A DNA stretch of 64,000 nt from Oscillospiraceae bacterium NTUH-002-81 (GTDB lineage Bacteria > Bacillota > Clostridia > Lachnospirales > Lachnospiraceae), in assembly GCA_032620915.1 (NCBI GenBank), contig CP136052.1, forward strand, positions 2,472,001 through 2,536,000, written 5' to 3'. Below are positions 1-64,000 of the stretch, one piece after another. Position 1 is the first letter of the stretch; the number at the start of each line of letters is the position of its first letter. The notes under the pieces were generated by a model. The model made no database searches, was not told the origin of the DNA, and worked only from the letters and a program-made list of their open reading frames with translations. The translations under genes and the position numbers were made by a program.

Positions 1-895
1 CCTCGATGACGCAGTACTCAAAGCTGGTGGGATGCAGGGCAAACTGTACGTTACAGCCGCCGGTGATGTTCAGCTCGCTGATGATATTCAGCGCCGCGCT
101 TCGCAGCATCTGGTGCTCCTTATCCCCCAGCGTCTGAGAAGGCGCCGTCACGATGCTGTCACCGGTATGTACGCCCACCGGATCCAGATTTTCCATATTA
201 CAAACGGTAATGCATGTGCCGTTGGCGTCCCGCATCACCTCATACTCGATTTCCTTCCAGCCCGCAATGCAGCGCTCCACCAGCACCTGGCCCACACGGC
301 TCAGCCGCAGGCCGTTGGCGAGAATCTCTTCCAGCTCCACCGGGTTGTTGGCGATACCGCCGCCGCTGCCGCCCAGCGTATAGGCCGGACGCAGCACCAC
401 CGGGTAACCGATCTTTGCCGCAAAGGCAGCGCCCTCTTCCACCGTATACACGATCTGGGACGGGGCACAGGGCTCTCCGATCTTTTCCATGGTTTCCTTG
501 AAAAGCTCCCGGTCCTCCGCCTTGCGGATCGTCTCCGGCGTGGTGCCGATGAGGGAAACGCCGTGGGCCTCCAGAAATCCCGACTCTGCCAGCTCCATGG
601 CCAGGTTCAGCGCCGCCTGGCCGCCCAGGGTGGGAAGCACGCTGTCCGGTTTTTCCTTTAAAATGATCTCTTCTAACACCTTCACCGTCAGCGGCTCGAT
701 GTAAACCATATCTGCAATGTCTTTGTCTGTCATGATGGTGGCCGGGTTGGAATTCACCAGCACCACACAAATGCCCTCTTCCTTCAGGGAACGGCAGGCC
801 TGGGTGCCCGCGTAGTCAAACTCCGCCGCCTGGCCGATGATGATCGGGCCTGATCCAATGACAAGTACCTTTTTGATGTTTTTATTTTTCGGCAT
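1..895 (-). CDS. carB: Carbamoyl-phosphate synthase large subunit, N-terminal part
   Basis: Only the first 298 or so codons lie in the window; the rest runs off the left edge. The reverse-strand reading starts [17 protein letters not shown] and contains the ATP-grasp stretches [20 protein letters not shown] and [12 protein letters not shown] typical of CarB. The subunit uses ammonia channelled from CarA, with bicarbonate and two ATP, to make carbamoyl phosphate for pyrimidine and arginine synthesis. Its ATG overlaps the last 14 bases of carA, so the two are translationally coupled. No frame break is visible in this part. Confidence 0.95.
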
Positions 896-1967
896 CTGCG
901 CATCCTCCCATCATTTTCATAAACTCCTCAAACAAATACCCGGAATCGTGGGGGCCTGGGCTGGCCTCCGGATGATACTGCACGGTCATGATGTTCTTCT
1001 TATGATAACGAAGCCCCTCGGTGGTACCGTCGTTGACGTTCACAAACCCGATCTGTGCCACCTCCGGATCCACCGTGTCCATATCCACCACGTAGCCGTG
1101 GTTCTGGGAGGAAATGTACACCTTGCCGGTTTTCAGATCCTTCACCGGATGGTTGCCGCCCCGGTGACCGTACTTCATCTTATGGGTGTCCGCCCCGGTG
1201 GCCAGCGCCATGAGCTGATGGCCGAGACAGATGGCAAAAATCGGCACCTCCGATGCGTACAGCTTCTGGATTTCCGCAATGATGGACGTACACTCCTTCG
1301 GGTCTCCCGGGCCGTTGGAAAGCATGATGCCGTCGGGCGCATCCGCCAGAATCTCCTCCGCCGTCGTCAGCGCCGGGTAAACCGTCACCTGACAGCCCAG
1401 CTTGTTCAGGCTTTTCACAATATTTTTCTTCGTTCCAAAATCCATCAGCGCCACGTGGAAACCATCCCCCGGCACCGTGTATTTCTGCTGGCAGGTCACC
1501 TTCTCCACCACCTTTCCCGTGGTGTAGGCTTTCAGCTTCGGCAGCACCTGGGCAAGGTCAAAATCCGCATTGGTGGTGATCATGCCGTTCATGGTGCCCT
1601 TTTCCCGGAGGAGCTTCGTCAGCGCCCGGGTGTCGATGCCGCAGATGCCCGGAATATCGTATTCCTTCAGGAAATCCTGAATGCTCTCCTCGCTGCGGAA
1701 GTTGCTGGGCATTCTGGAAAGCTCCCGGACAATATATCCGTCCGGCCACGGTCTTTCGGACTCCATATCCTCCCGGCAAATCCCGTAGTTTCCGATCAGA
1801 GGATACGTCATCACCACTGCCTGTCCCGCATAGGAGGGATCCGTCAGTACCTCCAGATATCCGGTCATGGACGTGTTAAACACGATCTCGCTGATGACCT
1901 CCCGCGTGGAACCAATACTCGTTCCTTCAAAGACTGTCCCGTCTTCCAGAATAAGAAAAGCTTTCAT
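882..1967 (-). CDS. carA: Carbamoyl-phosphate synthase small (glutaminase) subunit
   Basis: A complete 361-residue CarA. The N-terminal CPSase small-chain domain starts [15 protein letters not shown]. The C-terminal class I glutamine amidotransferase has its nucleophile in [10 protein letters not shown] (Cys about 247) and the His/Glu pair in [13 protein letters not shown]. It hydrolyses glutamine and passes ammonia to CarB. It is the first gene of carAB, with a promoter about 160 bp upstream and a roughly 150-nt leader containing a hairpin. I do not see a PyrR-type binding loop in the leader. Confidence 0.97.
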
Positions 1968-1999
1968 GCAACCACCTTTGTCCTTTCATTGAAATATGT

Positions 2000-2028
2000 A
2001 ACCGCTGATGAGCAAGCTCATGCGGGTT
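2000..2028 (-). repeat. Short hairpin with GCAAGC core in the carA leader
   Basis: ATGAGC-AA-GCTCAT is a perfect 6-bp stem, extended by AACCGC/GCGGGTT with small bulges. The tip (GCTTGC on the other strand) matches the tip of the larger repeat elements described below. It lies about 35-65 bp upstream of the carA start codon. Confidence 0.5.
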
Positions 2029-2125
2029 CCGGCTTTTCAACCCTGTATCGTATATAAAAAAAGAGAATAACCATCCCGAAGTGAGTTATGCATATGTTAC
2101 GCATAAATATTCACCTTTGTTCAGA

Positions 2126-2155
2126 ATTATACTCTTTTATACACTGATATGTCAA
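2126..2155 (-). promoter_or_regulatory. Sigma-A-type promoter of carAB
   Basis: On the minus strand TTGACA (2150-2155) and TATAAT (2126-2131) are separated by 18 bp. Transcription would start near 2119 and give a leader of about 150 nt before carA. The leader holds an imperfect TTATGC/GCATAA stem, a T7 run and the hairpin at 2000-2028. Confidence 0.75.
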
Positions 2156-2273
2156 TTTAATTTGCATCATTATTCAATTTTCCTGTATTTTATTGCGTTG
2201 TCCCGAAAAGTTCCTAAATTGCTAAAAGTCTACCACAACTGCGCTTGCTTTGCAAGGACTAATTTTGTCAAAA

Positions 2274-2442
2274 CCAGTTCAGCGGTGATTTTCTTCAGGC
2301 GGATTTCGTGCTTGCACGAAAAGATGCCTGGGAAAGCACCGATTGAGCGCCATCTCATGAGCAAAAAGTAGCTGCGTCAGCAGCGGAAAGCATGACAATG
2401 CAATTTTGCGAATGGCGCGGCTGAGCTGGCGCGACTGAACTG
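2274..2442. repeat. Interspersed two-hairpin element, copy A
   Basis: The ends pair as CCAGTTCAG (from 2274) with CTGAGCTGG (2421-2429), and again with CTGAACTG (2435-2442). Hairpin 1 has nested stems CGGTG/CACCG, CAGGC/GCCTG and TTCGTGC-TT-GCACGAA. Hairpin 2 is bounded by GCGCCAT/ATGGCGC and GCAAAA/TTTTGC, with two inner stems, GCTGC-GTCA-GCAGC and GCAT-GACA-ATGC. It sits between the 3' end of the histidine kinase and the carAB promoter. No coding content is believable. The rest of the 1968-2474 gap holds only the carAB promoter and leader. Confidence 0.8.
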
Positions 2443-2474
2443 TCACCCCCAAAAACGGCAATGAGCCGGACAGC

Positions 2475-3942
2475 TTATTTGCTGTCCAGCTCAAACCAAA
2501 ATTCCACGCCATTATCCCAGTTTTTCACACCAAAAGGCTGATGCAGCGCATCCATGATGGCCTTTACAATGGAAAGACCGATGCCGCTGCCGCCGTACTC
2601 CCTGGTTCTGGCTTTGTCTACCTTATAGAATTTGTCCCAAATCCGGTCAATGTCCTCCTCCGGTATCTGTTTTCCGGTGTTGAAAACAGATACCCGCACT
2701 TTGGTGTCTTCTTTTCTCACCTTTACCTCAATGACCTTCTCAAAATCCACATGGTTCAGGGCATTGCTGAAATAGTTGGTAAACACTTCCTCGATATCAA
2801 ACTCGTCCGCCCATACATAGACCGGATCCATCTTGTCCATGCGGACAGTGACCCCCTTCTGCTCCGCTATGAGAACTGATGCGGAAAGAATGCTGTCGAT
2901 CAGGGCAATGATATCGAACCGCTCCATGACCACCTTCTGGTCACCGAATTCCAACTGGTTCAGCGTCAGCAGTTTCTTTACCATCCGGTTCATTTTCCCG
3001 GCCTCATCCATGATGACCTCGCAGTAAAATTCCCGGCTCTGAGCATCGTCGTTGACGCACTCCTGCAGCCCTTCTGCGTAGCCCTGGATGAGAGCAATGG
3101 GCGTTTTCAGTTCATGGGAAACGTTGGAAAGAAATTCCTTCCGCATCTCGTCGACCTTTGTTTTCTGCTCAATATCTCTCTGCAGCTCATTGTTGGCTGT
3201 CTTCAGTTCCGAGATCGCCTGCTCCAGCTTCTCCGCCATCTCGTTGATGTTATTGCCGAGAATGCCGATCTCATTCTTTTCTTTTCCCTCATACCGGGTC
3301 TCAAAATCCAGCTCTGACATTTTTTCTTGAAATGCCTGCCAGCTGCAGGATCGGCTCGGTGATCCGTTTGGAAATAAAGGAAATGATCACAATCCCCACC
3401 AGCACCACTGCCACACCGATATAGCCCAGAAACCGATTGGACACCGCCACACTCTCCCGGATGCTCTCGATGGGGCTTCGCAGGATAAAAATATCGCCGT
3501 TGTCCAGGCTGCCCCACAGCTCCAGATAGTCATTTTTCAGGAAAACGTCCCGCATCCGGCTCAATGTGTATCGATCCGAGGATTCCAGCGTCTCCCGATC
3601 CTTGGAACCGGAGCCGTAAATATTTTCCAGCAAACGGGTGCCCAGAATATTGCTTTCATTCACCGAAGAAATGACGGTGTGATAGCTCTGATCCAGCACG
3701 AGAATGGACATATTTCCCTTCGCCAGCGTATTTTGCAGTGTCACCTGAAAATCGTCCGTGTCCATGATATTCTCATTGCCCGCCGCATTCACCAGATCAT
3801 AGGCCGACACCAGCGCCTGTCGTTTTTTCTGCACGTAATATTTTCCAAATAAAATGTTGTTGGCCAGCCAGCAGGAAAAAATCAGCCCAGCCATGAGGGC
3901 GATAAACAAAAGCGCCAGCTGTTTTTTGATGGAATGCTTCAT
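2475..3942 (-). CDS. Membrane sensor histidine kinase, frame-broken
   Basis: Two overlapping readings make one HK of about 488 aa. The first (3942 down to 3301) has transmembrane segments at residues 9-30 and 171-191 around a sensory domain, then the start of HAMP. The second (3320 down to 2475) completes HAMP and carries the H-box [14 protein letters not shown] (His 69 of that part), the N-box [10 protein letters not shown] and the G-box [10 protein letters not shown]. The break is at a T6 run (3322-3327; A6 in the coding strand). Removing one base joins AGISRK to [12 protein letters not shown] in a normal HAMP. ATG overlaps the response-regulator stop as ATGA, so the pair is an operon. The break is probably a base-calling error. 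Confidence 0.88.
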
Positions 3943-4620
3943 TCTCCCACCTCAAACTTGTAGCCCATGCCCCAGATCGTCCGGATGTACTCTCCCTTGT
4001 CGCCCAGCTTGCTGCGCAGCTTTTTCACATGGGTATCGATGGTGCGGGCGTCGCCGAAATAGTCGTAGTTCCACACGTTGTTCAGGATTTTTTTCCCGGG
4101 AAAGGGCGATGCCCTGATTCTCCATAAAATAACTGAGCAGTTCAAATTCCTTATAGCTCAGTTCGATCTGCCGACCGTCCACCGTCACCCGGTGCGCCGT
4201 CTTGTCCACCTGTATCCCGCCGGCGCTCATCATCTCATCTTCCACCTTGCCGCCGCTGCGCCGCAGGATCGCCTCCACCCGAGCCACCAGGATCTTCGGG
4301 CTGAAGGGCTTGGAAATGTACTCATCCACGCCCAGGCTGAACCCGTTGAGCTCATCCCGCTCCTCGCCCTTGGCCGTCAGCATAATGATGGGCACCTGGG
4401 AATACTCCCGGATCTCCTTCACCACCTGCCAGCCGTCCATCCGGGGCATCATCACGTCCAGAATGATCAGATCCACATCCTTTTCTTCAAAAAACACGTC
4501 CACCGCTTCCACGCCGTCCCCGGCCTCCAGCACCGTATAGCCCTTTTTCACAAGGAAATCCTTCACCAGCTTGCGCATACGGCTCTCATCATCCACAACA
4601 AGAATCTTACACGTATCCAT
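3939..4620 (-). CDS. OmpR/PhoB-family response regulator, frame-broken
   Basis: The receiver domain has its acidic pocket at Asp 10/11, the phosphoacceptor at Asp 55 ([13 protein letters not shown]) and Lys 104 (SKPFSP). It is followed by a winged-helix DNA-binding domain. The winged helix is split: the upstream frame drifts after GIALSREK, while the correct continuation [18 protein letters not shown] lies in the next frame (4145 down to 3939). The cause is a T7 run at 4088-4094; one base less restores a 226-aa protein. It starts with a good RBS (GGGAGGAACG) and overlaps the HK by 4 nt. Target genes are unknown. Confidence 0.9.
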
Positions 4621-4791
4621 CTATCGTTCCTCCCTGTTCTTTTCTGCATGTACCATCACAATTCACACTTTCCGTGCCTGATGCAGCTTTGCAGCTATCA
4701 TGATTCCATTCAACTCTCGTCATATGCTTTTATATTAACATAATTTCGTTTCTGTGAGACCACTATACCAGATAAATATGTTAAAATTGTG

Positions 4792-4956
4792 TTTTCCAGT
4801 TCAATTATGCATGTGAGAGACGGATTTCGGGCTTGCACGAAAAGCCGGCTCACTGCATGCATAAGTTGAGCGCCATCTCATGAGCAAAAAGCAGCTGCGA
4901 TAGCAGCGAAAAGCACGGCAGTGCGGTTTTGCGAATGGCGCGGTTGAACTGGAAAA
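4792..4956. repeat. Interspersed two-hairpin element, copy B
   Basis: 165 bp with perfect 13-bp terminal inverted repeats: TTTTCCAGTTCAA (4792-4804) and TTGAACTGGAAAA (4944-4956). Hairpin 1 has a long stem, TTATGCATG-TGAG against CTCA-CTGCATGCATAA, with apical TTCGgGC-TT-GCACGAA. Hairpin 2 has GCGCCAT/ATGGCGC, GCAAAA/TTTTGC, GCTGC-GATA-GCAGC and GCAC-GGCA-GTGC. The last stem differs from copy A on both sides and pairing is kept. It ends 3 bp before the -35 box of the PfkB kinase promoter. The remainder of the 4621-5022 gap is the promoter region of the response regulator, with nothing else seen. Confidence 0.85.
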
Positions 4957-4959
4957 TAA

Positions 4960-4988
4960 TTGACAAATAAGAACGCTTTGTTTATGCT
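4960..4988 (+). promoter_or_regulatory. Promoter of the PfkB-family kinase
   Basis: TTGACA (4960-4965), 17-bp spacer, TATGCT (4983-4988). Predicted transcription start near 4995, about 28 nt before the chosen start codon. Repeat copy B ends directly upstream. Confidence 0.8.
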
Positions 4989-5022
4989 TAAAATAAGTTT
5001 TTAAATGAGAGGAATACCAAAG

Positions 5023-6147
5023 ATGGCAGGTTTGGATGTTATATGTATAGGTGCGATCAACTATGACTACATGTTTCACTGCAGCGAGGAAGACCTGATT
5101 CAAAAGGACGACAATGTGGGCAGCGAGCATTTGAGCAATCCGATCAGTGACGTGGAGAACGATATCACGGAGCTAGTCATGAAAAATAAACAGTACACGA
5201 CGCAGATCGGCGGCTCTGCTTTCATCACCCTGAAGGTGGCAAAGCACATTTTCCCGGATTTCCGCACGGCTTACGTGGGCGTCTGCGGCACCCCCACCCG
5301 GTTTGATCTGCAGTACGGCAAGACAAATCAGCTGACGGAGGAGCTGGCGCATCTGGACGACCGCCAGTGGCTGTTTACCACACAGGACCGGTTCGATGAC
5401 CCGTACGACAAGGCCATCGCCAAGTCCATTGTCCGGCTGTACAACCACACCCGCAACTGCATCAAGATCGCCCCCTGTGCCAACAATACCCTGCTGGATC
5501 GGATCCAGGAGCAGGAGGAGACCACTGGCCTTTCCTTCTCCGGCTATCTGTCCCAGACCCGGTGGATCCATCTGTCCTCCCTGTCAGATTTCGACCAGTT
5601 CGAGGCCATCATGCAGTATGTCATCGAGGCCAAGGCCATCAACCCGGCGCTCCGGGTCAGCATCGACCCGGGCTTCGAATATACGTCCCTGCACAGGGAT
5701 CGGCTGCGCCCGCTGCTCTCCCATGCGGATTACGTTTTCCTGAACAATTCGGAGAAAAAGAATCTGGGCGGCAATGAAAAGGATCTGCGGACGTTATACC
5801 GGAATCTGTGTGCGTATTTTGCCGACGCTGCACCGGACTGCACCCTGATCGTGAAGCACGATGACCGGCACGAGCTCATCACCTTCCAGGACGGCCACTG
5901 CCGCATCCGCACCACCCGGCACAAGAAACTGTACCATTACCAGCTGAACAACGACACCGGCGCCGGAGATTCCTTCGCAGGCGGCTTCATCAGCGGCATG
6001 CTCTGCGACCGGCTGAACAGCGATATCTCCCTGCCCATCCAGATGGGCGTCCTCGCCGCCAAGGGCCGGATGCTCAGTTTTGACTACGAAAATCCGTATA
6101 TCAATATTCAGAAATTCACGCAGGAATTTTTAGAGCATTTACGATAA
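5023..6147 (+). CDS. PfkB-family carbohydrate/nucleoside kinase
   Basis: A ribokinase-fold kinase of 374 aa. The ATP/anion-hole signature DTGAGDSFAGGF lies near residues 311-322 and an N-terminal IGG glycine motif (TQIGGSAF) near residue 63. The family phosphorylates sugars or nucleosides at a hydroxyl; the substrate cannot be told from sequence. The ATG at 5023 is preferred over 5005 because AGAGGA lies 9-10 nt upstream and the upstream ATG would leave almost no leader. It is monocistronic between its own promoter and a strong terminator. It is longer than a typical ribokinase (about 310 aa), with extra N-terminal sequence rich in acidic residues. Confidence 0.85.
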   Translation: MAGLDVICIGAINYDYMFHCSEEDLIQKDDNVGSEHLSNPISDVENDITELVMKNKQYTTQIGGSAFITLKVAKHIFPDFRTAYVGVCGTPTRFDLQYGKTNQLTEELAHLDDRQWLFTTQDRFDDPYDKAIAKSIVRLYNHTRNCIKIAPCANNTLLDRIQEQEETTGLSFSGYLSQTRWIHLSSLSDFDQFEAIMQYVIEAKAINPALRVSIDPGFEYTSLHRDRLRPLLSHADYVFLNNSEKKNLGGNEKDLRTLYRNLCAYFADAAPDCTLIVKHDDRHELITFQDGHCRIRTTRHKKLYHYQLNNDTGAGDSFAGGFISGMLCDRLNSDISLPIQMGVLAAKGRMLSFDYENPYINIQKFTQEFLEHLR

Positions 6148-6151
6148 TCAT

Positions 6152-6212
6152 AAAGAGACTTCACAGACTTGGGAAACATCCTCTCTCCCGATTCTGCGAA
6201 GTCTCTTTTTCT
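6152..6212 (+). terminator. Intrinsic terminator after the PfkB kinase
   Basis: AAAGAGACTTC pairs with GAAGTCTCTTT, followed by a T-rich tail. The mirror A-rich flank could also serve the converging ferredoxin gene. Confidence 0.85.
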
Positions 6213-6244
6213 TCTATCTGATGCCTTTTTCGGTTCCAGCTATC

Positions 6245-7066
6245 TTATTCTGACAGAATCTGTCCCTCGGCAGACACGACAGCCACATGCCAGGGCAGGA
6301 ATTTTCCGCTGGCCTTGATGGCATTCTTTGCCGCCATTTCCAACCCGCCGCAGCAGGGCACTTCCATCCGCACGATGGTGACGCTGCGGATATCGTTTGC
6401 TTTGATGATGGCCGTCAGCTTCTCGGTATAATCTCCTTCGTCCAGCTTCGGGCATCCGATGAGGGTGATCCGACCCCGGATGAATTTCTGATGGAAGTTT
6501 GCATAAGCGAAAGCCGTACAATCCGCCGCGATGAGAAGGTCTGCCCCCTGGAAATAAGGCGCTGTCAGCGGCACCAGCTTGATCTGGATGGGCCACTGAG
6601 AAAGTTCGCCGCCGTCCATGTTCCAGCCACCGTTTCCAGCAGCACTGCCCGGGCCGCCTGCCACAGAACCTGCACTGTCAGCCGCCATACTACTTCCGGG
6701 CACAGAACCTGCCACGCTATTTGCTGTAGCAGTGTGCCGGGGATGCAGCATCCGGGACGCAGCACCGGGGCATCCCCCTGCCGTGGGTGTCACCCGTTTA
6801 TTTTTCAGGCGCTCTTTGATCTCTTCCAGCATATTCTGGCGATTTTTTACCGCTTCCTCATCGAAATCCGCCGCTTCCCGCTGCTCAATGGTGATGGCAC
6901 CGGTGGGACAGGCCGGCAGGCAGTTGCCCAGACCGTCGCAGTAATCCTCTTTCAGAAGCACCGCCTTGCCATTGATCATGCCGATGGCCCCCTCGTGGCA
7001 GGCTGAAGCACAGGCGCCGCATCCATTACATTTATCCGCATCAATTTTTACAATATTTCTAACCAT
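6245..7066 (-). CDS. Double 4Fe-4S ferredoxin-domain protein
   Basis: The N-terminus has two 4Fe-4S sites: CNGCGACASAC (CxxCxxCxxxC) and CDGLGNCLPACP. A low-complexity Ala/Gly/Ser linker of about 35 residues follows. The C-terminal domain carries further cysteines (IGCPKLD, PCCGGLE) and could hold another metal or redox site. Likely a cytoplasmic electron carrier or redox sensor of anaerobes. Start 7066 (MVRNIVKIDADK) is chosen for the AGGAGGAAG ribosome binding site; an in-frame ATG at 7087 lacks one. It is divergent from the Crp/Fnr regulator, which may control it. Confidence 0.8.
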   Translation of the reverse strand: MVRNIVKIDADKCNGCGACASACHEGAIGMINGKAVLLKEDYCDGLGNCLPACPTGAITIEQREAADFDEEAVKNRQNMLEEIKERLKNKRVTPTAGGCPGAASRMLHPRHTATANSVAGSVPGSSMAADSAGSVAGGPGSAAGNGGWNMDGGELSQWPIQIKLVPLTAPYFQGADLLIAADCTAFAYANFHQKFIRGRITLIGCPKLDEGDYTEKLTAIIKANDIRSVTIVRMEVPCCGGLEMAAKNAIKASGKFLPWHVAVVSAEGQILSE

Positions 7067-7161
7067 AAAACTTCCTCCTCGTTTCATATTTTTTCATCAC
7101 AGTTCACCCGTATGCAATCCAACAAATGGTGCCCGTGAACTGCGTTTTGTCATGTATTCCC

Positions 7162-7190
7162 TTGACTTACAGGACAGATCATAATACAAT
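7162..7190 (+). promoter_or_regulatory. Promoter of the Crp/Fnr-family gene
   Basis: TTGACT (7162-7167), 17-bp spacer, TACAAT (7185-7190), about 44 bp before the ATG. It lies in the divergent region shared with the ferredoxin gene. Confidence 0.7.
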
Positions 7191-7233
7191 ACAGGAAATT
7201 AATCCGTTGTATTTCCAACAAAGGAGATTTTTT

Positions 7234-7935
7234 ATGAAAAAAGAACTACTCACGCCGGAGGACATCCGGCTGCTCTCCCACAATCCGCTGCTGCGCGGTT
7301 TTTCTGAAAATGATTGCAAGAAACTGCTGACGGCCCTTCGCGCAGCCGTCCGCTCCTATCCGAAAAATACCGAGATCCTGTCCGCCGGTTCTCCCGCCAC
7401 CCAGATCGGCATTGTGCTGGAGGGCAGCGCCCAGGTCATTTCCTCCGATGTATTCGGCAACCAGACGATCTTCGGCATGATCGAGCCGCCGGATCTGTTT
7501 GCGGAGGCGTTCTGCTGCGCGGGCTCGCCGGCCATCCCGGTGAGCGTGCTGGCCGTCCGCCCCACCCGGGTACTGTTTCTGACCTATCCCGGCACCCCGA
7601 CACCGAACCAGAGCCCCGCAGATGCTTCCCTGCATATGAAACTGATGGAAAATATGGTGCGTGTCCTGGCCTCCAAAAATCTCATGCTGAACGAAAAGCT
7701 CCGTTGCCTGTCCCGGCGCTCCACACGAGAAAAACTGCTGGCCTATCTGTCCTCCCGGGCCAGAGCTGCCAGCAGCCTTACTTTTTCCATTCCCTTTAAC
7801 CGGCAGGAGCTGGCCGATTATCTCTGCGTGGATCGCAGCGCCATGTCCGCCGAATTGTCCCGCCTCCGCCAGGAAGGTATCCTCGATTTCGACCGCAGCC
7901 AGTTTCGCCTGCATGCGGACTGGACGGAGGAATAG
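7234..7935 (+). CDS. Crp/Fnr-family transcriptional regulator
   Basis: 233 aa. An N-terminal cyclic-nucleotide-binding-like beta-roll (about 20-125; ILSAGSPATQIGIVLEGSAQ) is followed by the dimer helix and a C-terminal Crp-type helix-turn-helix (about 165-225; NRQELADYLCVDRSAMSAEL). The four-cysteine Fe-S motif of Fnr is not present, so the signal is unknown. ATG 7234 has AAAGGAG upstream; the longer reading back to 7126 crosses the promoter and is rejected. The divergent ferredoxin gene is the obvious candidate target. Confidence 0.9.
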   Translation: MKKELLTPEDIRLLSHNPLLRGFSENDCKKLLTALRAAVRSYPKNTEILSAGSPATQIGIVLEGSAQVISSDVFGNQTIFGMIEPPDLFAEAFCCAGSPAIPVSVLAVRPTRVLFLTYPGTPTPNQSPADASLHMKLMENMVRVLASKNLMLNEKLRCLSRRSTREKLLAYLSSRARAASSLTFSIPFNRQELADYLCVDRSAMSAELSRLRQEGILDFDRSQFRLHADWTEE

Positions 7936-7937
7936 GT

Positions 7938-8510
7938 TTATAGCAAATATCTGTTTACTTTTTTCTTATATTCCCGGTAATCGTCTCCAAATGCCGCATC
8001 CAGAAATGGTTCTTCCACCCTTACGATCTGCAGGTGAAACATGAACATCGCAGCAGCAGAAAACACCAAGAGAATCCCGTGAAAAAACATCAGCAGGATC
8101 CCAATATACACCATATCAAAACCAAGAAAGGCCGGATTCCTACTCAGCTGATAAATCCCGTCTGTAACAAGCGCCGTCTGCTCTGTTTCTGAGACGCCGG
8201 CGCGCCAGCTGTCTTTCATTGTCCGGACCGAAATCACAAACACCACATCTCCCAAAAGCGCCAGCACGATCCCCAAGTATCTGACCCATCCAGGCAGCCC
8301 GCTTATATTCCGGTAAATACTCATCAGCTCAACCAGCGGAACCAACAGCGTTGTCACTTTCATCGTCAGTTCGATGGTTCTGGCCTCTCCCGTCTTTCCT
8401 TTTCCCATTTGATCTGTCTGTATTCCTTTTCGCCGCTGGGCAAGCATTTTACTGAAATAACAGCCATAAAAGATAGCTAAAATCATCACTGCGGTTAATT
8501 GAACTGCCAT
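7938..8510 (-). CDS. Isoprenylcysteine/phospholipid methyltransferase-like membrane protein
   Basis: 190 aa with several hydrophobic segments. The C-terminal block (GIYQLSRNPAFLGF, then VEEPFLDAAFGDDYREYKKKV) is characteristic of the ICMT/PEMT SAM-dependent membrane methyltransferase family. Substrate unknown. Start 8510 follows GAAGGAGGGGCG; an upstream ATG at 8543 lies on the other side of this site. It ends 3 nt from the converging Crp gene. Confidence 0.8.
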   Translation of the reverse strand: MAVQLTAVMILAIFYGCYFSKMLAQRRKGIQTDQMGKGKTGEARTIELTMKVTTLLVPLVELMSIYRNISGLPGWVRYLGIVLALLGDVVFVISVRTMKDSWRAGVSETEQTALVTDGIYQLSRNPAFLGFDMVYIGILLMFFHGILLVFSAAAMFMFHLQIVRVEEPFLDAAFGDDYREYKKKVNRYLL

Positions 8511-8582
8511 TTGCGCCCCTCCTTCTCCAAGAGCAGATACCACTCACAAAATTTCATTTTCACAACTGGAAGTTATTTACTT

Positions 8583-8897
8583 CTACCTTTTCGGTTTCGG
8601 AACCGGCAGTTCATCATACATTGCATGAAACAAGCCTGTCAAAAATTCCTTATTATCAACTTCATTTACCAGCAACATCTCTTTTGCTCCCTCATAGGGT
8701 AATTCATACGGAGCTGTCGGCATATAACTAATTGCTGATTTTACTGGTTTAACAAGTAATCTATCATCATAGATACCGCCTACAATCTTGCCGCGATAAT
8801 AAATAATAAATTCTCCCATCATAGCTCGATAAGTAATTTCTTCTAACTCAGATAGCTGTCCTAAAATAAACTCTAAGTATTCCTTGCTTGATGCCAT
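8583..8897 (-). CDS. TfoX/Sxy N-terminal-domain protein
   Basis: 104 aa matching the TfoX N-terminal domain alone (EEITYRAMMGEFIIYYRGK, then GGIYDDRLLVKP). In gammaproteobacteria full-length TfoX promotes competence; stand-alone N-domain proteins in Firmicutes have no settled role. More AT-rich than the genes to its left, and it begins the accessory patch that runs to about 13.35 kb. Confidence 0.8.
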   Translation of the reverse strand: MASSKEYLEFILGQLSELEEITYRAMMGEFIIYYRGKIVGGIYDDRLLVKPVKSAISYMPTAPYELPYEGAKEMLLVNEVDNKEFLTGLFHAMYDELPVPKPKR

Positions 8898-8949
8898 GTT
8901 TCCACCTCAAATCCTAATTTATTCTATGCTTTCTCACTCTCATCTTCTT

Positions 8950-9088
8950 GCCATTCGGACAAGAAGCATCCCTCGCTCACAGAGCTCGGTCAATTCCGAT
9001 TTGTTCCATTCATTTCAAACCCATCATCCTGCCCTTCGGACAGGAAGTATCCCTCGCTCACAGAACTCGGTCAATCCCGATTTTCCAG
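8950..9088. repeat. Two direct repeats with an 81-bp period
   Basis: About 57 bp starting at 8950 (GCCATTCGGACAAGAAG...) recurs from 9031 (GCCCTTCGGACAGGAAG...) with few changes. The shared block is followed by TCCCTCGCTCACAG and CTCGGTCAAT. It fills the gap between the TfoX-like and Fic genes. No start signals support the short readings that cross it. Confidence 0.75.
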
Positions 9089-9118
9089 TTCTGTAAAATA
9101 GAATATTCTTTACACTCT

Positions 9119-10054
9119 TTAGAATGTTTTCCAGCACTTTTCTTTTAAGAATGTACTAATATCCTCAATAGTTTCACCTTCATAATAGGCAACCAATTTC
9201 TTTTTAAACTCTGGAACATGTTCTTCCGGAATTACCAAAAAGCCCTGTCCATGTGCAATAAGAAAATGATTTGCAAATATCACAGAAGCACGCTTGTTTC
9301 CATCAATAAATATTTGTGTTTTCATACTATACATGCAGAGATTGATCGCAATATCGATTGCCTCTTTTTCTGACATTAGGATCTCCTGAATGCTTTCTTT
9401 TACAAGAGTTTCAACTGGTATTGGTGGTTTATATGAACTGCCTCCGATTGTAACAGGTACTCCCCTTATTCTGCCCCCATCATGAAAAAAACCTTCATTA
9501 ACTAATTTAGCTATATGACATAACAAATAGTAATCTGACTTTGCCTGTATAACATCTGTGTCCAGAATAAATTCCCATGCATGTTTTAAATTTAATATTT
9601 TTTGTATATCACTTGCCGTCATCCCACTGACTGTGCCATTATCTATAATATCTTCTGTTTGTGGAAAAGAGGTTGCAACACCTTCCAATACTGCCTGATC
9701 ATATATATTGGCTTTCATATTAGCTCTGGCAAAATCCAGATTTTGAGCCACCCTTATGCTTAGATCTGTAGCCTCATATCCTAATTCTGCCAGTCTTTTT
9801 TCAATTTTTCTTATATTCTTTTTTAGTGTTCTAAGTTCCTTGGCATTTCTTAATAAAAGCTGATACAAGTCTTCCGAATAAACATCCACATACGTGGAAG
9901 TCAGTCGGCTGCCAATACGTTTTCTCATATATAAATATTTGCCACTTGCATTTTCCTTTATTTCCGGATTTCCATCATACGGAATCAGATTCATTCTTGC
10001 CTGAAAATCTGCTTTTTCCTGAAGCAACGATTGAATCTCATGAAAGCTATCCAT
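9119..10054 (-). CDS. Fic-family protein with altered active-site motif
   Basis: 311 aa. The Fic core contains QIFIDGNKRASVIFANHF near the C-terminus. In canonical AMP-transferases the first position of HPFxDGNGR is the catalytic His; here Gln occupies it. As I recall, this Q-type motif defines a common Firmicute Fic subfamily, so it may be a different activity rather than a dead enzyme. The N-terminal half is coiled (DLYQLLLRNAKELRTLKKNIRKIEK). Start 10054 (MDSFHEIQ) or 10066 follows AAAGGAG. The reading extends upstream to 10360 but there overlaps the flavodoxin gene and looks non-coding. Confidence 0.8.
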   Translation of the reverse strand: MDSFHEIQSLLQEKADFQARMNLIPYDGNPEIKENASGKYLYMRKRIGSRLTSTYVDVYSEDLYQLLLRNAKELRTLKKNIRKIEKRLAELGYEATDLSIRVAQNLDFARANMKANIYDQAVLEGVATSFPQTEDIIDNGTVSGMTASDIQKILNLKHAWEFILDTDVIQAKSDYYLLCHIAKLVNEGFFHDGGRIRGVPVTIGGSSYKPPIPVETLVKESIQEILMSEKEAIDIAINLCMYSMKTQIFIDGNKRASVIFANHFLIAHGQGFLVIPEEHVPEFKKKLVAYYEGETIEDISTFLKEKCWKTF

Positions 10055-10241
10055 GACTATATTCATCTCCTTTAGGGAACTTTTCTCTTGTAATTCTATC
10101 AAAAAGTTCCCTAAGAAGCAACAAAAAATAAAAGCGACATGGTGAACGGATGGAACGATAAGGAGATCAGATACGACGAGAGCAATATTTGCAGAATACA
10201 ATCCACCCAGAAACAGCATTGATGGATAATACCGGCACAGG

Positions 10242-11015
10242 CTATATTTTTCCCTGCGAATCAAAAGAATCATGTACATACTGACCATGCTTCTTTGTAT
10301 GTTTGCCATATTGAATCGCAAATTTAGGGCAGTGATGTAAGCACGCCAGGCACATGACACATTGTTCTTTCATCCATTCGGGTTTGCGGTCTTTGAGCTT
10401 AATGGCGGAAATCGGGCAGTTTTTGGCACACAATCCACACCCAACGCAGGTATCCTCCACTGAAAAATGCTTTGTTTTACGCATCGCATCATATTCGATA
10501 TGGTAGCCTATCTTTGCAAGCGGATAAGGTATCTTATTTTTCATAAAATCCCCTGCGGTAAAATTCTTTATTTGCTTTATCATACCGTCGATTGCAAGCT
10601 CTGCATGATCATTGATACGCCGAACTTTTTCTTTATTGCTCAAATCAAAAATCGGCGTCCAGGTATCCGGCATTTTCACGCTGAATTTTGCGGACAAGGG
10701 CAAGCCTTTAGGAGCAAGAATATGATCTGCAAATCTCCCGGTTTGTCCCGGAGTTGTTCCATAGGTTGCAATAAAAAACAGATAGTCCGGCTTGTGGCTT
10801 ACATCTAATCTTTGTAAAAATTCGGTTACGATAACAGGCAATCCCCAGGAGTATGTGGGACTCACGATACCAAGTGTTTTGTATTTCTCATCAAATGAGA
10901 ACATTTGTTCTTTATAGCAATCTGTAATAGAAACGGCAAGGTCACCTGTCTCGGCTGCAATCCTTCTGGCAACATATTCGCTATTTCCGGTTGCTGAAAA
11001 ATATAAAATCATCAT
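10242..11015 (-). CDS. EFR1-type flavodoxin/ferredoxin fusion
   Basis: 257 aa. The N-terminal flavodoxin fold starts with an FMN phosphate loop (YFSATGNSEYVARRIA). At the C-terminus are two 4Fe-4S motifs: CVGCGLCAKNCPISAI and CVMCLACLHHCPKFAI. It would shuttle electrons between FMN and Fe-S clusters in the cytoplasm of an anaerobe. RBS AAGGAGATAG precedes the tandem ATG ATG. The 187 bp between it and the Fic start show nothing recognisable. Confidence 0.88.
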   Translation of the reverse strand: MMILYFSATGNSEYVARRIAAETGDLAVSITDCYKEQMFSFDEKYKTLGIVSPTYSWGLPVIVTEFLQRLDVSHKPDYLFFIATYGTTPGQTGRFADHILAPKGLPLSAKFSVKMPDTWTPIFDLSNKEKVRRINDHAELAIDGMIKQIKNFTAGDFMKNKIPYPLAKIGYHIEYDAMRKTKHFSVEDTCVGCGLCAKNCPISAIKLKDRKPEWMKEQCVMCLACLHHCPKFAIQYGKHTKKHGQYVHDSFDSQGKI

Positions 11016-11023
11016 CTATCTCC

Positions 11024-11184
11024 TTATCCAAGACCTGCAAATTTCACAAGAAGCGTATGTGGAATCAGCTTTGCAAGCAATCGGTAGCATTTATAAAATG
11101 CTCCGGTAGTGTAAACGGCTCTGCCTTTCTTTGCTGCTTTTAAAGATTTCAAAGCAGCAACCTTCGGGTCGATGAAATGTTTCA
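11024..11184 (-). pseudogene. C-terminal remnant of a short-chain dehydrogenase
   Basis: The reading FIDPKVAALKSLKAAKKGR followed by LLAKLIPHTLLVKF resembles the tail of DltE/YdfG-type short-chain dehydrogenases. The cofactor-binding N-terminus is missing. It is replaced within about 10 bp by an aldo/keto reductase remnant on the other strand. The longer reading to 11302 is antisense to that remnant. Confidence 0.6.
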
Positions 11185-11440
11185 GGAGCCTGCGGTGCTC
11201 TCCCTTGCTGAAAAATACCGGAAAACGCCCGCGCAGGTATTGCTTCGTTTCCTGACCCAAAAGGACATCATCGTTATTCCGAGAAGCACAAACCCGGAAC
11301 ATATCCGGGAGAATTTTGATCTGTTTGATTTTAAACTGACCACAGCTGAAATGGCACAGCTTTCTGCTCTGGATAAAAAAGAGCCGTTGATCGGCAGACC
11401 AGAGACACCGGAGCTGGTAGAATTTTCGCTGACATGGTAG
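11172..11440 (+). pseudogene. C-terminal remnant of an aldo/keto reductase
   Basis: LAEKYRKTPAQVLLRFLTQK, then VIPRSTNPEHIRENFDLFDF is the classic C-terminal third of an AKR (NADPH-binding end), about 87 residues. The first 200 or so residues, with the catalytic Tyr, are absent, so it cannot be functional. It abuts the SDR remnant tail-to-truncation, marking a deletion or recombination junction near 11175. Confidence 0.75.
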
Positions 11441-11455
11441 AGGGATATATCCCCC

Positions 11456-12307
11456 CTACCCCCGCACCGGTGAATTTTCCGGCTTGAGCGGGCCATAATA
11501 ATAAGATGATGTTGCACCGCCGTCGATCAGGAAGGTAGAGCCTGTGATAAATGCTCCCTTGTCGCTCATCAGAAGTTCTGCCACATTTGCCACTTCGTCT
11601 GCGGTTCCCGGTCTTCCTGCGGGGCACTTTGCAAACATATTTTTGTAGAAATCTCCGCGCGGACCGTTGAATTCATCCACGGCAAGCGGTGTCACGATGA
11701 TGCCCGGTGCGATGTCGTTTAATCTTGCGCCGCGCTTGCCCCACGCTACCGACTGTGCCATGACACGCTTCTCATTGCAGCGTTTTGCCATCTGGTATGC
11801 GTGAAGGGTATCTCTGATGTTTTCCGGCTGTAAAATCTCAAGATTTAACAGTTCTTCGGTGGGTGTCGTTGCCAGCGCGGCATCTTCCTCTGCGGTAAGC
11901 TGCGGCATTCTCCATCCGGACTGGCTGGAAATGGTCACGCCGCAGCCGCCCTCTGCGATCACCTTTCCAACTTCTTCCAGCAAAACAGCCGTGCCGTACA
12001 GATCCACTTTTAAGATTGCTTCGATGGGCGCCTGGCTCGGGGAAACACCGGCTCCGTTTACCAGCATTTTGATCTCCCCATATTCCTGTGCTTTTGCAAT
12101 CAGACTTAAAATGGACGCTCTGGAAGAAAGATTCATCTCCACCGGTTCCACATCAAAACCGGCATTGTTCATGATCTCTGCGATCGCCTTTGCATTCTTT
12201 ATATTTTTATCGCCCATAACGATTTTTTTGCCGTATCCCACTCTTCTGGCGATTGCCATGGAAATCTGTCCTGCACCAGTTACGATCATTACTTCTTTTT
12301 TACGCAT
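11456..12307 (-). CDS. Short-chain dehydrogenase/reductase
   Basis: 283 aa. The Rossmann cofactor loop is TGAGQISMAIAR at the N-terminus, the NGAG motif follows beta-4 (LVNGAGVSPS), the catalytic YxxxK is YQMAKR, and FLIDGG is near the end. NAD(P)-dependent oxidoreductase of unknown substrate. It has a longer than usual insertion (about 150-175) before the active site. RBS AGGAGGAGC. It has its own promoter and is divergent from a LysR gene that probably regulates it. Confidence 0.88.
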   Translation of the reverse strand: MRKKEVMIVTGAGQISMAIARRVGYGKKIVMGDKNIKNAKAIAEIMNNAGFDVEPVEMNLSSRASILSLIAKAQEYGEIKMLVNGAGVSPSQAPIEAILKVDLYGTAVLLEEVGKVIAEGGCGVTISSQSGWRMPQLTAEEDAALATTPTEELLNLEILQPENIRDTLHAYQMAKRCNEKRVMAQSVAWGKRGARLNDIAPGIIVTPLAVDEFNGPRGDFYKNMFAKCPAGRPGTADEVANVAELLMSDKGAFITGSTFLIDGGATSSYYYGPLKPENSPVRG

Positions 12308-12371
12308 AGCTTTCTGCTCCTCCTAAATGAATCTACATTCCTGTTGATGTTCTTTTCCTTTTGATGTCCTT

Positions 12372-12400
12372 ATCATAATGCAATGTCACTTCTCAATCAA
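12372..12400 (-). promoter_or_regulatory. Promoter of the short-chain dehydrogenase gene
   Basis: On the minus strand TTGATT (12395-12400), 17-bp spacer, TATGAT (12372-12377). It lies back-to-back with the LysR promoter. Confidence 0.65.
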
Positions 12401-12418
12401 ATCTTTATTCTTATCATA

Positions 12419-12447
12419 TTGATTAGCTTTACTAATCGTTGTATAAT
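12419..12447 (+). promoter_or_regulatory. LysR promoter with overlapping inverted-repeat operator
   Basis: TTGATT (12419-12424), 17 bp, TATAAT (12442-12447). The inverted repeat GATTAG-CTTTA-CTAATC (12421-12437) overlaps the -35 box and spacer. It is placed as expected for autoregulation and for control of the divergent dehydrogenase. Confidence 0.7.
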
Positions 12448-12482
12448 ACAGACAGCATGTGAAAAAAGGAGGAATACCGCTT

Positions 12483-13424
12483 ATGCTCTTACGTCAAATG
12501 GAATATTTACAGGCTGTTATTGAAAACGGAAATTTCTATCTGGCAGCAGAACAGTGTCATGTCTCACAGTCTGCCATTTCCCAACAGATCAAAAAATTAG
12601 AAGACGAACTCGGGGTCAAACTACTGGAAAGACATAACCGTACCTTTTCTCTGACACCGGCCGGCGAGCATTTTTATCGGAAAAGCCTGATCATCTCAGG
12701 AGATCTGAAGCATCTTATCCGGGAAACGAAGAAAATTGCGAATAATGATCATGCTGTTTTACGGATCGGATATTATAAAGGATATCATGGAAATGAACTC
12801 TCAGAAGCGATCGCTCTGTTTTCTGAAAAATACCCGGCTGTAGACGTGGAAATCACGGTGGGAAGTCATGAAGAACTGTATCATGCGATGGAAAATGACT
12901 CGATCGATCTTGCAATCAATGATCAACGGCGTGCGTTTTCCGATGCCTATCGGAATGAAATACTCGCAGAAAGTAACATTTATATTGAGCTTTCTGCCAA
13001 AAATCCTCTCAGTAAACTGGACACGCTGGAAACGGATGACCTGAAAAATATGCCCTGCATTCTGGTCATCAACCAGGCAGGGCAACAGGAAGAACAAAAT
13101 TATTATGAAAATATCATCGGACTGCATGGAGATTTTCTGTTTGCAGATACCATTCAGGAAGCACGCTTAAAAATCATAACCGGTCAAGGTTATCTGCCGG
13201 TTGATGTGATCGGGGAACAGGCCTGGTTTGACACCGTTGTCAGCAGAATTCCGCTGTACCGGAATAACCAGCCTGTTCGAAAAATTTACTGTGCTTTCTG
13301 GAGAAAAGATAACTCAGGGTATTATATAGAAGACTTTGCTGAAATGCTTCATTCCTGTTTTTTCAGCATCTCTTCCATGGTGTGCCATCCCAGCACCGCA
13401 CATTTGACCCGGGCGGGCATATGA
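12483..13424 (+). CDS. LysR-family transcriptional regulator
   Basis: 313 aa. The N-terminal winged helix is diagnostic (MLLRQMEYLQAVIENGNFYL, AAEQCHVSQSAISQQIKKLE), followed by the periplasmic-binding-protein-like effector domain. Start 12483 follows AAGGAGGAATACC. The last 25 or so codons (after AEMLHSC) are antisense to the 3' end of sufU and look like read-through past a lost natural stop. That suggests a recombination boundary near 13350. It probably controls the divergent SDR gene; the effector is unknown. Confidence 0.88.
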   Translation: MLLRQMEYLQAVIENGNFYLAAEQCHVSQSAISQQIKKLEDELGVKLLERHNRTFSLTPAGEHFYRKSLIISGDLKHLIRETKKIANNDHAVLRIGYYKGYHGNELSEAIALFSEKYPAVDVEITVGSHEELYHAMENDSIDLAINDQRRAFSDAYRNEILAESNIYIELSAKNPLSKLDTLETDDLKNMPCILVINQAGQQEEQNYYENIIGLHGDFLFADTIQEARLKIITGQGYLPVDVIGEQAWFDTVVSRIPLYRNNQPVRKIYCAFWRKDNSGYYIEDFAEMLHSCFFSISSMVCHPSTAHLTRAGI

Positions 13425-13777
13425 GAAATATCCTGCAGAGCGATAGCTTCCTCCAGCTCTTCCAGGTCTTCTTCTTTGATGGTGCCCTTGATCATCTGTA
13501 AAAACAGATCCGCCAGGTGCAGCGCTTCCTCTTTCTTCTTTCCGATGATCAGCTCCAGCATGATGTCCGCAGACGCCTGGGAAATGGCGCAGCCGCTGCC
13601 CACAAAGGAGCCGTCCACGATCTCGTCATTTTCCACCTTTAATTTCAGAAAAATATCGTCGCCGCAGCTGGGGTTGACCCCTTCCAGCACCATGTTGGCG
13701 TCCGGCAGGTCATGCTTGTGCATGGGCCGCATGTTGTGATCTGTCAAAATTTCGTTATAAAATGTTCTATTCGCCAT
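13349..13777 (-). CDS. sufU: SufU iron-sulfur assembly protein
   Basis: 142 aa with the three conserved cysteines: Cys 38 (NPSCGDD), Cys 63 (GSGCAIS) and Cys 126 (ARVKCAVLGW). In Firmicutes SufU is a zinc-containing sulfur acceptor that takes persulfide from SufS and passes it to SufBCD. It overlaps sufS by 11 nt and is the last gene of the suf operon. No terminator is visible, and its 3' end overlaps the LysR gene tail. Confidence 0.94.
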   Translation of the reverse strand: MANRTFYNEILTDHNMRPMHKHDLPDANMVLEGVNPSCGDDIFLKLKVENDEIVDGSFVGSGCAISQASADIMLELIIGKKKEEALHLADLFLQMIKGTIKEEDLEELEEAIALQDISHMPARVKCAVLGWHTMEEMLKKQE

Positions 13778-14993
13778 ATCCCATTCTCCTTCTCACAGAA
13801 CCGACGCTCTCCACCAGGGCGTCAATCTCTTCCACCGTATTGTAAAAATACAGGCTGGCCCGGGTGGTGGAAGACACGCCCAGATAGTCCATCAGCGGCT
13901 GGGCACAGTGATGACCTGCCCGGACATCCACGCCGTCCGCATCCAAAATGGCGCTGATATCGTGGGGATGCACATCATCAATGGTGAACGTCAGGATGCC
14001 GCAGTGCTCCTCGGCTTTGTCAGAGCCCAGCACATGCACATGGGGAATGGCCTGCAGCTCTTCCAGTGCCCGGCGGGTCAGCGCCGTCTCGATAGTATGC
14101 ATTTTTTCAAAACCAATGCTTTCAATATATTGGATGGCCGCCGCCAGTCCTGCTGCACCGGCGGCATTTACCGTGCCCGCCTCAAACTTATGGGGCAGCT
14201 CCGCAAACACGGCGCCCTCTCTCGTCACAGAAGAGATCATCTCGCCGCCGGTGAGGAAGGGCGGCATCTGCTCCAGCCATTTTTCTTTTCCATATAAAAC
14301 ACCGATGCCCATGGGCCCCATGAGCTTGTGGCCGGAAAATGCCAGAAAATCGGCATCCAGCTCCTGCACGTCAATGGCCATATGGGGCGCACTCTGGGCC
14401 GCGTCGATGACGACCACCGCGCCGCGCGCATGGGCCATCTGGATGATCTTCCGAATGGGATTTTCCCGGCCCATCACGTTAGACACCTGGGCAATGGCCA
14501 CCAGTTTTGTCTTGTCGGAAAATCCGGCATCCAGCCGTTCCTGGGGGAGGCTGCCATCCATCTCACATTCCAGGAATTTCAGCACCGCACCTGTTTTTCT
14601 GGCAACCATCTGCCAGGGCAGCAAATTGCTGTGGTGCTCCATGATGCTCACCAGGATCTCATCCCCAGGCTTTAAAAAGGTCAGGCCATAGCTGTAGGCC
14701 ACCAGGTTCAGGCTTTCTGTCGTATTTCTTGTAAAAATAATTTCACGCTCGGAAGCGGCATGCAAGAATTTCCGCACAGTCTCTCTGGCATCCTCGTAGG
14801 CGTCCGTAGCCGCCATGCTCAGTTCGTACAGCCCTCTGAGCGGGTTGGCATTGCTGTGCTCATAAAACTGCTTCTCCGCTTCCATCACACAGACCGGCCG
14901 CTGGGCCGTGGCCGCATTGTCCAGATAAGCGGCCTTTTCTTCCAGCAGCAGCGGGAAATCTTTTCTGTATGGATTTTCTCTGTAATCAGCCAT
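13767..14993 (-). CDS. sufS: Cysteine desulfurase SufS
   Basis: 408 aa, full length for the class II desulfurase group. The PLP lysine is in FSGHKLMGPMGIG (Lys 223) and the persulfide cysteine in DVRAGHHCAQPLMD (Cys 363). It removes sulfur from cysteine for Fe-S assembly with SufU. It overlaps sufD by 8 nt and sufU by 11 nt, consistent with translational coupling. Confidence 0.96.
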   Translation of the reverse strand: MADYRENPYRKDFPLLLEEKAAYLDNAATAQRPVCVMEAEKQFYEHSNANPLRGLYELSMAATDAYEDARETVRKFLHAASEREIIFTRNTTESLNLVAYSYGLTFLKPGDEILVSIMEHHSNLLPWQMVARKTGAVLKFLECEMDGSLPQERLDAGFSDKTKLVAIAQVSNVMGRENPIRKIIQMAHARGAVVVIDAAQSAPHMAIDVQELDADFLAFSGHKLMGPMGIGVLYGKEKWLEQMPPFLTGGEMISSVTREGAVFAELPHKFEAGTVNAAGAAGLAAAIQYIESIGFEKMHTIETALTRRALEELQAIPHVHVLGSDKAEEHCGILTFTIDDVHPHDISAILDADGVDVRAGHHCAQPLMDYLGVSSTTRASLYFYNTVEEIDALVESVGSVRRRMGYGE

Positions 14994-16053
14994 GGAATAC
15001 CTCCTCCAGGTACTTCTGTACCTGCTGGGACAGTGCTTCGTCTCCCAGTCTTCTGCTCAGGGCGTCGATCCGGGCTCTTGCCACCATTTTGCACGCTTCC
15101 TCCCGGCTCATGCCCCGGGAAACGAGATAAAACAGCAGCTCATCGTCCAGCTTGCCGATGGATGCGCCGTGGTTGCCCTCCACATCCTCCTCTGCACAGA
15201 GGATCAGCGGGATTGTCCGGTTTACCACGCCTTCATCCATGAGCAGGACGTCCTCCTTCTCGTCGCCGGAAGAGCCTGCGGAACCGTTCCGGAAATCAAT
15301 GGTGCCCCGGAACAGCTTGGATGCATGATCCCACAGCACACCGGAGGCGGTCATATCACTTCTCGTCTTTTTCCCTTTATGGACAGCCTCATAGTTAAAG
15401 TCATAGCTCTGGGTCTCTCTTCCCAGATAGCCGATGTCCGCTGCCATGGAGCTGCCTTTGCCTGCCAGATCTGCCCGACATCCGGCATAGGTTTTCCCGG
15501 CTCCCAGAAACAGCTGCAGCGTCTCAAAACGGCCTTCATCCGCGCAGGACACGCCCACATCGTTGAGCTTCTGCTCCTGGCTACTTAACAGCTGCACCTG
15601 TACGAGGCGCACTTTGGCGCCTTTTTTCACATCTGCCCGGAACTGCAGGGCCAGCGTACCGCCAGCCTCTTCTTTTACCCCGGTATCGTCCACAAAAACT
15701 GTGATCTCACTGTCTTCCTCTGCGGCGATCTCCACCGGCAGGAAAGCACTCTCCCCGGGTTTTCTCTGGATGTGCAGGCGGAGCACCTGCTCTTTCACCC
15801 CGGCAGGGACGGTCACCTGTACCGGCTCCATGCTGCCCGCTTTTCGCAGAGCGTCCATATCCGGGCCCATGCCGGTCTCTATTTTTTCAAAACAGGGCAA
15901 TTCTTCCCCGCGGATGCCTTCCTCAAGCCCCATGGAAAGATCTTTTTCTATGTATGCCTCCCCTGCGGTAACGGCACTGTCCACCCGGCTGTCGTTCATA
16001 TGCAGCGCATTCCAGGTAAGTGACGGCAGGTGGTTTACTCTCATATTTTCCAT
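14986..16053 (-). CDS. sufD: Fe-S cluster assembly protein SufD
   Basis: 355 aa SufB/SufD-family protein. The C-terminal beta-helix core ends with SIGKLDDELLFYLVSRGMS, the family block that precedes EEACKMVARA. It forms the SufB-SufC-SufD scaffold. The N-terminal half is weakly conserved as usual for SufD. It lies between sufB and sufS, with a 19-bp gap to sufB. Confidence 0.93.
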   Translation of the reverse strand: MENMRVNHLPSLTWNALHMNDSRVDSAVTAGEAYIEKDLSMGLEEGIRGEELPCFEKIETGMGPDMDALRKAGSMEPVQVTVPAGVKEQVLRLHIQRKPGESAFLPVEIAAEEDSEITVFVDDTGVKEEAGGTLALQFRADVKKGAKVRLVQVQLLSSQEQKLNDVGVSCADEGRFETLQLFLGAGKTYAGCRADLAGKGSSMAADIGYLGRETQSYDFNYEAVHKGKKTRSDMTASGVLWDHASKLFRGTIDFRNGSAGSSGDEKEDVLLMDEGVVNRTIPLILCAEEDVEGNHGASIGKLDDELLFYLVSRGMSREEACKMVARARIDALSRRLGDEALSQQVQKYLEEVFHG

Positions 16054-16072
16054 TGTCCATTCCTCCTTTTCC

Positions 16073-17486
16073 TTACCCGATGCTGCCCTTCATTTCCAGC
16101 TGGATCAGATTGTTCATTTCCACCGCGTACTCCAGCGGCAGCTCCTTGGATACGTTGTCCGCAAAACCGCTGACGATCATGGCCCGGGCTTCCTCCTCGC
16201 TGATGCCGCGGGACATGAGATAAAATACCGCTTCATCGCTGATGCGGCCGATCCGCGCCTCATGACCCACATCGGCATCCGCGGTGCGGATGTCCATGGC
16301 CGGGATCGTATCCGACCGGGAAATGGTGTCCAGCATCAGAGACTGACAGGAAACGGCGGAACGGGATTTCTTCGCTTCCCCGGTGACCACCACGGAGCTT
16401 CGGAAGGTACTGATACCGCCGTCCTTGGAAATGGAACGGGTATTCATATAGGAAGAGGTTTCCGGTGCCGCGTGCACCACCTTGGCGCCCGTGTCCAGAT
16501 TCTGACCCTTGCCCGCGAAGGTGATGCCGGTGAATTCCATCCGGGCACCTTTTCCCTTCAGGATACTCATGGGATACAGGTAGGAAACGTGGGAACCAAA
16601 GGAGCCGGATACCCATTCAATGGTACCGCCTTCTTCCACCAGCGCCCGCTTGGTGTTCAGGTTGTACATATTTTTCGACCAGTTCTCAATGGTGGAATAC
16701 CGCAGCTTGGCGTTCTTGCCCACAAACAGCTCCACACAGCCTGCATGCAGGTTGGCGATGTTGTACTTCGGTGCGGAACAGCCCTCGATGAAATGCAGGG
16801 ATGCGCCCTCATCCACGATGATCAGCGTGTGCTCAAACTGTCCGGCGCCCGGTGCATTTAACCGGAAATAAGACTGCAGCGGAATTTCCACGGAAACACC
16901 CGGCGGCACATATACGAACGATCCGCCGGACCAGACAGCCCCGTGCAGGGCGGCAAACTTGTGGTCGGTGGGTTTTACCAGCTTCATGAAATGCTTGCGC
17001 ACCATGTCGGCGTACTCCCCTTTCAGGGCACTTTCCATATCGGTATACACAACGCCCTGCTCGGCCACCTCCTGGCGCACATTATGGTACACCAGCTCGG
17101 AATCGTACTGGGCGCCCACACCGGCCAGGGATTTCCGCTCCGCCTGGGGAATGCCCAGCCGCTCGAACGTATCCTTGATGTCCTGAGGCACCTCCGACCA
17201 TTTGGCCGTCATCCGGGTGTTGGGACGGACGTAGGTCACAATGTGGCTCATATCCAACCCTTCGATGGACGGGCCCCACTCGGGCACCTTCAGTTCATTG
17301 TAAATCTGCAGAGACTGCAGTCGGAAAAGCTCCATCCAGGCCGGATCCTTTTTCTCCTTTGAAATCTGCTGCACGATGTCCGGTGTCAGCCCTTCCTCCA
17401 GCTTGAAGGCGTCCTTTTCCTCATCTTTGATATCGTATATGCTTCGGTCTATGTCCTCCACATAAGTCTTTTTCTTCTTTTTCCAT
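16073..17486 (-). CDS. sufB: Fe-S cluster assembly protein SufB, frame-broken near start
   Basis: 470 aa after correction; the body is a normal SufB (VEDIDRSIYDIKDEEKDAF at the start, HEARIGRISDEAVFYLMSRG near the end). The ATG at 17486, with AGGAGGACAACG upstream, is one base out of frame with the rest. Removing one base from either A5 run just after it (17478-17482 or 17469-17473) gives MEKKKKTYVEDIDRS, the expected N-terminus. The uninterrupted reading instead runs back into sufC without a start signal. The likely cause is homopolymer over-calling. Confidence 0.93.
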
Positions 17487-17507
17487 GTCGTTGTCCTCCT
17501 GCTGCCC

Positions 17508-18251
17508 TTATCCAAGGAAGGATTCAAAGCCGTGCTCGTTGATCTCATCCACCAGTGATGCGTCGCCGGTGCGGACGATCCGTCCGTCCACCAGTACGTG
17601 CGTGTAATCCACATGCAGTGCCTCCAGAATTCTGGTGCTGTGGGTGATGATCAGCAGACCGCCGTCCCGCCGCTTCTGGTACTCTTCCACGCCCTCGGAA
17701 ACGGTGCGTACCGCATCCACATCCAGGCCGGAATCCGTCTCATCCAGGATGGCCAGTGACGGATTGAGCATGAGCAGCTGCAAAATCTCCGCTTTCTTTT
17801 TCTCACCGCCGGAAAATCCCACGTTCAAGTCACGCTCGGCGTAGGAGGGATCCATCTGCAAAAGCTTCATGTTCTTGTTCAGCTCCCGCTGGAACTCCCA
17901 CAGGCGGATCCGGCTGCTGCTGCGCTGCTCACAGGCGTTGCGGATAAAGCTGCCCAGGGACAGACCGGCCACCTCCATAGGGCTCTGAAAGGAAAGAAAC
18001 AGGCCATCCTTCGCCCGCTTGTCCGCGCCCTCCTGGCTGATCTCCTTTCCCTGAAAATAAATCTCGCCGCCGGTAATATGATATTTCGGATGTCCCATCA
18101 GCGCATAGCCCAGCGTGGATTTGCCCGCCCCGTTGGGCCCCATCAGCACATGGGTCTCTCCTTTATTAATCTTCAAACTCACACCGTGAAGGATCTCCTT
18201 CTCCTCCACGTTTACGGATAAATTGTTCACTTCCAGTAATGTATTCGACAT
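17508..18251 (-). CDS. sufC: Fe-S assembly ATPase SufC
   Basis: 247 aa ABC ATPase: Walker A GPNGAGKST, signature FSGGEKKKAEIL, Walker B LAILDETDSGLD and switch His in ITHSTR. It drives conformational changes of SufBD during cluster assembly. It is the first gene of the operon, with a promoter about 60 bp upstream and RBS CGGAGGATAC. Confidence 0.96.
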   Translation of the reverse strand: MSNTLLEVNNLSVNVEEKEILHGVSLKINKGETHVLMGPNGAGKSTLGYALMGHPKYHITGGEIYFQGKEISQEGADKRAKDGLFLSFQSPMEVAGLSLGSFIRNACEQRSSSRIRLWEFQRELNKNMKLLQMDPSYAERDLNVGFSGGEKKKAEILQLLMLNPSLAILDETDSGLDVDAVRTVSEGVEEYQKRRDGGLLIITHSTRILEALHVDYTHVLVDGRIVRTGDASLVDEINEHGFESFLG

Positions 18252-18310
18252 AAGTATCCTCCGTTCTGTTTTTTACCCTTTTTAACCTACTATTTTCATA
18301 GGCTGAATGT

Positions 18311-18339
18311 ATTGTAACCCCAATTACCCACAAAGTCAA
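18311..18339 (-). promoter_or_regulatory. sufC: Promoter of the sufCBDSU operon
   Basis: On the minus strand TTGACT (18334-18339), 17-bp spacer, TACAAT (18311-18316). Repeat copy C begins 11 bp upstream at 18350. The divergent Rrf2 gene is the expected regulator; an operator could not be fixed by eye. Confidence 0.8.
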
Positions 18340-18349
18340 TAGGTTGATT

Positions 18350-18513
18350 CCCGCAGTTCACTCGGATGTTCTTGTGGACAGATTTCATGCTTGCATGAAA
18401 ATCTGGATACATGAACATCCGAAGAGAGCGCCTTCTCATGAGCAAAAATGAGCTGCGCAGCAGCGGAAAGCATCGCAGATGCGGTTTTGCGAATGGCGCG
18501 GGTGAACTGCGGG
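18350..18513. repeat. Interspersed two-hairpin element, copy C
   Basis: 164 bp with perfect 12-bp terminal inverted repeats: CCCGCAGTTCAC (18350-18361) and GTGAACTGCGGG (18502-18513). Hairpin 1 is GGATGTTC/GAACATCC, then CAGATTTCATGC-TT-GCATGAAAATCTG. The tip TTCATGC/GCATGAA carries paired changes relative to copy A (TTCGTGC/GCACGAA). Hairpin 2 has GCAAAA/TTTTGC, GCTGC-GCA-GCAGC and GCATC-GCA-GATGC; here the outer GCGCCTT/ATGGCGC stem is partly mismatched. It occupies the divergent sufC-Rrf2 region. Confidence 0.85.
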
Positions 18514-18604
18514 GCCAGCCATGTGCAAAAACCAGCTGCGCAGCGGCGGAAAGCATCGCAGATGCGGTTTTGCGAATGGCGCTCGTGAACTGCGGGGCCA
18601 GCCA
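18451..18604. repeat. 83-bp tandem duplication of the right part of copy C
   Basis: The block beginning AGCTGCGCAG at 18451 is repeated at 18534 with a few substitutions, including the inner hairpins, GGTTTTGCGAATGGCG and the right terminal repeat followed by GGGGCCAGCC. The second unit has no matching left end. This is a local duplication, not a second full element. Confidence 0.8.
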
Positions 18605-18616
18605 CAGGTTCCGCCC

Positions 18617-18645
18617 TTGCACAAGATGAACACATTCGCTATAAT
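18617..18645 (+). promoter_or_regulatory. Promoter of the suf-linked Rrf2 gene
   Basis: TTGCAC (18617-18622), 17-bp spacer, TATAAT (18640-18645), about 95 bp before the chosen ATG. The -35 box matches the CTTGCAC seen in the repeat-element hairpin tips and may be derived from one. Confidence 0.6.
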
Positions 18646-18654
18646 ATAGAAAAA

Positions 18655-18694
18655 CAGTTCAGCCAGATATTTGCTACGAATGACGCGGCTGAAC
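18655..18694. repeat. Internally deleted remnant of the interspersed element
   Basis: GTTCAGCC (18657-18664) and GGCTGAAC (18687-18694) form the terminal inverted repeat. Between them only ACGAATGACGC remains, matching the right end of the full copies. It lies in the 5' leader of the Rrf2 gene. Confidence 0.6.
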
Positions 18695-18739
18695 GGAATT
18701 GCCGCTTATGAGCAGAAAAGAAAGAAGGACTCTGATCTT

Positions 18740-19147
18740 ATGATGATATCTACCCGGGGCCGGTACGCCCTGCGCACAATGATAGACCTGGCCGAGCACT
18801 ATGCCTCCGGCGAATACGTTCCGCTGAAGGAAATCGCCGCCCGGCAGGAAATTTCCGAAAAATATCTGGAGAGCATCGTCCGCCCCATGAACCAGAACGG
18901 CCTGCTAGAAGGGGTGAAGGGCAAAGGCGGCGGATATCGTCTGTCCCATCAACCCTCCGAAATCACTGTCGGCACCATTCTCCGGCTGGTGGAGGGTAAC
19001 CTGATCACCGTCAGCTGCCTGGATGAGGGCCACGACTGCAACCGCCAGGAGGTATGCCGCGCCCTTCCTCTGTGGAGAAAGCTGGATGATCTCGTCTCCG
19101 GTTTTCTGGACAGTGTGACACTGGAAGACCTGATGGAAAAAAAATAA
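18740..19147 (+). CDS. Rrf2-family regulator next to the suf operon
   Basis: 135 aa: an N-terminal winged helix (ISTRGRYALRTMIDLAEHYA, then EISEKYLESIVRPMNQNGLL) and three cysteines in the effector region (SCLDEGHDCNRQEVC), as in cluster-sensing IscR-like proteins. Divergent placement suggests it senses Fe-S or cysteine status and controls suf. The start is the tandem ATG at 18740, with AAGGAC upstream; the longer reading to 18671 runs through the repeat remnant. Confidence 0.9.
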   Translation: MMISTRGRYALRTMIDLAEHYASGEYVPLKEIAARQEISEKYLESIVRPMNQNGLLEGVKGKGGGYRLSHQPSEITVGTILRLVEGNLITVSCLDEGHDCNRQEVCRALPLWRKLDDLVSGFLDSVTLEDLMEKK

Positions 19148-19221
19148 TTTTTTGATGCAGCATTTTAATATGTCCAGTTGTATAGAAAGCAGAACGGTTC
19201 ATCCGTTACTGCTTTTTATTT

Positions 19222-19314
19222 GCGCGAGCAACGAGTCAAAGTCCGTGCTTGCACGAGACCTTGACGACTGCCGCGATAACCATGAGAAACTCGCAAAGCG
19301 TGTTTCTTATGGTT
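19222..19314. repeat. Diverged two-hairpin element upstream of the lipoprotein gene
   Basis: Hairpin 1 (about 19234-19269) pairs AGTCAAAGTCCGTGC with GCACGAGACCTTGACGACT, with small bulges and tip CGTGC-TT-GCACG. Hairpin 2 is AACCATGAGAAAC (19278-19290) with GTTTCTTATGGTT (19302-19314), one G-T pair. The layout matches copies A-C, though the sequence is mostly different. No T-tract follows, so it is not a simple terminator. Confidence 0.6.
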
Positions 19315-19339
19315 CGATTTACAGAAAGGACGATAACTT

Positions 19340-19969
19340 ATGAAAAAAACAACTGCAATGCTTCTTTGCTCCCTGCTCACCCTGTCTCTTGGCACCCTGA
19401 ACGGATGCGGCGCGAAATCCACAGACAATGCTGCCTCTACAAAAGATGCGAAATCTGCAGACGCTGTCATCTCCACGGAAAATACCGAAGATCAGGCAAA
19501 TGCAAACAAGACAACTGAACTCTTCAACGACAATGCCCCGGATATCATTTCCACCGACGATCAGACACAGATCCCCAATCCATTCACCGAATGTGACACC
19601 CTGGAGGACGCCGAAGCGCTGGCCGGATTTTCCATTTCCGTGCCCGCTTCCATTGACGGCTACACTCAGGAAGCCATCACTGCCATCCCCGACGAAATGA
19701 TCCATGTCAGCTACGAAAACGGCGACGAAGAAATGTATTTCCGCAAGGGCACGCTCACAGATGATCTCAGCGGCGATTACAACGTCTATGCTTACGAAGA
19801 CACCATTTCACTGGACGGCCTGAACATCACAGTAAAAGGTGATGCCGATCAGCAGCTGCATGTGGCTTTCTGGTCAGATGAGGAACACTCCTACGCCATC
19901 GGCAGCAGTGCTGCTCTGGATGCGGATACTATGGCTGAGTATATTCGGACACTGGCTGAGCTTTCATAA
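19340..19969 (+). CDS. Secreted lipoprotein sharing a domain with the anti-sigma protein
   Basis: 209 aa. A lipoprotein signal peptide has lipobox LNGC at residues 20-23, then an acidic linker to about residue 85. The C-terminal domain (about 90-209) contains LSGDYNVYAYEDTISLDG, VKGDAD and FWSDEEHSYAI. These match the anti-sigma protein at 20854 (ISGDYNVYD, LKGDADGY, VWSDDTYSYAL). I read it as a DUF4367-like extracytoplasmic domain. RBS AAAGGACG. Probably anchored outside the membrane and part of a three-gene signalling cassette with the sigma factor and anti-sigma that follow. Confidence 0.8.
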   Translation: MKKTTAMLLCSLLTLSLGTLNGCGAKSTDNAASTKDAKSADAVISTENTEDQANANKTTELFNDNAPDIISTDDQTQIPNPFTECDTLEDAEALAGFSISVPASIDGYTQEAITAIPDEMIHVSYENGDEEMYFRKGTLTDDLSGDYNVYAYEDTISLDGLNITVKGDADQQLHVAFWSDEEHSYAIGSSAALDADTMAEYIRTLAELS

Positions 19970-19974
19970 AATAA

Positions 19975-19995
19975 CAGGCGCAAACAACGCGCCTG
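19975..19995. promoter_or_regulatory. Hairpin between lipoprotein and sigma-factor genes
   Basis: CAGGCGC-AAACAAC-GCGCCTG, a perfect 7-bp stem 6 bp after the lipoprotein stop. No T-tract follows. It could stabilise or process the shared mRNA. Confidence 0.5.
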
Positions 19996-20030
19996 CACTT
20001 ATGCGAGCGCACCTTACAGGAGGAATTTTC

Positions 20031-20867
20031 ATGGAGCTATACATGCGAAAGGAATGGACACCTTTCCCTTTTCTGGCAAAATTGATCCGCCCATTGGAAG
20101 TCATTTTCCGGTCTGAAACTGGCATTTGGCCACATAGAATGAGCCGTTCCAAAATTTTATGTTCCAAAACTGCATATGATTCAGGAATCATGGCTGGATT
20201 AACAAGAATACACCGAGCAGCCACTTCCGCTTTATGGCAAGCGATTGCCAGTTCAAAAGTCATATCCCAGTCACAGGATGCTTCCTGCCCCAAAGCCATA
20301 TACCGGTCACAGGTTCCTGCCTATCCGAAAGCCATATACCGATCACAGGCTGCTTCCCGCACAGATACTTCGTCCCAATCACAGTCCACAGCCCGCACCG
20401 AAACAGCATCTCGTTTGCTGGACAATTATGGCAATCACATTCTGCGGCTGGCTTACACCTATGTGCATAATCTGAGCGACGCCGAAGATATCTTGCAGGA
20501 CACGCTGGTACAGTATCTGAAAACAACTCCTGTCTTTGAAAACGCCGCCCACGAAAAGGCCTGGCTGCTGCGGACGGCTACCAATCTGAGCAAAAACAGG
20601 ATCAGATACAACCGGCTGCGCACCACCGACGAGCTCAACGAGGAACTGATCGCAGAGGAACGGGAGGACCTTTCTTTTGTCTGGGAAGCCATTTCTCAGC
20701 TGCCGGTGGCCCAACGGGAAATCATCCATCTGTTTTATCAGGAGGGATATTCCGCCGCACAGATCGCCGCCATCGTAGGCCGCAGGGAAAGCACCGTCCG
20801 TTCCGACCTGACCCGCGCCCGTAAGCGCCTGAAAACCATTCTGAAGGAGGCGTATGACTTTGCGTAA
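20031..20867 (+). CDS. ECF-type RNA polymerase sigma factor with repeat-bearing N-terminal extension
   Basis: 278 aa. The conserved sigma-70 part begins near residue 129: region 2 (NHILRLAYTYVHNLSDAEDI) and region 4 (LPVAQREIIHLFYQEGYSAA, then RRESTVRSDLTRARKRLK). The first 128 residues are unusual and contain four 12-residue repeats (76-123, with KAIYRSQ in units 2 and 3). ATG 20031 has an excellent RBS (CAGGAGGAATTTTC), and no other start with an RBS was seen before region 2. It overlaps the anti-sigma gene by 14 nt. It probably directs its own operon plus surface genes. Confidence 0.85.
   Translation: MELYMRKEWTPFPFLAKLIRPLEVIFRSETGIWPHRMSRSKILCSKTAYDSGIMAGLTRIHRAATSALWQAIASSKVISQSQDASCPKAIYRSQVPAYPKAIYRSQAASRTDTSSQSQSTARTETASRLLDNYGNHILRLAYTYVHNLSDAEDILQDTLVQYLKTTPVFENAAHEKAWLLRTATNLSKNRIRYNRLRTTDELNEELIAEEREDLSFVWEAISQLPVAQREIIHLFYQEGYSAAQIAAIVGRRESTVRSDLTRARKRLKTILKEAYDFA
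20256..20399 (+). repeat. Four tandem 36-bp repeats inside the sigma-factor gene
   Basis: Units start at 20256, 20292, 20328 and 20364, each exactly 36 bp. Units 2 and 3 share AAAGCCATATACCG-TCACAGG; units 1 and 4 are more diverged. Being a multiple of three, unit gain or loss would keep the frame. All three forward frames are open across the tract. Confidence 0.85.
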
Positions 20868-21531
20868 AACATATCAGGAAATCATGGAGAACATAGAAGT
20901 GACCCCCGACATGCGGGAGCGGATTCTGAAAAATATCCAACAGCCGGAAGTCCGGAAAGCTTCCAGCAAATACCGGGGCAAAACATTCCAGCGATGGTAT
21001 CCGGCGGTAGCCTGTGTCGCCCTGCTTCTGTGCGCGGCGCTGGTACTCCCCCGCCTGTTAAGCCCCGACACCGGAACCAGTCCCGACAGTGCCAGCAGCG
21101 ATACCGACTTCCCCGGAGAAGAACAGACCACCATCGTCAATGGGATGGTATCTTACGATTCCGCTGCTGCCCTCTCCGCAGCACTGGGCTTTCCGGTGGA
21201 AGATCTGGCAGAACTTCCCTTCACCCCGGACACCGTTTCCTATCTGGACTGCTGGGGTGAATATGCAGAAATCACCTATGAAAATGCCGACGCTTCTGTC
21301 ACCTTCCGAAAAATCCCGGGACAGGAGGATATCTCCGGCGACTATAACGTCTACGATACCGTCACCACACAAACCATCGCAGGCGAAGAAGTCACGCTGA
21401 AAGGAGATGCAGACGGCTATTTCCTGGCCGTCTGGTCAGATGATACGTATTCCTATGCCCTCTCCTTCACACCCCAGGTAGAGGAAGAGACTGTGACCGC
21501 CATCATCCAGGCCATGTCCGCCAGTGAATAA
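20854..21531 (+). CDS. Membrane anti-sigma factor-like protein
   Basis: 225 aa. A cytoplasmic N-terminus (TPDMRERILKNIQQ at 18-30) is followed by one transmembrane segment (about 50-68) and an extracytoplasmic domain (about 90-225) homologous to that of the lipoprotein at 19340. The layout is that of single-pass anti-sigma proteins that hold an ECF factor and release it on an outside signal. The start overlaps the sigma gene, with GGAGG 4-5 nt upstream. Anti-sigma function is inferred from position and topology. Confidence 0.75.
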   Translation: MTLRKTYQEIMENIEVTPDMRERILKNIQQPEVRKASSKYRGKTFQRWYPAVACVALLLCAALVLPRLLSPDTGTSPDSASSDTDFPGEEQTTIVNGMVSYDSAAALSAALGFPVEDLAELPFTPDTVSYLDCWGEYAEITYENADASVTFRKIPGQEDISGDYNVYDTVTTQTIAGEEVTLKGDADGYFLAVWSDDTYSYALSFTPQVEEETVTAIIQAMSASE

Positions 21532-21590
21532 ATATGATTTTCCGGTGACGTATCTGCATATCCAACAGCCTGCAAAAATTGATGTGTAAC

Positions 21591-21642
21591 ACAAAAACGC
21601 TGTGCAAAACCACTTTTTGGTTTTGTCCAGCGTTTGTTTTTG
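21591..21642. terminator. Bidirectional terminator after the sigma cassette
   Basis: AAACGCTG pairs with CAGCGTTT around an inner CAAAACCA/TGGTTTTG stem, then TGTTTTTG. It serves the sigma cassette and, from the other side, the AlkD-like gene. Confidence 0.75.
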
Positions 21643-21673
21643 TCTCATATAAATAAAGCCGCATGTATCCTTT

Positions 21674-22399
21674 TTAATTTTTCTTACCCTTGGAAGCTTT
21701 GATCTTCAAGGTCTTTAGATAAGTTTTCTGCTCCGGCGTGATCCGATAGCTTTCCACCGCCTTCTGGATTGTCTTGTTGTGTGTCCACACGGCAAGATTA
21801 TGATTCTCTATGTAAGGCAGCGCCGCCTCATAGTGCTTTGCCAGCGCCGTTGCAAAGAACCAGGCAATCATCATGTTGACGTAATATTCTTCCGAACGGA
21901 TCTGCGCCACCCAGTTCAGATAATCCTCCTGGAACCAGTCGTCCAGAAAATAGGTCATGAGCATCTCAATGCCAAACCGCACGGTGTACGGATGATCGCT
22001 GCACATCCAGCCGAGAATCTTTGCCCGGAATTCGCAGGGCTTCATCACAAGCGCTTTTGGCCGGAGCAGATCACAGGTCGCCCAGTTATCCACGTAGGGT
22101 AGAAATTCGTCCAATGCCCAGGCGCAGGCATCGAAATTCGGCATCCCCTCCAGCAGCATGCCGTGCAGATTATTTTCCTCATAATATCTGTGCGGCAGCT
22201 CCCACAGAAACTCTCCCAGCATGCCGGACACCTCCGGGTCATTGGCCGCCTTTTTCAGCAGCTGCTTTGCGTAAGTCCGCAGTACCGGGGTGCGCACCCC
22301 GATGATCGTCTCCGGATCCACATTGGGGATGAGTTTTCTGTGAAACTCCCGGTATTTTTTATCCTGCAGCTTCCATAAGTTCTCTTCGATCTCTTTCAT
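21674..22399 (-). CDS. DNA alkylation repair protein, AlkD-like
   Basis: 241 aa helical HEAT-like repeat protein. It carries the family blocks KLIPNVDPETIIGVRTPVLR near the N-terminus and VDNWATCDLLRPKAL in the middle. AlkD-type enzymes excise bulky or cationic N-alkyl purines without base flipping. The C-terminus is Lys-rich. It converges on the sigma cassette and follows the HipA-like gene by 36 bp, perhaps in one transcript. Confidence 0.85.
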   Translation of the reverse strand: MKEIEENLWKLQDKKYREFHRKLIPNVDPETIIGVRTPVLRTYAKQLLKKAANDPEVSGMLGEFLWELPHRYYEENNLHGMLLEGMPNFDACAWALDEFLPYVDNWATCDLLRPKALVMKPCEFRAKILGWMCSDHPYTVRFGIEMLMTYFLDDWFQEDYLNWVAQIRSEEYYVNMMIAWFFATALAKHYEAALPYIENHNLAVWTHNKTIQKAVESYRITPEQKTYLKTLKIKASKGKKN

Positions 22400-22435
22400 C
22401 GTACCTCTCCCGTTTTCTATCTTCAGTTTTTCCTG

Positions 22436-23533
22436 TTATTTTTTCGCGATCATCTGTAAATGGTGCAATCTCCGGAAAAACATATCCTCATACTGCGGCA
22501 GATCCCGGAAAATAACCCTGCCGATCTCCTTTATCTGCGACAGCCCGATCTTTCGCACCGCTTCCTCTGCCGCCTGCCGCTGGGTGCCCCGCCGTCCAAA
22601 CAATGTCTGGCAGTTGGCGCCGTCCTGCGTATCATAGGCCAAAAACGACTGGTTAAAATCCATCAGCGGATGCAAAGACAAGGGCCGGTTTGTTCTCGTG
22701 TCCACCAGAACCCCCCAGTTTCCCCAGTGACGATCCGTATTTCCCACCAGATAATCCATCACATTCATCATATAATATCCATGCCTGTCCAGAGAAAGCA
22801 CATATTTTTCCACATCTTTGTCATGATTTGCCAGCCAAATGGACAGCGCTTCCATGGACGCGATAGAAATGGCCGGGGAAGTCATATTCTCACTGACGCT
22901 CACCTTTTCCCCGTCAAAAGTGCCTTCCTCATACAACACCTGCGCCACATCAAAGCAACGGCAGATTCTGCTGGCCAGTATCTCCCTGGCCACGGCCTCC
23001 TGACCGCCATCCTTCAGCAGCTGAAATCCCTGCGCCGTCCGCCGCCACGCTTTCGGGAAACAACCATTGGTGGACAGATCTCTTGCCAGCGCCTGGTTCT
23101 GCACACTGTACTGCCTGCCCCGCAGAGAAATATCCAGAAATGTATTTTCCAGATGATTTTCATACAAATTGATCTGCGAAAATGTCACCTTCTCGCCTTT
23201 TTTTCTCACCCAGAAAACATCCGTGATGGAAGCACACCGGTAAGTCAGCGCAATGGCCGCCCGCTCCTTATCCGTCACCGCCTGCTGCATACCAATGCTG
23301 TTCAGCAGCGCTTTCGCATATGTCCGATCCAACGTCAGCACCCGGCCGGAGCACCAGTAATAAAAATTGGTCAGGTTATTTACCAGCGTGTCAATGTCTC
23401 GCTCTTCTTTCAGAAAAAGGTTGTATGGCAGAAAAGACCGGAAATACACGCGGCTTCGGCCAGCCGTATCGACAGATGCCACCCGTCGATCCAGATGCAT
23501 GATCTCGTACGTAACCGTCTGCCTATGTTCCAT
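22436..23533 (-). CDS. HipA-like protein kinase-fold protein
   Basis: 365 aa. The catalytic segment DYLVGNTDRHWGNWGVLVD and the metal-binding LMDFNQSF match the HipA/CtkA kinase fold (NxDRHxxNxG loop). There is no HipB antitoxin-type DNA-binding gene next to it, so a toxin-antitoxin role is not supported. The substrate is unknown. Start 23533 follows GAAAGGGGCGG. The longer reading to 23719 runs into the ssrA gene and is rejected. Confidence 0.75.
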   Translation of the reverse strand: MEHRQTVTYEIMHLDRRVASVDTAGRSRVYFRSFLPYNLFLKEERDIDTLVNNLTNFYYWCSGRVLTLDRTYAKALLNSIGMQQAVTDKERAAIALTYRCASITDVFWVRKKGEKVTFSQINLYENHLENTFLDISLRGRQYSVQNQALARDLSTNGCFPKAWRRTAQGFQLLKDGGQEAVAREILASRICRCFDVAQVLYEEGTFDGEKVSVSENMTSPAISIASMEALSIWLANHDKDVEKYVLSLDRHGYYMMNVMDYLVGNTDRHWGNWGVLVDTRTNRPLSLHPLMDFNQSFLAYDTQDGANCQTLFGRRGTQRQAAEEAVRKIGLSQIKEIGRVIFRDLPQYEDMFFRRLHHLQMIAKK

Positions 23534-23616
23534 GACACCGCCCCTTTCTTCCATATCGCTTTGTATTTTCCAAAATTTTTCAAAAGAAAAACGCCCGGTA
23601 AACGGACGTTTCTCTA

Positions 23617-23956
23617 TGGAGTAGACGGGATTTGAACCCGTGTCCAAAAGCCCATTCACTGTTCTTCTACTATTATAGTCCGTTATTTGGCATTCCCTCT
23701 CCGGCACGGGAACGAACACCCTTACCGGATCAGTAGCTTCATGATACTCTTACTTACGCAAAGCTTAGTAAATAAGGTTCCCTGCGGTGTTTGATGCCAG
23801 GAACCTGGCTGCAGGACACCAGGCACTGACAGCTGCGATTAGGCAGCGATTGCTAAATTATCTTCAGCGTTTGTATTTAGATACATGTTTTACAAGGTCA
23901 TGTTCCTCGAATAGCTTCACCAGTTGCAGAACCCCTGTCGAAACCAGTACTACCCC
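23617..23956 (-). ncRNA. ssrA: Transfer-messenger RNA
   Basis: The 5' end GGGGTAG pairs with 3' CTACTCC, giving a 7-bp acceptor stem with the G3-U70 alanine identity pair and A73. The T-arm is GGACACGGGTTCAAATCCCG. CCA is not encoded. The tRNA-like 5' part reads TGGTTTCGACAGGGGTTC. The tag frame ends NAEDNLAIAA-stop (complement of 23839-23871). With SmpB it rescues stalled ribosomes and tags the product for proteolysis. Smp gene and RNase R lie upstream, the usual arrangement. A strong promoter is 50 bp before the mature end. Confidence 0.97.
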
Positions 23957-24005
23957 GGTACTGTAATGCCGCCTACGGCTGCCTTCGCTGAAGGGTTGTT
24001 ACTAT

Positions 24006-24034
24006 ATTATATGCATCGGATGCCGGGTTGTCAA
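24006..24034 (-). promoter_or_regulatory. ssrA: Promoter of ssrA
   Basis: Consensus TTGACA (24029-24034), 17-bp spacer, TATAAT (24006-24011) on the minus strand. Start near 23999 leaves a 5' leader of about 43 nt to be removed, as expected for RNase P maturation. Confidence 0.88.
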
Positions 24035-24065
24035 GGCCTGGAAATCCCAAATTTACGTAACGTAA

Positions 24066-24533
24066 TCACTTGATATTCCGGATCTTGAAATCCCGCTCAG
24101 CCTCTCTGCGCATATCCTTCTTCGCGATATCCTGCCGCTTGTCATAGAGCTTTTTACCTCTTGCCAGCCCCATCTCCACTTTCACCAGGCTGCCGGAAAA
24201 ATACACCTTCAAAGGCACCATGGTATAGCCCTTTTCCTTAATTTTTCCCATAAGCTTGTTGATCTCATATCGATGGAGCAGGAGCTTGCGCACCCGCAGC
24301 GGATCTTTATTGAAAATATTGCCTTTCTCATAAGGGCTGATGTTCATTTTGTAAATAAACAATTCGCCTTTGTCCTCCTGAATGTAGGACTCCTTAATGC
24401 TGCATTTGCCCATGCGCAAGGATTTTACCTCTGTTCCGTGAAGCACGATGCCCGTTTCATAGGTTTCCTCGATAAAATAATCGTGATAAGCTTTCTTGTT
24501 GTTGGCAATGAGCCGTTTTGTTTCTTTTGCCAT
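24066..24533 (-). CDS. smpB: SsrA-binding protein SmpB
   Basis: 155 aa, standard length. It has the OB-fold core ([28 protein letters not shown]) and the basic tail [20 protein letters not shown] that enters the mRNA channel. It partners tmRNA in trans-translation. It starts directly after the RNase R stop and lies 110 bp upstream of ssrA. Confidence 0.97.
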
Positions 24534-26672
24534 CTATCTCTCCCCCTGTTCTGCCAGTTCAAAATCAATGGTGCGGGCCAGCTCGTCCGCCCCGGCTACC
24601 CGGATGCGTACCTGCTGCCCTAACTTGTATGCCTTGCCGGTGTGCTCTCCCACCAGTTCGTAGGCGTCTTCATGAAAAATATAATAATCGTCGTCCAGAC
24701 TGTTCACATGTACCAGTCCCTCAATGGTGCTGGGCAGCTCCACATACAGCCCATAGGCCGTCACACCGGAAATCACGCCATCAAAGCACTGGCCGATCCG
24801 GGCTGCCATATATTCTGTTTTCTTCTGCTTGTCCGTCTCCCGCTCGGCCTCATCTGCCCGGCGCTCCATCTCGCTGGAATGCTTGGAAACCTCTTCCAGA
24901 ATTCCCTGATAATGAGCAATCCGGTCGCCATTTAACTTACCACGCAGATTTTCCTTGATGATCCGGTGGATCTGCAGATCCGGATACCGGCGGATGGGTG
25001 ATGTAAAATGGCAGTAATACTGAGCCGACAGGCCAAAATGCCCGGTACAGAAGGGTGTATATTTCGCCTGCTTCATGGATCGTAAGGTCAGTCGGGAAAT
25101 CAATGGCTCCTGAGTGGTGCCATCCACCTTGTCCAGCAACTTTTGTAACTCCTTGGGATGAATATCGCCATTGCCCGCATGGATGGAATAACCAAAATTA
25201 TTGATAAACATACCCAGCGCCCGGATTTTCTCCGGATCCGGCGCATCGTGTGTCCGGTAAACAAAGGGAAGTTCCTGCCAGAAATAATCCTCGGCCACAG
25301 TCTCATTGGCGATGAGCATGAAATCCTCAATGATCTTGGTTGCGGTGTTTCTCTCATAAGGATGGATATCCACCGGAATTCCCCTGGTGTCCAGAATGAT
25401 CTTCGTTTCCGGAAAATCAAAATCAATGGATCCCCGTTTTCGGCGCTTGTTTCTCAAAATGCCGGCCAGCGTTGCCATATGCCGGAACATGGGTACCAGT
25501 TTTTCATAGCGGCTGATCTCCGCCGGATCTTCGTCCTCCAGAATCTTTTTCACACTGGTGTACGTCATCCGCTCATCCACCCGCACCACGGTCGCTGCAA
25601 TCCGATGTTCCACCACCTGTCCCTTGCCATTGATGGTCATGATGCAGCTCAGCGCCAGCCGATCCTCTCCGGCATTCAGCGAACAAATGCCGTTGGACAG
25701 CTTGTGGGGCAGCATGGGGATCACCCGATCCACCAGATAAATGCTGGTGCCCCGCTCGTAAGCTTCCCGGTCAAGGGCACTGCCTTCCTGGACATAGTTA
25801 CTCACATCCGCAATGTGCACGCCCAACGTATACAGACCATTCTCTTCTGTCAAAGACACCGCATCGTCCAGATCCCTGGAATCTTCACCATCAATAGTCA
25901 CCATCTGCCAGTCCCGCAGATCCAGCCGTCCCGCCATATCTGCACTGCTTACCGCATCCGGTGTCCGCTCTGCCTGATGCATCACCTTCTCCGGAAATAC
26001 CTCCGGTAGATCATAGGCCCGGATAATGGAAAGAATATCCACACCGGGATCATTGATGTGCCCCAGAATCTCTGTCACCCTGCCCTCCGGGTTCTTGTCC
26101 TTTCCGTTGCCATAATCCGTGATCTCCACCATCACCTTATGGCCGGTGACAGCGCCCATGCTGCGCTCCAGCGGGATAAAAATATCCCGGGCGATTTTCA
26201 GGTTATCCGGGATCACAAACCCGTAGGTCTTATTTCGTTCAAAGGTGCCCACCATCGTGTGGATGCCGCGCTCCAGCACCCGGATGACCCGGCCCTCCCG
26301 GCGCCGTCCGCTCTGGCGGCCGGTGATCTCCACTTCCACCACATCCTGATGCAGGGCATTCTGCGCTGCCCCCTCGGGAATATAAATGTCGTCCGGCTCA
26401 CCTTCCACCGTCACAAACCCGAAGCCCCGGGTATTGCCTGTATACACACCCTTCACCAGCTTCGGCTCCGCCTTGCTGTATTTTCCACGCTTGGACAGAG
26501 AAATCTTTCCTTCCTCCACAAGAAGATCCAGCACCTCCTGCAGTTCTCCCCGCTGCTCCCGGGAAACGCCCAGAAGAATCGCCATCTCCTTCACCTTCAT
26601 GGGCACATAATGTTCATCATTCACCAGGCGGGTGATCATATCCGCCCGCTGCCGTCTCTGTTCTTCCGTCAT
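24534..26672 (-). CDS. rnr: Ribonuclease R
   Basis: 712 aa: N-terminal winged helix, two cold-shock domains, RNB catalytic domain with DGEDSRDLDDAVSL (metal-binding aspartates) and C-terminal S1 domain (GQCFDGVISGVTAYGLYVEL). A processive 3'-5' exoribonuclease that degrades structured and non-stop mRNAs with tmRNA-SmpB. It abuts smpB, and secG precedes it. Confidence 0.97.
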   Translation of the reverse strand: MTEEQRRQRADMITRLVNDEHYVPMKVKEMAILLGVSREQRGELQEVLDLLVEEGKISLSKRGKYSKAEPKLVKGVYTGNTRGFGFVTVEGEPDDIYIPEGAAQNALHQDVVEVEITGRQSGRRREGRVIRVLERGIHTMVGTFERNKTYGFVIPDNLKIARDIFIPLERSMGAVTGHKVMVEITDYGNGKDKNPEGRVTEILGHINDPGVDILSIIRAYDLPEVFPEKVMHQAERTPDAVSSADMAGRLDLRDWQMVTIDGEDSRDLDDAVSLTEENGLYTLGVHIADVSNYVQEGSALDREAYERGTSIYLVDRVIPMLPHKLSNGICSLNAGEDRLALSCIMTINGKGQVVEHRIAATVVRVDERMTYTSVKKILEDEDPAEISRYEKLVPMFRHMATLAGILRNKRRKRGSIDFDFPETKIILDTRGIPVDIHPYERNTATKIIEDFMLIANETVAEDYFWQELPFVYRTHDAPDPEKIRALGMFINNFGYSIHAGNGDIHPKELQKLLDKVDGTTQEPLISRLTLRSMKQAKYTPFCTGHFGLSAQYYCHFTSPIRRYPDLQIHRIIKENLRGKLNGDRIAHYQGILEEVSKHSSEMERRADEAERETDKQKKTEYMAARIGQCFDGVISGVTAYGLYVELPSTIEGLVHVNSLDDDYYIFHEDAYELVGEHTGKAYKLGQQVRIRVAGADELARTIDFELAEQGER

Positions 26673-26722
26673 TCCAGTTCCTTTCCGTCAAAATATGCAA
26701 TACAACCAATTTCCTATGAAAC

Positions 26723-26750
26723 AAAAAACACCCTCGCAAGGAGAGTGCTT
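26723..26750 (-). terminator. Intrinsic terminator between secG and rnr
   Basis: On the minus strand CACTCTC-CTTGC-GAGGGTG followed by T6. It could end secG transcripts or attenuate entry into rnr-smpB. Confidence 0.7.
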
Positions 26751-26755
26751 TTGTA

Positions 26756-26995
26756 TTAGAAAATGTTTAAATTCAGAACCAATGCCAGGATAATGAACAG
26801 CGCACCGAGAACGATGGTTGCTTTCACCAGATGCCCTTCCATTGACCGGCCTTTATTGCGGCTCCAGTAGCTGTCCGCTGCTCCGCTCAGGGCACCCAGA
26901 CCGCCATTCTTGCCTTCCTGAAGTAATACAAGCACTGTTAATGCAATACAGTCTATTACAAACAAAATTGTCAGAATAATTCTTAAAACTTCCAC
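26756..26995 (-). CDS. secG: Preprotein translocase subunit SecG
   Basis: 79 aa with two hydrophobic helices and the conserved loop LQEGKNGGLGALSG between them. It stimulates SecYEG-mediated export. RBS CAGGAGGTG. Gram-positive genomes commonly keep secG just ahead of rnr-smpB-ssrA. Confidence 0.93.
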   Translation of the reverse strand: MEVLRIILTILFVIDCIALTVLVLLQEGKNGGLGALSGAADSYWSRNKGRSMEGHLVKATIVLGALFIILALVLNLNIF

Positions 26996-27094
26996 TATTT
27001 AACACCTCCTGCGGCTAAACCAGTTTTTAGTTTACCATAGAGGGGAAGTTTTTTCAAGTACTTTTCACTTCAGGGTGCGGACTAGTTTCCAATA

Positions 27095-28441
<1,347 letters not shown>

Positions 28442-28460
28442 ATTTTATGTGTTCGAGCGC

Positions 28461-29610
28461 CTACCTGTAGGGCACAAATTCATATCCCGCGGCCCGGGCA
28501 TCGTCAATGAACTGCCCCAGTACCTGAGTATTGGTGCTGGATACTGCGTGCAAAAGATAAATAGCGCCGGGATGCAGCCGTTCCTTTAATTTGGCCAGGG
28601 CAGCTGTCGCTTCCGGCTGGTTGTCCGGATCCCAGTCCTTATAGGCAAAGCTCCAGAAAACACTTGTATAACCCACATTCTGGACGATAGCCAGCGACTG
28701 TTCACTGAATTTGCCCGCCGGATAGCGGAACAGGGACATCTCATAACCGAAATTCTCCTTCACGTAATCGTGCAGATCCAGCAATTCTCTCTCCTGCTGC
28801 TCCCGGCTCTGGGACGGCAGTCCCCCGGACGGATGGGTAACGGAATGGTTTCCTACAATGTGGCCCTCATCAATCATCCGTCGGATCAGTTCCGGCTGCT
28901 GTTTGACATATGGCATAGTCACAAAAAACACAGCCGGACAGTTTTTCTCTTTCAGCACGTCCAGAATCCGGGAAGTATAGCCGTTCTCATATCCTTCATC
29001 GAAGGTCAGGTAAATGCGCTTCGCATCCGACTCATCGGTACGGATGAAATCCGCACTGTATTTTCCATATTTTTCCTGTGCTGTCACCGCTCCCTGTGGT
29101 CGGTTCAGACTGTCGAACTGTACGCCCTGTCCCCATCCCTGAAGCGTATTGTCCAGTGCAGAAATATCGCCGGTATATTTTGCCCGGCTGTCTGCGCCGG
29201 AACCTGCAGTACTGCTAATGATGCCGTCTGCCGTTCCCGCAGAGGCTGCCATATCTGCCTCCGCACTTCCAGTGCTTCCGGCATTAGTCGCATCGGCACC
29301 GGATCCATCCCCGGAAGTACCATCGGCAGAAGTCTGTCCATCTACACTGGCAGTATCACCAGCGCCGGTTTCCTCACCATTTCCTGTCTCATCTTTCGCA
29401 TCCGGATTGTCCTTCACCTGCGCCTCCACATTGGTGGTATTGCCCGCCTGGGCTGCATTTTCCTCCTGGGCAGTATCCTGGCTTTCACGCTCCTGTGGTG
29501 CCCGGGCCATCCGATATCCGTAAAAAATGATCCCCGCACAGAGAATCACAGTCAGGCAGCCGGCCGCCCACAGTCGCCCGCTTCTTTTTGCTCCGTCTTT
29601 TTTTCTTCAT
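28461..29610 (-). CDS. Membrane-anchored polysaccharide deacetylase, frame-broken near start
   Basis: About 382 aa after correction. A basic N-terminus and membrane anchor (AAGCLTVILCAGIIFYGY) are followed by a long Gly/Ala/Ser/Thr/Asp linker (about 50-150). The NodB-type catalytic domain contains LTFDEGYENGYT (metal Asp), GNHSVTHPSG (His pair) and YPAGKFSE. It is expected to deacetylate peptidoglycan or a related polymer outside the cell. ATG 29610 has AGGAGGAG upstream but is out of frame with the domain; removing one base from the A7 (29598-29604) or A5 (29585-29589) run fixes it. It sits between gpmI and eno. Confidence 0.85.
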
Positions 29611-29800
29611 CACAACTCCTCCTGACATCTTCCGATCTGATATCATATCGTTGAACTGCACCATCATAAAACATTGGCACAATCCTGTCCAATCATACTA
29701 TACCCTATATTATGGTCTTTATCCTTTCCTTTTTCTGACGGAAATATTAACATCCTATGATCAAAAAGGCTGCAAAGCAGCGAAGAACGCCAAGGCTATG

Positions 29801-29831
29801 GAAAAGGAGCAGGACATTTTCATCCTGCTCC
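29801..29831 (-). terminator. Terminator after gpmI
   Basis: GGAGCAGGA (29806-29814) pairs with TCCTGCTCC (29823-29831), followed on the minus strand by CTTTTCC. It ends the gap-pgk-tpiA-gpmI run. Confidence 0.8.
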
Positions 29832-29859
29832 ACATATTTTCATCATTCACGCACAGTGA

Positions 29860-31401
29860 TTACCTGCGCACCAGAAGAGACTTGCCGGTCATCTCCTTGG
29901 GCTGCTCCATACCCATCATCTCGATCATGGTCGGAACGATGTCTGCCAGGCAGCCGCCGTCGCGCAGGGTGTAAGCCGGGTCGTAGTTCACAAGCAGGAA
30001 CGGAACCGGGTTGGTGGTATGCGCGGTGAAAGGTTCGCCGGTCTTCTCGTCGATGAGCTGCTCGCAGTTGCCGTGGTCTGCGCAGATGAACATCTGGCCG
30101 TCCACTTTCTTGATGGCCTCAACTGCTCTGCCCACACACTCGTCCACTGCCTCAACCGCTTTCACTGCTGCCTCGATGATGCCGGTGTGGCCGACCATAT
30201 CCGGGTTTGCAAAGTTCACGATGATCACATCGTATTTTCCACCGGTGATGGCATCCACCAGCTTGTCGCAAACCTCGTAAGCGCTCATCTCCGGTTTCAG
30301 GTCGTAGGTGGCAACCTTCGGGGATTTTACAAGGATCCGATCCTCGCCCTCGTTGGGTGTTTCCACGCCGCCGTTGAAGAAGAAGGTGACATGGGCGTAT
30401 TTCTCGGTCTCAGCGATTCTCGCCTGGGTCATATGATGCGCTGCCAGGTACTCACCGAAGGTGTTGGTCACTTCCACCTTCTTGAAGGCCACGCTCTTGT
30501 TGGGGATGGTCACATCATACTCGGTGAAGCAAACGTATTTTACATTGATCCGTTTTTCCCGCGGGAAACCGTCAAACTCATCCGCACAGAAGGCGCGGGT
30601 GATCTCTCTTGCACGGTCCGGGCGGAAATTGTAGAAAATGATGGAGTCGTTGTCCTGTACGGTTGCCACCGGCTTGCCGTCTTTCACGATGACGGTGGGT
30701 ACAACGAACTCATCGGTCACTTCTTTGTCATAGGATGCGGATACGGCGCACAGCGGGCACACTGCGGTCTCGCCCTCACCGGCGGTCATGGCACGGTAAG
30801 CTTTCTCCACACGATCCCAGCGGTTGTCACGGTCCATCACGTAGTAACGGCCCATGACGCTGGCAACCTCGCCCACACCGATCTCTTTCATCTTATCCAG
30901 CAGCTGCTCGATATAATCCTTGCCGGATGCCGGAGGGGTATCTCTGCCATCCAGGAAGCAGTGTACATATACTTTCTTCAGGCCGTGATCCTTCGCCATC
31001 TGCAGCAGGGCATACAGATGGGTGTTGTGGCTGTGTACGCCGCCGTCAGATAAGAGGCCATACAGATGCAGGGCAGAATCATGTGCCTTGCAGTTCTCCA
31101 CAGCTGCCAGAAGCTCTTCATTCTTGAAGAAATCGCCATCCTGGATCTCTTTTGTGATTCTTGTCAGTTCCTGATATACGATACGGCCTGCGCCCATGTT
31201 CAGGTGGCCCACCTCAGAGTTGCCCATCTGGCCCTCCGGCAGTCCCACTGCCAGGCCGCTGGCATAACCCTTTACAAAGGGATACTCTTTTTCCAGGGCA
31301 TCCATCACCGGGGTCTTGGCCAGAGCAACCGCATTGCCCTCTGTTTTATCACTGAGTCCGTATCCGTCCAAAATCATTAAAACAGTCGGTTTTTTGCTCA
31401 T
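29860..31401 (-). CDS. gpmI: 2,3-bisphosphoglycerate-independent phosphoglycerate mutase
   Basis: 513 aa. It has the alkaline-phosphatase-fold metal sites: LDGYG at the N-terminus, catalytic Ser in GNSEVGHLNMGAGR, and C-terminal ADHGNCEQL. It isomerises 3- and 2-phosphoglycerate using Mn. Start 31401 (MSKKPTVLMILDGYG) with AAGGAAG upstream; the reading extends 23 codons further but only through a repeat element. Confidence 0.96.
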   Translation of the reverse strand: MSKKPTVLMILDGYGLSDKTEGNAVALAKTPVMDALEKEYPFVKGYASGLAVGLPEGQMGNSEVGHLNMGAGRIVYQELTRITKEIQDGDFFKNEELLAAVENCKAHDSALHLYGLLSDGGVHSHNTHLYALLQMAKDHGLKKVYVHCFLDGRDTPPASGKDYIEQLLDKMKEIGVGEVASVMGRYYVMDRDNRWDRVEKAYRAMTAGEGETAVCPLCAVSASYDKEVTDEFVVPTVIVKDGKPVATVQDNDSIIFYNFRPDRAREITRAFCADEFDGFPREKRINVKYVCFTEYDVTIPNKSVAFKKVEVTNTFGEYLAAHHMTQARIAETEKYAHVTFFFNGGVETPNEGEDRILVKSPKVATYDLKPEMSAYEVCDKLVDAITGGKYDVIIVNFANPDMVGHTGIIEAAVKAVEAVDECVGRAVEAIKKVDGQMFICADHGNCEQLIDEKTGEPFTAHTTNPVPFLLVNYDPAYTLRDGGCLADIVPTMIEMMGMEQPKEMTGKSLLVRR

Positions 31402-31428
31402 ATTTTCATCTTCCTTCTTGAAACAACA

Positions 31429-31500
31429 GTTCAGCCATGCCTGCACTCGCTCAACTTTTCGTGCAAGCACGATTGCTGTTCTCGTTTGTCATGGCTGAAC
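31429..31500. repeat. Short palindromic element in the tpiA-gpmI gap
   Basis: Terminal inverted repeats GTTCAGCCATG (31429-31439) and CATGGCTGAAC (31490-31500), perfect over 11 bp. The central tip is TCGTGC-AA-GCACGA. The same terminal motif (GTTCAGCC) and tip occur in copies A-D. It would lie in the mRNA 28 nt upstream of gpmI. Confidence 0.7.
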
Positions 31501-31522
31501 CATTTCATGATTTTACCTGTAT

Positions 31523-32275
31523 TTATTTATCATAGTTTACAATTCTTCCAAAATCGGCTTTCAGAGAAGCGCCGCCTACCAGACCGCCGTCGATATCCGG
31601 CTGTGCAAACAGCTCCGGTGCACTTGCAGCGGATACGCTTCCGCCGTACTGGATGCGGATAGCCTGTGCGGTTGCCTCGTCGTAGATCTCGGCGATGCAT
31701 GCACGGATGGCGCCGCACACTTCCTGCGCCTGCTCTGTGGTAGCCACCTTGCCGGTGCCGATGGCCCAGATGGGCTCATAAGCGATGACTGCGGTAGCCG
31801 CCTGCTCTGCCGTTACATCCAGGAATGCAATCTTGATCTGCTGACGGATCCAGTCCAGGGTGATGCCCTGCTCTCTCTGTTTGAGAGACTCTCCGCAGCA
31901 GATGATCGGTGTCAGGCCATGCTCGAAGGCTTTCTTCACCTTCTTGTTCACAGTCTCATCTGTCTCGGCAAAATATTCTCTTCTCTCGGAGTGGCCGATG
32001 ATGACGTATTTCACGCCCACATCGGTGAGCATTGCCGGGGAAATCTCCCCGGTAAATGCGCCGCTCTCTTCGAAATACATATTCTCGGCACCAATCTCAA
32101 TATTGGTTCCCTTCACTGCCTCAACGGCCAGCATCAGGTCAATGGCCGGAACACAGAATACAACGTCTGCATCCTTCGTCTCCACCAGGGGCTTGAGCTC
32201 CTCAATAAGGGAAAGGGCCTCTGACGGAGTCTTGTTCATCTTCCAGTTGCCTGCGATAATCTTTCTTCTTGCCAT
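31523..32275 (-). CDS. tpiA: Triosephosphate isomerase
   Basis: 250 aa. N-terminal GNWKMNK (catalytic Lys), IIGHSERRE (catalytic His) and [10 protein letters not shown] (catalytic Glu). It interconverts DHAP and glyceraldehyde-3-phosphate. Start 32275 ([14 protein letters not shown]) has GGAGG 8 nt upstream. Confidence 0.97.
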
Positions 32276-32307
32276 CTTCATTTCCTCCAATATTGAAAAA
32301 ACGGTTC

Positions 32308-33498
32308 TTATTTGTCGTTGGCTGCTGCAACACCGGGAAGCTCTTTGCCCTCCAGGAATTCCAGGGAAGCGCCGCCGCCTGTGGAGATATGGGTCATCTT
32401 ATCGCCAAATCCCAGGGTGTTGACTGCTGCTGCGGAATCACCACCGCCGATGATGGTTGTGCCGTCGATCTCAGACAGAGCCTTTGCCACAGCGATGGTA
32501 CCAGCAGCGAAATTCGGCATCTCGAATACGCCCATCGGTCCGTTCCAAACAACGGTCTTGGCATCTTTTACAGCGTCTGCGTACAGCTTCTGGGTCTTCG
32601 GTCCGATATCCAGGCCCATCTCATCTGCTGCCAGGCTGCCCTCAACCACACGGTACGGGGAATCGTTGGAAAACTCTTTTGCTGCAACGGTATCTACCGG
32701 AAGGAGAAGCTTCACGCCTTTTGCCTTTGCCTTCTCAATCATCTCTTTTGCGTAATCCAGGTAATCATCCTCTACGAGGGATTTGCCGACTTCCTCGCCC
32801 TGTGCCTTTGCGAAAGTGAAGCACATGCCGCCGCCGATGATCAGCACATCTACCTTGTCCAGCAGATTGTTGATAACGGAAATTTTGGAGGAAACCTTGG
32901 AACCGCCCAGGATTGCCACGAACGGGCGCTCCGGATTGGTCACTGCGTTTCCGAGGAAATCGATCTCTTTCTGCATCAGGTAACCAACAACAGATGTCTT
33001 CACATATTTTGTCACACCCACATTGGAGCAGTGTGCACGGTGTGCGGTTCCGAATGCATCATCTACAAATACATCAGCCAGGGATGCCAGCTCTTTGCTG
33101 AACTCCTCGCCGTTCTTGGTCTCTTCTTTTCTGTAACGGGTGTTCTCCAGAAGGATCACATCGCCGTCCTTCATGGCTGCAACAGCTGCTTTTGCGTTGG
33201 GACCTACCACCTCAGGATCAGCAGCGAATTTTACTTCCTGGCCCAGAAGCTCGGACAGACGCTTTGCTACCGGTGCAAGAGACAGCTCCGGCTTGGGCTC
33301 TCCCTTCGGCTTGCCCAGGTGGGAGCAAAGGATCACCTTGCCGCCGTCTGCGATCAGCTTCTTGATGGTGGGCAGTGCAGCAACGAGACGGTTCTCGTCT
33401 GTGATCACGCCATCCTTCAGCGGAACGTTGAAGTCACATCTTACCAGGGTACGAAGTCCTTTTACATTAATATCATCAACAGATTTTTTATTCAGCAT
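32308..33498 (-). CDS. pgk: Phosphoglycerate kinase
   Basis: 396 aa with the N-terminal signature [12 protein letters not shown], substrate loop SHLGKPKGE and C-terminal nucleotide site GGGDSAAAV. It makes ATP from 1,3-bisphosphoglycerate. It lies in the operon gap-pgk-tpiA-gpmI. RBS TAGGAGGAAGAG. Confidence 0.97.
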
Positions 33499-33530
33499 TT
33501 TCTCTTCCTCCTAAATATTTGAAACACTAG

Positions 33531-33552
33531 AAAAGGGCCCGGCCCTTTAAGA
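33531..33552 (-). terminator. Weak terminator or processing hairpin between gap and pgk
   Basis: AAAGGGC-CCG-GCCCTTT with TTTT on the minus-strand 3' side. Such a site would let gap be expressed above the downstream genes. Confidence 0.55.
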
Positions 33553-33590
33553 CCGGACCCTGACAGGTCTTACTATCTATCTACAACGGA

Positions 33591-34607
33591 TTATGCAAGC
33601 TCTGCAAAGTATTTGATTGTACGAACCATCTGGCTTGTGTAGGAGTTCTCGTTGTCGTACCAGGATACTACCTGTACCTCATAGAGGTCATCGGAGATCT
33701 TGGAAACCATGGTCTGTGTTGCATCGAACAGAGAACCATAGGTGATGCCTACAATATCAGAAGATACCAGCTGCTCCTCTGTGTATCCGAAGGATGCGGA
33801 GGAAGCTGCCTTCATAGCTGCGTTGATGCCTTCCTTTGTTACGTCGCTGCCCTTTACAACTGCGATCAGGATGGTGGTGGAACCTGTCGGAACCGGAACA
33901 CGCTGTGCGGAACCGATCAGCTTGCCGTTCAGCTCAGGGATAACCAGGCCGATTGCCTTAGCTGCACCTGTGGAGTTGGGAACGATATTCACAGCTGCTG
34001 CACGAGCTCTGCGGAAGTCGCCTTTTCTGTGAGGTCCGTCAAGAACCATCTGGTCACCGGTATATGCATGAATGGTAGCCATGATACCGGACTGAATCGG
34101 TGCATAATCATTCAGAGCCTTTGCCATAGGAGCCAGGCAGTTGGTTGTGCAGGATGCAGCGGAAATGATCTTGTCATCCGGTGTCAGTGTCTTCTCGTTT
34201 ACGCTGTAAACGATGGTCGGAAGGTCATTGCCTGCCGGTGCGGAAATAACAACCTTCTTAGCGCCAGCTGTGATATGAGCCTCAGCCTTAGCCTTGGAGG
34301 TGTAGAAGCCTGTGCACTCCAGAACTACGTCAACACCGATCTCGCCCCAAGGAAGCTTGGAAGCGTCAGCCTCTTTGTAGATCTTGATCTCTTTGCCGTC
34401 AACAACGATAGAGTCCTCTTTTGCCTCTACCTTGTCAGCCAGTGCATATCTTCCCTGAGAAGAATCATATTTTAATAAATGAGCCAGCATCTTCGGATCA
34501 GTCAGATCGTTGATTGCAACAACCTCATATCCTTCTGCTCCAAACATCTGTCTGAATGCCAGACGTCCGATACGTCCAAAACCATTGATCGCTACTTTTA
34601 CTGCCAT
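33591..34607 (-). CDS. gap: Glyceraldehyde-3-phosphate dehydrogenase, type I
   Basis: 338 aa. NAD-binding [14 protein letters not shown] at the N-terminus and catalytic Cys in [12 protein letters not shown]. First gene of the lower-glycolysis run. RBS TAGGAGGAAT. The usual Bacillus neighbour CggR is absent. Confidence 0.97.
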
Positions 34608-34846
34608 TTTTATTCCTCCTAAAGTTTTGAATTACTGCTTTTTGCAGCATACTTTAACATTTTCGGATTGCATTTTAAGCCCGTCGCAATCCACTTCTCA
34701 TTCTACCCAATTTTGATAAAAATTTCAAGTAAATTTCCCATTTTTCCTTATTTTAGCCCTTATTTGGATATTTCGTATAACTATGGACTTTTTCTGATTT
34801 TTATTTTATTATTTTTTATGAAAAATTATTCGAGGAGAAATTTACC

Positions 34847-35656
34847 ATGATTGTTACCGACTGTCATCTGCACTGTGCTTTTTCCGGCGACAGCGAGGCG
34901 CCCATGGAAGATATGGTACGTCGGGGCATCGCGCTTGGCCTGAAAACCATGTGCTTTACCGATCATCTGGACGTGGATTATCCGGACGAGGACGACGATA
35001 TCTGCTTCGACCTGGATACCGCTTCTTATTATAGAGAATTTCAGCGGATCAAAGCCCTCTATGAAGGCCGGATCGAGCTGCTCTTTGGCGTGGAATTCGG
35101 CCTCCAGGAGCATCTGGTGTCCTATTTTGCCGATTATCAGAAAGCCTGGCCCTTTGATTTCATCATCGGTTCCTCCCATCTGCTGGACGGCTTCGACCCC
35201 TATTACCAGCACCATATGGAGGGACGCACCGATGCGGAAATCTACGGCAGCTATTTCGATGCCATCCTGTCCAACCTGCGGGCCTTTGACGGCTTTCAGG
35301 TGTACGGCCATCTGGACTATATCGTTCGCTACGGCCACGGCGGCGCCTCCTCCTATCACTGCAGCGACTATGCTGACATCATCGATGAGATATTAAGGAC
35401 TGCCATCGAAAAAGGCATCGGCATCGAGCTGAACACCTCCGGCCTGAAATACGGTCTTGGCTTCGCACATCCGCACACGGACATTCTGAAACGTTACCGG
35501 GAACTGGGAGGAGAGATCCTTACCATCGGCTCCGACGCCCATAAGCCGGAGCACATTGCCTGGGATTTTGATGTGGTGCCCGACCTGTTAAAAGCCTGCG
35601 GCTTTCGCTACTATAGCTTATTCCGGGGAAGGAAGCCGGATTTTATTCCCCTGTGA
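34847..35656 (+). CDS. PHP-family histidinol-phosphatase-type phosphoesterase
   Basis: 269 aa. The metal-binding HxH is in TDCHLHCAFSGDS, with further sites in CFTDHLDV, GSSHLLDG, YGHLDY and GSDAHKP. This fits the HisK/HisJ class, which dephosphorylates histidinol phosphate. No other his genes are nearby, so a different phosphate ester is possible. RBS CGAGGAG. Confidence 0.85.
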   Translation: MIVTDCHLHCAFSGDSEAPMEDMVRRGIALGLKTMCFTDHLDVDYPDEDDDICFDLDTASYYREFQRIKALYEGRIELLFGVEFGLQEHLVSYFADYQKAWPFDFIIGSSHLLDGFDPYYQHHMEGRTDAEIYGSYFDAILSNLRAFDGFQVYGHLDYIVRYGHGGASSYHCSDYADIIDEILRTAIEKGIGIELNTSGLKYGLGFAHPHTDILKRYRELGGEILTIGSDAHKPEHIAWDFDVVPDLLKACGFRYYSLFRGRKPDFIPL

Positions 35657-35797
35657 AAATGAGATCCATTCTTCCGATATTTTGAAAAGTAATTTGAAAA
35701 GTTATCAATTTCCCGTTTTTTGAATAAAAAAACATGCTATAATAAAACAAACAACTTCGGATCACTTTCCTTTGCAGACAATGAAGGGGGGATACTT

Positions 35798-37675
35798 ATG
35801 GGCAAGAATTGCAAAACCCTTTCCCTTATGCTTGCGATCGTGACAGTTCTCCTGTCCGGGATCTTCCTGTATCGTTATTATATCCAGCAGGCACTCTACA
35901 AAGAAAACTCAGCCCATCTGCTTGCCACTTACACGCAGGTCAACCGGACTTTCACCCTGTTTGCCCAGCGCAACTGGAATGTGTTGTCCGACTGGGATGC
36001 AAATCTGCAATACATTACAGATTCCGGAAATATAGAAACCGCATGGCGGGAATTTGCAAACCGCAAAAGCAGCTGGCAGTACAGTGATTTCTATATGTTC
36101 AACGAAAACTGTGATTATCTCACAGCCAGTGACCGAAAAGGAACTGCTGACAGTATCCGGAATGTATTTCAAAAAATGTACGCATCCGGACAGGCAGTCA
36201 TCTCTGATTACACAGCCAGCAACGGAAAGCATAAGGTTGTATTTGCAGTTCCGCTAAGTAAATCATTTACACCGGATAACGTAAGCTATACCGGAGTTGC
36301 CGTAAGCTATGATGTCAGTACCGTTGAAAACATGATTTCCGATAATGTATACGGAGATAAGAGCAGCTGCTATCTGGTCAATGCCAGAGGCAGTGTCATC
36401 CTTTCCCTGGAGTCCCAGTCCACATTTCTGGCAGGGCAGGATAATCTGTTTACCTATTTAAAAAATAACGCTGTTTTTTCTGAGAATACCTTTGCCGTTA
36501 TGCAGCGCAATCTTGAGCAAACGACCGAAGGAAGTGCCGCATTTCACAGCAACGGCCATTCCTATTATCTGGTTTATCAGCCCGTCGGCATCAACGACTG
36601 GAGTATTATCGGCATTGTACAGGCAGATGCTGTGAATTCTGCTGACCAGCGGATCCTGCGCCTTACGCTGGCAATGATCTCTGCCCTGGCCGTCTGTCTT
36701 CTTCTCCTGCTTTTGCGACTTGCCACATTACATACCAGTTTGAAACTGCAGCACCAGAAAGCAATGCATGAAGCACTGAAAAAGCAAAAAGAACAGACCG
36801 ATCAGCTGTTTTGGGGCATGACGCAGCTTGTAGACCGCTATGCGGTGGTGGATCTGGTCAATGCGCGTTATGAATATCATGAGTACATCCGTGATGAGGA
36901 TCTGTATTCCCACACCGGAGCCTATCAGGAGCTGATCGATGCAATAACCCGAAAATATGTCATATTATCGGATACGGAAAATATGAAGATAAACCAGCTG
37001 TTAGACAAAGACTATCTGCAAAAGGTTCTTCGCAAAGGAAACGGTATCCTGAAAATAGAGTATGGCGGACGCACCGAAAACGTCTATATGATCATGAATG
37101 TGGTTGCCGTAGAATGGGACGAAAATGACATTCCGCTAAAGGTCATGATGATCGCACAGGATATTGGCAAACGTCATGAACTTGAGAATCTTGCAAACAC
37201 CGATGGTCTGACAGGATTATTCAATGAACGGTATTTCAGCCGCGTTCTGCATCAGAAGGAGCAGCAAAAGCTCCCCTTTGTCCTCTACTATCTTGATCTG
37301 GATCATTTTAAACCGGTCAATGATACTTACGGACACGACACAGGGGACAAACTGTTAAAAGAGGTTGCAAGACGCCTTCAGGAATGTAGCCGCAATAACG
37401 ATCTTGCCTTCCGCATCGGAGGCGACGAATTTGCCCTGATCATCAGCGCCAACATGCCGGAGCCTCTTTGCAGGCAAACAAAAGACCGGATCATCCGGTC
37501 CCTGGTCTGTCCCTATATCATCGACGACAAGACATTAACGATCGGAGCCAGCTGCGGGTATGCCATCTATCCGCTGGAATCCGAAGACACCAGTAAGATC
37601 CGTATCCTTGCCGATCAGCGGATGTATGCGGAAAAGGAACAGAACCATCAGAAAACGGAGTCTCCTGCCCGGTAA
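35798..37675 (+). CDS. Membrane diguanylate cyclase with extracytoplasmic sensor
   Basis: 625 aa. Transmembrane segments at about 10-28 and 286-309 enclose a roughly 250-residue outside region of the dCache type. A PAS-like region and a C-terminal GGDEF domain follow (IGGDEFAL near 541). An RxxD product-inhibition site (RNND) lies five residues before the motif. It should make cyclic di-GMP in response to an external ligand. Start 35798 has AAGGGGGG upstream; the upstream reading from 35720 crosses the promoter (TGC-TATAAT, 35735-35743). Confidence 0.88.
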   Translation: MGKNCKTLSLMLAIVTVLLSGIFLYRYYIQQALYKENSAHLLATYTQVNRTFTLFAQRNWNVLSDWDANLQYITDSGNIETAWREFANRKSSWQYSDFYMFNENCDYLTASDRKGTADSIRNVFQKMYASGQAVISDYTASNGKHKVVFAVPLSKSFTPDNVSYTGVAVSYDVSTVENMISDNVYGDKSSCYLVNARGSVILSLESQSTFLAGQDNLFTYLKNNAVFSENTFAVMQRNLEQTTEGSAAFHSNGHSYYLVYQPVGINDWSIIGIVQADAVNSADQRILRLTLAMISALAVCLLLLLLRLATLHTSLKLQHQKAMHEALKKQKEQTDQLFWGMTQLVDRYAVVDLVNARYEYHEYIRDEDLYSHTGAYQELIDAITRKYVILSDTENMKINQLLDKDYLQKVLRKGNGILKIEYGGRTENVYMIMNVVAVEWDENDIPLKVMMIAQDIGKRHELENLANTDGLTGLFNERYFSRVLHQKEQQKLPFVLYYLDLDHFKPVNDTYGHDTGDKLLKEVARRLQECSRNNDLAFRIGGDEFALIISANMPEPLCRQTKDRIIRSLVCPYIIDDKTLTIGASCGYAIYPLESEDTSKIRILADQRMYAEKEQNHQKTESPAR

Positions 37676-37694
37676 CGGAGACTCCGTTTTCTGC
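37652..37694. terminator. Bidirectional terminator between two converging c-di-GMP genes
   Basis: AAAACGGAGTCTCC (37652-37665) pairs perfectly with GGAGACTCCGTTTT (37677-37690). A and T ends serve both directions. It overlaps the end of the upstream gene. Confidence 0.9.
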
Positions 37695-37696
37695 CT

Positions 37697-39611
37697 TTAT
37701 GCTTTTTTCTGTAATAATGCCAGCAGATCTTTTTCCGGAAGCGGTCTGGAAAAATAATAACCCTGAATCATATCAACCCCCCAGCGGCTGATCAGTTCTA
37801 CCTCTTCTTCTGTTTCCACCCCTTCAGAAACGATATGGTAATTCATTCTATGGAAAGTCCCGACAATACTCTGATAGAACATGGCACGCTTTTCATTGCA
37901 GCAAATATCAAAAAGAAGCGACCGGTCAAGCTTGATCGTAGAAAACGGAAGTCTCATAACTGTATTCAGATTCGCATATCCGGAGCCGAAATCATCCAGA
38001 CAAAGCCGGATACCTGCAGCCGAAAACTCATCCACAACCTTTCTGATGCTTACATTGTATTCTGTCGCGACCGTCTCGGTAATCTCAAACTGGATCCAGT
38101 TATGGGGAATTTCAAATGCATCCATCATCTGGATAAAATGGCTGCTGCAATCATTTTTCATCAGATCCAAAGCAGACAGATTAACCTTCACATTCAGGAG
38201 CTGATCCATCAGCCACCTGTTCTCGCTTAAAAATCTGCAGACACGGCAGAACTGCAGATCCGTAATCTGTTCGATCATATGATTCTTTTCCGCGATCTGA
38301 ATAAACACATCCGGTGCAATCCAGCCAAGTTGCGGGTGATGCAGGCGGCTCAGTGCTTCCAGCGTAATAAATTGCTTCTCTCTTGTGGAATATACCGGCT
38401 GATAGTAAATTTCAAAAAGATTCTCGGTAATTGCTGTGTGTAAAAACTGCTCTACCTTTTTATTATACAGAAATCCATTCAGTGTCTGACGGTCATCCTG
38501 TATCACTTCCGTCACACCGCTTTGAGGTGCCAAAGATTCCAGATATTCCGCATACTCCAGTACAAGGCCGCTGTCCCCCAGTTTTTCCGCATTAATGATA
38601 CCGCTTAAGATCACAGGCATTGTAATATTCTTCTGTTCCACATCTGCTTTCCTGCTCACATCAAACATCTGTTTCAGCTGTGCAAGATAATACTCATATT
38701 CTTCCAGGGAACCGGTCAGCACCAGAAAACGTTTTTCCGGTAATGCGGAACACCTTTTTCCCGCATAATTCCGCAAGTCTTCCGGCCGTCAGCTGTAACA
38801 TATGATCGCCGCCCTGGATCCCTGTAATTTTATTGATATGTTTCAGCCGGTAAAGATACACAGTAATAATATGGAATGCTTTTCCTCCCGCGATCAGCTC
38901 ATTGCTTTTTCTGGTTAAATAAAAATGATTGTATACTCCGGTAAGGCTGTCCATATTGGCACGGGGATTGTTGATGGTGATAAACAGAGCCAGTATTCCA
39001 AGGCTCAGGCCGAATCCGGTTGTCAGGATCGGGTGATATAACAGCTGAATGACGACTCCTCCACCAGATAATACAAGTATCTCCAGCAGTACTTTAATCT
39101 TTCGCGCTCCAAGATCTTTTCTCCAGTGCATCGCAAGCATCATGGCAGCCAGCAAATGGCAGATCGTACTGTAATACATCAGCATATACCACGGCCCCTT
39201 TACATAGCCTGCTGATACATCAAAATAAAACAGTTTTCCGGTAAACGGATTGGTCAGCACAATTCCCGCAAGCACAAGCGTTGGAAATCCGGACAGCCAC
39301 ATTTTTTTAAGCGAAACGATTTTATGATCATGCAATGTCCGGATATAACAGATCAGGATAAACGGAAGCAATGCCTGAAGCAGATAAAAAACAGTGGTTG
39401 CAAGCGTCGCAGCTATTCCAAAATCACTGTTTTCGGATGTAATATAATAATTGCTGATAAGTTCAGCGACCACATCCATACTTCCCAAAATCGCAAAGAA
39501 AAGAAATACCTGATTATTCAGATCCTCTGCTCTTTTCTGTCCCAGAAAATACCACAGAACCAACAACAATATAACCATTGCCGCGATCAGAAAATCTATG
39601 TTATAAACCAT
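37697..39611 (-). CDS. Membrane GGDEF-like/EAL protein, frame-broken
   Basis: About 637 aa when joined. The N-terminal half (39611 down to about 38950) is a multi-helix membrane region. A degenerate GGDEF-like domain without a GGDEF motif follows, then an EAL phosphodiesterase domain with LEALSRL, VNLSALDL, EITETVA, LDDFGSGYANL, IKLDRSLL and EGVETEEE. These metal and catalytic residues look complete, so it should hydrolyse c-di-GMP. The frame breaks in RITGKTF at A5 (38732-38736) or T4 (38726-38729), both read in the coding strand; dropping one base restores FLVLTGSLEEY. Confidence 0.85.
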
Positions 39612-39630
39612 ACCTGTCCTCCACTGATTG

Positions 39631-41279
39631 TCATATTATTTCATGCAACATCCGGTCTGCCTGTGCCTTCCAGTCACTGACAGACTGAAGGACGCCGTCT
39701 TCTTTTCTCAGATAGCTGTATCCAAACCTCAACCGGACACGATATCTGCTTTCCGGCTCTTTTTTTCATTTCATTTTTAACAGATGTTTCCCATTCCTGC
39801 GGCTGTATCTGCGGATTGGTTATAATGACTGCAAACTCATTCCCCTCAGTCCGATAACAATCCGCCTCCTGCCCTGCAATATCCCCTGCCGTCCGAAGAC
39901 AGCGTGCAGTTCGGATAACCGCTTCATCTCCCACCTGCATTCCATAACGATCATTGATGTTTTTCAGTCCTTTCATATCTACAAACAAAAGCAGTGCATT
40001 TTCAAGTAATATTGCCTCCTCCTGAATCTCCTCCAGACGGTTTTCAAATGCCTTTCTGTTTTTCAGCCCCGTCATCCGGTCTTCCAAAGACATTCTTTCA
40101 TAAACAGCCTGTTCCAGACGAAACTGAATATCACCGGATACCTTATTCAGCAATCCTCCAAACAGGATAGCGATGAATAACAGAATTCCAAACCGAAATA
40201 CAGCATCATACCAGTAAATAGAAAATATCCAATACAGAACAAGCGCGAGCAGGCCACTGATCCCTAACACCCCAAACGCCTTCAGGCACAGTTCCAATTC
40301 CTGCTCCCGTTCTCTTCGATATTCCTTCCACAAAAGGAGGAGCATCGCCACCACTCCGGTAAATAGCACAAGATGCGTGATAAACAGCATATGGATAAAC
40401 GGAATGGCAAATACAACATGAAGGATCCCCTGCAAAATGGCATTTCCATACAACAGAAAAACCCATATTTCAGGAACCCACTGCACGTTTTTTTCTTACC
40501 GTGTTTTGTACAAAACGCAGCATGGGAACAGACATGAGCATAAACGCATAAAAGGAAATCAAGGTTCCTGCCGCAGTCTGTCTGCCATACATCTGATACA
40601 TGCCGGAATCCAGTATACACCAGAAATCACATAAAATCAGAAAATATGCCACATTAAGGAATCGTTTCTCCTCAATCTGGCGGTGCCTGATATACAGATA
40701 TATGATTACAGAAGCAACCCCCAGTCCCAGCATACCCAACATTATCAGAACAGAAAAGAAAGCCTCCTTCACGTGGTTCCTGATAACAGCAGCGAAGCTT
40801 CCGATTATGGGTGCCTGTATGTACAGCTGTCCATTTTTCTTGCCTTCATAGATCAGGCATACCGGCTCCTGCCCGGTCTCTTTCGGCAGGAAAACATCCG
40901 CCCAGATTTTTCCCTGCATCTGCAGGTTCTTCTGAAATTCCTGATTTCTGTATTGATAAAGAACCTGATCACCCATACAGATTTCCAGATGATGCTCTAC
41001 CCCTCTTGTTGAAATAACCATCCCCACATCCAATGCGGAAAGCGTATCGTTATAAAGCATGACTTTTCCATCGGTATCTGCCATAACCGTACCAGGAAGC
41101 TGCAAATTGATCCGTTCCCCATCCCGGAGCTGATACCATCCACTTCCAAGGGAATAAACCGCACTTCGCTCATCCATTGTTTCCGGCTGATAAAATGCTT
41201 TTGCCAAAAGAGCCAGAAGCACCAGAACAATCATTATGCATATCACTTCTGCTCTTTTCCATTTTCCGCCTTTCTCCAT
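39631..41279 (-). CDS. Membrane sensor with GGDEF-like domain, twice frame-broken
   Basis: About 548 aa when joined. A signal anchor, an outside beta-rich domain (about 40-185), six or seven transmembrane helices (7TMR-DISM-like) and a C-terminal GGDEF-family domain whose motif reads EGNEF, so activity is doubtful. Two breaks, both at T7 runs (40488-40494 and 39760-39766). Removing one base from each gives FVQNTVRKKNVQWVPEIW and MKKEPESRYRVRLRFGYSYL, the latter ending in a normal GGDEF C-terminus and stop at 39631. Start 41279 follows GAAAGGGG. It lies 20 bp upstream of the EAL gene, so the two may act together. Confidence 0.8.
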
Positions 41280-41338
41280 AATGAGTCCCCTTTCTGCGGT
41301 ATCTTCACTTCTTTTTTCTGTAATCCATCCATATGGTT

Positions 41339-41554
41339 TTATTCCTTTTTCATCCGGTCGAACCGGCTCTGCAGCTTCTGCTTCCTTGCCGCAGTTGCTG
41401 CCGGATCCGGCAGAGCCAGTATGCCGTCCCATACCACAACAGTGCCGTCCTGGGGGCGTGTCTTAAAGCACGTCACCGACAGCTCTATATTTGTGCCATC
41501 CTCCTGTTCACAGATTACCCTGTTCCCCTCTGTACGGTCTACAATTAATCGCAT
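41339..41554 (-). CDS. DUF3006-family small protein
   Basis: 71 aa (MRLIVDRTEGNRVICEQEDG), a small beta-barrel-like protein typical of DUF3006. Its C-terminus is basic. DUF3006 genes are commonly found next to ComEC-like beta-lactamase-fold hydrolases, as here. Start 41554 has GCAGGTGA upstream; the longer reading to 41614 is less likely. Confidence 0.75.
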   Translation of the reverse strand: MRLIVDRTEGNRVICEQEDGTNIELSVTCFKTRPQDGTVVVWDGILALPDPAATAARKQKLQSRFDRMKKE

Positions 41555-41680
41555 ATGATCACCTGCCCTCTTCTGTTCTTTTGATATCGGTATCCTTTCA
41601 TCTGTTTTTTGCATTCTCCCGACATTCGGGAAGCATCAGATCCTTCCCTGCACCTTCGCTTCCTGTAAAGCCGCTGCCAG

Positions 41681-42577
41681 CTATCTGCCTGCAGAAAAGG
41701 TCAGGCTTTTCCCGTCACTTGTGGCAACAATGGTGCCCTGTTCATCCGTGCGGAACACCTGAATGCCTCTCTTTTCAAAGGCTTCCAGCGTCTCCTTATG
41801 GGGATGTCCGTAGGAATTGTCTTTTCCGCAGGAGATTACCGCATATGTCGGCTGTACCGCATCCAGCATCTGCCCTGTATTTGAAGTGGAGCTGCCATGA
41901 TGGGCCGCTTTCCACACGTCTCCCTGCAGGTTTTCACCGGAGGCAAGCATGTCTGCTTCCGCCTCTTTTTCTGCATCACCGGTCATAACGAAGCTGGTAT
42001 CCCCGTAGACCAGCCGTATCCCCACAGACCAGTTATTCAACTCGTCTTTGTAGTCTTTTCCCTCACAGGGTGCGATAATTGTAAATCCCGCATCTCCCAG
42101 AGAATAGTCATCCCCCTGATGCGCCGTTGTCACAGAAAGATCCTTCTCTTCCACGGCATCCAGCACATCCTCAAAAGTCTTCGTTGTATGGATCTTATCC
42201 GGCAAAATGACTTCTTTTACATTCAGCTGCCGGATCACATCGTCCAGTCCTCCGATATGATCTTCATGCGGATGGGTTCCGATCACATAATCCAGCGTTT
42301 CAATGCCCTGTGAACGAATATAGGATACCACTGACGCTCCTGCCTCATTTGTCCCTGCATCAACCAGCATCGCAGCATCTGCGGTCTGGATCAGAATACT
42401 GTCTGCCTGTCCTACATCCAGGAAATGGACCTTCAGCTGTCCGTGCACTGCCGGAACAGAACTCTGTGCGCTGTCTTTGCGCAGGAAATCTGCCACCCCC
42501 AGCAACAGCATTATGGCTGCTGTTCCCAGCAACCGGCAAAACCACGCCTGTTTTCTTTGCTTTTGTTTTCTTCTCAT
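41681..42577 (-). CDS. ComEC/Rec2-like metallo-beta-lactamase-fold hydrolase
   Basis: 298 aa. An N-terminal membrane anchor (about 13-31) is followed by a metallo-beta-lactamase domain: VHFLDVGQADSILI, metal motif GTHPHEDHIGG, VMTGDAEKEAE and KAAHHGSSTSN. It corresponds to the stand-alone C-terminal domain of ComEC and probably acts outside the membrane as a nuclease or phosphodiesterase. The ComEC channel domain is absent, so DNA uptake is not implied. Confidence 0.85.
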   Translation of the reverse strand: MRRKQKQRKQAWFCRLLGTAAIMLLLGVADFLRKDSAQSSVPAVHGQLKVHFLDVGQADSILIQTADAAMLVDAGTNEAGASVVSYIRSQGIETLDYVIGTHPHEDHIGGLDDVIRQLNVKEVILPDKIHTTKTFEDVLDAVEEKDLSVTTAHQGDDYSLGDAGFTIIAPCEGKDYKDELNNWSVGIRLVYGDTSFVMTGDAEKEAEADMLASGENLQGDVWKAAHHGSSTSNTGQMLDAVQPTYAVISCGKDNSYGHPHKETLEAFEKRGIQVFRTDEQGTIVATSDGKSLTFSAGR

Positions 42578-42650
42578 TCTCCGTCGATCAGACTTCGTCC
42601 CGACCGTTCACTTCCTCCCGTCTAATGCCCACCGCTTTTCCTGTCATGCA

Positions 42651-42700
42651 AAAGAGCTGATTCTTTTTAAATGACCACACCTAAAAAGCACCAGCTCTTT
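42651..42700 (-). terminator. Terminator after the small lipoprotein gene
   Basis: AAAGAGCTG (42651-42659) pairs with CAGCTCTTT (42692-42700) around an inner CTTTTTA/TAAAAAG stem. Confidence 0.7.
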
Positions 42701-42735
42701 CCCGCTTTCACCGGACTGACATTCCGGATCGATGA

Positions 42736-43101
42736 TTATTTGTTTGCTTCTACAGACAGCACTTCCCCTTCAAACGGATCCACTTCTGATACGGTTCCTG
42801 TATAAGTTACCGTTACAGAATCCCCGACCTGTACTTTATCCAGACCTTCCGGTTTGTCTCCGCTGAACGTGAATGCATAGGAAGCGCCCTGGTCATCTGT
42901 CACAACAAACATAAAACTCTTAACCTCATCCAAAGTTCCGCTGATTGTGGATGCAGCTTCTGAACTCTCGGTTGACTCCTGCGCGGCAGTACTTTCCTGC
43001 GGTGCCTGGCTGCCATTTTGCTTTGATCCGCAGCCTACCATTGCGGTTGCACTGACTGCCATCACCAATATCATCGTTACAATTTTTTTCTTCATAATCA
43101 T
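42736..43101 (-). CDS. Small secreted lipoprotein
   Basis: 121 aa. Lipobox MVGC near residues 21-24, then a Ser/Glu/Ala-rich linker and a compact beta-type domain (VKSFMFVVTDDQGASYAFTF, VTVTYTG) that resembles an OB-like fold. No function can be assigned. RBS AAGGAGGC. Confidence 0.8.
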   Translation of the reverse strand: MIMKKKIVTMILVMAVSATAMVGCGSKQNGSQAPQESTAAQESTESSEAASTISGTLDEVKSFMFVVTDDQGASYAFTFSGDKPEGLDKVQVGDSVTVTYTGTVSEVDPFEGEVLSVEANK

Positions 43102-43242
43102 AGAGCCTCCTTATAGCTACTTTTTATATCTTTCTGTTATTAGACTCTGAATTATGCAAAAAAGTTTCAATTTTTAAAAAAATAATTCCAACTCTGAGAT
43201 TAAGATATCATATTCCCATTCAAAAATCCAGTTCTTTATCCG

Positions 43243-43272
43243 TTGGAATAAAGGGTCCTACTATGGTACAAT
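43243..43272 (+). promoter_or_regulatory. Promoter of the 79-aa protein gene
   Basis: TTGGAA (43243-43248), 18-bp spacer, TACAAT (43267-43272) preceded by TGG as an extended -10. Confidence 0.6.
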
Positions 43273-43311
43273 CAAAAGAAAAACAATATGCTTCAAAGGA
43301 GGTATTTACGA

Positions 43312-43551
43312 ATGGGAATCAATCCTTTAAAACTGATGCAGCTGAAGGACGCCTGGATGCAGTTTAACCGCCGGCACCCGAAGCTGGCGCCGTTTTTCCG
43401 GGCCATCCAGGCCAAAGCGTTAAAAGAAGGCACCGTAATTGAGATGAAGGTGACCACTCCCGAGGGAAAATCTCTCGTCGCCAGCATCCGTTTAACGGAA
43501 GCAGACATGGAATTGTTCCGCCAGGCAGCTGATTCTGTAAAAAACAACTAG
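43312..43551 (+). CDS. Small hypothetical protein
   Basis: 79 aa (MGINPLKLMQLKDAWMQFNR...), alpha-helical at the start with a beta-like segment EMKVTTPEGKSLVASIRL. Soluble, no signal peptide. A strong RBS (AAAGGAGGTA) and its own promoter support expression. Family not recognised. Confidence 0.75.
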   Translation: MGINPLKLMQLKDAWMQFNRRHPKLAPFFRAIQAKALKEGTVIEMKVTTPEGKSLVASIRLTEADMELFRQAADSVKNN

Positions 43552-43621
43552 TTTTTCGTTATTTTTTATAAACAAATCCCGTTTTTTGTATTTCTGTTAT
43601 GCACTTTTCACTTTTTTGTAT

Positions 43622-43652
43622 ATTCTAATCCCCTCTTTGTTCCCGTTAGAAT
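43622..43652. promoter_or_regulatory. Inverted repeat upstream of the MMPL exporter
   Basis: ATTCTAA (43622-43628) and TTAGAAT (43646-43652) with a 17-bp spacer, about 35 bp before the start codon. A possible operator for a dimeric regulator; none is encoded next to it. Confidence 0.45.
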
Positions 43653-43684
43653 AAAATTATCAACAAACACAGGGGGGGGATTTT

Positions 43685-45838
43685 ATGAAATTTGGGAAAT
43701 TTGTTGTCAAGTTTCACATACCGATTCTGATCGCTGCGCTGGTGCTTCTCATTCCGTCTGTCATCGGCATGCAGGCTACGCGCATCAACTACGATATGCT
43801 CAACTATCTGCCTGACGGCATGGACACGGTCACCGGCCAGGATCTTCTGCTGGAAGATTTTGGCAAGGGTGCTTTTTCTTTTATCATTGTGGAAAACATG
43901 CAGGGCAAAGATGTCATTTCGCTGAAGGAAAAGATTGCAGCCGTGCCCCATGCGGAGACCGTACTGTGGTATGACAGCTTTTCAGACCTGTCCATCCCCA
44001 TGCACATGCTGCCCCAAAAGATTTATGACGCCTTCAATGCTGGGGACAGCACCATGCTGGCCGTCTTTTTCGATACATCCACCTCATCGGACGACACCAT
44101 GGATGCCATCCGGGAAATCCGCTCCCTCACCGGCGAACACTGCTTTGTCTCCGGCATGTCCGCTCTCGTTACGGATTTAAAAGATCTGTGTGAAAAAGAG
44201 GAACCCATCTATGTAGGGCTGGCCGTGATCATGGCCTGCGCCGCCATGGTTCTTTTCCTGGACAACTGGATCATCCCTCTGATCTTTCTGGCCAGCATCG
44301 GCATGGCTATCCTGCTGAACATGGGCACAAACTATTTTCTCGGGGAGATCTCCTATCTGACAAAGGCTCTGTCCGCGGTGCTGCAGCTGGCTGTCACGAT
44401 GGACTATTCGATTTTCCTCTGGCACAGCTACAATGAGCACAAGGAAACCCACGCCGACAAAAAGGAGGCCATGGCAGAAGCAGTCAACGCCACCCTGTCC
44501 TCCGTGGTGGGCAGCTCTGTCACCACCGTGGCCGGTTTCATCGCCCTGTGCTTCATGAGCTTTACGCTGGGCAAGGATCTGGGCGTCGTCATGGCAAAAG
44601 GCGTCCTGCTGGGCGTGGTGGGCTGCGTCACCACCCTGCCGTCCCTGATCCTGGTGTTTGACCGGGTACTGCAGAAAACAAAGCACCGCTCTCTCATCCC
44701 GGACGCCGCCAAGCTGGCCCGGGGCGTGACGAAGCATTTCGCATGGCCGCTGGTGATCTTTGCCGTTTTGCTTGTTCCGGCGCTGTTCGGCTACCGCAAA
44801 ACCAACGAAGCTGTTTACTATGATCTGGGGGCCAGCCTGCCGGATTACATTCCCTACATCATCGCCAACGACCGGCTGCAGGAAAACTTTACGGTCGGCT
44901 CCACGCACATGGTGCTCACCGATTCGTCCATGACGGTAAAGGAAACCCAGGACATGATCCATGAGATGGAAGAGATTCCGGGCGTCAAATATGTGCTGGG
45001 CACCGATGCGGTACTGGGTCCCCGGATCCCGCGGCATATGCTGCCGGATAAACTGATGGAAACGCTGGAAAGCGAGCACTGGAAGCTGCTGCTCATCAAC
45101 TCGGAATACAAGACAGCCAGCGACGAGGTCAATGCCCAGCTGGATGCCATTACCGGCGTGCTGAAGCAGTATGATCCCACAGGTATGCTCATCGGAGAAG
45201 CACCCTGCACCAAGGATATGATCGAAGTGACCGACGAAGATTTCCGGGTGGTCAACACCATCTCTATTGCTGCCATTTTCATTATCATTGCCCTGGTAAC
45301 AAAGAGTATTTCCCTGCCGTTTATTCTTGTGGCAGTCATCGAATTTGCCATCTTCATCAACCTGGGACTGCCTTATTATACCAATACCTCCCTGCCCTTC
45401 ATCGCGCCGATCTGTATCAGTACGATCCAGCTGGGCGCCACCGTGGACTACGCCATTCTCATGACGACCCGGTATAAGCTGGAGCGAAGCAGCGGGCAGA
45501 GCAAAACAGATGCCGTGACCATCGCACTGGCAACATCTATCCCATCCGTTATCGTCAGCGCACTGGGGCTGTTTGCCGCCACCTTCGGCGTAGCCATTTA
45601 TTCGGACATTGATATCATCAGTTCCCTGTGCAATCTGATGGCCCGGGGCGCCATTGTCAGTATGTTCTGTGTTATCTTTATCCTGCCGTCCCTGTTCATG
45701 CTGCTGGATGGCCTGATCATCCACACAAGCATCGGATTCCGCCCGGCCTCCGCCACCAAAAAGGAAGCGGCACAACCGGACGGGGAGCAGCCTGTGGAAG
45801 GCATTCCTGTCACCATGACAAAAGCACATCATCTGTAA
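43685..45838 (+). CDS. MMPL/RND-family exporter
   Basis: 717 aa, two MMPL repeats, each with one transmembrane helix, a large outside domain and five helices. Proton-relay-type helices read MDYSIFLWHSYN and GATVDYAILMTTRY. It resembles the YdfJ/MmpL hydrophobic-compound exporters of Firmicutes. The Shine-Dalgarno region is a run of eight G (43672-43679). It is monocistronic and followed by a bidirectional terminator. Confidence 0.9.
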   Translation: MKFGKFVVKFHIPILIAALVLLIPSVIGMQATRINYDMLNYLPDGMDTVTGQDLLLEDFGKGAFSFIIVENMQGKDVISLKEKIAAVPHAETVLWYDSFSDLSIPMHMLPQKIYDAFNAGDSTMLAVFFDTSTSSDDTMDAIREIRSLTGEHCFVSGMSALVTDLKDLCEKEEPIYVGLAVIMACAAMVLFLDNWIIPLIFLASIGMAILLNMGTNYFLGEISYLTKALSAVLQLAVTMDYSIFLWHSYNEHKETHADKKEAMAEAVNATLSSVVGSSVTTVAGFIALCFMSFTLGKDLGVVMAKGVLLGVVGCVTTLPSLILVFDRVLQKTKHRSLIPDAAKLARGVTKHFAWPLVIFAVLLVPALFGYRKTNEAVYYDLGASLPDYIPYIIANDRLQENFTVGSTHMVLTDSSMTVKETQDMIHEMEEIPGVKYVLGTDAVLGPRIPRHMLPDKLMETLESEHWKLLLINSEYKTASDEVNAQLDAITGVLKQYDPTGMLIGEAPCTKDMIEVTDEDFRVVNTISIAAIFIIIALVTKSISLPFILVAVIEFAIFINLGLPYYTNTSLPFIAPICISTIQLGATVDYAILMTTRYKLERSSGQSKTDAVTIALATSIPSVIVSALGLFAATFGVAIYSDIDIISSLCNLMARGAIVSMFCVIFILPSLFMLLDGLIIHTSIGFRPASATKKEAAQPDGEQPVEGIPVTMTKAHHL

Positions 45839-45850
45839 CGCCGGACGGCA

Positions 45851-45886
45851 AAAGATCAGCTGAGGCTACTGCCCCAGCTGATCTTT
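45851..45886. terminator. Bidirectional terminator after the MMPL gene
   Basis: AAAGATCAGCTG (45851-45862) pairs perfectly with CAGCTGATCTTT (45875-45886). It overlaps the 3' end of the converging small-protein gene. Confidence 0.85.
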
Positions 45887-46297
45887 GTATTTCTCGTATA
45901 ATTCCATGGCCGCCTCGCTGTCCTCTGCGGAAAAATTTTCCTGGGCATACTGGATCAGCCCGTCGGTGTCTCCGCTCTCCACATAGCTCTTCACATCCTC
46001 CAGCGTCTCCTGGTCCGCGTTATCCGCAATGATCTCCTGCAGCTTCTCCTGGTCTGCCTCATCCATATTGCTGTATACCTGGCCAAGCACCGCCGCTGCA
46101 TCCCCGGTGGCTGTCCCGTCGGAGGATTCCGCCGCCTGCTGGGAAATCTGCTGCAGCACTGCACCTGCCGCCTTCTTCTTCACCGTTTTACCAAGCTGTC
46201 CGCCCCAGACCAATACTGCTGCCAGAATGATCAGCAGTACCACGATCAGGGTAAATACGGCCCGAAGGCCTTTGTGTTTTTTCTTTCTTCTGCCCAT
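45866..46297 (-). CDS. Hypothetical membrane-anchored acidic protein
   Basis: 143 aa. A basic cytoplasmic start (MGRRKKKHKG), one transmembrane helix (about 12-32), then an acidic helical region rich in Asp/Glu/Gln/Ala. RBS AAGGAGGGAATG. Family not recognised; its final codons form part of the terminator stem. Confidence 0.7.
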   Translation of the reverse strand: MGRRKKKHKGLRAVFTLIVVLLIILAAVLVWGGQLGKTVKKKAAGAVLQQISQQAAESSDGTATGDAAAVLGQVYSNMDEADQEKLQEIIADNADQETLEDVKSYVESGDTDGLIQYAQENFSAEDSEAAMELYEKYKDQLGQ

Positions 46298-46548
46298 TCC
46301 CTTATCATTCCCTCCTTTTCGGATTCTCTCATTCTAGCACAGAGCTTCCTTTCCCACAACTATCCTGTTCCTTACGATTTCATAAATTTTATCCATTCAT
46401 TTCTTCTGTTGCTTTTTCGTTTTTATTTATATTTTTCCTGTCTCCCCTATCCCCCCCCCGATATTTTTATTGTTTTTCGACAAATTTCATCTTGTATTTT
46501 TATATTTTTTTGGTAATATATAATTAAGAATCAAAGGGAGGCGAATTT

Positions 46549-47880
46549 ATGACAACTGAGCACCTGACCGTGCATCATTTTTTTCAGGCCTGTCTCACTG
46601 AGCGCAGCGCAGAACATACACTCGCTCTGACAGATCCTTCCATTTCTGTTATGGGTATCAGCAAAGATACCGCAATACTGGACAGAAACGGGTTCCAGAA
46701 AATGCTGGAGCATGAATTTGCCATTCACCCGGAACCGGTTACCTTCCGAATCCATAACTGGAATCAACAGCTCCTGGTTCCCGGCTTGTGGAACTGCTTT
46801 TTTATTATAGATATGGCGGCATACAGCAAAGAAAACATCCCGACTGTCATCTCTTCTCTGCCAGTCAGCATCACACTGCGACAGCAGGGAAAGGATTATC
46901 GCATATGCAGCATTCATGCCTCCATACCGTCGGACGAGCTGCCGACCATCTCAATCCCGCAGGACATCGCCTCACTGGAAGCTTCCTCCCAGAAGGATAT
47001 CATCGGTCTGCTCTGCCAGCTCATGCCCGGCGGCATCATCGGTGTCTACCTGAAGAACGGTTTCCCGCTCTATATGGCCAACGATACCGTCCTGTCCTGG
47101 CTGGGCTACAGCTACCAGGAATTTCTCGACTGCACCGGCGGCTATGTGGAACGGGTCATCCACCCGGCTGACAGAAATAAGGTATCCGATGCCATTTCCC
47201 GGCAGCTGGGCCACAGTTCCTGCTATGAGCTGGACTACCGGCTGCTCAGGAAGGATGGGGACTGTCTGTGGGTCAACGATGTGGGGCGCAAGATCACACT
47301 GGACAATGGGAAAAGCATTCTGATCAGTGTCCTCATCGACACATCCAAGGATGTGCGGGATAAGAATATCCTCATGGAGCGCTCTGTCCGGGACGATCTG
47401 ACCGGTCTGTACAACCGCAGAGGCGGCCAGCAGCTGATCTCCATGCGGCTGCAGGAATTTTCCAGGGCCCGGACAGATGCCCCTTATCTTTTCCTCATTA
47501 TGGACATCGACAATTTCAAAGCCCTCAATGACATTTACGGTCACCACGAGGGCGATCGGATGCTGCAGTTTGTAGCCAAGCTTTTGCTGAAAACATTCCG
47601 CACCTCCGACATTGTGTTCCGTCTGGGCGGTGATGAGTTCATCATCTTCCTGCCCCACTGCCCGGATTCCGGCCCCATCTATTCCAAGATCACCCGGGTC
47701 TGCCGGGAATACCGGGAACAGGTCTGCCGGGAGTATCCCCGCAGCCAGTCGTCCCTCTCTCTGGGCGGCATCCAGAGCGGGCGCACATTTTCCTTCGAGC
47801 ACCTGTATCAGGCTGCGGATAAGGTATTATATGAGGTAAAAAATACCACCAAAGACGCCTTTCATGTCATCACACTTTAA
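46549..47880 (+). CDS. PAS-GGDEF diguanylate cyclase, cytoplasmic
   Basis: 443 aa with no membrane segment. An N-terminal SnoaL-like alpha/beta domain (about 1-130), a PAS domain (about 150-270; MPGGIIGVYLKNGFPLYMAN) and GGDEF (LGGDEFIIF near 358-366; MDIDNFKALNDIYGHHEGD). The active-site residues look intact. It is an intracellular sensor that should make c-di-GMP. RBS GGGAGGCG. A C9 run lies about 90 bp upstream. Confidence 0.88.
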   Translation: MTTEHLTVHHFFQACLTERSAEHTLALTDPSISVMGISKDTAILDRNGFQKMLEHEFAIHPEPVTFRIHNWNQQLLVPGLWNCFFIIDMAAYSKENIPTVISSLPVSITLRQQGKDYRICSIHASIPSDELPTISIPQDIASLEASSQKDIIGLLCQLMPGGIIGVYLKNGFPLYMANDTVLSWLGYSYQEFLDCTGGYVERVIHPADRNKVSDAISRQLGHSSCYELDYRLLRKDGDCLWVNDVGRKITLDNGKSILISVLIDTSKDVRDKNILMERSVRDDLTGLYNRRGGQQLISMRLQEFSRARTDAPYLFLIMDIDNFKALNDIYGHHEGDRMLQFVAKLLLKTFRTSDIVFRLGGDEFIIFLPHCPDSGPIYSKITRVCREYREQVCREYPRSQSSLSLGGIQSGRTFSFEHLYQAADKVLYEVKNTTKDAFHVITL

Positions 47881-47881
47881 A

Positions 47882-47923
47882 AAAAGAGGAACCTCCCGTC
47901 AGGGAACTGGTTCCTCTTTTTCT
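47882..47923. terminator. Bidirectional terminator, PAS-GGDEF and TRAP genes
   Basis: AAAAGAGGAACC (47882-47893) pairs with GGTTCCTCTTTT (47909-47920), followed by TTC. Confidence 0.88.
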
Positions 47924-47951
47924 GATCTCAGATTCTTTTTTAACCACGCGT

Positions 47952-49937
47952 TTACGCTGCAGCTTTTGTTTTCTTGGCATCGCCATACTGAATGACGCAC
48001 ACTGCACCCACCAGCACGAGGCCGATAATGTCTGTGATACTTCCCGGAATGAGCAGGGTCAGTCCACCGGCGATACACATGATCCGCTCGATGACTTTCA
48101 TATTTCGGAAGATGTAACCTCCCAGTCCTGCGGCCATACCGAACATACCGATCAGGGCGGTGATGGTGATCATCACTACCTCATACCACTGGGCATCGAT
48201 GAAGAGCATCTTCGGATTCAGTGCAAAAATATACGGTACGATGAAGGCACCGATGGCAAGCCTTGTGGCATTGAGCGCCGTCCGCATCGGCGGTGCTTTC
48301 GCGATGGCAGAACCCGCATAGGCAGCCAGGGCTACCGGCGGCGTGATATCTGCCACGATACCGAAATAGAATACGAAGAAATGCGCTGCCAGCATGGGGA
48401 TACCGATCTCCTCATTCATAAGGATCGGCGCACAGGTTGCTGCCATGATACAGTAGTTTGCCGTGGTGGGCACGCCCATACCAAGCACGATACAGCAGAT
48501 CATCGTCAGGAACAGTGCCACAATGGCTCTTCCGCCGGAAGCGGATACGATGGCACGCAGCAGCTTGGACGCCAGACCTGTGGAGGTGATACAGCCAGCC
48601 ACAATACCGGCCATGGCGCAGGCAGCGGCTACCGTAATGGTTCCCTTTCCGCCGGCCTCCAGTGCATCGATACATTTTGTAAAATTGATGCGGTTATCCG
48701 CATTGATGATACCAACCGCAATGGTGACGAGAATGGCAATGGCTGCCGCACTCTGCATCGTTCTCGTTCCGTTGGATACGAGCACCACCAGAACGATCAG
48801 CGGCAGCAGCAGATAAATCTTCTTCACCAGCACGCTGAACTTGGGCAGCTCGTCACGGCTTAAGCCCCGAAGGCCCAGCTTCTTGGCTTCCAGATGCACT
48901 GCGATATAAATACCGAGGAAATACAGCACTGCCGGAAGGATGGCCAGAAGAGCGATCTTGGCATAAGGCACACCGGTGTACTCTGCCATCAGGAAGGCTG
49001 CGGCACCCATGATGGGCGGCATGATCTGTCCGCCTGTGGAGGCTGCCGCCTCAACGGCACCGGCAAACTCGCCCTTGTATCCGGTCTTCTTCATCATCGG
49101 GATCGTCACAGAACCGGTGGTTACCGTATTACCTACGGAAGAACCGGACACCATACCACACAGGGCAGAAGAAATAACCGCCACCTTGGCCGGGCCGCCT
49201 GCGGATGCACCAGCTACCGTGTTGGCCAGATCGATGAAGAAGTTGGCGATTCCCGTCCGCTCCAGGAACGCACCGAAAATAATAAATACAACAATGTACT
49301 TCTGACACACATTGACCGGCGTGTTCATCAGACCGTTGGTCGTGTAGAACAGGTCATAAATAACTTTACCAAAACGAACATTGGCAAAGGTGTAGATCAG
49401 CAGAAGGCCAACCACACACAGGATTGGCACGCCCACACTCCGGCGGCACAGCTCCACCAGCGCCAGAATGCCGATGATGGCGATCGTCAGCATAAACGGA
49501 TCCTTGGAGAGCTGGTTATAGCTCTTTAACAGGATATCCTGTGCATTGAAAGCAAAATAGAAGAACGGGAATGCCCCCACCACCATGATGATCACATCAT
49601 ACCAGGGAACGCTGTTTGGCTTCACATGATTCTTGCGCATCGGGAAATTCAGATAACCGATGATAATGATCAGGCCGAGGAACAACGTCAGCCGTTTCTC
49701 CGGAAGACTCTTGTCAAACAGGGTCAGATACAGGCAGAACAGGGAAAATCCGGCCATGAGCCAGCGGATCACCTGTCTGGGAATGCCCTCCCATACACGG
49801 ACATTGGATTCCCGGTCATATTTCTTCATGACCGCTTCCACATCCTCCATGGTTCCCGTGGAGGTATCATGTACCTCTTCCGCCGCAGACACATGGCCTG
49901 CAGCATCGTTGTCAGCTTTCTTATGTAAAAAACTCAT
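47952..49937 (-). CDS. TRAP transporter fused permease (4TM-12TM type)
   Basis: 661 aa, about 16-18 hydrophobic segments: small and large TRAP membrane subunits fused. Conserved large-subunit blocks include GMVSGSSVGNTVTTGSVTIP, AAASTGGQIMPPIMGAAAF and LGMGVPTTANYCIMAA. It imports an organic acid-type solute using an ion gradient, with the TAXI binding protein encoded upstream. Start 49937 (MSFLHKKADN) follows GAAAGGAGAG. Confidence 0.93.
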   Translation of the reverse strand: MSFLHKKADNDAAGHVSAAEEVHDTSTGTMEDVEAVMKKYDRESNVRVWEGIPRQVIRWLMAGFSLFCLYLTLFDKSLPEKRLTLFLGLIIIIGYLNFPMRKNHVKPNSVPWYDVIIMVVGAFPFFYFAFNAQDILLKSYNQLSKDPFMLTIAIIGILALVELCRRSVGVPILCVVGLLLIYTFANVRFGKVIYDLFYTTNGLMNTPVNVCQKYIVVFIIFGAFLERTGIANFFIDLANTVAGASAGGPAKVAVISSALCGMVSGSSVGNTVTTGSVTIPMMKKTGYKGEFAGAVEAAASTGGQIMPPIMGAAAFLMAEYTGVPYAKIALLAILPAVLYFLGIYIAVHLEAKKLGLRGLSRDELPKFSVLVKKIYLLLPLIVLVVLVSNGTRTMQSAAAIAILVTIAVGIINADNRINFTKCIDALEAGGKGTITVAAACAMAGIVAGCITSTGLASKLLRAIVSASGGRAIVALFLTMICCIVLGMGVPTTANYCIMAATCAPILMNEEIGIPMLAAHFFVFYFGIVADITPPVALAAYAGSAIAKAPPMRTALNATRLAIGAFIVPYIFALNPKMLFIDAQWYEVVMITITALIGMFGMAAGLGGYIFRNMKVIERIMCIAGGLTLLIPGSITDIIGLVLVGAVCVIQYGDAKKTKAAA

Positions 49938-49969
49938 AAGCAGTCTCTCCTTTCCGAACGATAGTAAAT

Positions 49970-50085
49970 GAGCGCCGCAGCGCCCATCCGCTCCGGAGCG
50001 ATTCGTGGATACAGAAAAATCATGTATCACGAATAAATAAAACCAAAATAAGAAAAGAAGGGGGCCGGTGTCCAGTCCCCCTCTT
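49970..50085 (-). promoter_or_regulatory. Hairpin-rich spacer between the TAXI and permease genes
   Basis: In mRNA order: GGGGG...CCCCC stem followed by TTCTTTTCTT (50052-50085, terminator-like); ATTCGTG-bulge-ATAC/GTATCACGAAT stem (50001-50034); and the palindrome CGCTCCGGAGCG (49989-50000). These could reduce read-through or stabilise the upstream mRNA, raising binding protein over permease. Confidence 0.65.
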
Positions 50086-50125
50086 TATTCACATCAGTGT
50101 CACAGAAGGATTTCCGTATCCGGAA

Positions 50126-51133
50126 TTATTTTGTCGGAACCTCAAAGCCCTTCTCCTGGAAATATTTGGCAGCGCCCGGATGATACGGTACTGCGGTTAC
50201 AGAAGCTGCGAACTCAGGATCCAGTTCACTCTTCTTGTCATGTCCCAGGGTATCAATGCTGTCAAAAATACCGGAAACAACATTGTAAATGTCATCCTCA
50301 GCCACATCATCTCTTGCAATGATCACAGCGCCTACTGCAACAGTCGTTGCGTCTTCCTTCATATTATAAGCATCTGCCGGAATCACGTTCTTGCTGTAGT
50401 AAGGAGAGGTCTCGATCAGCTTCTCGATGTGCGCGTCATCCAGCTGAACAAGATATACGTCACGGGTAGCAGCCAGGGAAGTTACAGCGGTGGTCGGTGC
50501 ACCTGCGGTGATGAATGCTGCATCGATCTTGCCGTCCTGCAGAGAATCTACACTGTCACCAAAGGACTGGTAAGTAGGATTGATGTCATCGATGGTCAGG
50601 TCATAAGCGCCAAGCATATCTACTGCGTTGAAATAAACACCGGAACCGGAGTCACCAACAGATACGTTCTTGCCCTTCAGGTCAGCAACGGACTTGATCT
50701 CGGGATCCAGTGTGACAATCTGTACCTGCTCCATGTAAAGTGCTGCAACGGTAGAGAAGTTGTCTACCTTTGCGCCCTCAAACAGGTTTGTTCCCTGATA
50801 TGCATAAGACATAACGTCAGACTGTACGAAACCTAACTGTGCATCACCGGCATCCATAGCCTCGATGTTGGCCTTGGAACCCTTACCTACGATAGCAGTT
50901 ACTGTGGTGTCTGTCAGGTCACTGATCTGTCCTGCCAATACGCTTCCGAATCCATAATAGGTTCCCTGGTCTCCGCCTGTTGTGAAGATCAGCTCCCCAC
51001 CGGAACTCTTGGATTCATCGGATGTGCTTTCCCCTGTGCTGCTGCCGCCGTCAGAACTGCCGCCGCATGCGGCCAGAGAAGCTGCCATTACAACTGTCAG
51101 TAAAACTGCTGTCAGTTTCTTCCATTTTTTCAT
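50126..51133 (-). CDS. TAXI-family TRAP solute-binding lipoprotein
   Basis: 335 aa. Lipobox SLAACGG near residue 20, then a Gly/Ser linker and a TAXI-type periplasmic-binding fold (FTTGGDQGTYYGFGSVLAGQ, VSVGDSGSGVYFNAVDML). It captures the ligand outside the membrane for the fused permease; the ligand is not evident. Start 51133 has AAGGAGAGG upstream. Confidence 0.93.
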   Translation of the reverse strand: MKKWKKLTAVLLTVVMAASLAACGGSSDGGSSTGESTSDESKSSGGELIFTTGGDQGTYYGFGSVLAGQISDLTDTTVTAIVGKGSKANIEAMDAGDAQLGFVQSDVMSYAYQGTNLFEGAKVDNFSTVAALYMEQVQIVTLDPEIKSVADLKGKNVSVGDSGSGVYFNAVDMLGAYDLTIDDINPTYQSFGDSVDSLQDGKIDAAFITAGAPTTAVTSLAATRDVYLVQLDDAHIEKLIETSPYYSKNVIPADAYNMKEDATTVAVGAVIIARDDVAEDDIYNVVSGIFDSIDTLGHDKKSELDPEFAASVTAVPYHPGAAKYFQEKGFEVPTK

Positions 51134-51195
51134 AAATAATACCTCTCCTTTACTCTCTTTTTCTCTATTTGTGCACAAATGCACTCCATCACTCT

Positions 51196-51224
51196 ATTAT
51201 AATAGAAAATGAAGCGCACCACAA
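51196..51224 (-). promoter_or_regulatory. Promoter of the TAXI-TRAP operon
   Basis: On the minus strand TTGTGG (51219-51224), 17-bp spacer, TATAAT (51196-51201). The multi-hairpin element at 51238 starts 14 bp upstream of the -35 box. Confidence 0.6.
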
Positions 51225-51237
51225 GTATAAATTTGTT

Positions 51238-51403
51238 AATACCAGGGGCAAAAAGTCTAAATCCACATGAGCTTGCTCATATGTGGATGAAAGACCTTTT
51301 GCCCCGCCCCGATATGAGCATAAAAGTGGGATGTACATCCCACGATATGCGAATATCCGGCAGAATTGTGAGAGTGCGAAGCACGGAACAATTCGTTGGT
51401 ATT
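51238..51403. repeat. Multi-hairpin element G, 166 bp
   Basis: Short terminal inverted repeat AATACCA/TGGTATT. Hairpin 1 (51245-51305) is GGGGCAAAAAGTCT with AGACCTTTTGCCCC plus ATCCACAT/ATGTGGAT around a GCTTGC tip. Hairpin 2 is the perfect palindrome GTGGGATGTACATCCCAC (51326-51343). Hairpin 3 is GAATTGT/ACAATTC with inner GTGC-GAA-GCAC. Length, tip and order match copies A-C, although sequence identity is low. It fills the mnmA-TAXI gap, otherwise only a promoter and terminator. Confidence 0.7.
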
Positions 51404-51418
51404 ATATGATAAAATCAA

Positions 51419-51457
51419 GTAAAACTTCAGCCCGGACAGTCATTCGTCCAGGCTGAT
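51419..51457 (-). terminator. Terminator after mnmA
   Basis: CAGCCCGGAC (51428-51437) pairs with GTCCAGGCTG (51446-51455), one mismatch; minus-strand tail AAGTTTTACTT. Confidence 0.8.
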
Positions 51458-51464
51458 CACAGAT

Positions 51465-52553
51465 TTATTCTTTTTCCCCGCCGATGATGGTGCCGCCGCC
51501 CAGCACATAGCCGTCCTGGTAGATGACCAGCGCCTGTCCCGGTGCCGCTGCCCGCACCGGTTCTTTGAAGGTACAGCGGATGGTGTCCGCATCCTCCATC
51601 TCCACGGTACACACATCGCCCCGGTGGTTGTAGCGGATCTTGGCAAAGGCCTCCACCGGCCCGTCAATGCCCGGCTGGGCCATAAAGTTCACATGGTTGG
51701 CCCGCACGACCCGACCAAACAGATCCTCGGATTCCCCGATGACCACCTCGTTGGTGTCCGGGCGGATCTCGGTGACGAACACCGGATGGCCCATGGAAAG
51801 GTTCAGGCCCTTGCGCTGCCCGATGGTATAGTGGATGATGCCCCGGTGGGTACCCAGGATGTGCCCCTCCCGATCCACAAAATTGCCAGGCTGGCACGGA
51901 CATCCCGTGCTGCGCTCGATGAAACCGGCGTAATCGTTGTCCGGCACAAAACAGATCTCCTGGCTGTCCGGCTTGTGGGCCACCCGAATACCGGTCTCCT
52001 CCGCCATGGCGCGAATCTGATCCTTCGTATAATCGCCCACCGGCATCAGCGTGTGCTTCAGCTGCCCCTGGGTCAGATTATACAGGGCGTAGGTCTGATC
52101 CTTGGCAGCCGTCACCGACTGGCGCACCGCCATACGGCCGTTTGGCAGCTGCTCGATCCGGGCATAGTGGCCTGTGGCAATGTAATCCGCCCCGATATCC
52201 AGACTGCGCTTTAAGAGCGCCTCCCATTTCACATACCGGTTGCAGGCGATGCACGGATTGGGTGTTCTGCCGCTTACATATTCCGCGGTAAAATAGTCCA
52301 TGACTTTTTCACGGAATACATCTTTAAAGTTCATCACGTAATAGGGAATGTCCAGCTGCGCCGCCACTCTTCTGGCATCGTCCACCGCGGACAGGCCGCA
52401 GCAGCCGCCATTTTCTTCCATGACCGCTTCCTCTTCGTCCTGCCAGATCTGCATCGTCACGCCGATGACCTCATATCCCTGCTGCTTCAGCAGCCAGGCT
52501 GCCACGGAGGAATCCACGCCTCCGGACATCCCGACAACGACCTTTTTCGCCAT
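51465..52553 (-). CDS. mnmA: tRNA-specific 2-thiouridylase MnmA
   Basis: 362 aa. PP-loop GMSGGVDSSVAAWLL at the N-terminus and the two catalytic cysteines in TPNPCIACNRYVKW and SQEICFVPDNDYAG. It inserts sulfur at U34 of Glu, Gln and Lys tRNAs. It is the last gene of iscR-iscS-iscU-mnmA, consistent with IscS as sulfur donor. Confidence 0.96.
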   Translation of the reverse strand: MAKKVVVGMSGGVDSSVAAWLLKQQGYEVIGVTMQIWQDEEEAVMEENGGCCGLSAVDDARRVAAQLDIPYYVMNFKDVFREKVMDYFTAEYVSGRTPNPCIACNRYVKWEALLKRSLDIGADYIATGHYARIEQLPNGRMAVRQSVTAAKDQTYALYNLTQGQLKHTLMPVGDYTKDQIRAMAEETGIRVAHKPDSQEICFVPDNDYAGFIERSTGCPCQPGNFVDREGHILGTHRGIIHYTIGQRKGLNLSMGHPVFVTEIRPDTNEVVIGESEDLFGRVVRANHVNFMAQPGIDGPVEAFAKIRYNHRGDVCTVEMEDADTIRCTFKEPVRAAAPGQALVIYQDGYVLGGGTIIGGEKE

Positions 52554-52556
52554 GAA

Positions 52557-52994
52557 TTAATATTCCTCTTCTTCCTCATGCTCGCTGATGTCAGCAACCG
52601 GCTTGTCCAGTCCCTCGATCACGATGTTGTGCTTCTGCGCATAATCCCACAGTGCGGCATGGATTGCCTCCTCTGCCAGAAGAGAGCAGTGCACCTTGAC
52701 CGGCGGAAGGCCATCCAGCGCCTCCATAACTGCCTTGTTCGTTACCTGCAGCGCCTCCTGGATGGATTTGCCCTTTACAAGCTCGGTTGCCATACTGCTG
52801 GTTGCCACAGCAGCGCCGCAGCCGAACGTTTTAAACTTACATTCCTGGATGATGCCGTTGTCATCAATATCCAGGTACATTCTCATGATATCTCCGCATT
52901 TTGCGTTGCCCACGGTACCCACGCCGCTGGCGTTCTCTATTTCTCCCACATTTCTGGGATGCTGAAAATGGTCCATTACTTTCTCGCTGTACAT
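52557..52994 (-). CDS. iscU: IscU/NifU-type Fe-S scaffold
   Basis: 145 aa. Three ligand cysteines: NAKCGD, FGCGAAVATSS and KVHCSLLAEEAI. It assembles Fe-S clusters with sulfur from the adjacent desulfurase. The C-terminus is Glu-rich. It lies 17 bp after iscS. Confidence 0.94.
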   Translation of the reverse strand: MYSEKVMDHFQHPRNVGEIENASGVGTVGNAKCGDIMRMYLDIDDNGIIQECKFKTFGCGAAVATSSMATELVKGKSIQEALQVTNKAVMEALDGLPPVKVHCSLLAEEAIHAALWDYAQKHNIVIEGLDKPVADISEHEEEEEY

Positions 52995-53011
52995 ATGCTA
53001 TCTCCTCCGGT

Positions 53012-54193
53012 TTAAACCTGTTTTTTTACAAAATCCTCGTATAACGGGGACATACTTCTTAATTTCTGTACGATCTCTTTCAGACAGTCTACAACATAGT
53101 CCATATCTTCCTTGGTGATCTCCTCGTTGAGGGTCAGACGCAGGGAACCATGGGCGATCTCATGGGGCAGGCCGATGGCCATCAGCACATGGGAGGGATC
53201 CAGGGAACCTGAGGTACAGGCTGATCCGCTGGAGCCGCAGATTCCCTTCATATCCAGCATGATCAGCAGGGATTCTCCTTCGATGAACTGGAAGCTGAAG
53301 TTGGCGTTGTTGGGCAGACGGTCTGTCTTATGGCCGTTCAGTCTTGTGTACGGGATCTCTGCCAGTACCCGGCCGATCAGGTAATCGCGAAGCTCTGCCT
53401 CTTTGGCGGTACGCTCTGCCATATTGGCAAATGCACGCTCTACTGCCTTGCCGTAGCCGACGATGCCCGGCACGTTCTCTGTTCCTGCCCGGCGTTTACG
53501 CTCCTGTGCGCCGCCATGAATGAAGGAACGGATCTTCACACCCTTGCGGATGTACAGGAAACCGATGCCCTTGGGGCCGTTTAACTTGTGGCCGCTGGAG
53601 CTTAACATATCAATGTGGCATTCGTCTACATTGATGGGCAGCTGGCCGTATGCCTGTACGGCATCGGTGTGGAATAAAATGCCGTGCTCATGGGCGATCT
53701 CACCGATCTCCCTGATGGGCTGGATGGTGCCGATCTCGTTGTTGGCATACATGACAGAAATCAGGATCGTGGTCGGGCGGATGGCTTTCTTTAACTCATC
53801 CAGCTTTACCACGCCGTTCTCATCCACATCCAGGTAAGTTACCTCGAAACCTCTCTTCTCCAGATATTCGCCGGTATGCAGGATGGCATGATGCTCGATC
53901 TTTGTGGTGATGATGTGATTTCCCTTGCCGGCATAAGCCTCTGCGGTTGCTTTCAGCGCCCAGTTGTCGGACTCGCTGCCGCCTGCGGTAAAGTAGATCT
54001 CGTCAGCCTTGGCTCCCAGAGAAGCTGCGATGGTCTCACGGCTCTTGGCAATGGCTTCTTTGGAATGCGAAGAGAACTCGTATACGCTTGAAGGATTGCC
54101 GTAATACTCCGTAAAATACGGAAGCATTGCCTCCACAACCTCCGGGGCGGTCTTTGTTGTCGCCGCATTGTCCAGATAAATCAGTTTTTTCAT
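53012..54193 (-). CDS. iscS: Cysteine desulfurase, IscS/NifS type
   Basis: 393 aa. PLP lysine in SSGHKLNGPKGIG and active-site cysteine in CGSSGSACTSGSLDPSH, the long-loop class I arrangement. Sulfur source for IscU and MnmA. Start 54193 (MKKLIYLDNAATTKT) with AAGGAG upstream. Confidence 0.96.
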   Translation of the reverse strand: MKKLIYLDNAATTKTAPEVVEAMLPYFTEYYGNPSSVYEFSSHSKEAIAKSRETIAASLGAKADEIYFTAGGSESDNWALKATAEAYAGKGNHIITTKIEHHAILHTGEYLEKRGFEVTYLDVDENGVVKLDELKKAIRPTTILISVMYANNEIGTIQPIREIGEIAHEHGILFHTDAVQAYGQLPINVDECHIDMLSSSGHKLNGPKGIGFLYIRKGVKIRSFIHGGAQERKRRAGTENVPGIVGYGKAVERAFANMAERTAKEAELRDYLIGRVLAEIPYTRLNGHKTDRLPNNANFSFQFIEGESLLIMLDMKGICGSSGSACTSGSLDPSHVLMAIGLPHEIAHGSLRLTLNEEITKEDMDYVVDCLKEIVQKLRSMSPLYEDFVKKQV

Positions 54194-54207
54194 AATGTGT
54201 TCGCTCC

Positions 54208-54660
54208 TTACTGGCACCTTCCCTGTGCCCCATATTGTTCAATGACTTTCTTATTTTCTTTTACCAGCTGATCCAGCATGATCTCATCCACCGTGCGGTT
54301 GATGCTGTCATTGATGCGCTTCCAGACGTACTTCGTCACGCAGATGTCCATCGTATCACATCCGCCGTCGCCGTCCAGCCCCGGACAGGCCACCGCATCC
54401 AGACTGCCCTCCAGCGCGCGCAGCACATCCCCTACGGAAATCTGCCCGGCATCCTTCGCCAGACGGTATCCGCCGGACGCGCCTCTGGTGCTCACCACCA
54501 GCCCCGCCTTCTTGAGCTTTGCCAACAGCTGTTCCAGATAACTCTCCGAAATATTCTGCCGGTCTGCAATACTCTGTATGGATACTGCTCCCGCATCCTG
54601 ATACACAGCAAGATCCAGAATTGCACGAAGCCCGTATCTTCCTTTTGTCGAAAGCTTCAT
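54208..54660 (-). CDS. iscR: Rrf2/IscR-family regulator
   Basis: 150 aa: winged helix (STKGRYGLRAILDLAVYQ, NISESYLEQLLAKLKKAGL) and three cysteines (ACPGLDGDGGCDTMDIC) able to bind an Fe-S cluster. It heads the isc-mnmA operon and probably represses it when clusters are plentiful. Confidence 0.93.
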   Translation of the reverse strand: MKLSTKGRYGLRAILDLAVYQDAGAVSIQSIADRQNISESYLEQLLAKLKKAGLVVSTRGASGGYRLAKDAGQISVGDVLRALEGSLDAVACPGLDGDGGCDTMDICVTKYVWKRINDSINRTVDEIMLDQLVKENKKVIEQYGAQGRCQ

Positions 54661-54711
54661 TTCGTCATCCCTTCTGTCAATTCCGACTGTTTTACTCGGA
54701 TTTCCAGTAGT

Positions 54712-54740
54712 AGAATATCATCCACGGCCAGTTCTGTCAA
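54712..54740 (-). promoter_or_regulatory. iscR: Promoter of iscR-iscS-iscU-mnmA
   Basis: On the minus strand TTGACA (54735-54740), 17-bp spacer, TATTCT (54712-54717). A TACT...AGTA inverted pair just downstream (about 54694-54713) is a possible IscR site. Confidence 0.75.
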
Positions 54741-54796
54741 GGTGATTTTCCTCATATATATGAAAAAAGTTTCGTTTTCAGGAGTTTTGGCACGAT

Positions 54797-56461
54797 ATGC
54801 AAGCTTCTTTTCCATCCAGCTCCCATCCGGTCATCCGGGGCGCTTTTTTCCTCACTGCCGCCGGGATGCTCACCCGCGTCATGGGGTTCTTCTATAGAAT
54901 ATTCCTCTCCCGGTCCATCGGTGCAGAACAGGTGGGCATTTATCAGATGATTTTTCCGGTGTACGGTGTCCTGTGCGCCGCGTCCTCCTCCGGCATCCAG
55001 ACAGCCATCTCCCGGCTCACCGCTGCAGAAGCGTCCCGTGGAGCAGACACCAGATTCCTGCGCTGCGGCCTTTTCACTGCCCTGCTTCTGGCTTCTCTTG
55101 GAAGTGCGGGGCTTCTGGCCTTCGCCGATCCCCTTGCAGAAACACTGCTGGGAGAGCCCCGGTGTGCACCGCTTCTGCGGGCGCTGGCCTTCTGCGTTCC
55201 CTTAAGCAGCATCCACGCCTGCATCAGCGGCTTTTATTATGGGCTCATGCGGGCCGCCGTACCGTCCCTGTCCCTGCTGGCGGAACAGAGTGCCCGGATG
55301 CTGTTTATTTTCATGGCCTGGAAAATCAGCCTGCAGGAGGGGATTGCGCTGCCGCTGTCCGCCACCGTGTGGGCGCTGGGGACCGGAGAGCTGGCTGCGG
55401 TGCTCTTCTGTGTCACGGCAATGGGGATGAAGACGCCACAAGGAAACCATTCTGATGTCCGATCCGTTCCGGCATTCAGCCACCGTCGTACTTCCCGGTT
55501 GCAGGGCCGCTTAAAGCGGAAAGTGCGGACTGTGCAGGATTCCACAGACTGTTCCGCGCCCGGGTTCCGCTCTTATTCTTTACCCGGCACCCTCTCTGTT
55601 ATGCCCAAACTACTGGTGCTGGCGCTCCCGCTGACCGCCAACCGGCTGTTCATCAGCTTTTTAGCCGCCGGGGAAGCTGCCCTGCTGCCCGCCAGACTGC
55701 AATCTTACGGCCACTCCGCGCCCACCGCCCTGATCCTCTACGGTGTCCTTACAGGAATGGCCATGCCCCTGATCCTGTTTCCCACGGCCATCACCAATGC
55801 CGTGTCTGTCCTGCTGCTGCCGGCGGTGGCCCGCACCCTGTCCGATGCCAATCCCCGAAAGCTGACCCACACCATCGCCACCGCCATCCAGTACTGCCTG
55901 GTGCTGGGCATCTTTTTCTTCGGCGTTTTCTTTCTGTACGGGAATGTTCTGGGAACGGTGTTGTACAAAAACGCCCTGGCCGGAGATTTTCTGCGCACGC
56001 TGTCCTTCATCTGTCCGTTCCTGTATCTGAACGCCTCCCTGTCCAGCATCCTGGCCGGGCTGGGGCGCACTGTGACACTGTTCTGGCACAACACGATAAG
56101 CCTTCTGCTGCGGCTGTCCTTCGTCCATTTCCTCGTCCCCCGCTATGGCATGCAGGCCTATTTCTGGGGGCTTCTGGCAAGTCTCCTCTGCCAGACCCTG
56201 TGCAGCCTTTTCGTATTATATCCGTATCTGGGCTTTTCCTTTCCTGCCGTCCGGTGGATCGTGTTGCCCTCAGGTTTTCTTGTTCTGGCCGCAGGCGCAG
56301 GCTTTTTCGCCGCGCCTTTTCTCAACGCCTGGCTGTCCGGTTTTCCGCTGTTTCTGCTGGCCGGAAAAATTGGCGTGACGGCTGTTTTTTATTTCCTGCT
56401 CGTTTTTCTTTATCAGGTTCTGCCGTTCCATCATCATGCCCGCCCCGTTCATACCCGGTAA
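54797..56461 (+). CDS. MATE/MurJ-like flippase, SpoVB type
   Basis: 554 aa, about 14 transmembrane helices of the polysaccharide-transporter/MurJ superfamily (GAFFLTAAGMLTRVMGFFYR, IGAEQVGIYQMIFPVYG). SpoVB-class proteins move lipid-linked precursors for spore cortex synthesis. A basic hydrophilic stretch of about 50 residues (from MKTPQGNHSD, about residue 213) separates the two halves and is longer than I would expect. RBS CAGGAG is 12 nt upstream. Confidence 0.85.
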   Translation: MQASFPSSSHPVIRGAFFLTAAGMLTRVMGFFYRIFLSRSIGAEQVGIYQMIFPVYGVLCAASSSGIQTAISRLTAAEASRGADTRFLRCGLFTALLLASLGSAGLLAFADPLAETLLGEPRCAPLLRALAFCVPLSSIHACISGFYYGLMRAAVPSLSLLAEQSARMLFIFMAWKISLQEGIALPLSATVWALGTGELAAVLFCVTAMGMKTPQGNHSDVRSVPAFSHRRTSRLQGRLKRKVRTVQDSTDCSAPGFRSYSLPGTLSVMPKLLVLALPLTANRLFISFLAAGEAALLPARLQSYGHSAPTALILYGVLTGMAMPLILFPTAITNAVSVLLLPAVARTLSDANPRKLTHTIATAIQYCLVLGIFFFGVFFLYGNVLGTVLYKNALAGDFLRTLSFICPFLYLNASLSSILAGLGRTVTLFWHNTISLLLRLSFVHFLVPRYGMQAYFWGLLASLLCQTLCSLFVLYPYLGFSFPAVRWIVLPSGFLVLAAGAGFFAAPFLNAWLSGFPLFLLAGKIGVTAVFYFLLVFLYQVLPFHHHARPVHTR

Positions 56462-56532
56462 TCCATTTTTCAATACACACCGATTTCATCGCAGTCGGAT
56501 TTACACGGGATATTCCGGGACATCGTTTTTTG

Positions 56533-56561
56533 TCGACAAGGCAAAAAAAATAGTATATAAT
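56533..56561 (+). promoter_or_regulatory. Promoter of the DAHP synthase gene
   Basis: TCGACA (56533-56538), 17-bp spacer, TATAAT (56556-56561), 25 bp before the start codon. Confidence 0.7.
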
Positions 56562-56585
56562 AGGTTCCCGAAAGGAGATTGAACC

Positions 56586-57614
56586 ATGGGATTCGAATTC
56601 ATCAAGAAGCTTCCTACCCCGGCAGAGATCAAACAGCAGTACCCCGTGCCGGAAAAGGTTGCACAGATAAAAAAAGAACGGGACAAACAGATTCAGGACG
56701 TATTTACCGGGAATTCCGATAAGTTTCTTGTCATTATCGGCCCCTGCTCCGCAGACAACGAGGAGTCCGTCTGCGACTATATCCGCCGCCTGATCCCCGT
56801 ACAGGAAAAGGTCAAGGACAAGCTGATCATCATCCCGAGAATTTATACAAACAAACCGCGTACCACCGGTGACGGCTACAAGGGACTGGTACACCAGCCC
56901 GACCCGGAGAAGAAGCCAGACCTGCTGGCCGGTCTTATCGCCATGCGCCATCTGCACATCCGTGCCGTGGAGGAAAGCGGCCTGACGGCTGCCGATGAGA
57001 TGCTTTACCCGGAAAACTGGCAGTATCTGTCGGACATCCTCTCCTACGTGGCCATCGGCGCCCGCTCCGTGGAGGATCAGCAGCACCGTCTCACCGTCAG
57101 CGGCTTTGATATCCCCGCCGGTATGAAGAACCCTACCAGCGGTGATCTGTCCGTCATGCTGAACTCCGTCCATGCAGCACAGGGCCACCACACCTTCATT
57201 TACCGCGGCTGGGAGGTGAAGACTGCCGGCAACCCGCTGGCACACGTGGTGCTGCGCGGTGCGGTGAACAAGCACGGCTCCTGCATCCCCAACTACCACT
57301 ACGAGGATCTGCAGCTGCTCATGAACATGTACCGGGAAAAGGATCTGCAGAATCCGGCTGTCATCGTGGATGCCAACCACTCCAATTCCAACAAGAAATA
57401 CGAGCAGCAGATCCGTATCGTCAAGGAAGTGCTGCACAGCCGCCGTCTGGATCCGGACATTCATCAGCTGGTGAAGGGCGTCATGATCGAGAGCTACATC
57501 GTGCCCGGCTGCCAGAAGGTAGGCGAGGGCGTGTACGGCAAGTCCATCACCGACCCGTGCCTGGGCTGGGAGGAATCCGAACAACTCATTTACGAGATCG
57601 CCGATCTGTGCTAA
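56586..57614 (+). CDS. DAHP synthase, class I (AroF/G/H type)
   Basis: 342 aa. Phosphoenolpyruvate/metal-site motifs GPCSADNEES, RIYTNKPRTTGDGYKG, GARSVEDQQHR and DANHSNSNKKYEQQ. First step of aromatic amino acid synthesis. No regulatory ACT or chorismate mutase domain is attached. No T-box leader fits in the 25-nt space after its promoter. RBS AAAGGAGATTG. Confidence 0.94.
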   Translation: MGFEFIKKLPTPAEIKQQYPVPEKVAQIKKERDKQIQDVFTGNSDKFLVIIGPCSADNEESVCDYIRRLIPVQEKVKDKLIIIPRIYTNKPRTTGDGYKGLVHQPDPEKKPDLLAGLIAMRHLHIRAVEESGLTAADEMLYPENWQYLSDILSYVAIGARSVEDQQHRLTVSGFDIPAGMKNPTSGDLSVMLNSVHAAQGHHTFIYRGWEVKTAGNPLAHVVLRGAVNKHGSCIPNYHYEDLQLLMNMYREKDLQNPAVIVDANHSNSNKKYEQQIRIVKEVLHSRRLDPDIHQLVKGVMIESYIVPGCQKVGEGVYGKSITDPCLGWEESEQLIYEIADLC

Positions 57615-57637
57615 AATTTACGGTTAAAAGCTTATGA

Positions 57638-57675
57638 CAAAAGGTGCAATCCCATCGCTGGGACTGCACCTTTTT
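57638..57675 (+). terminator. Terminator after DAHP synthase
   Basis: AAAGGTGCA-A-TCCC pairs with GGGA-C-TGCACCTTT, then T-rich tail. Confidence 0.88.
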
Positions 57676-57705
57676 CACATTCGCCGGAAGCAATCTGTCT
57701 ATGCA

Positions 57706-58677
57706 TTAGTTCATGTCGTATTCCTGCAATAACTGATCCCGAAATGCCGGATCATCCAGAGCACGCTGCAGATCGTCAATGCGCTGATCCGCCAGAAGAC
57801 GTTTCGTCAGTTCGTTCTTCTGTTCCGCTGCTTCTGCTCTTTTCTTCTCTTGCTCCGCAATTTGTCGTTCTCTCTCTGCATTTTTTCGTTCCTGCTCTGC
57901 AATTTTCCGTTCTCGTTCCGCACTTTCCTGCGTGTCTTTGCGCCCCTGTTCACGGCCCTCCTCATACATCATCTGATCATGCTCAAACCATTTCATATAT
58001 CGTAATGAAACCTCCCCGTCCCGCTTGACCTGATCCACCATCTGCTGGATGTCTCTCAGATCTTCATTGATCGCATTGTTCTGGTTCGTGTTCTCCATGT
58101 AGCTGAGAAGCTGACGCAAACTTTCCGAAATGTTTCCTTTTTTACCCCGGGTGTACAGCACCCAGGTCTCCGCATCGTCTTCATATGGCATTGTCGGTTC
58201 TTCCAGGCATCTGTTTTTGATCGTGTATAACGCCCGGTCATAGCCGAAGGGATCATAATCACAGATAAAGATCACATACACCTTTTTCATTTTGCCAAAA
58301 TGCTCTCCGGCTTTCAGGCTTCTTCTGTCGATCATCGCATGATAAAACCTGGCTCGCTTCGGAAATGCTTTGATCTCCGCCGCTTTATGGTTATGATCCG
58401 GTTCCACATCGTAGACCGCTGGAATTTCCTCTCCATTGATCTGCACGCTTCCGTCCTCCTCAATATAGACGTCCAGCCTTGCGCCGCGAAGATCCGTATT
58501 CACTCCCACAAACGACTCCTGCGCACGGATTTTCAGATGCGGAAATTTCCGATCAAACAGCGTCTCCAACAATTTCCGGATAAACGCTTCTCCTGTATCC
58601 GGATACGCCAGCATGGCGTTAAAAAGGAAATCATCCAACAGGTTCAATTCTTCCAGTTTTCTTCTTTGCATTCGCAT
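57706..58677 (-). CDS. Rpn-family PD-(D/E)XK nuclease / putative transposase
   Basis: 323 aa. The PD-(D/E)XK core has RLDVYIEEDGSVQINGEEIP, then AVYDVEP, and KRARFYHAMIDRRSLKAGEH. Next is a helical region and a Glu/Arg/Lys coiled coil made of four 7-residue units (about 256-283). Rpn proteins are recombination-promoting nucleases; no terminal repeats or partner gene mark it as a mobile element here. Start 58677 follows TAGGAGGAAC. It has its own promoter. Confidence 0.85.
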   Translation of the reverse strand: MRMQRRKLEELNLLDDFLFNAMLAYPDTGEAFIRKLLETLFDRKFPHLKIRAQESFVGVNTDLRGARLDVYIEEDGSVQINGEEIPAVYDVEPDHNHKAAEIKAFPKRARFYHAMIDRRSLKAGEHFGKMKKVYVIFICDYDPFGYDRALYTIKNRCLEEPTMPYEDDAETWVLYTRGKKGNISESLRQLLSYMENTNQNNAINEDLRDIQQMVDQVKRDGEVSLRYMKWFEHDQMMYEEGREQGRKDTQESAERERKIAEQERKNAERERQIAEQEKKRAEAAEQKNELTKRLLADQRIDDLQRALDDPAFRDQLLQEYDMN

Positions 58678-58826
58678 GTTCCTCCTACTGATGGCAGAGA
58701 AGAATAGAAGATGCACCGTCAAAGCTGCTGCATGCCCGCTCCCACTCTCTCCGCCATATTTTTTGTTTTCGCATATGGGGATTGAGTGACCGAACGGCCA
58801 AGAACTTTCCCAGATATGTAATTACA

Positions 58827-58855
58827 GTGTAGCAAACACCTGTTTTTCTGTCAAT
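58827..58855 (-). promoter_or_regulatory. Promoter of the Rpn-family gene
   Basis: On the minus strand TTGACA (58850-58855), 17-bp spacer, TACACT (58827-58832), leaving a leader of about 140 nt. Confidence 0.65.
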
Positions 58856-58883
58856 GTGCAAACTGCCAAAATCACCAAAGTTC

Positions 58884-58933
58884 AAAAAAGACCCTGCCCG
58901 CCGCCATACAGCCTGACGATTGGCAAAGTCTTT
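58884..58933 (-). terminator. Terminator after xerD
   Basis: AAAGAC...GTCTTT with an inner TGCC/GGCA pairing; the minus-strand 3' side continues into TTTTTT. Confidence 0.7.
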
Positions 58934-58960
58934 CTCTGTCTGTTACGTTTCCCGATTCAC

Positions 58961-59846
58961 TTATCTTCTCGGATGCGCCTTGGCGTACACCTCCCGCACC
59001 CGGTTGGCGTTGAGGTTCACATAGATCTGGGTCGTGGAAATATCGGAATGGCCCATCATCTCCTGTACGGCATGCAGATCCGCGCCGTTCTCCACCAGAT
59101 GCGCCGCAAAGGAGTGGCGGATGGTGTGGGGCGTGATCTCGGAGGTGATCCCGGCTTTTCTGGCATAGCTCTTGATCAGCTTCCAGAAGCCCTGGCGGCT
59201 CATGGGGCTGCCGGAGCAGTTGGTAAACAGCGTATCGCTGTCCTGCCCTTTCAGCAAAATACCTCTGGCAGTGTGCAGATACTGCTCCAGTGCTTTTCTG
59301 GCTTTCTGGCCAAAGGGGATGATCCGCTCCCGGTCACCGTCCCTGCACACGATATAAGCCAGCTTCATATTGACATCGGACACCTTCATGGAGATCAGCT
59401 CTGATACCCGAATGCCCGTGGCATACAGAAGCTCCAGCATGGCCCGGTCCCGGACGTCCTTGGGGTTCTTCCCCGAAGGCTGTGCCAGCAGGCGGTCAAT
59501 CTCCTCAATGCTTAAGATCTCCGGCATCTTTTTCTCGATCCGGGGCGATTTCAGCGTCTGGGAAATGTCCTCCTTCAGCACCCCCTGCACGAGCAGATAA
59601 TGGGAAAATGCCTTGATGGAGGCAATGCTTCTGGACACGGTGGACGGGGCAAATCCGTTCTTCTCCATATAAAGGATGTAGGAATTCAGGTTCGTCGCCG
59701 TCATCTGATCCGCCCGGTCTACCCCCCTGCTGCTCCAGATACTGTTCCAGCTTGCGCAGATCTCTCTGATATGAAATTTCCGTATTTGCCGACGTCTTTT
59801 TCACGTCATGCAGATAAATCATAAATGACTGCAGTTCCTGTTCCAT
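58961..59846 (-). CDS. xerD: Tyrosine recombinase XerD, frame-broken
   Basis: About 294 aa when joined. An N-terminal SAM-like core-binding domain (MEQELQSFMIYLHDV) and a C-terminal catalytic domain with Arg in TGIRVSELISM, HTIRHSFAAHL, MGHSDISTTQIY and the Tyr nucleophile. It resolves chromosome dimers. The frame breaks at C6 (59722-59727; G6 in the coding strand); one base less gives LEQQGVDRADQMTATNLN. The neighbours spoIIM and a Nudix gene match the conserved firmicute order. Confidence 0.9.
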
Positions 59847-59909
59847 ACGCGCCCCCACATTGTTTACGTGTTACAGCCCACCTGCATGAACCGTAACAAT
59901 TCTAGCCCT

Positions 59910-59938
59910 ATTATAATGTGGTTTTTCCCGAAAAGCAA
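59910..59938 (-). promoter_or_regulatory. xerD: Promoter of xerD
   Basis: On the minus strand TTGCTT (59933-59938), 17-bp spacer, TATAAT (59910-59915). The -10 lies in the self-complementary ATTATAAT and so also reads on the plus strand. Confidence 0.65.
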
Positions 59939-59950
59939 ATGATAATTTTA

Positions 59951-59982
59951 CCCGGAAACCCGCGATTTTCCGGGCTTTTTTT
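59951..59982 (+). terminator. Plus-strand intrinsic terminator with no plus-strand gene
   Basis: CCCGGAAA (59951-59958) pairs with TTTCCGGG (59967-59974), then C and T7 (59976-59982). On the minus strand no T-run follows, so orientation is plus although xerD and spoIIM are on the minus strand. Confidence 0.7.
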
Positions 59983-60052
59983 GTAAAAACGCAACATCTT
60001 GCCGATGGTATTTTTGCGAATACAATATCTTGTAAAAAATTTATTACAAATT

Positions 60053-60727
60053 TTACAAAATTTTTACGAGCATACGGACCAGCAGCGGATTTACCCAGGC
60101 TTCCAGCGCCAGTCCCATGAAAAACAGCAGAAAAATCCTAACCAACGCCAGTACCTGACTGCCCGATGCCATTCTCCTGCCCCATGTCCGATCAGTGTAA
60201 AGTACCCGAGAAAACCAGCTGCCTGCGCCGGCATTTCCCGGCAGGCCTCTCCGATACACCGCATCCCGCGTCACCCCCATCCCGGTGCCCGTTGTTCCCG
60301 CCCCGGTTGCCAGCAGAAAATACGCCGCCACATAGAAAATATACTGAGGCAACAGGCCCAACACACCGAAGGCCAGTCCCTCCGCGCCGAATTTCAGGCC
60401 CAGCATGGTAAAATAGGTGCCCGCGCAAAATCCAGCCCAGCAGGAAAAGAGCCGCACCGCCAGGGCGCGCACCACCGTAGCCGACAGGGCACACAACACC
60501 AGCGCTCCCATTCCCCGCTCCCGCAGCAAAAAAAAAAAAAGCTGCTCCCGGGAGGGCGCCGCATAGTGGTAGCGCTGCAGATAATAGGCGCTTAAGATGC
60601 CCGCATATGCCACATATTTTTTCCCATAACACCAGGAAAACGCCATACCGAGCATCACGCCGGGGATGAACAGGGCACACACCCGGTTTCTCCACAGATC
60701 TTTTGCATTTTCCTGTATAATACGCAA
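60053..60727 (-). CDS. spoIIM: Stage II sporulation protein M
   Basis: 224 aa, five or so membrane helices, SpoIIM family. SpoIIM works with SpoIIP and SpoIID in septal peptidoglycan degradation during engulfment. The Q-L-F-F-F-L-L segment (about residue 64) is encoded by a 13-base T run (plus-strand A13 at 60528-60540); the frame is intact at this length. The conserved order Nudix-spoIIM-xerD supports the call. Confidence 0.88.
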   Translation of the reverse strand: MRIIQENAKDLWRNRVCALFIPGVMLGMAFSWCYGKKYVAYAGILSAYYLQRYHYAAPSREQLFFFLLRERGMGALVLCALSATVVRALAVRLFSCWAGFCAGTYFTMLGLKFGAEGLAFGVLGLLPQYIFYVAAYFLLATGAGTTGTGMGVTRDAVYRRGLPGNAGAGSWFSRVLYTDRTWGRRMASGSQVLALVRIFLLFFMGLALEAWVNPLLVRMLVKIL

Positions 60728-60847
60728 AAAGCGGCACCTCCCTTCTGTTCTCTATCTTATGAGAGGGGGGCCGCCGCATACCATGTATTCCGGGGCATTT
60801 CCAGTCTGTCGGCACAATCCGCACTGTTCTGTGCACTGCCCGCCAGT

Positions 60848-61393
60848 TCAGGCCTGATATTTTACTTTATACGCCATAATGGCCGCAATGGTCTTGGCAT
60901 CCTGGATCTCACCGGAGAAGATTTTCTCACACAACGCATCCACCGTGTACTCGCACACGTTGATGAACTCGTCCTCATCCAGATGCTGATGGGATGGTAC
61001 CAGATCCTTCGCCACATACACGTCAATGAATTCGTTGCAGTAGGCCACCGCCGTTTTCAGCTGAATGAGCAGCTCCAGATGATCTGAACGGAATCCGGTT
61101 TCCTCCTCCAGTTCCCGGGCCGCACAGTCATACGTTTTCTCCTCCAGGCTGTCCCTGCCGCCTGCCGGGATCTCCAGCGTATACCGGTCAATGGCGTTGC
61201 GGTACTGGCGCACCATGAGGATTGTGCCCCGCTCCGTCACCGGCACCACCGCCGCTGCCCCCTTGTGCCCGATAAAATCCCATTTTGCCACATGGCCCGA
61301 CGGGGTTCTGACCGAATCCTGATACAGGTCGATGATGGCGCCCCTGTGGATCAGCTTCCGGTCCAGCCGCTCAAACTCTGTTTTCTCTTCCAT
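60848..61393 (-). CDS. Nudix hydrolase, ADP-ribose pyrophosphatase type
   Basis: 181 aa. Nudix box GGRDSLEEKTYDCAARELEE followed by ETGF. It is similar in length and context to NudF/YqkG, which splits ADP-ribose to AMP and ribose-5-phosphate. It lies 120 bp upstream of spoIIM, as in Bacillus. Confidence 0.9.
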   Translation of the reverse strand: MEEKTEFERLDRKLIHRGAIIDLYQDSVRTPSGHVAKWDFIGHKGAAAVVPVTERGTILMVRQYRNAIDRYTLEIPAGGRDSLEEKTYDCAARELEEETGFRSDHLELLIQLKTAVAYCNEFIDVYVAKDLVPSHQHLDEDEFINVCEYTVDALCEKIFSGEIQDAKTIAAIMAYKVKYQA

Positions 61394-61480
61394 ATATGTA
61401 TCCTCACTTTCCCGTCCAAATCTCCTGCTTCCACCGGCAGCTGACGCGAAATCTTCTGCCTATCCTGCGGACAGCTGTTC

Positions 61481-62281
61481 TTATTTTATGGCCTCGCATT
61501 TCTCGTAGCAGGCTTCGTTGGCTTTCAGCACCGCATTGCGGAAGCCATACTCCTCCAGTGCTGCCACACCTGCGATGGTGGTGCCCGCCGGGGAGCATAC
61601 CATGTCCTTGAGCTCGCCGGGGTGCTTGCCTGTCTGCAGCACCATCTCTGCCGCGCCCTTCACCGTCTGGGCAGCAAATTCATACGCCTTATCCCGGGGC
61701 AGGCCGTAGCGCACCGCACTGTCTGCCAGCGCCTCGATAAACATGTATACATAGGCCGGGGAACTGCCGCTGGCGCACACCACCGCACTCATGAGCCGTT
61801 CCTCCACGTATTCCATCCGGCCAAAGGACTGGAAAAATGCCCGGATCTCCTGTTCCTCTTCCTCCGTAAACAGCCCACGGTCATAGGTCACGCCGGTCAT
61901 CCCCTCGCCCAGCAGTGCCGGGGTATTGGGCATGGCCCGCACGATCCGCTTGCCGTCGCCCAGCTTTTTCACAAGAGAATCAATGGTGATGCCCGGTGCA
62001 ATGGAAATGACGATCTGCTCCGGTTTCACCGCGTATTTGATATTTTTCAGCACCGCATCATAATACTGGGGCTTTACCGCCAGCACCACGATCCGTGACT
62101 GGTTCGCACACTCCGCATTGCTCTCCACGAAATCCACGCCAGTCTGTTTTTTCACAGTCTCCATGCGCTCCTGATTCACATCGGTAAACAACAGGTCTTC
62201 CGGGCGGTACAGCTTCAGAAGTCCCTGTAAAATCGCAAATCCCATGTTGCCCATTCCGATAAATCCAATCTTCGCCATCAC
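61481..62281 (-). CDS. proC: Pyrroline-5-carboxylate reductase
   Basis: 266 aa. Rossmann GFIGMGNMGFAILQG at the N-terminus, RAMPNTPALLGEGMTG, and the C-terminal signature VCSPAGTTIAGVAALEEYGF. Last step of proline synthesis. It lies 9 bp after the FAD oxidoreductase gene, so probably co-transcribed. Confidence 0.95.
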   Translation of the reverse strand: MMAKIGFIGMGNMGFAILQGLLKLYRPEDLLFTDVNQERMETVKKQTGVDFVESNAECANQSRIVVLAVKPQYYDAVLKNIKYAVKPEQIVISIAPGITIDSLVKKLGDGKRIVRAMPNTPALLGEGMTGVTYDRGLFTEEEEQEIRAFFQSFGRMEYVEERLMSAVVCASGSSPAYVYMFIEALADSAVRYGLPRDKAYEFAAQTVKGAAEMVLQTGKHPGELKDMVCSPAGTTIAGVAALEEYGFRNAVLKANEACYEKCEAIK

Positions 62282-62290
62282 AATTCCTCC

Positions 62291-63886
62291 TTACATTTTC
62301 GCCACATAGTATCCCACTTCCCGTCCCAGCGTCTGGGCAATGCTGATGCTCTGCCCCGGCAGGGAAGTGGTGTATTGCACGCCAAACCGCCTGCCGCTGC
62401 AGTTGCCGGTGGCATACAGTCCCGGGATCGGTTCAAAATCCCGGTTCAGCACCTGCTGATGCGCATCGATCTCCAACCCGCTGACCGTCACAAGAATCTT
62501 CAGCGACTGTCCGCCGGGGCTGTGGCTGTCTTTCACCGTACCGCTGGCGTAAAAAGGCGGTGTCTCCACCGGCTGCATCAGCCGGGCATCTTTTCCGAAA
62601 TCATCGTCATGCCCCTGATGGCACAGCTGATTGTACCGTTCGACGGTCTGCAGGAAATTGCTCCGATCCCCTTCATCCGCAAACATCAGCGCCGCCAGCT
62701 GCTCCAGCGTGTCCGCACAGTAAAGGGGCCGGCTTTCTCCGGCCCGATCCCGGTCAAGAATGACCTTGTTCTTCTGGCCTCTGGCCTTCTCCAGGGCATC
62801 CCGGAACCGCCCATATTCCTGTGCATCTGTATAATCCAGCAGCCCGTGACAGGGCGTCTGGAACGTGATCTGCCGCTCAATCTGATCATCAAAAACCGCC
62901 CACAGGTTTCCGTTTGGCTGATACGCCCCGGGAAGTGCCGCCAGAATGTGGGTGCCGAACGCCTCATCCGAATAGCGCCTGCCGTGTCGGTTCACCCGCA
63001 GCACAGGAGTCGCGCCGATAAGTCCAAACCCGGGGAAGGAATAATTGCCACCCATGGCCGCATGGCTTCTCGGTTCCAGCCTGCCGCCTGCCCACAGCCC
63101 CATGCAGATACCGCTGCCGTCCCATCCATGCCCGGTAAAATCACTGCCTTCCTCTGTCAGATCGGCAGCTTCCGCAAGGAGATACCGGCACATATCCGCA
63201 TTTCTGCTGTAGTCTCCCGCTGCCAGAATCACGCCCTTCGCCGCCCGGTACAGACAGATGCTGCCGTCGGCGCTCCTGCCATACACACCGGTTACCCGCA
63301 TATTTTCCGCCTGCTCCAGCTGCAGGGCGCGGGTGGAAAAGAAAAATTCCGCCCCGTGTTCCCGGGCCAGCTGCTGACTGGCTTTGACAGCCCTGGTCTG
63401 CAGCGCCATTCCCATGTTAGGCGTTCCCGGCCACGCATGAAAACCATTCAACGTCTCCGGCATATGAGGGCTTGGCGGCATCAGCATCGGATGGATCCCA
63501 TCCTTTTCCTCCTGGGACAGCGGTGCAATCAACCAGTCAAAGGCTTCCCCGCAATGCATCGCGTAGGTTTTGATCAGTGGAAAAAGAGAACGGTTGCCTG
63601 TGCGCAGCTGCCAGTCATTCACAAACGTATCCACATCCACCGGCGGGACGCCATGCGCCCTCTGCCACTGGCTGTTGATATGTCCGATCTCGCCGATGCC
63701 CAGCACCCACTGCCTGTCCTCCTCCTGCTGTTCCAGCACGATCACACGGGCACCGGCTTCGGCTGCGGCGCGTGCCGCGCACGTCCCGGCATGCCCGGCT
63801 CCCACAACCACGATATCTGCCTCGTAAATACCCTTTATTTGATCCGAAGGGATTTTTTCAGGTCTGACAGCCCACGCTTCCTTCAT
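62291..63886 (-). CDS. FAD-dependent oxidoreductase, fumarate-reductase-like flavoprotein
   Basis: 531 aa. FAD-binding VVVGAGHAGTCAARAAAEAG near the N-terminus and a C-terminal second FAD contact GLYATGNCSGRRFG. It resembles the flavoprotein subunit family of fumarate reductase and ketosteroid dehydrogenase. There is no secretion signal or FMN-binding domain. Substrate unknown. Start 63886 follows CGGAGTGAG. Confidence 0.85.
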   Translation of the reverse strand: MKEAWAVRPEKIPSDQIKGIYEADIVVVGAGHAGTCAARAAAEAGARVIVLEQQEEDRQWVLGIGEIGHINSQWQRAHGVPPVDVDTFVNDWQLRTGNRSLFPLIKTYAMHCGEAFDWLIAPLSQEEKDGIHPMLMPPSPHMPETLNGFHAWPGTPNMGMALQTRAVKASQQLAREHGAEFFFSTRALQLEQAENMRVTGVYGRSADGSICLYRAAKGVILAAGDYSRNADMCRYLLAEAADLTEEGSDFTGHGWDGSGICMGLWAGGRLEPRSHAAMGGNYSFPGFGLIGATPVLRVNRHGRRYSDEAFGTHILAALPGAYQPNGNLWAVFDDQIERQITFQTPCHGLLDYTDAQEYGRFRDALEKARGQKNKVILDRDRAGESRPLYCADTLEQLAALMFADEGDRSNFLQTVERYNQLCHQGHDDDFGKDARLMQPVETPPFYASGTVKDSHSPGGQSLKILVTVSGLEIDAHQQVLNRDFEPIPGLYATGNCSGRRFGVQYTTSLPGQSISIAQTLGREVGYYVAKM

Positions 63887-63891
63887 ATGCC

Positions 63892-64000
63892 TCACTCCGT
63901 TCCTTCCGCTGCTTTGTAGGATCCCTTCTCCGGGCTTCCGACGATGGCCCGCAGACGGTTGCCGATCCGTTTATAGACCAGATAAGTCAAAAAAGAGGTG
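63892..64000 (-). CDS. C-terminal end of an unidentified protein
   Basis: Only the last 35 or so codons are in the window: TSFLTYLVYKRIGNRLRAIV, then GSPEKGSYKAAEGTE and TGA at 63892. The hydrophobic start and basic continuation suggest the tail of a membrane protein. The stop lies 6 nt before the next start codon, so it is probably in the same operon as the FAD oxidoreductase and proC. Confidence 0.55.
   Translation of the reverse strand, partial: TSFLTYLVYKRIGNRLRAIVGSPEKGSYKAAEGTE

Follow-up and report, generated by a model that had tools for sequence, protein, structure and literature searches.

Copies in the window

The window, by which we mean the whole 64-kb stretch of DNA analyzed here, contains three full copies (A, B and C) of a two-hairpin element on the plus strand, and all three, along with the stem variants quoted in the original prediction, are present in the sequence. 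Copy A (2269..2434; 141.4 bits against our model R1) has on one side an ORF to which Pfam assigns no family and on the other a histidine-kinase gene; its 3' end could be either GCTGAGCTG near 2429 or TGAACTG at 2442. According to Pfam, the genes on either side of copy B (4791..4957; 158.6 bits) encode a response regulator and a pfkB-type kinase. Copy C (18348..18515; 181.3 bits) lies between genes for an ABC-transporter ATPase and an Rrf2-type regulator. The model boundaries of all three take in a few flanking bases. We claim an intergenic position for the copies in the window only, since crude ORF calls (ORFs of at least 60 aa) overlap 29 of the 39 copies in this genome.

Four further features were missed by the original prediction. 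A tandem partial copy (18520..18602, plus strand) comprises hairpin II and the right end; this 83-bp unit is 93% identical to 18437-18519. It is followed by a remnant, recognized by eye, with CAGTTCAGCC...GGCTGAAC ends and a short interior (18651..18695, plus strand). A copy on the minus strand (31421..31508; 39.1 bits, E 4.9e-8) has both ends and hairpin I, and lacks hairpin II. Finally, a member of the sibling family Clostridiales-1 (RF01699) occupies 51237..51404 on the plus strand (137.5 bits, cut-off 48) between an NMT1-like gene and a tRNA methyltransferase gene.

The conserved block GAGCGCCNTCTCATGAGCAAAAA occurs three times in the window as an exact match, compared with a mean of 0.00 and a maximum of 0 in shuffled sequence, even when three mismatches are allowed. 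The 3' block alone, TTTTGCGAATGGCGC, was found four times at up to three mismatches against 3.2 expected, which by count is within chance; all four occurrences are exact.

A constrained fold, probably of one strand

In copy B, the inverted repeat cores CAGTTCA (4797..4803) and TGAACTG (4945..4951), both given on the plus strand, enclose two plus-strand hairpins. Hairpin I (4805..4864) has a variable, compensated stem and a GCTTGC tip. Hairpin II (4870..4941) consists of an outer stem, a tandem G·A, an inner stem and two short hairpins, thus forming a three-way junction. The two sides of the tandem G·A, the GA of TGAG (4882..4883) and the GA of GCGAA (4933..4934), are present in 38 of 38 copies. 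The predicted fold of copy B has an energy of -68.7 kcal/mol (z -5.3), and its opposite strand folds at -64.0 kcal/mol (z -6.0).

For the covariation analysis, 42 cores in the genome were reduced to 39 with both ends and 38 full copies in the alignment, a copy at 2081566 without hairpin I being excluded. Changes on both sides were found in 31 of 51 pairs (19.5 in shuffles), and 232 cells were compensated, compared with 64.2 in shuffles, a control that ignores relatedness, and 29 to 46 in the slid control, which takes it into account. Pairing was retained in 94.7% of cells versus 82.9% in shuffles, and none of 500 shuffles scored as high on any of five covariation measures. Column identity reaches 99% in the motif, 39% in the linker and 25-29% in the flanks. 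Both the covariation and the conserved motif columns support the proposal that the compensatory changes reflect a maintained fold. Together, the block shuffles and the covariation shuffles exclude chance as the source of the family.

The invariant tandem G·A favors one folded strand as the form of the element. Counts of G·T against A·C pairs do not settle whether that form is RNA or DNA. The functional form could be DNA, either a cruciform or protein-binding palindrome, as in REP/BIME, or a single-stranded hairpin needed for transposition. We consider this unlikely. The two strands fold almost equally, and the own-genome copies have no clear excess of G·T over A·C (32 versus 36, or 28 versus 22 and 44 versus 22 with other choices of pairs); this would be unexpected for RNA and therefore counts against our preferred reading, set out below, in which the folded strand most likely acts as RNA. 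Recent copies show similar balances, both those of the element in genome G032 (8 and 7) and those of RF01699 in G005 (7 and 5), in contrast to tRNA acceptor stems (G·T 10, A·C 1, a small sample). Against a DNA form, the tandem G·A is invariant on one strand only, and G·T exceeds A·C in the short copies of other genomes (77 to 42, in a model-fitted alignment), in recent copies of G006 (28 to 15) and in the RF01699 copies of this genome (47 to 14; alignment of 27 of 45 matches over the cut-off). Moreover, 16 of the 38 own-genome copies have G·T at the pair formed by columns 36/68.

It is also conceivable that the complementarity of the arms is a by-product of template switching between them during replication, without selection on the fold. 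Recent G006 copies do alter several adjacent pairs together, with 29 still-pairing changes on both sides across 18 copies, and few G·T intermediates are seen in the own-genome copies. Template switching would nevertheless leave unexplained both the invariant unpaired G·A letters and the presence of the same core in a second element, and we regard it as improbable.

Ends, distribution and a candidate mobilizer

In related genomes, the elements are bounded by 14-bp inverted ends, GTAACAGTTCAGCC/GGCTGAACTGTTAC. Among 88 distinct elements with at most two end mismatches in total, 48 are flanked by 8-bp direct repeats matching at 7 or 8 positions, and the other 40 have no duplication matching at 7 or more; seven slid controls gave 2, 2, 1, 0, 0, 0 and 0 of 88. 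GTAA ends and an 8-bp duplication of the IS66-mobilized kind are thus both present in relatives. The terminal ends of the own-genome copies have diverged and are mostly complementary, and their duplications are largely eroded (mean match 2.55 of 8 across 38 copies, versus 2.19 at other offsets). Nine own copies have a 5' end within one mismatch of GTTACAG, a rule chosen after looking at the data, and their flanks match at 4.3 positions compared with 2.0 in the other 29. Three sisters in the genus yielded no clean empty site: the two genes that flank copy B are separated by about 2 kb in them, with nothing matching the copy reported at that place.

Copy number is patchy. The model matched at least 46 times in this genome, 32 times in G006, 21 in G032 and 5 in G015, and 43 of 61 genomes had no model match; the high figures are lower bounds, since the number of candidates scored per genome was capped at 46 for the short form and at 38 for RF01699. 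Separately, model R1 was applied to 77 selected loci, of which 46 came from a list of 80 loci in named genomes, usually a single locus from each. Within the genus, the short form gave at least 46, 2, 1 and 1 matches, and RF01699 at least 39, at least 37, 5 and 1. Ends with at most one mismatch numbered 259 in G032 (control 0) and 235 in G187 (control 1). Species with many such ends include Catenibacillus scindens and Mediterraneibacter catenae. Relative to their neighbors, as called by the crude ORF criterion, the 39 own copies are in mixed orientation: 14 opposite to both, 10 between divergent genes, 8 in the same direction as both, 6 between convergent genes and 1 open. Both this distribution and the mixed orientation fit an inserted repeat, which weakens the suggestion of an undescribed noncoding RNA or regulatory family. 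We conclude that the family is a MITE of about 160 bp, putatively gene-less. The first description as MITE-like is borne out by the inverted repeats, the 8-bp duplications, the uneven copy number and, in other genomes, a transposase gene that has ends of this kind.

That gene, IS66-like and whole or partial, lies beside such an end in three of the 24 genomes searched. Both ends were seen in one genome, at locus L428, where an element of 1,817 bp with ends GTAACAGTTCAGCA/GTAACTATTCAGCC carries a 499-aa ORF. The ORF matches PF03050 at 88.6 bits (cut-off 23.1), and against the NCBIfam IS66 model it reaches 154 bits, below the cut-off of 180, as a divergent single-ORF form. The two ends of this complete copy are not flanked by a direct repeat; the matching 8 bp lie at the copy on another contig. 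One matching end was found beside relatives in G032 (0 mismatches) and in G185 (2 mismatches). No IS66-like transposase with such ends was found in this genome, nor was one found in the element-rich G187, G179 and G006. We can only infer activity in trans, since the transposase gene was found in three of 24 genomes, is partial or broken in two of these and was not found in several rich genomes.

Common IS66 was also considered as the partner. A PF03050 profile search for it gave no match in this genome, G032 or G015, and the ends of several local IS66 elements are of the GTAAGCGTCAAATA type; these results speak against it, and the divergent IS66-like form has the right ends. Two IS66 loci in G006 had no matching ends within three mismatches. 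Among 58 candidate unpaired ends in G032 and other genomes, ten neighboring ORFs compared with Pfam included no transposase and one ORF without a family.

IS66 elements in general produce 8-bp duplications, as we measured for two others (L363 and L373), and the element resembles the family in its PF03050 transposase, GTAA ends and 8-bp duplications; the partner differs in being a divergent single-ORF form with ends other than the GTAAGCGTCAAATA type. MITEs mobilized by insertion sequences are a general class, with which the element has in common its short length, inverted ends, target duplications and a partner element whose ends are of the same kind. It differs in having a strongly constrained folded interior common to another mobile element, and in that no partner was found in its own genome. 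REP/BIME, Correia, ERIC and BOX repeats are likewise palindromic and multi-copy, but by their usual descriptions they differ in size, ends, the 8-bp duplications and the IS66-like partner. Literature searches on Clostridiales-1, on repeats or MITEs of Lachnospiraceae, Clostridia and Blautia, and on the end sequence returned the element in no title or abstract among the matches listed.

A similar folded core in two mobile elements

Copies A, B and C match RF01699 over its full length and on the same strand at 30.3, 31.1 and 35.1 bits, below the gathering cut-off of 48. The proposed Rfam search thus found a relative, though under threshold, and the idea of an undescribed family stands only in part: the element falls below the RF01699 threshold, but has a sibling in Rfam and the distribution of an inserted repeat. 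A weak match to Flavo-1 (18.4 bits, cut-off 42) was also seen. The alignment of copy B skips 34 model positions, corresponding to an absent hairpin III; the hairpin-I tip and the tandem G·A core of hairpin II of RF01699 are present. Both families have hairpin I (GCTTGC tip) and hairpin II (ATGAG.A ... CGAAT core) in the same order and on the same strand, together with a closing terminal stem and a high copy number in some genomes. The ends differ. RF01699 copies lie within a second mobile element, whose ends are TGAT...ATC and whose duplications measure about 6 bp (16 of 25 copies), as opposed to 8 bp here. By sequence comparison, our element is a below-threshold sibling of RF01699, and recent RF01699 copies look mobile as well.

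A table in Weinberg et al. (2010, PMC2864571) lists Clostridiales-1 as a probable RNA that is probably not cis-regulatory. That our copies are stand-alone noncoding RNA genes for a Clostridiales-1-like sRNA, spread by ordinary duplication and acting in trans, would agree with the same-strand, full-length, below-threshold RF01699 match, the strong fold and the tandem G·A conserved on one strand, but is improbable given the target duplications and inverted ends, a copy number that is patchy even inside the genus, and the mixed orientation to neighbors.

We therefore favor, with a probability of roughly 0.7, a joint reading in which the copies are old MITEs, mobilized in trans by an IS66-like element, whose fold is still selected after insertion. 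An IS66-like transposase, or a close relative, would bind the ends and move the gene-less element into AT-rich DNA between genes. The interior folds into hairpin I and a three-way-junction hairpin II that carries the invariant tandem G·A, a module whose outline is common to Clostridiales-1, which rides in a second mobile element with other ends. In this genome, most of the target duplications have eroded, yet the fold persists and many of its pairs are compensated. Maintenance of the fold after insertion assumes that the own copies generated a duplication when they inserted. The given strand's fold would still be under selection, most likely in the form of structured RNA within transcripts that read through the copy, where it may make the insertion tolerable or useful; the element may have been domesticated as a structured RNA. 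More tentatively, two mobile elements with unlike ends and duplication lengths may carry the same folded core, selected even after the death of the element.

These findings give an orphan Rfam RNA family an evolutionary identity, and illustrate that a family of bacterial repeats with strong covariation can be a mobile element. With ends, duplication length and a candidate transposase now in hand, it becomes possible to test directly, in common gut bacteria, whether the element moves and what its fold does. If the more tentative reading is true, the core would be a portable module of structured RNA (or single-stranded DNA), adopted by transposons for the benefit of the element or the host, and the Clostridiales-1 family of Rfam would be recast as its other carrier.

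The short form and its relation to Clostridiales-1

The short form, a two-hairpin element of ~165 bp, is a MITE family, a gene-less small mobile element, with a conserved fold. All three window copies, A (2269-2434), B (4791-4957) and C (18348-18515), were present where the original prediction had placed them and carried the stem variants that it quoted; their common block GAGCGCCNTCTCATGAGCAAAAA occurs three times in the window and is absent from shuffles. Further features of the window are a tandem partial copy (18520-18602), an end-only remnant (18651-18695), a copy of hairpin I alone (31421-31508, minus strand) and a true Clostridiales-1 element (Rfam RF01699; 51237-51404). Two other repeats apparently bear no relation to the element: a 36-bp unit in three tandem copies (20256-20363; 75-78% identity with the reference copy) and a 69-bp repeat with a spacing of 81 bp (8934-9083; 86% identity). 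The histidine-kinase gene beside copy A (2475-3942, minus strand) apparently comprises two overlapping ORFs in different frames, of 281 aa with kinase domains and of 213 aa without a Pfam family, which suggests either a frameshift in the gene or an error of sequencing.

In the genome of Oscillospiraceae bacterium NTUH-002-81 itself, a BLAST-type search found 48 places similar to copy B, partial ones counted, and R1, a covariance model built from 38 full copies of this genome, matched at least 46 times at E up to 0.01. A scripted search of the fetched patches recovered 42 hairpin-II cores, 39 of them with both ends. By crude ORF calls, every orientation relative to neighbouring genes occurs; since ORFs of at least 60 aa overlap 29 of the 39 copies, we claim a position between genes for the window copies only.

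The earlier suggestion of an undescribed family holds in part. At Rfam gathering thresholds the copies matched no family; at permissive settings copies A (30.3 bits, E 5e-4) and B (31.1 bits, E 3e-4) matched the full RF01699 model, and copy C scored 35.1 bits, all below the cut-off of 48, with hairpin III of the model skipped in the alignment of copy B. Because these full-model matches stay below the cut-off and that of copy B skips hairpin III, we regard the short form as a sibling of RF01699 and not a member. At E up to 1, RF01699 matches 91 places in this genome; 45 exceed the cut-off, and 24 of the other 46 overlap a short copy by at least 100 bases. Weinberg et al. (2010, PMC2864571) list Clostridiales-1, known from Clostridiales and the human gut, as a probable RNA that is probably not cis-regulatory.

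Both models were searched in 61 genomes, our own and relatives of its genus, family and order. R1 matched in 18, with at least 46 matches in our own, 32 in genome G006, 21 in G032, 5 in G015 and one to five elsewhere. RF01699 matched in 26 (over the cut-off in 20), with counts of at least 39, at least 37, 5 and 1 inside the genus. A pattern scan of named genomes gave at least 120 stretches; the 80 listed were nearly all from Lachnospiraceae or loosely named Eubacteriales, Clostridiales and Bacillota, including Blautia, Mediterraneibacter, Eisenbergiella, Acetatifactor, Eubacterium ramulus, Catenibacillus, Claveliimonas and Roseburia; one Novosphingobium match is probably due to chance. One G015 locus (L184, C3:77374-78022) carries four short-form copies head to tail with end repeats in common, and another locus (L319) three core matches 99 bp apart.

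Mobility of the short form and apparent mobility of Clostridiales-1

The proposed MITE-like nature was borne out by the element ends and their flanking repeats. The ends GTAACAGTTCAGCC/GGCTGAACTGTTAC bound recent copies in both G006 and G032, several of which have direct 8-bp repeats; those seen by eye in G006 were TGTTGATA, TGTTAAAA, TATTTTAC, TTTTTGGT and TATTTTTT, other copies having imperfect ones or none. Across 2,100,509 bases of loci, overlaps counted, we found 88 distinct elements with such ends at two or fewer mismatches in total; they represent more than one element family, with lengths of 163-165 bp in 53. Their 8-bp flanks were equal at 7 or 8 positions in 48 of the 88 (perfectly in 29), compared with 2, 2, 1, 0, 0, 0 and 0 in seven slid comparisons, and a looser end criterion gave 54 of 168 elements with matching flanks. 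Ends with at most one mismatch numbered 259 in G032, 235 in G187, 190 in G179, 52 in G006 and 30 in G001, against 0, 1, 4, 1 and 1 in controls; our own genome had 7 against 3.

Other elements were encountered alongside. G032 carries a second abundant MITE (L190-L214; 173-174 bp) with short-form ends, a different interior and clear 8-bp duplications; by eye its layout, a hairpin followed by a three-way junction with tandem G·A-like GCGAG/CGAGC, is analogous to that of the short form, whereas its sequence is unrelated. Solo 32-bp elements in G001 (L397, L400) are little beyond two ends face to face. Three near-identical stretches GTAACAATTCAGCCTGTTTTTCTGTCGAAATCAAAG...TCGGACATTTGTGTAACATTTGTAG in our own genome (1336472, 1343016 and 1814380; L387, L388), beyond which the sequence differs, are perhaps an unrelated repeated promoter region.

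A candidate mobiliser lies in G182 (Candidatus Blautia faecipullorum, the genome to which locus L240 belongs), where a 1,817-bp element with ends GTAACAGTTCAGCA and GTAACTATTCAGCC encodes a single 499-aa ORF matching Pfam DDE_Tnp_IS66 (88.6 bits, cut-off 23.1) and DUF6444; its NCBIfam IS66 score of 154 is under the cut-off of 180. Direct repeats are absent from the two ends of this element, but the 8 bp to its right (GAACTGCT) recur at a contig border, to the left of the end of another copy. Among 24 genomes queried with the protein, three matched: G182; G185, broken into pieces, with an end of two mismatches at the expected place; and G032, as 111 residues at a contig end with a perfect GTAACAGTTCAGCC upstream. 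Our own genome and the element-rich G006, G179 and G187 gave no match to this protein, so we infer from shared ends that this IS66-like transposase may move the short form in trans.

Clostridiales-1 also looks mobile, with ends and a duplication length that differ from those of the short form. The loci examined held 25 distinct elements of 183-246 bp running from a TGATRCC-like start to a CAACATC-like end, 24 of them RF01699 matches by locus and the 25th in L266. Their six-base flanks were identical in 16 and differed by at most one base in 20, against a median flank identity of 35% over the offset grid; duplication lengths from 5 to 7 bp gave similarly good fits. Two Clostridiales-1 copies in G030 (L147, L148) contain, at two different internal positions, an extra hairpin of ~50 nt with CGACCGAAGCGGAGCGTA, perhaps a still smaller mobile hairpin.

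A fold that probably persists after insertion

In the consensus, the inverted repeats pair into a terminal stem, and there are two hairpins, I and II, the second enclosing two short hairpins. The compensatory stem changes noted at the outset were confirmed in the 38 own copies: both sides changed in 31 of 51 pairs, 94.7% of cells pair (82.9% in shuffles), and 232 cells are compensated, compared with 64 for shuffled and 29-46 for slid controls. The base of hairpin I is Watson-Crick in 206 of 226 cells, where independent sides would give 49%. A tandem G·A (TGAG opposite GCGAA) is invariant in all 38 and, by a looser pattern, has both sides in 72 of 76 copies of other genomes and 26 of 27 Clostridiales-1 copies.

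Whether RNA or DNA is folded was addressed by counting G·T against A·C mismatches. The own short copies gave 32 versus 36 over mostly Watson-Crick pairs, and 28 versus 22 or 44 versus 22 under other pair choices, a single pair, G·T in 16 copies, accounting for the difference between 28 and 44. Short copies of other genomes gave 77 versus 42 in a model-fitted alignment that may favour G·T, and own RF01699 copies 47 versus 14. One-side changes in recent copies were 28/15 in G006, 8/7 in G032 and, for RF01699 in G005, 7/5; acceptor stems of 28 distinct tRNA predictions, a small and partly spurious control, gave 10 versus 1. By these counts the short form has no clear RNA-type G·T excess and RF01699 in our own genome has one. 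The tandem G·A, present on one strand only, favours a folded single strand, and we rank RNA ahead of DNA as the functional form, short of proof.

This kind of element is already known; at the level of titles and abstracts, we found no description of the combination of a MITE, a conserved fold and an Rfam sibling that likewise looks mobile here. In our own genome the duplications are mostly gone, since 8-bp flanks match at a mean of 2.55 of 8 positions against 2.19 at other offsets. Two copies retain matches of 7 and 6. By a rule fixed after viewing the data, the nine copies with a 5' end no more than one mismatch away from GTTACAG have a mean of 4.3, and the remaining 29 a mean of 2.0 (p 0.001). 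Column identity is 99% in the core, 39% in the linker and 25-29% in the flanks. Provided that the copies were flanked by duplications when they inserted, their fold would have outlived these, which would point to constraint after insertion.
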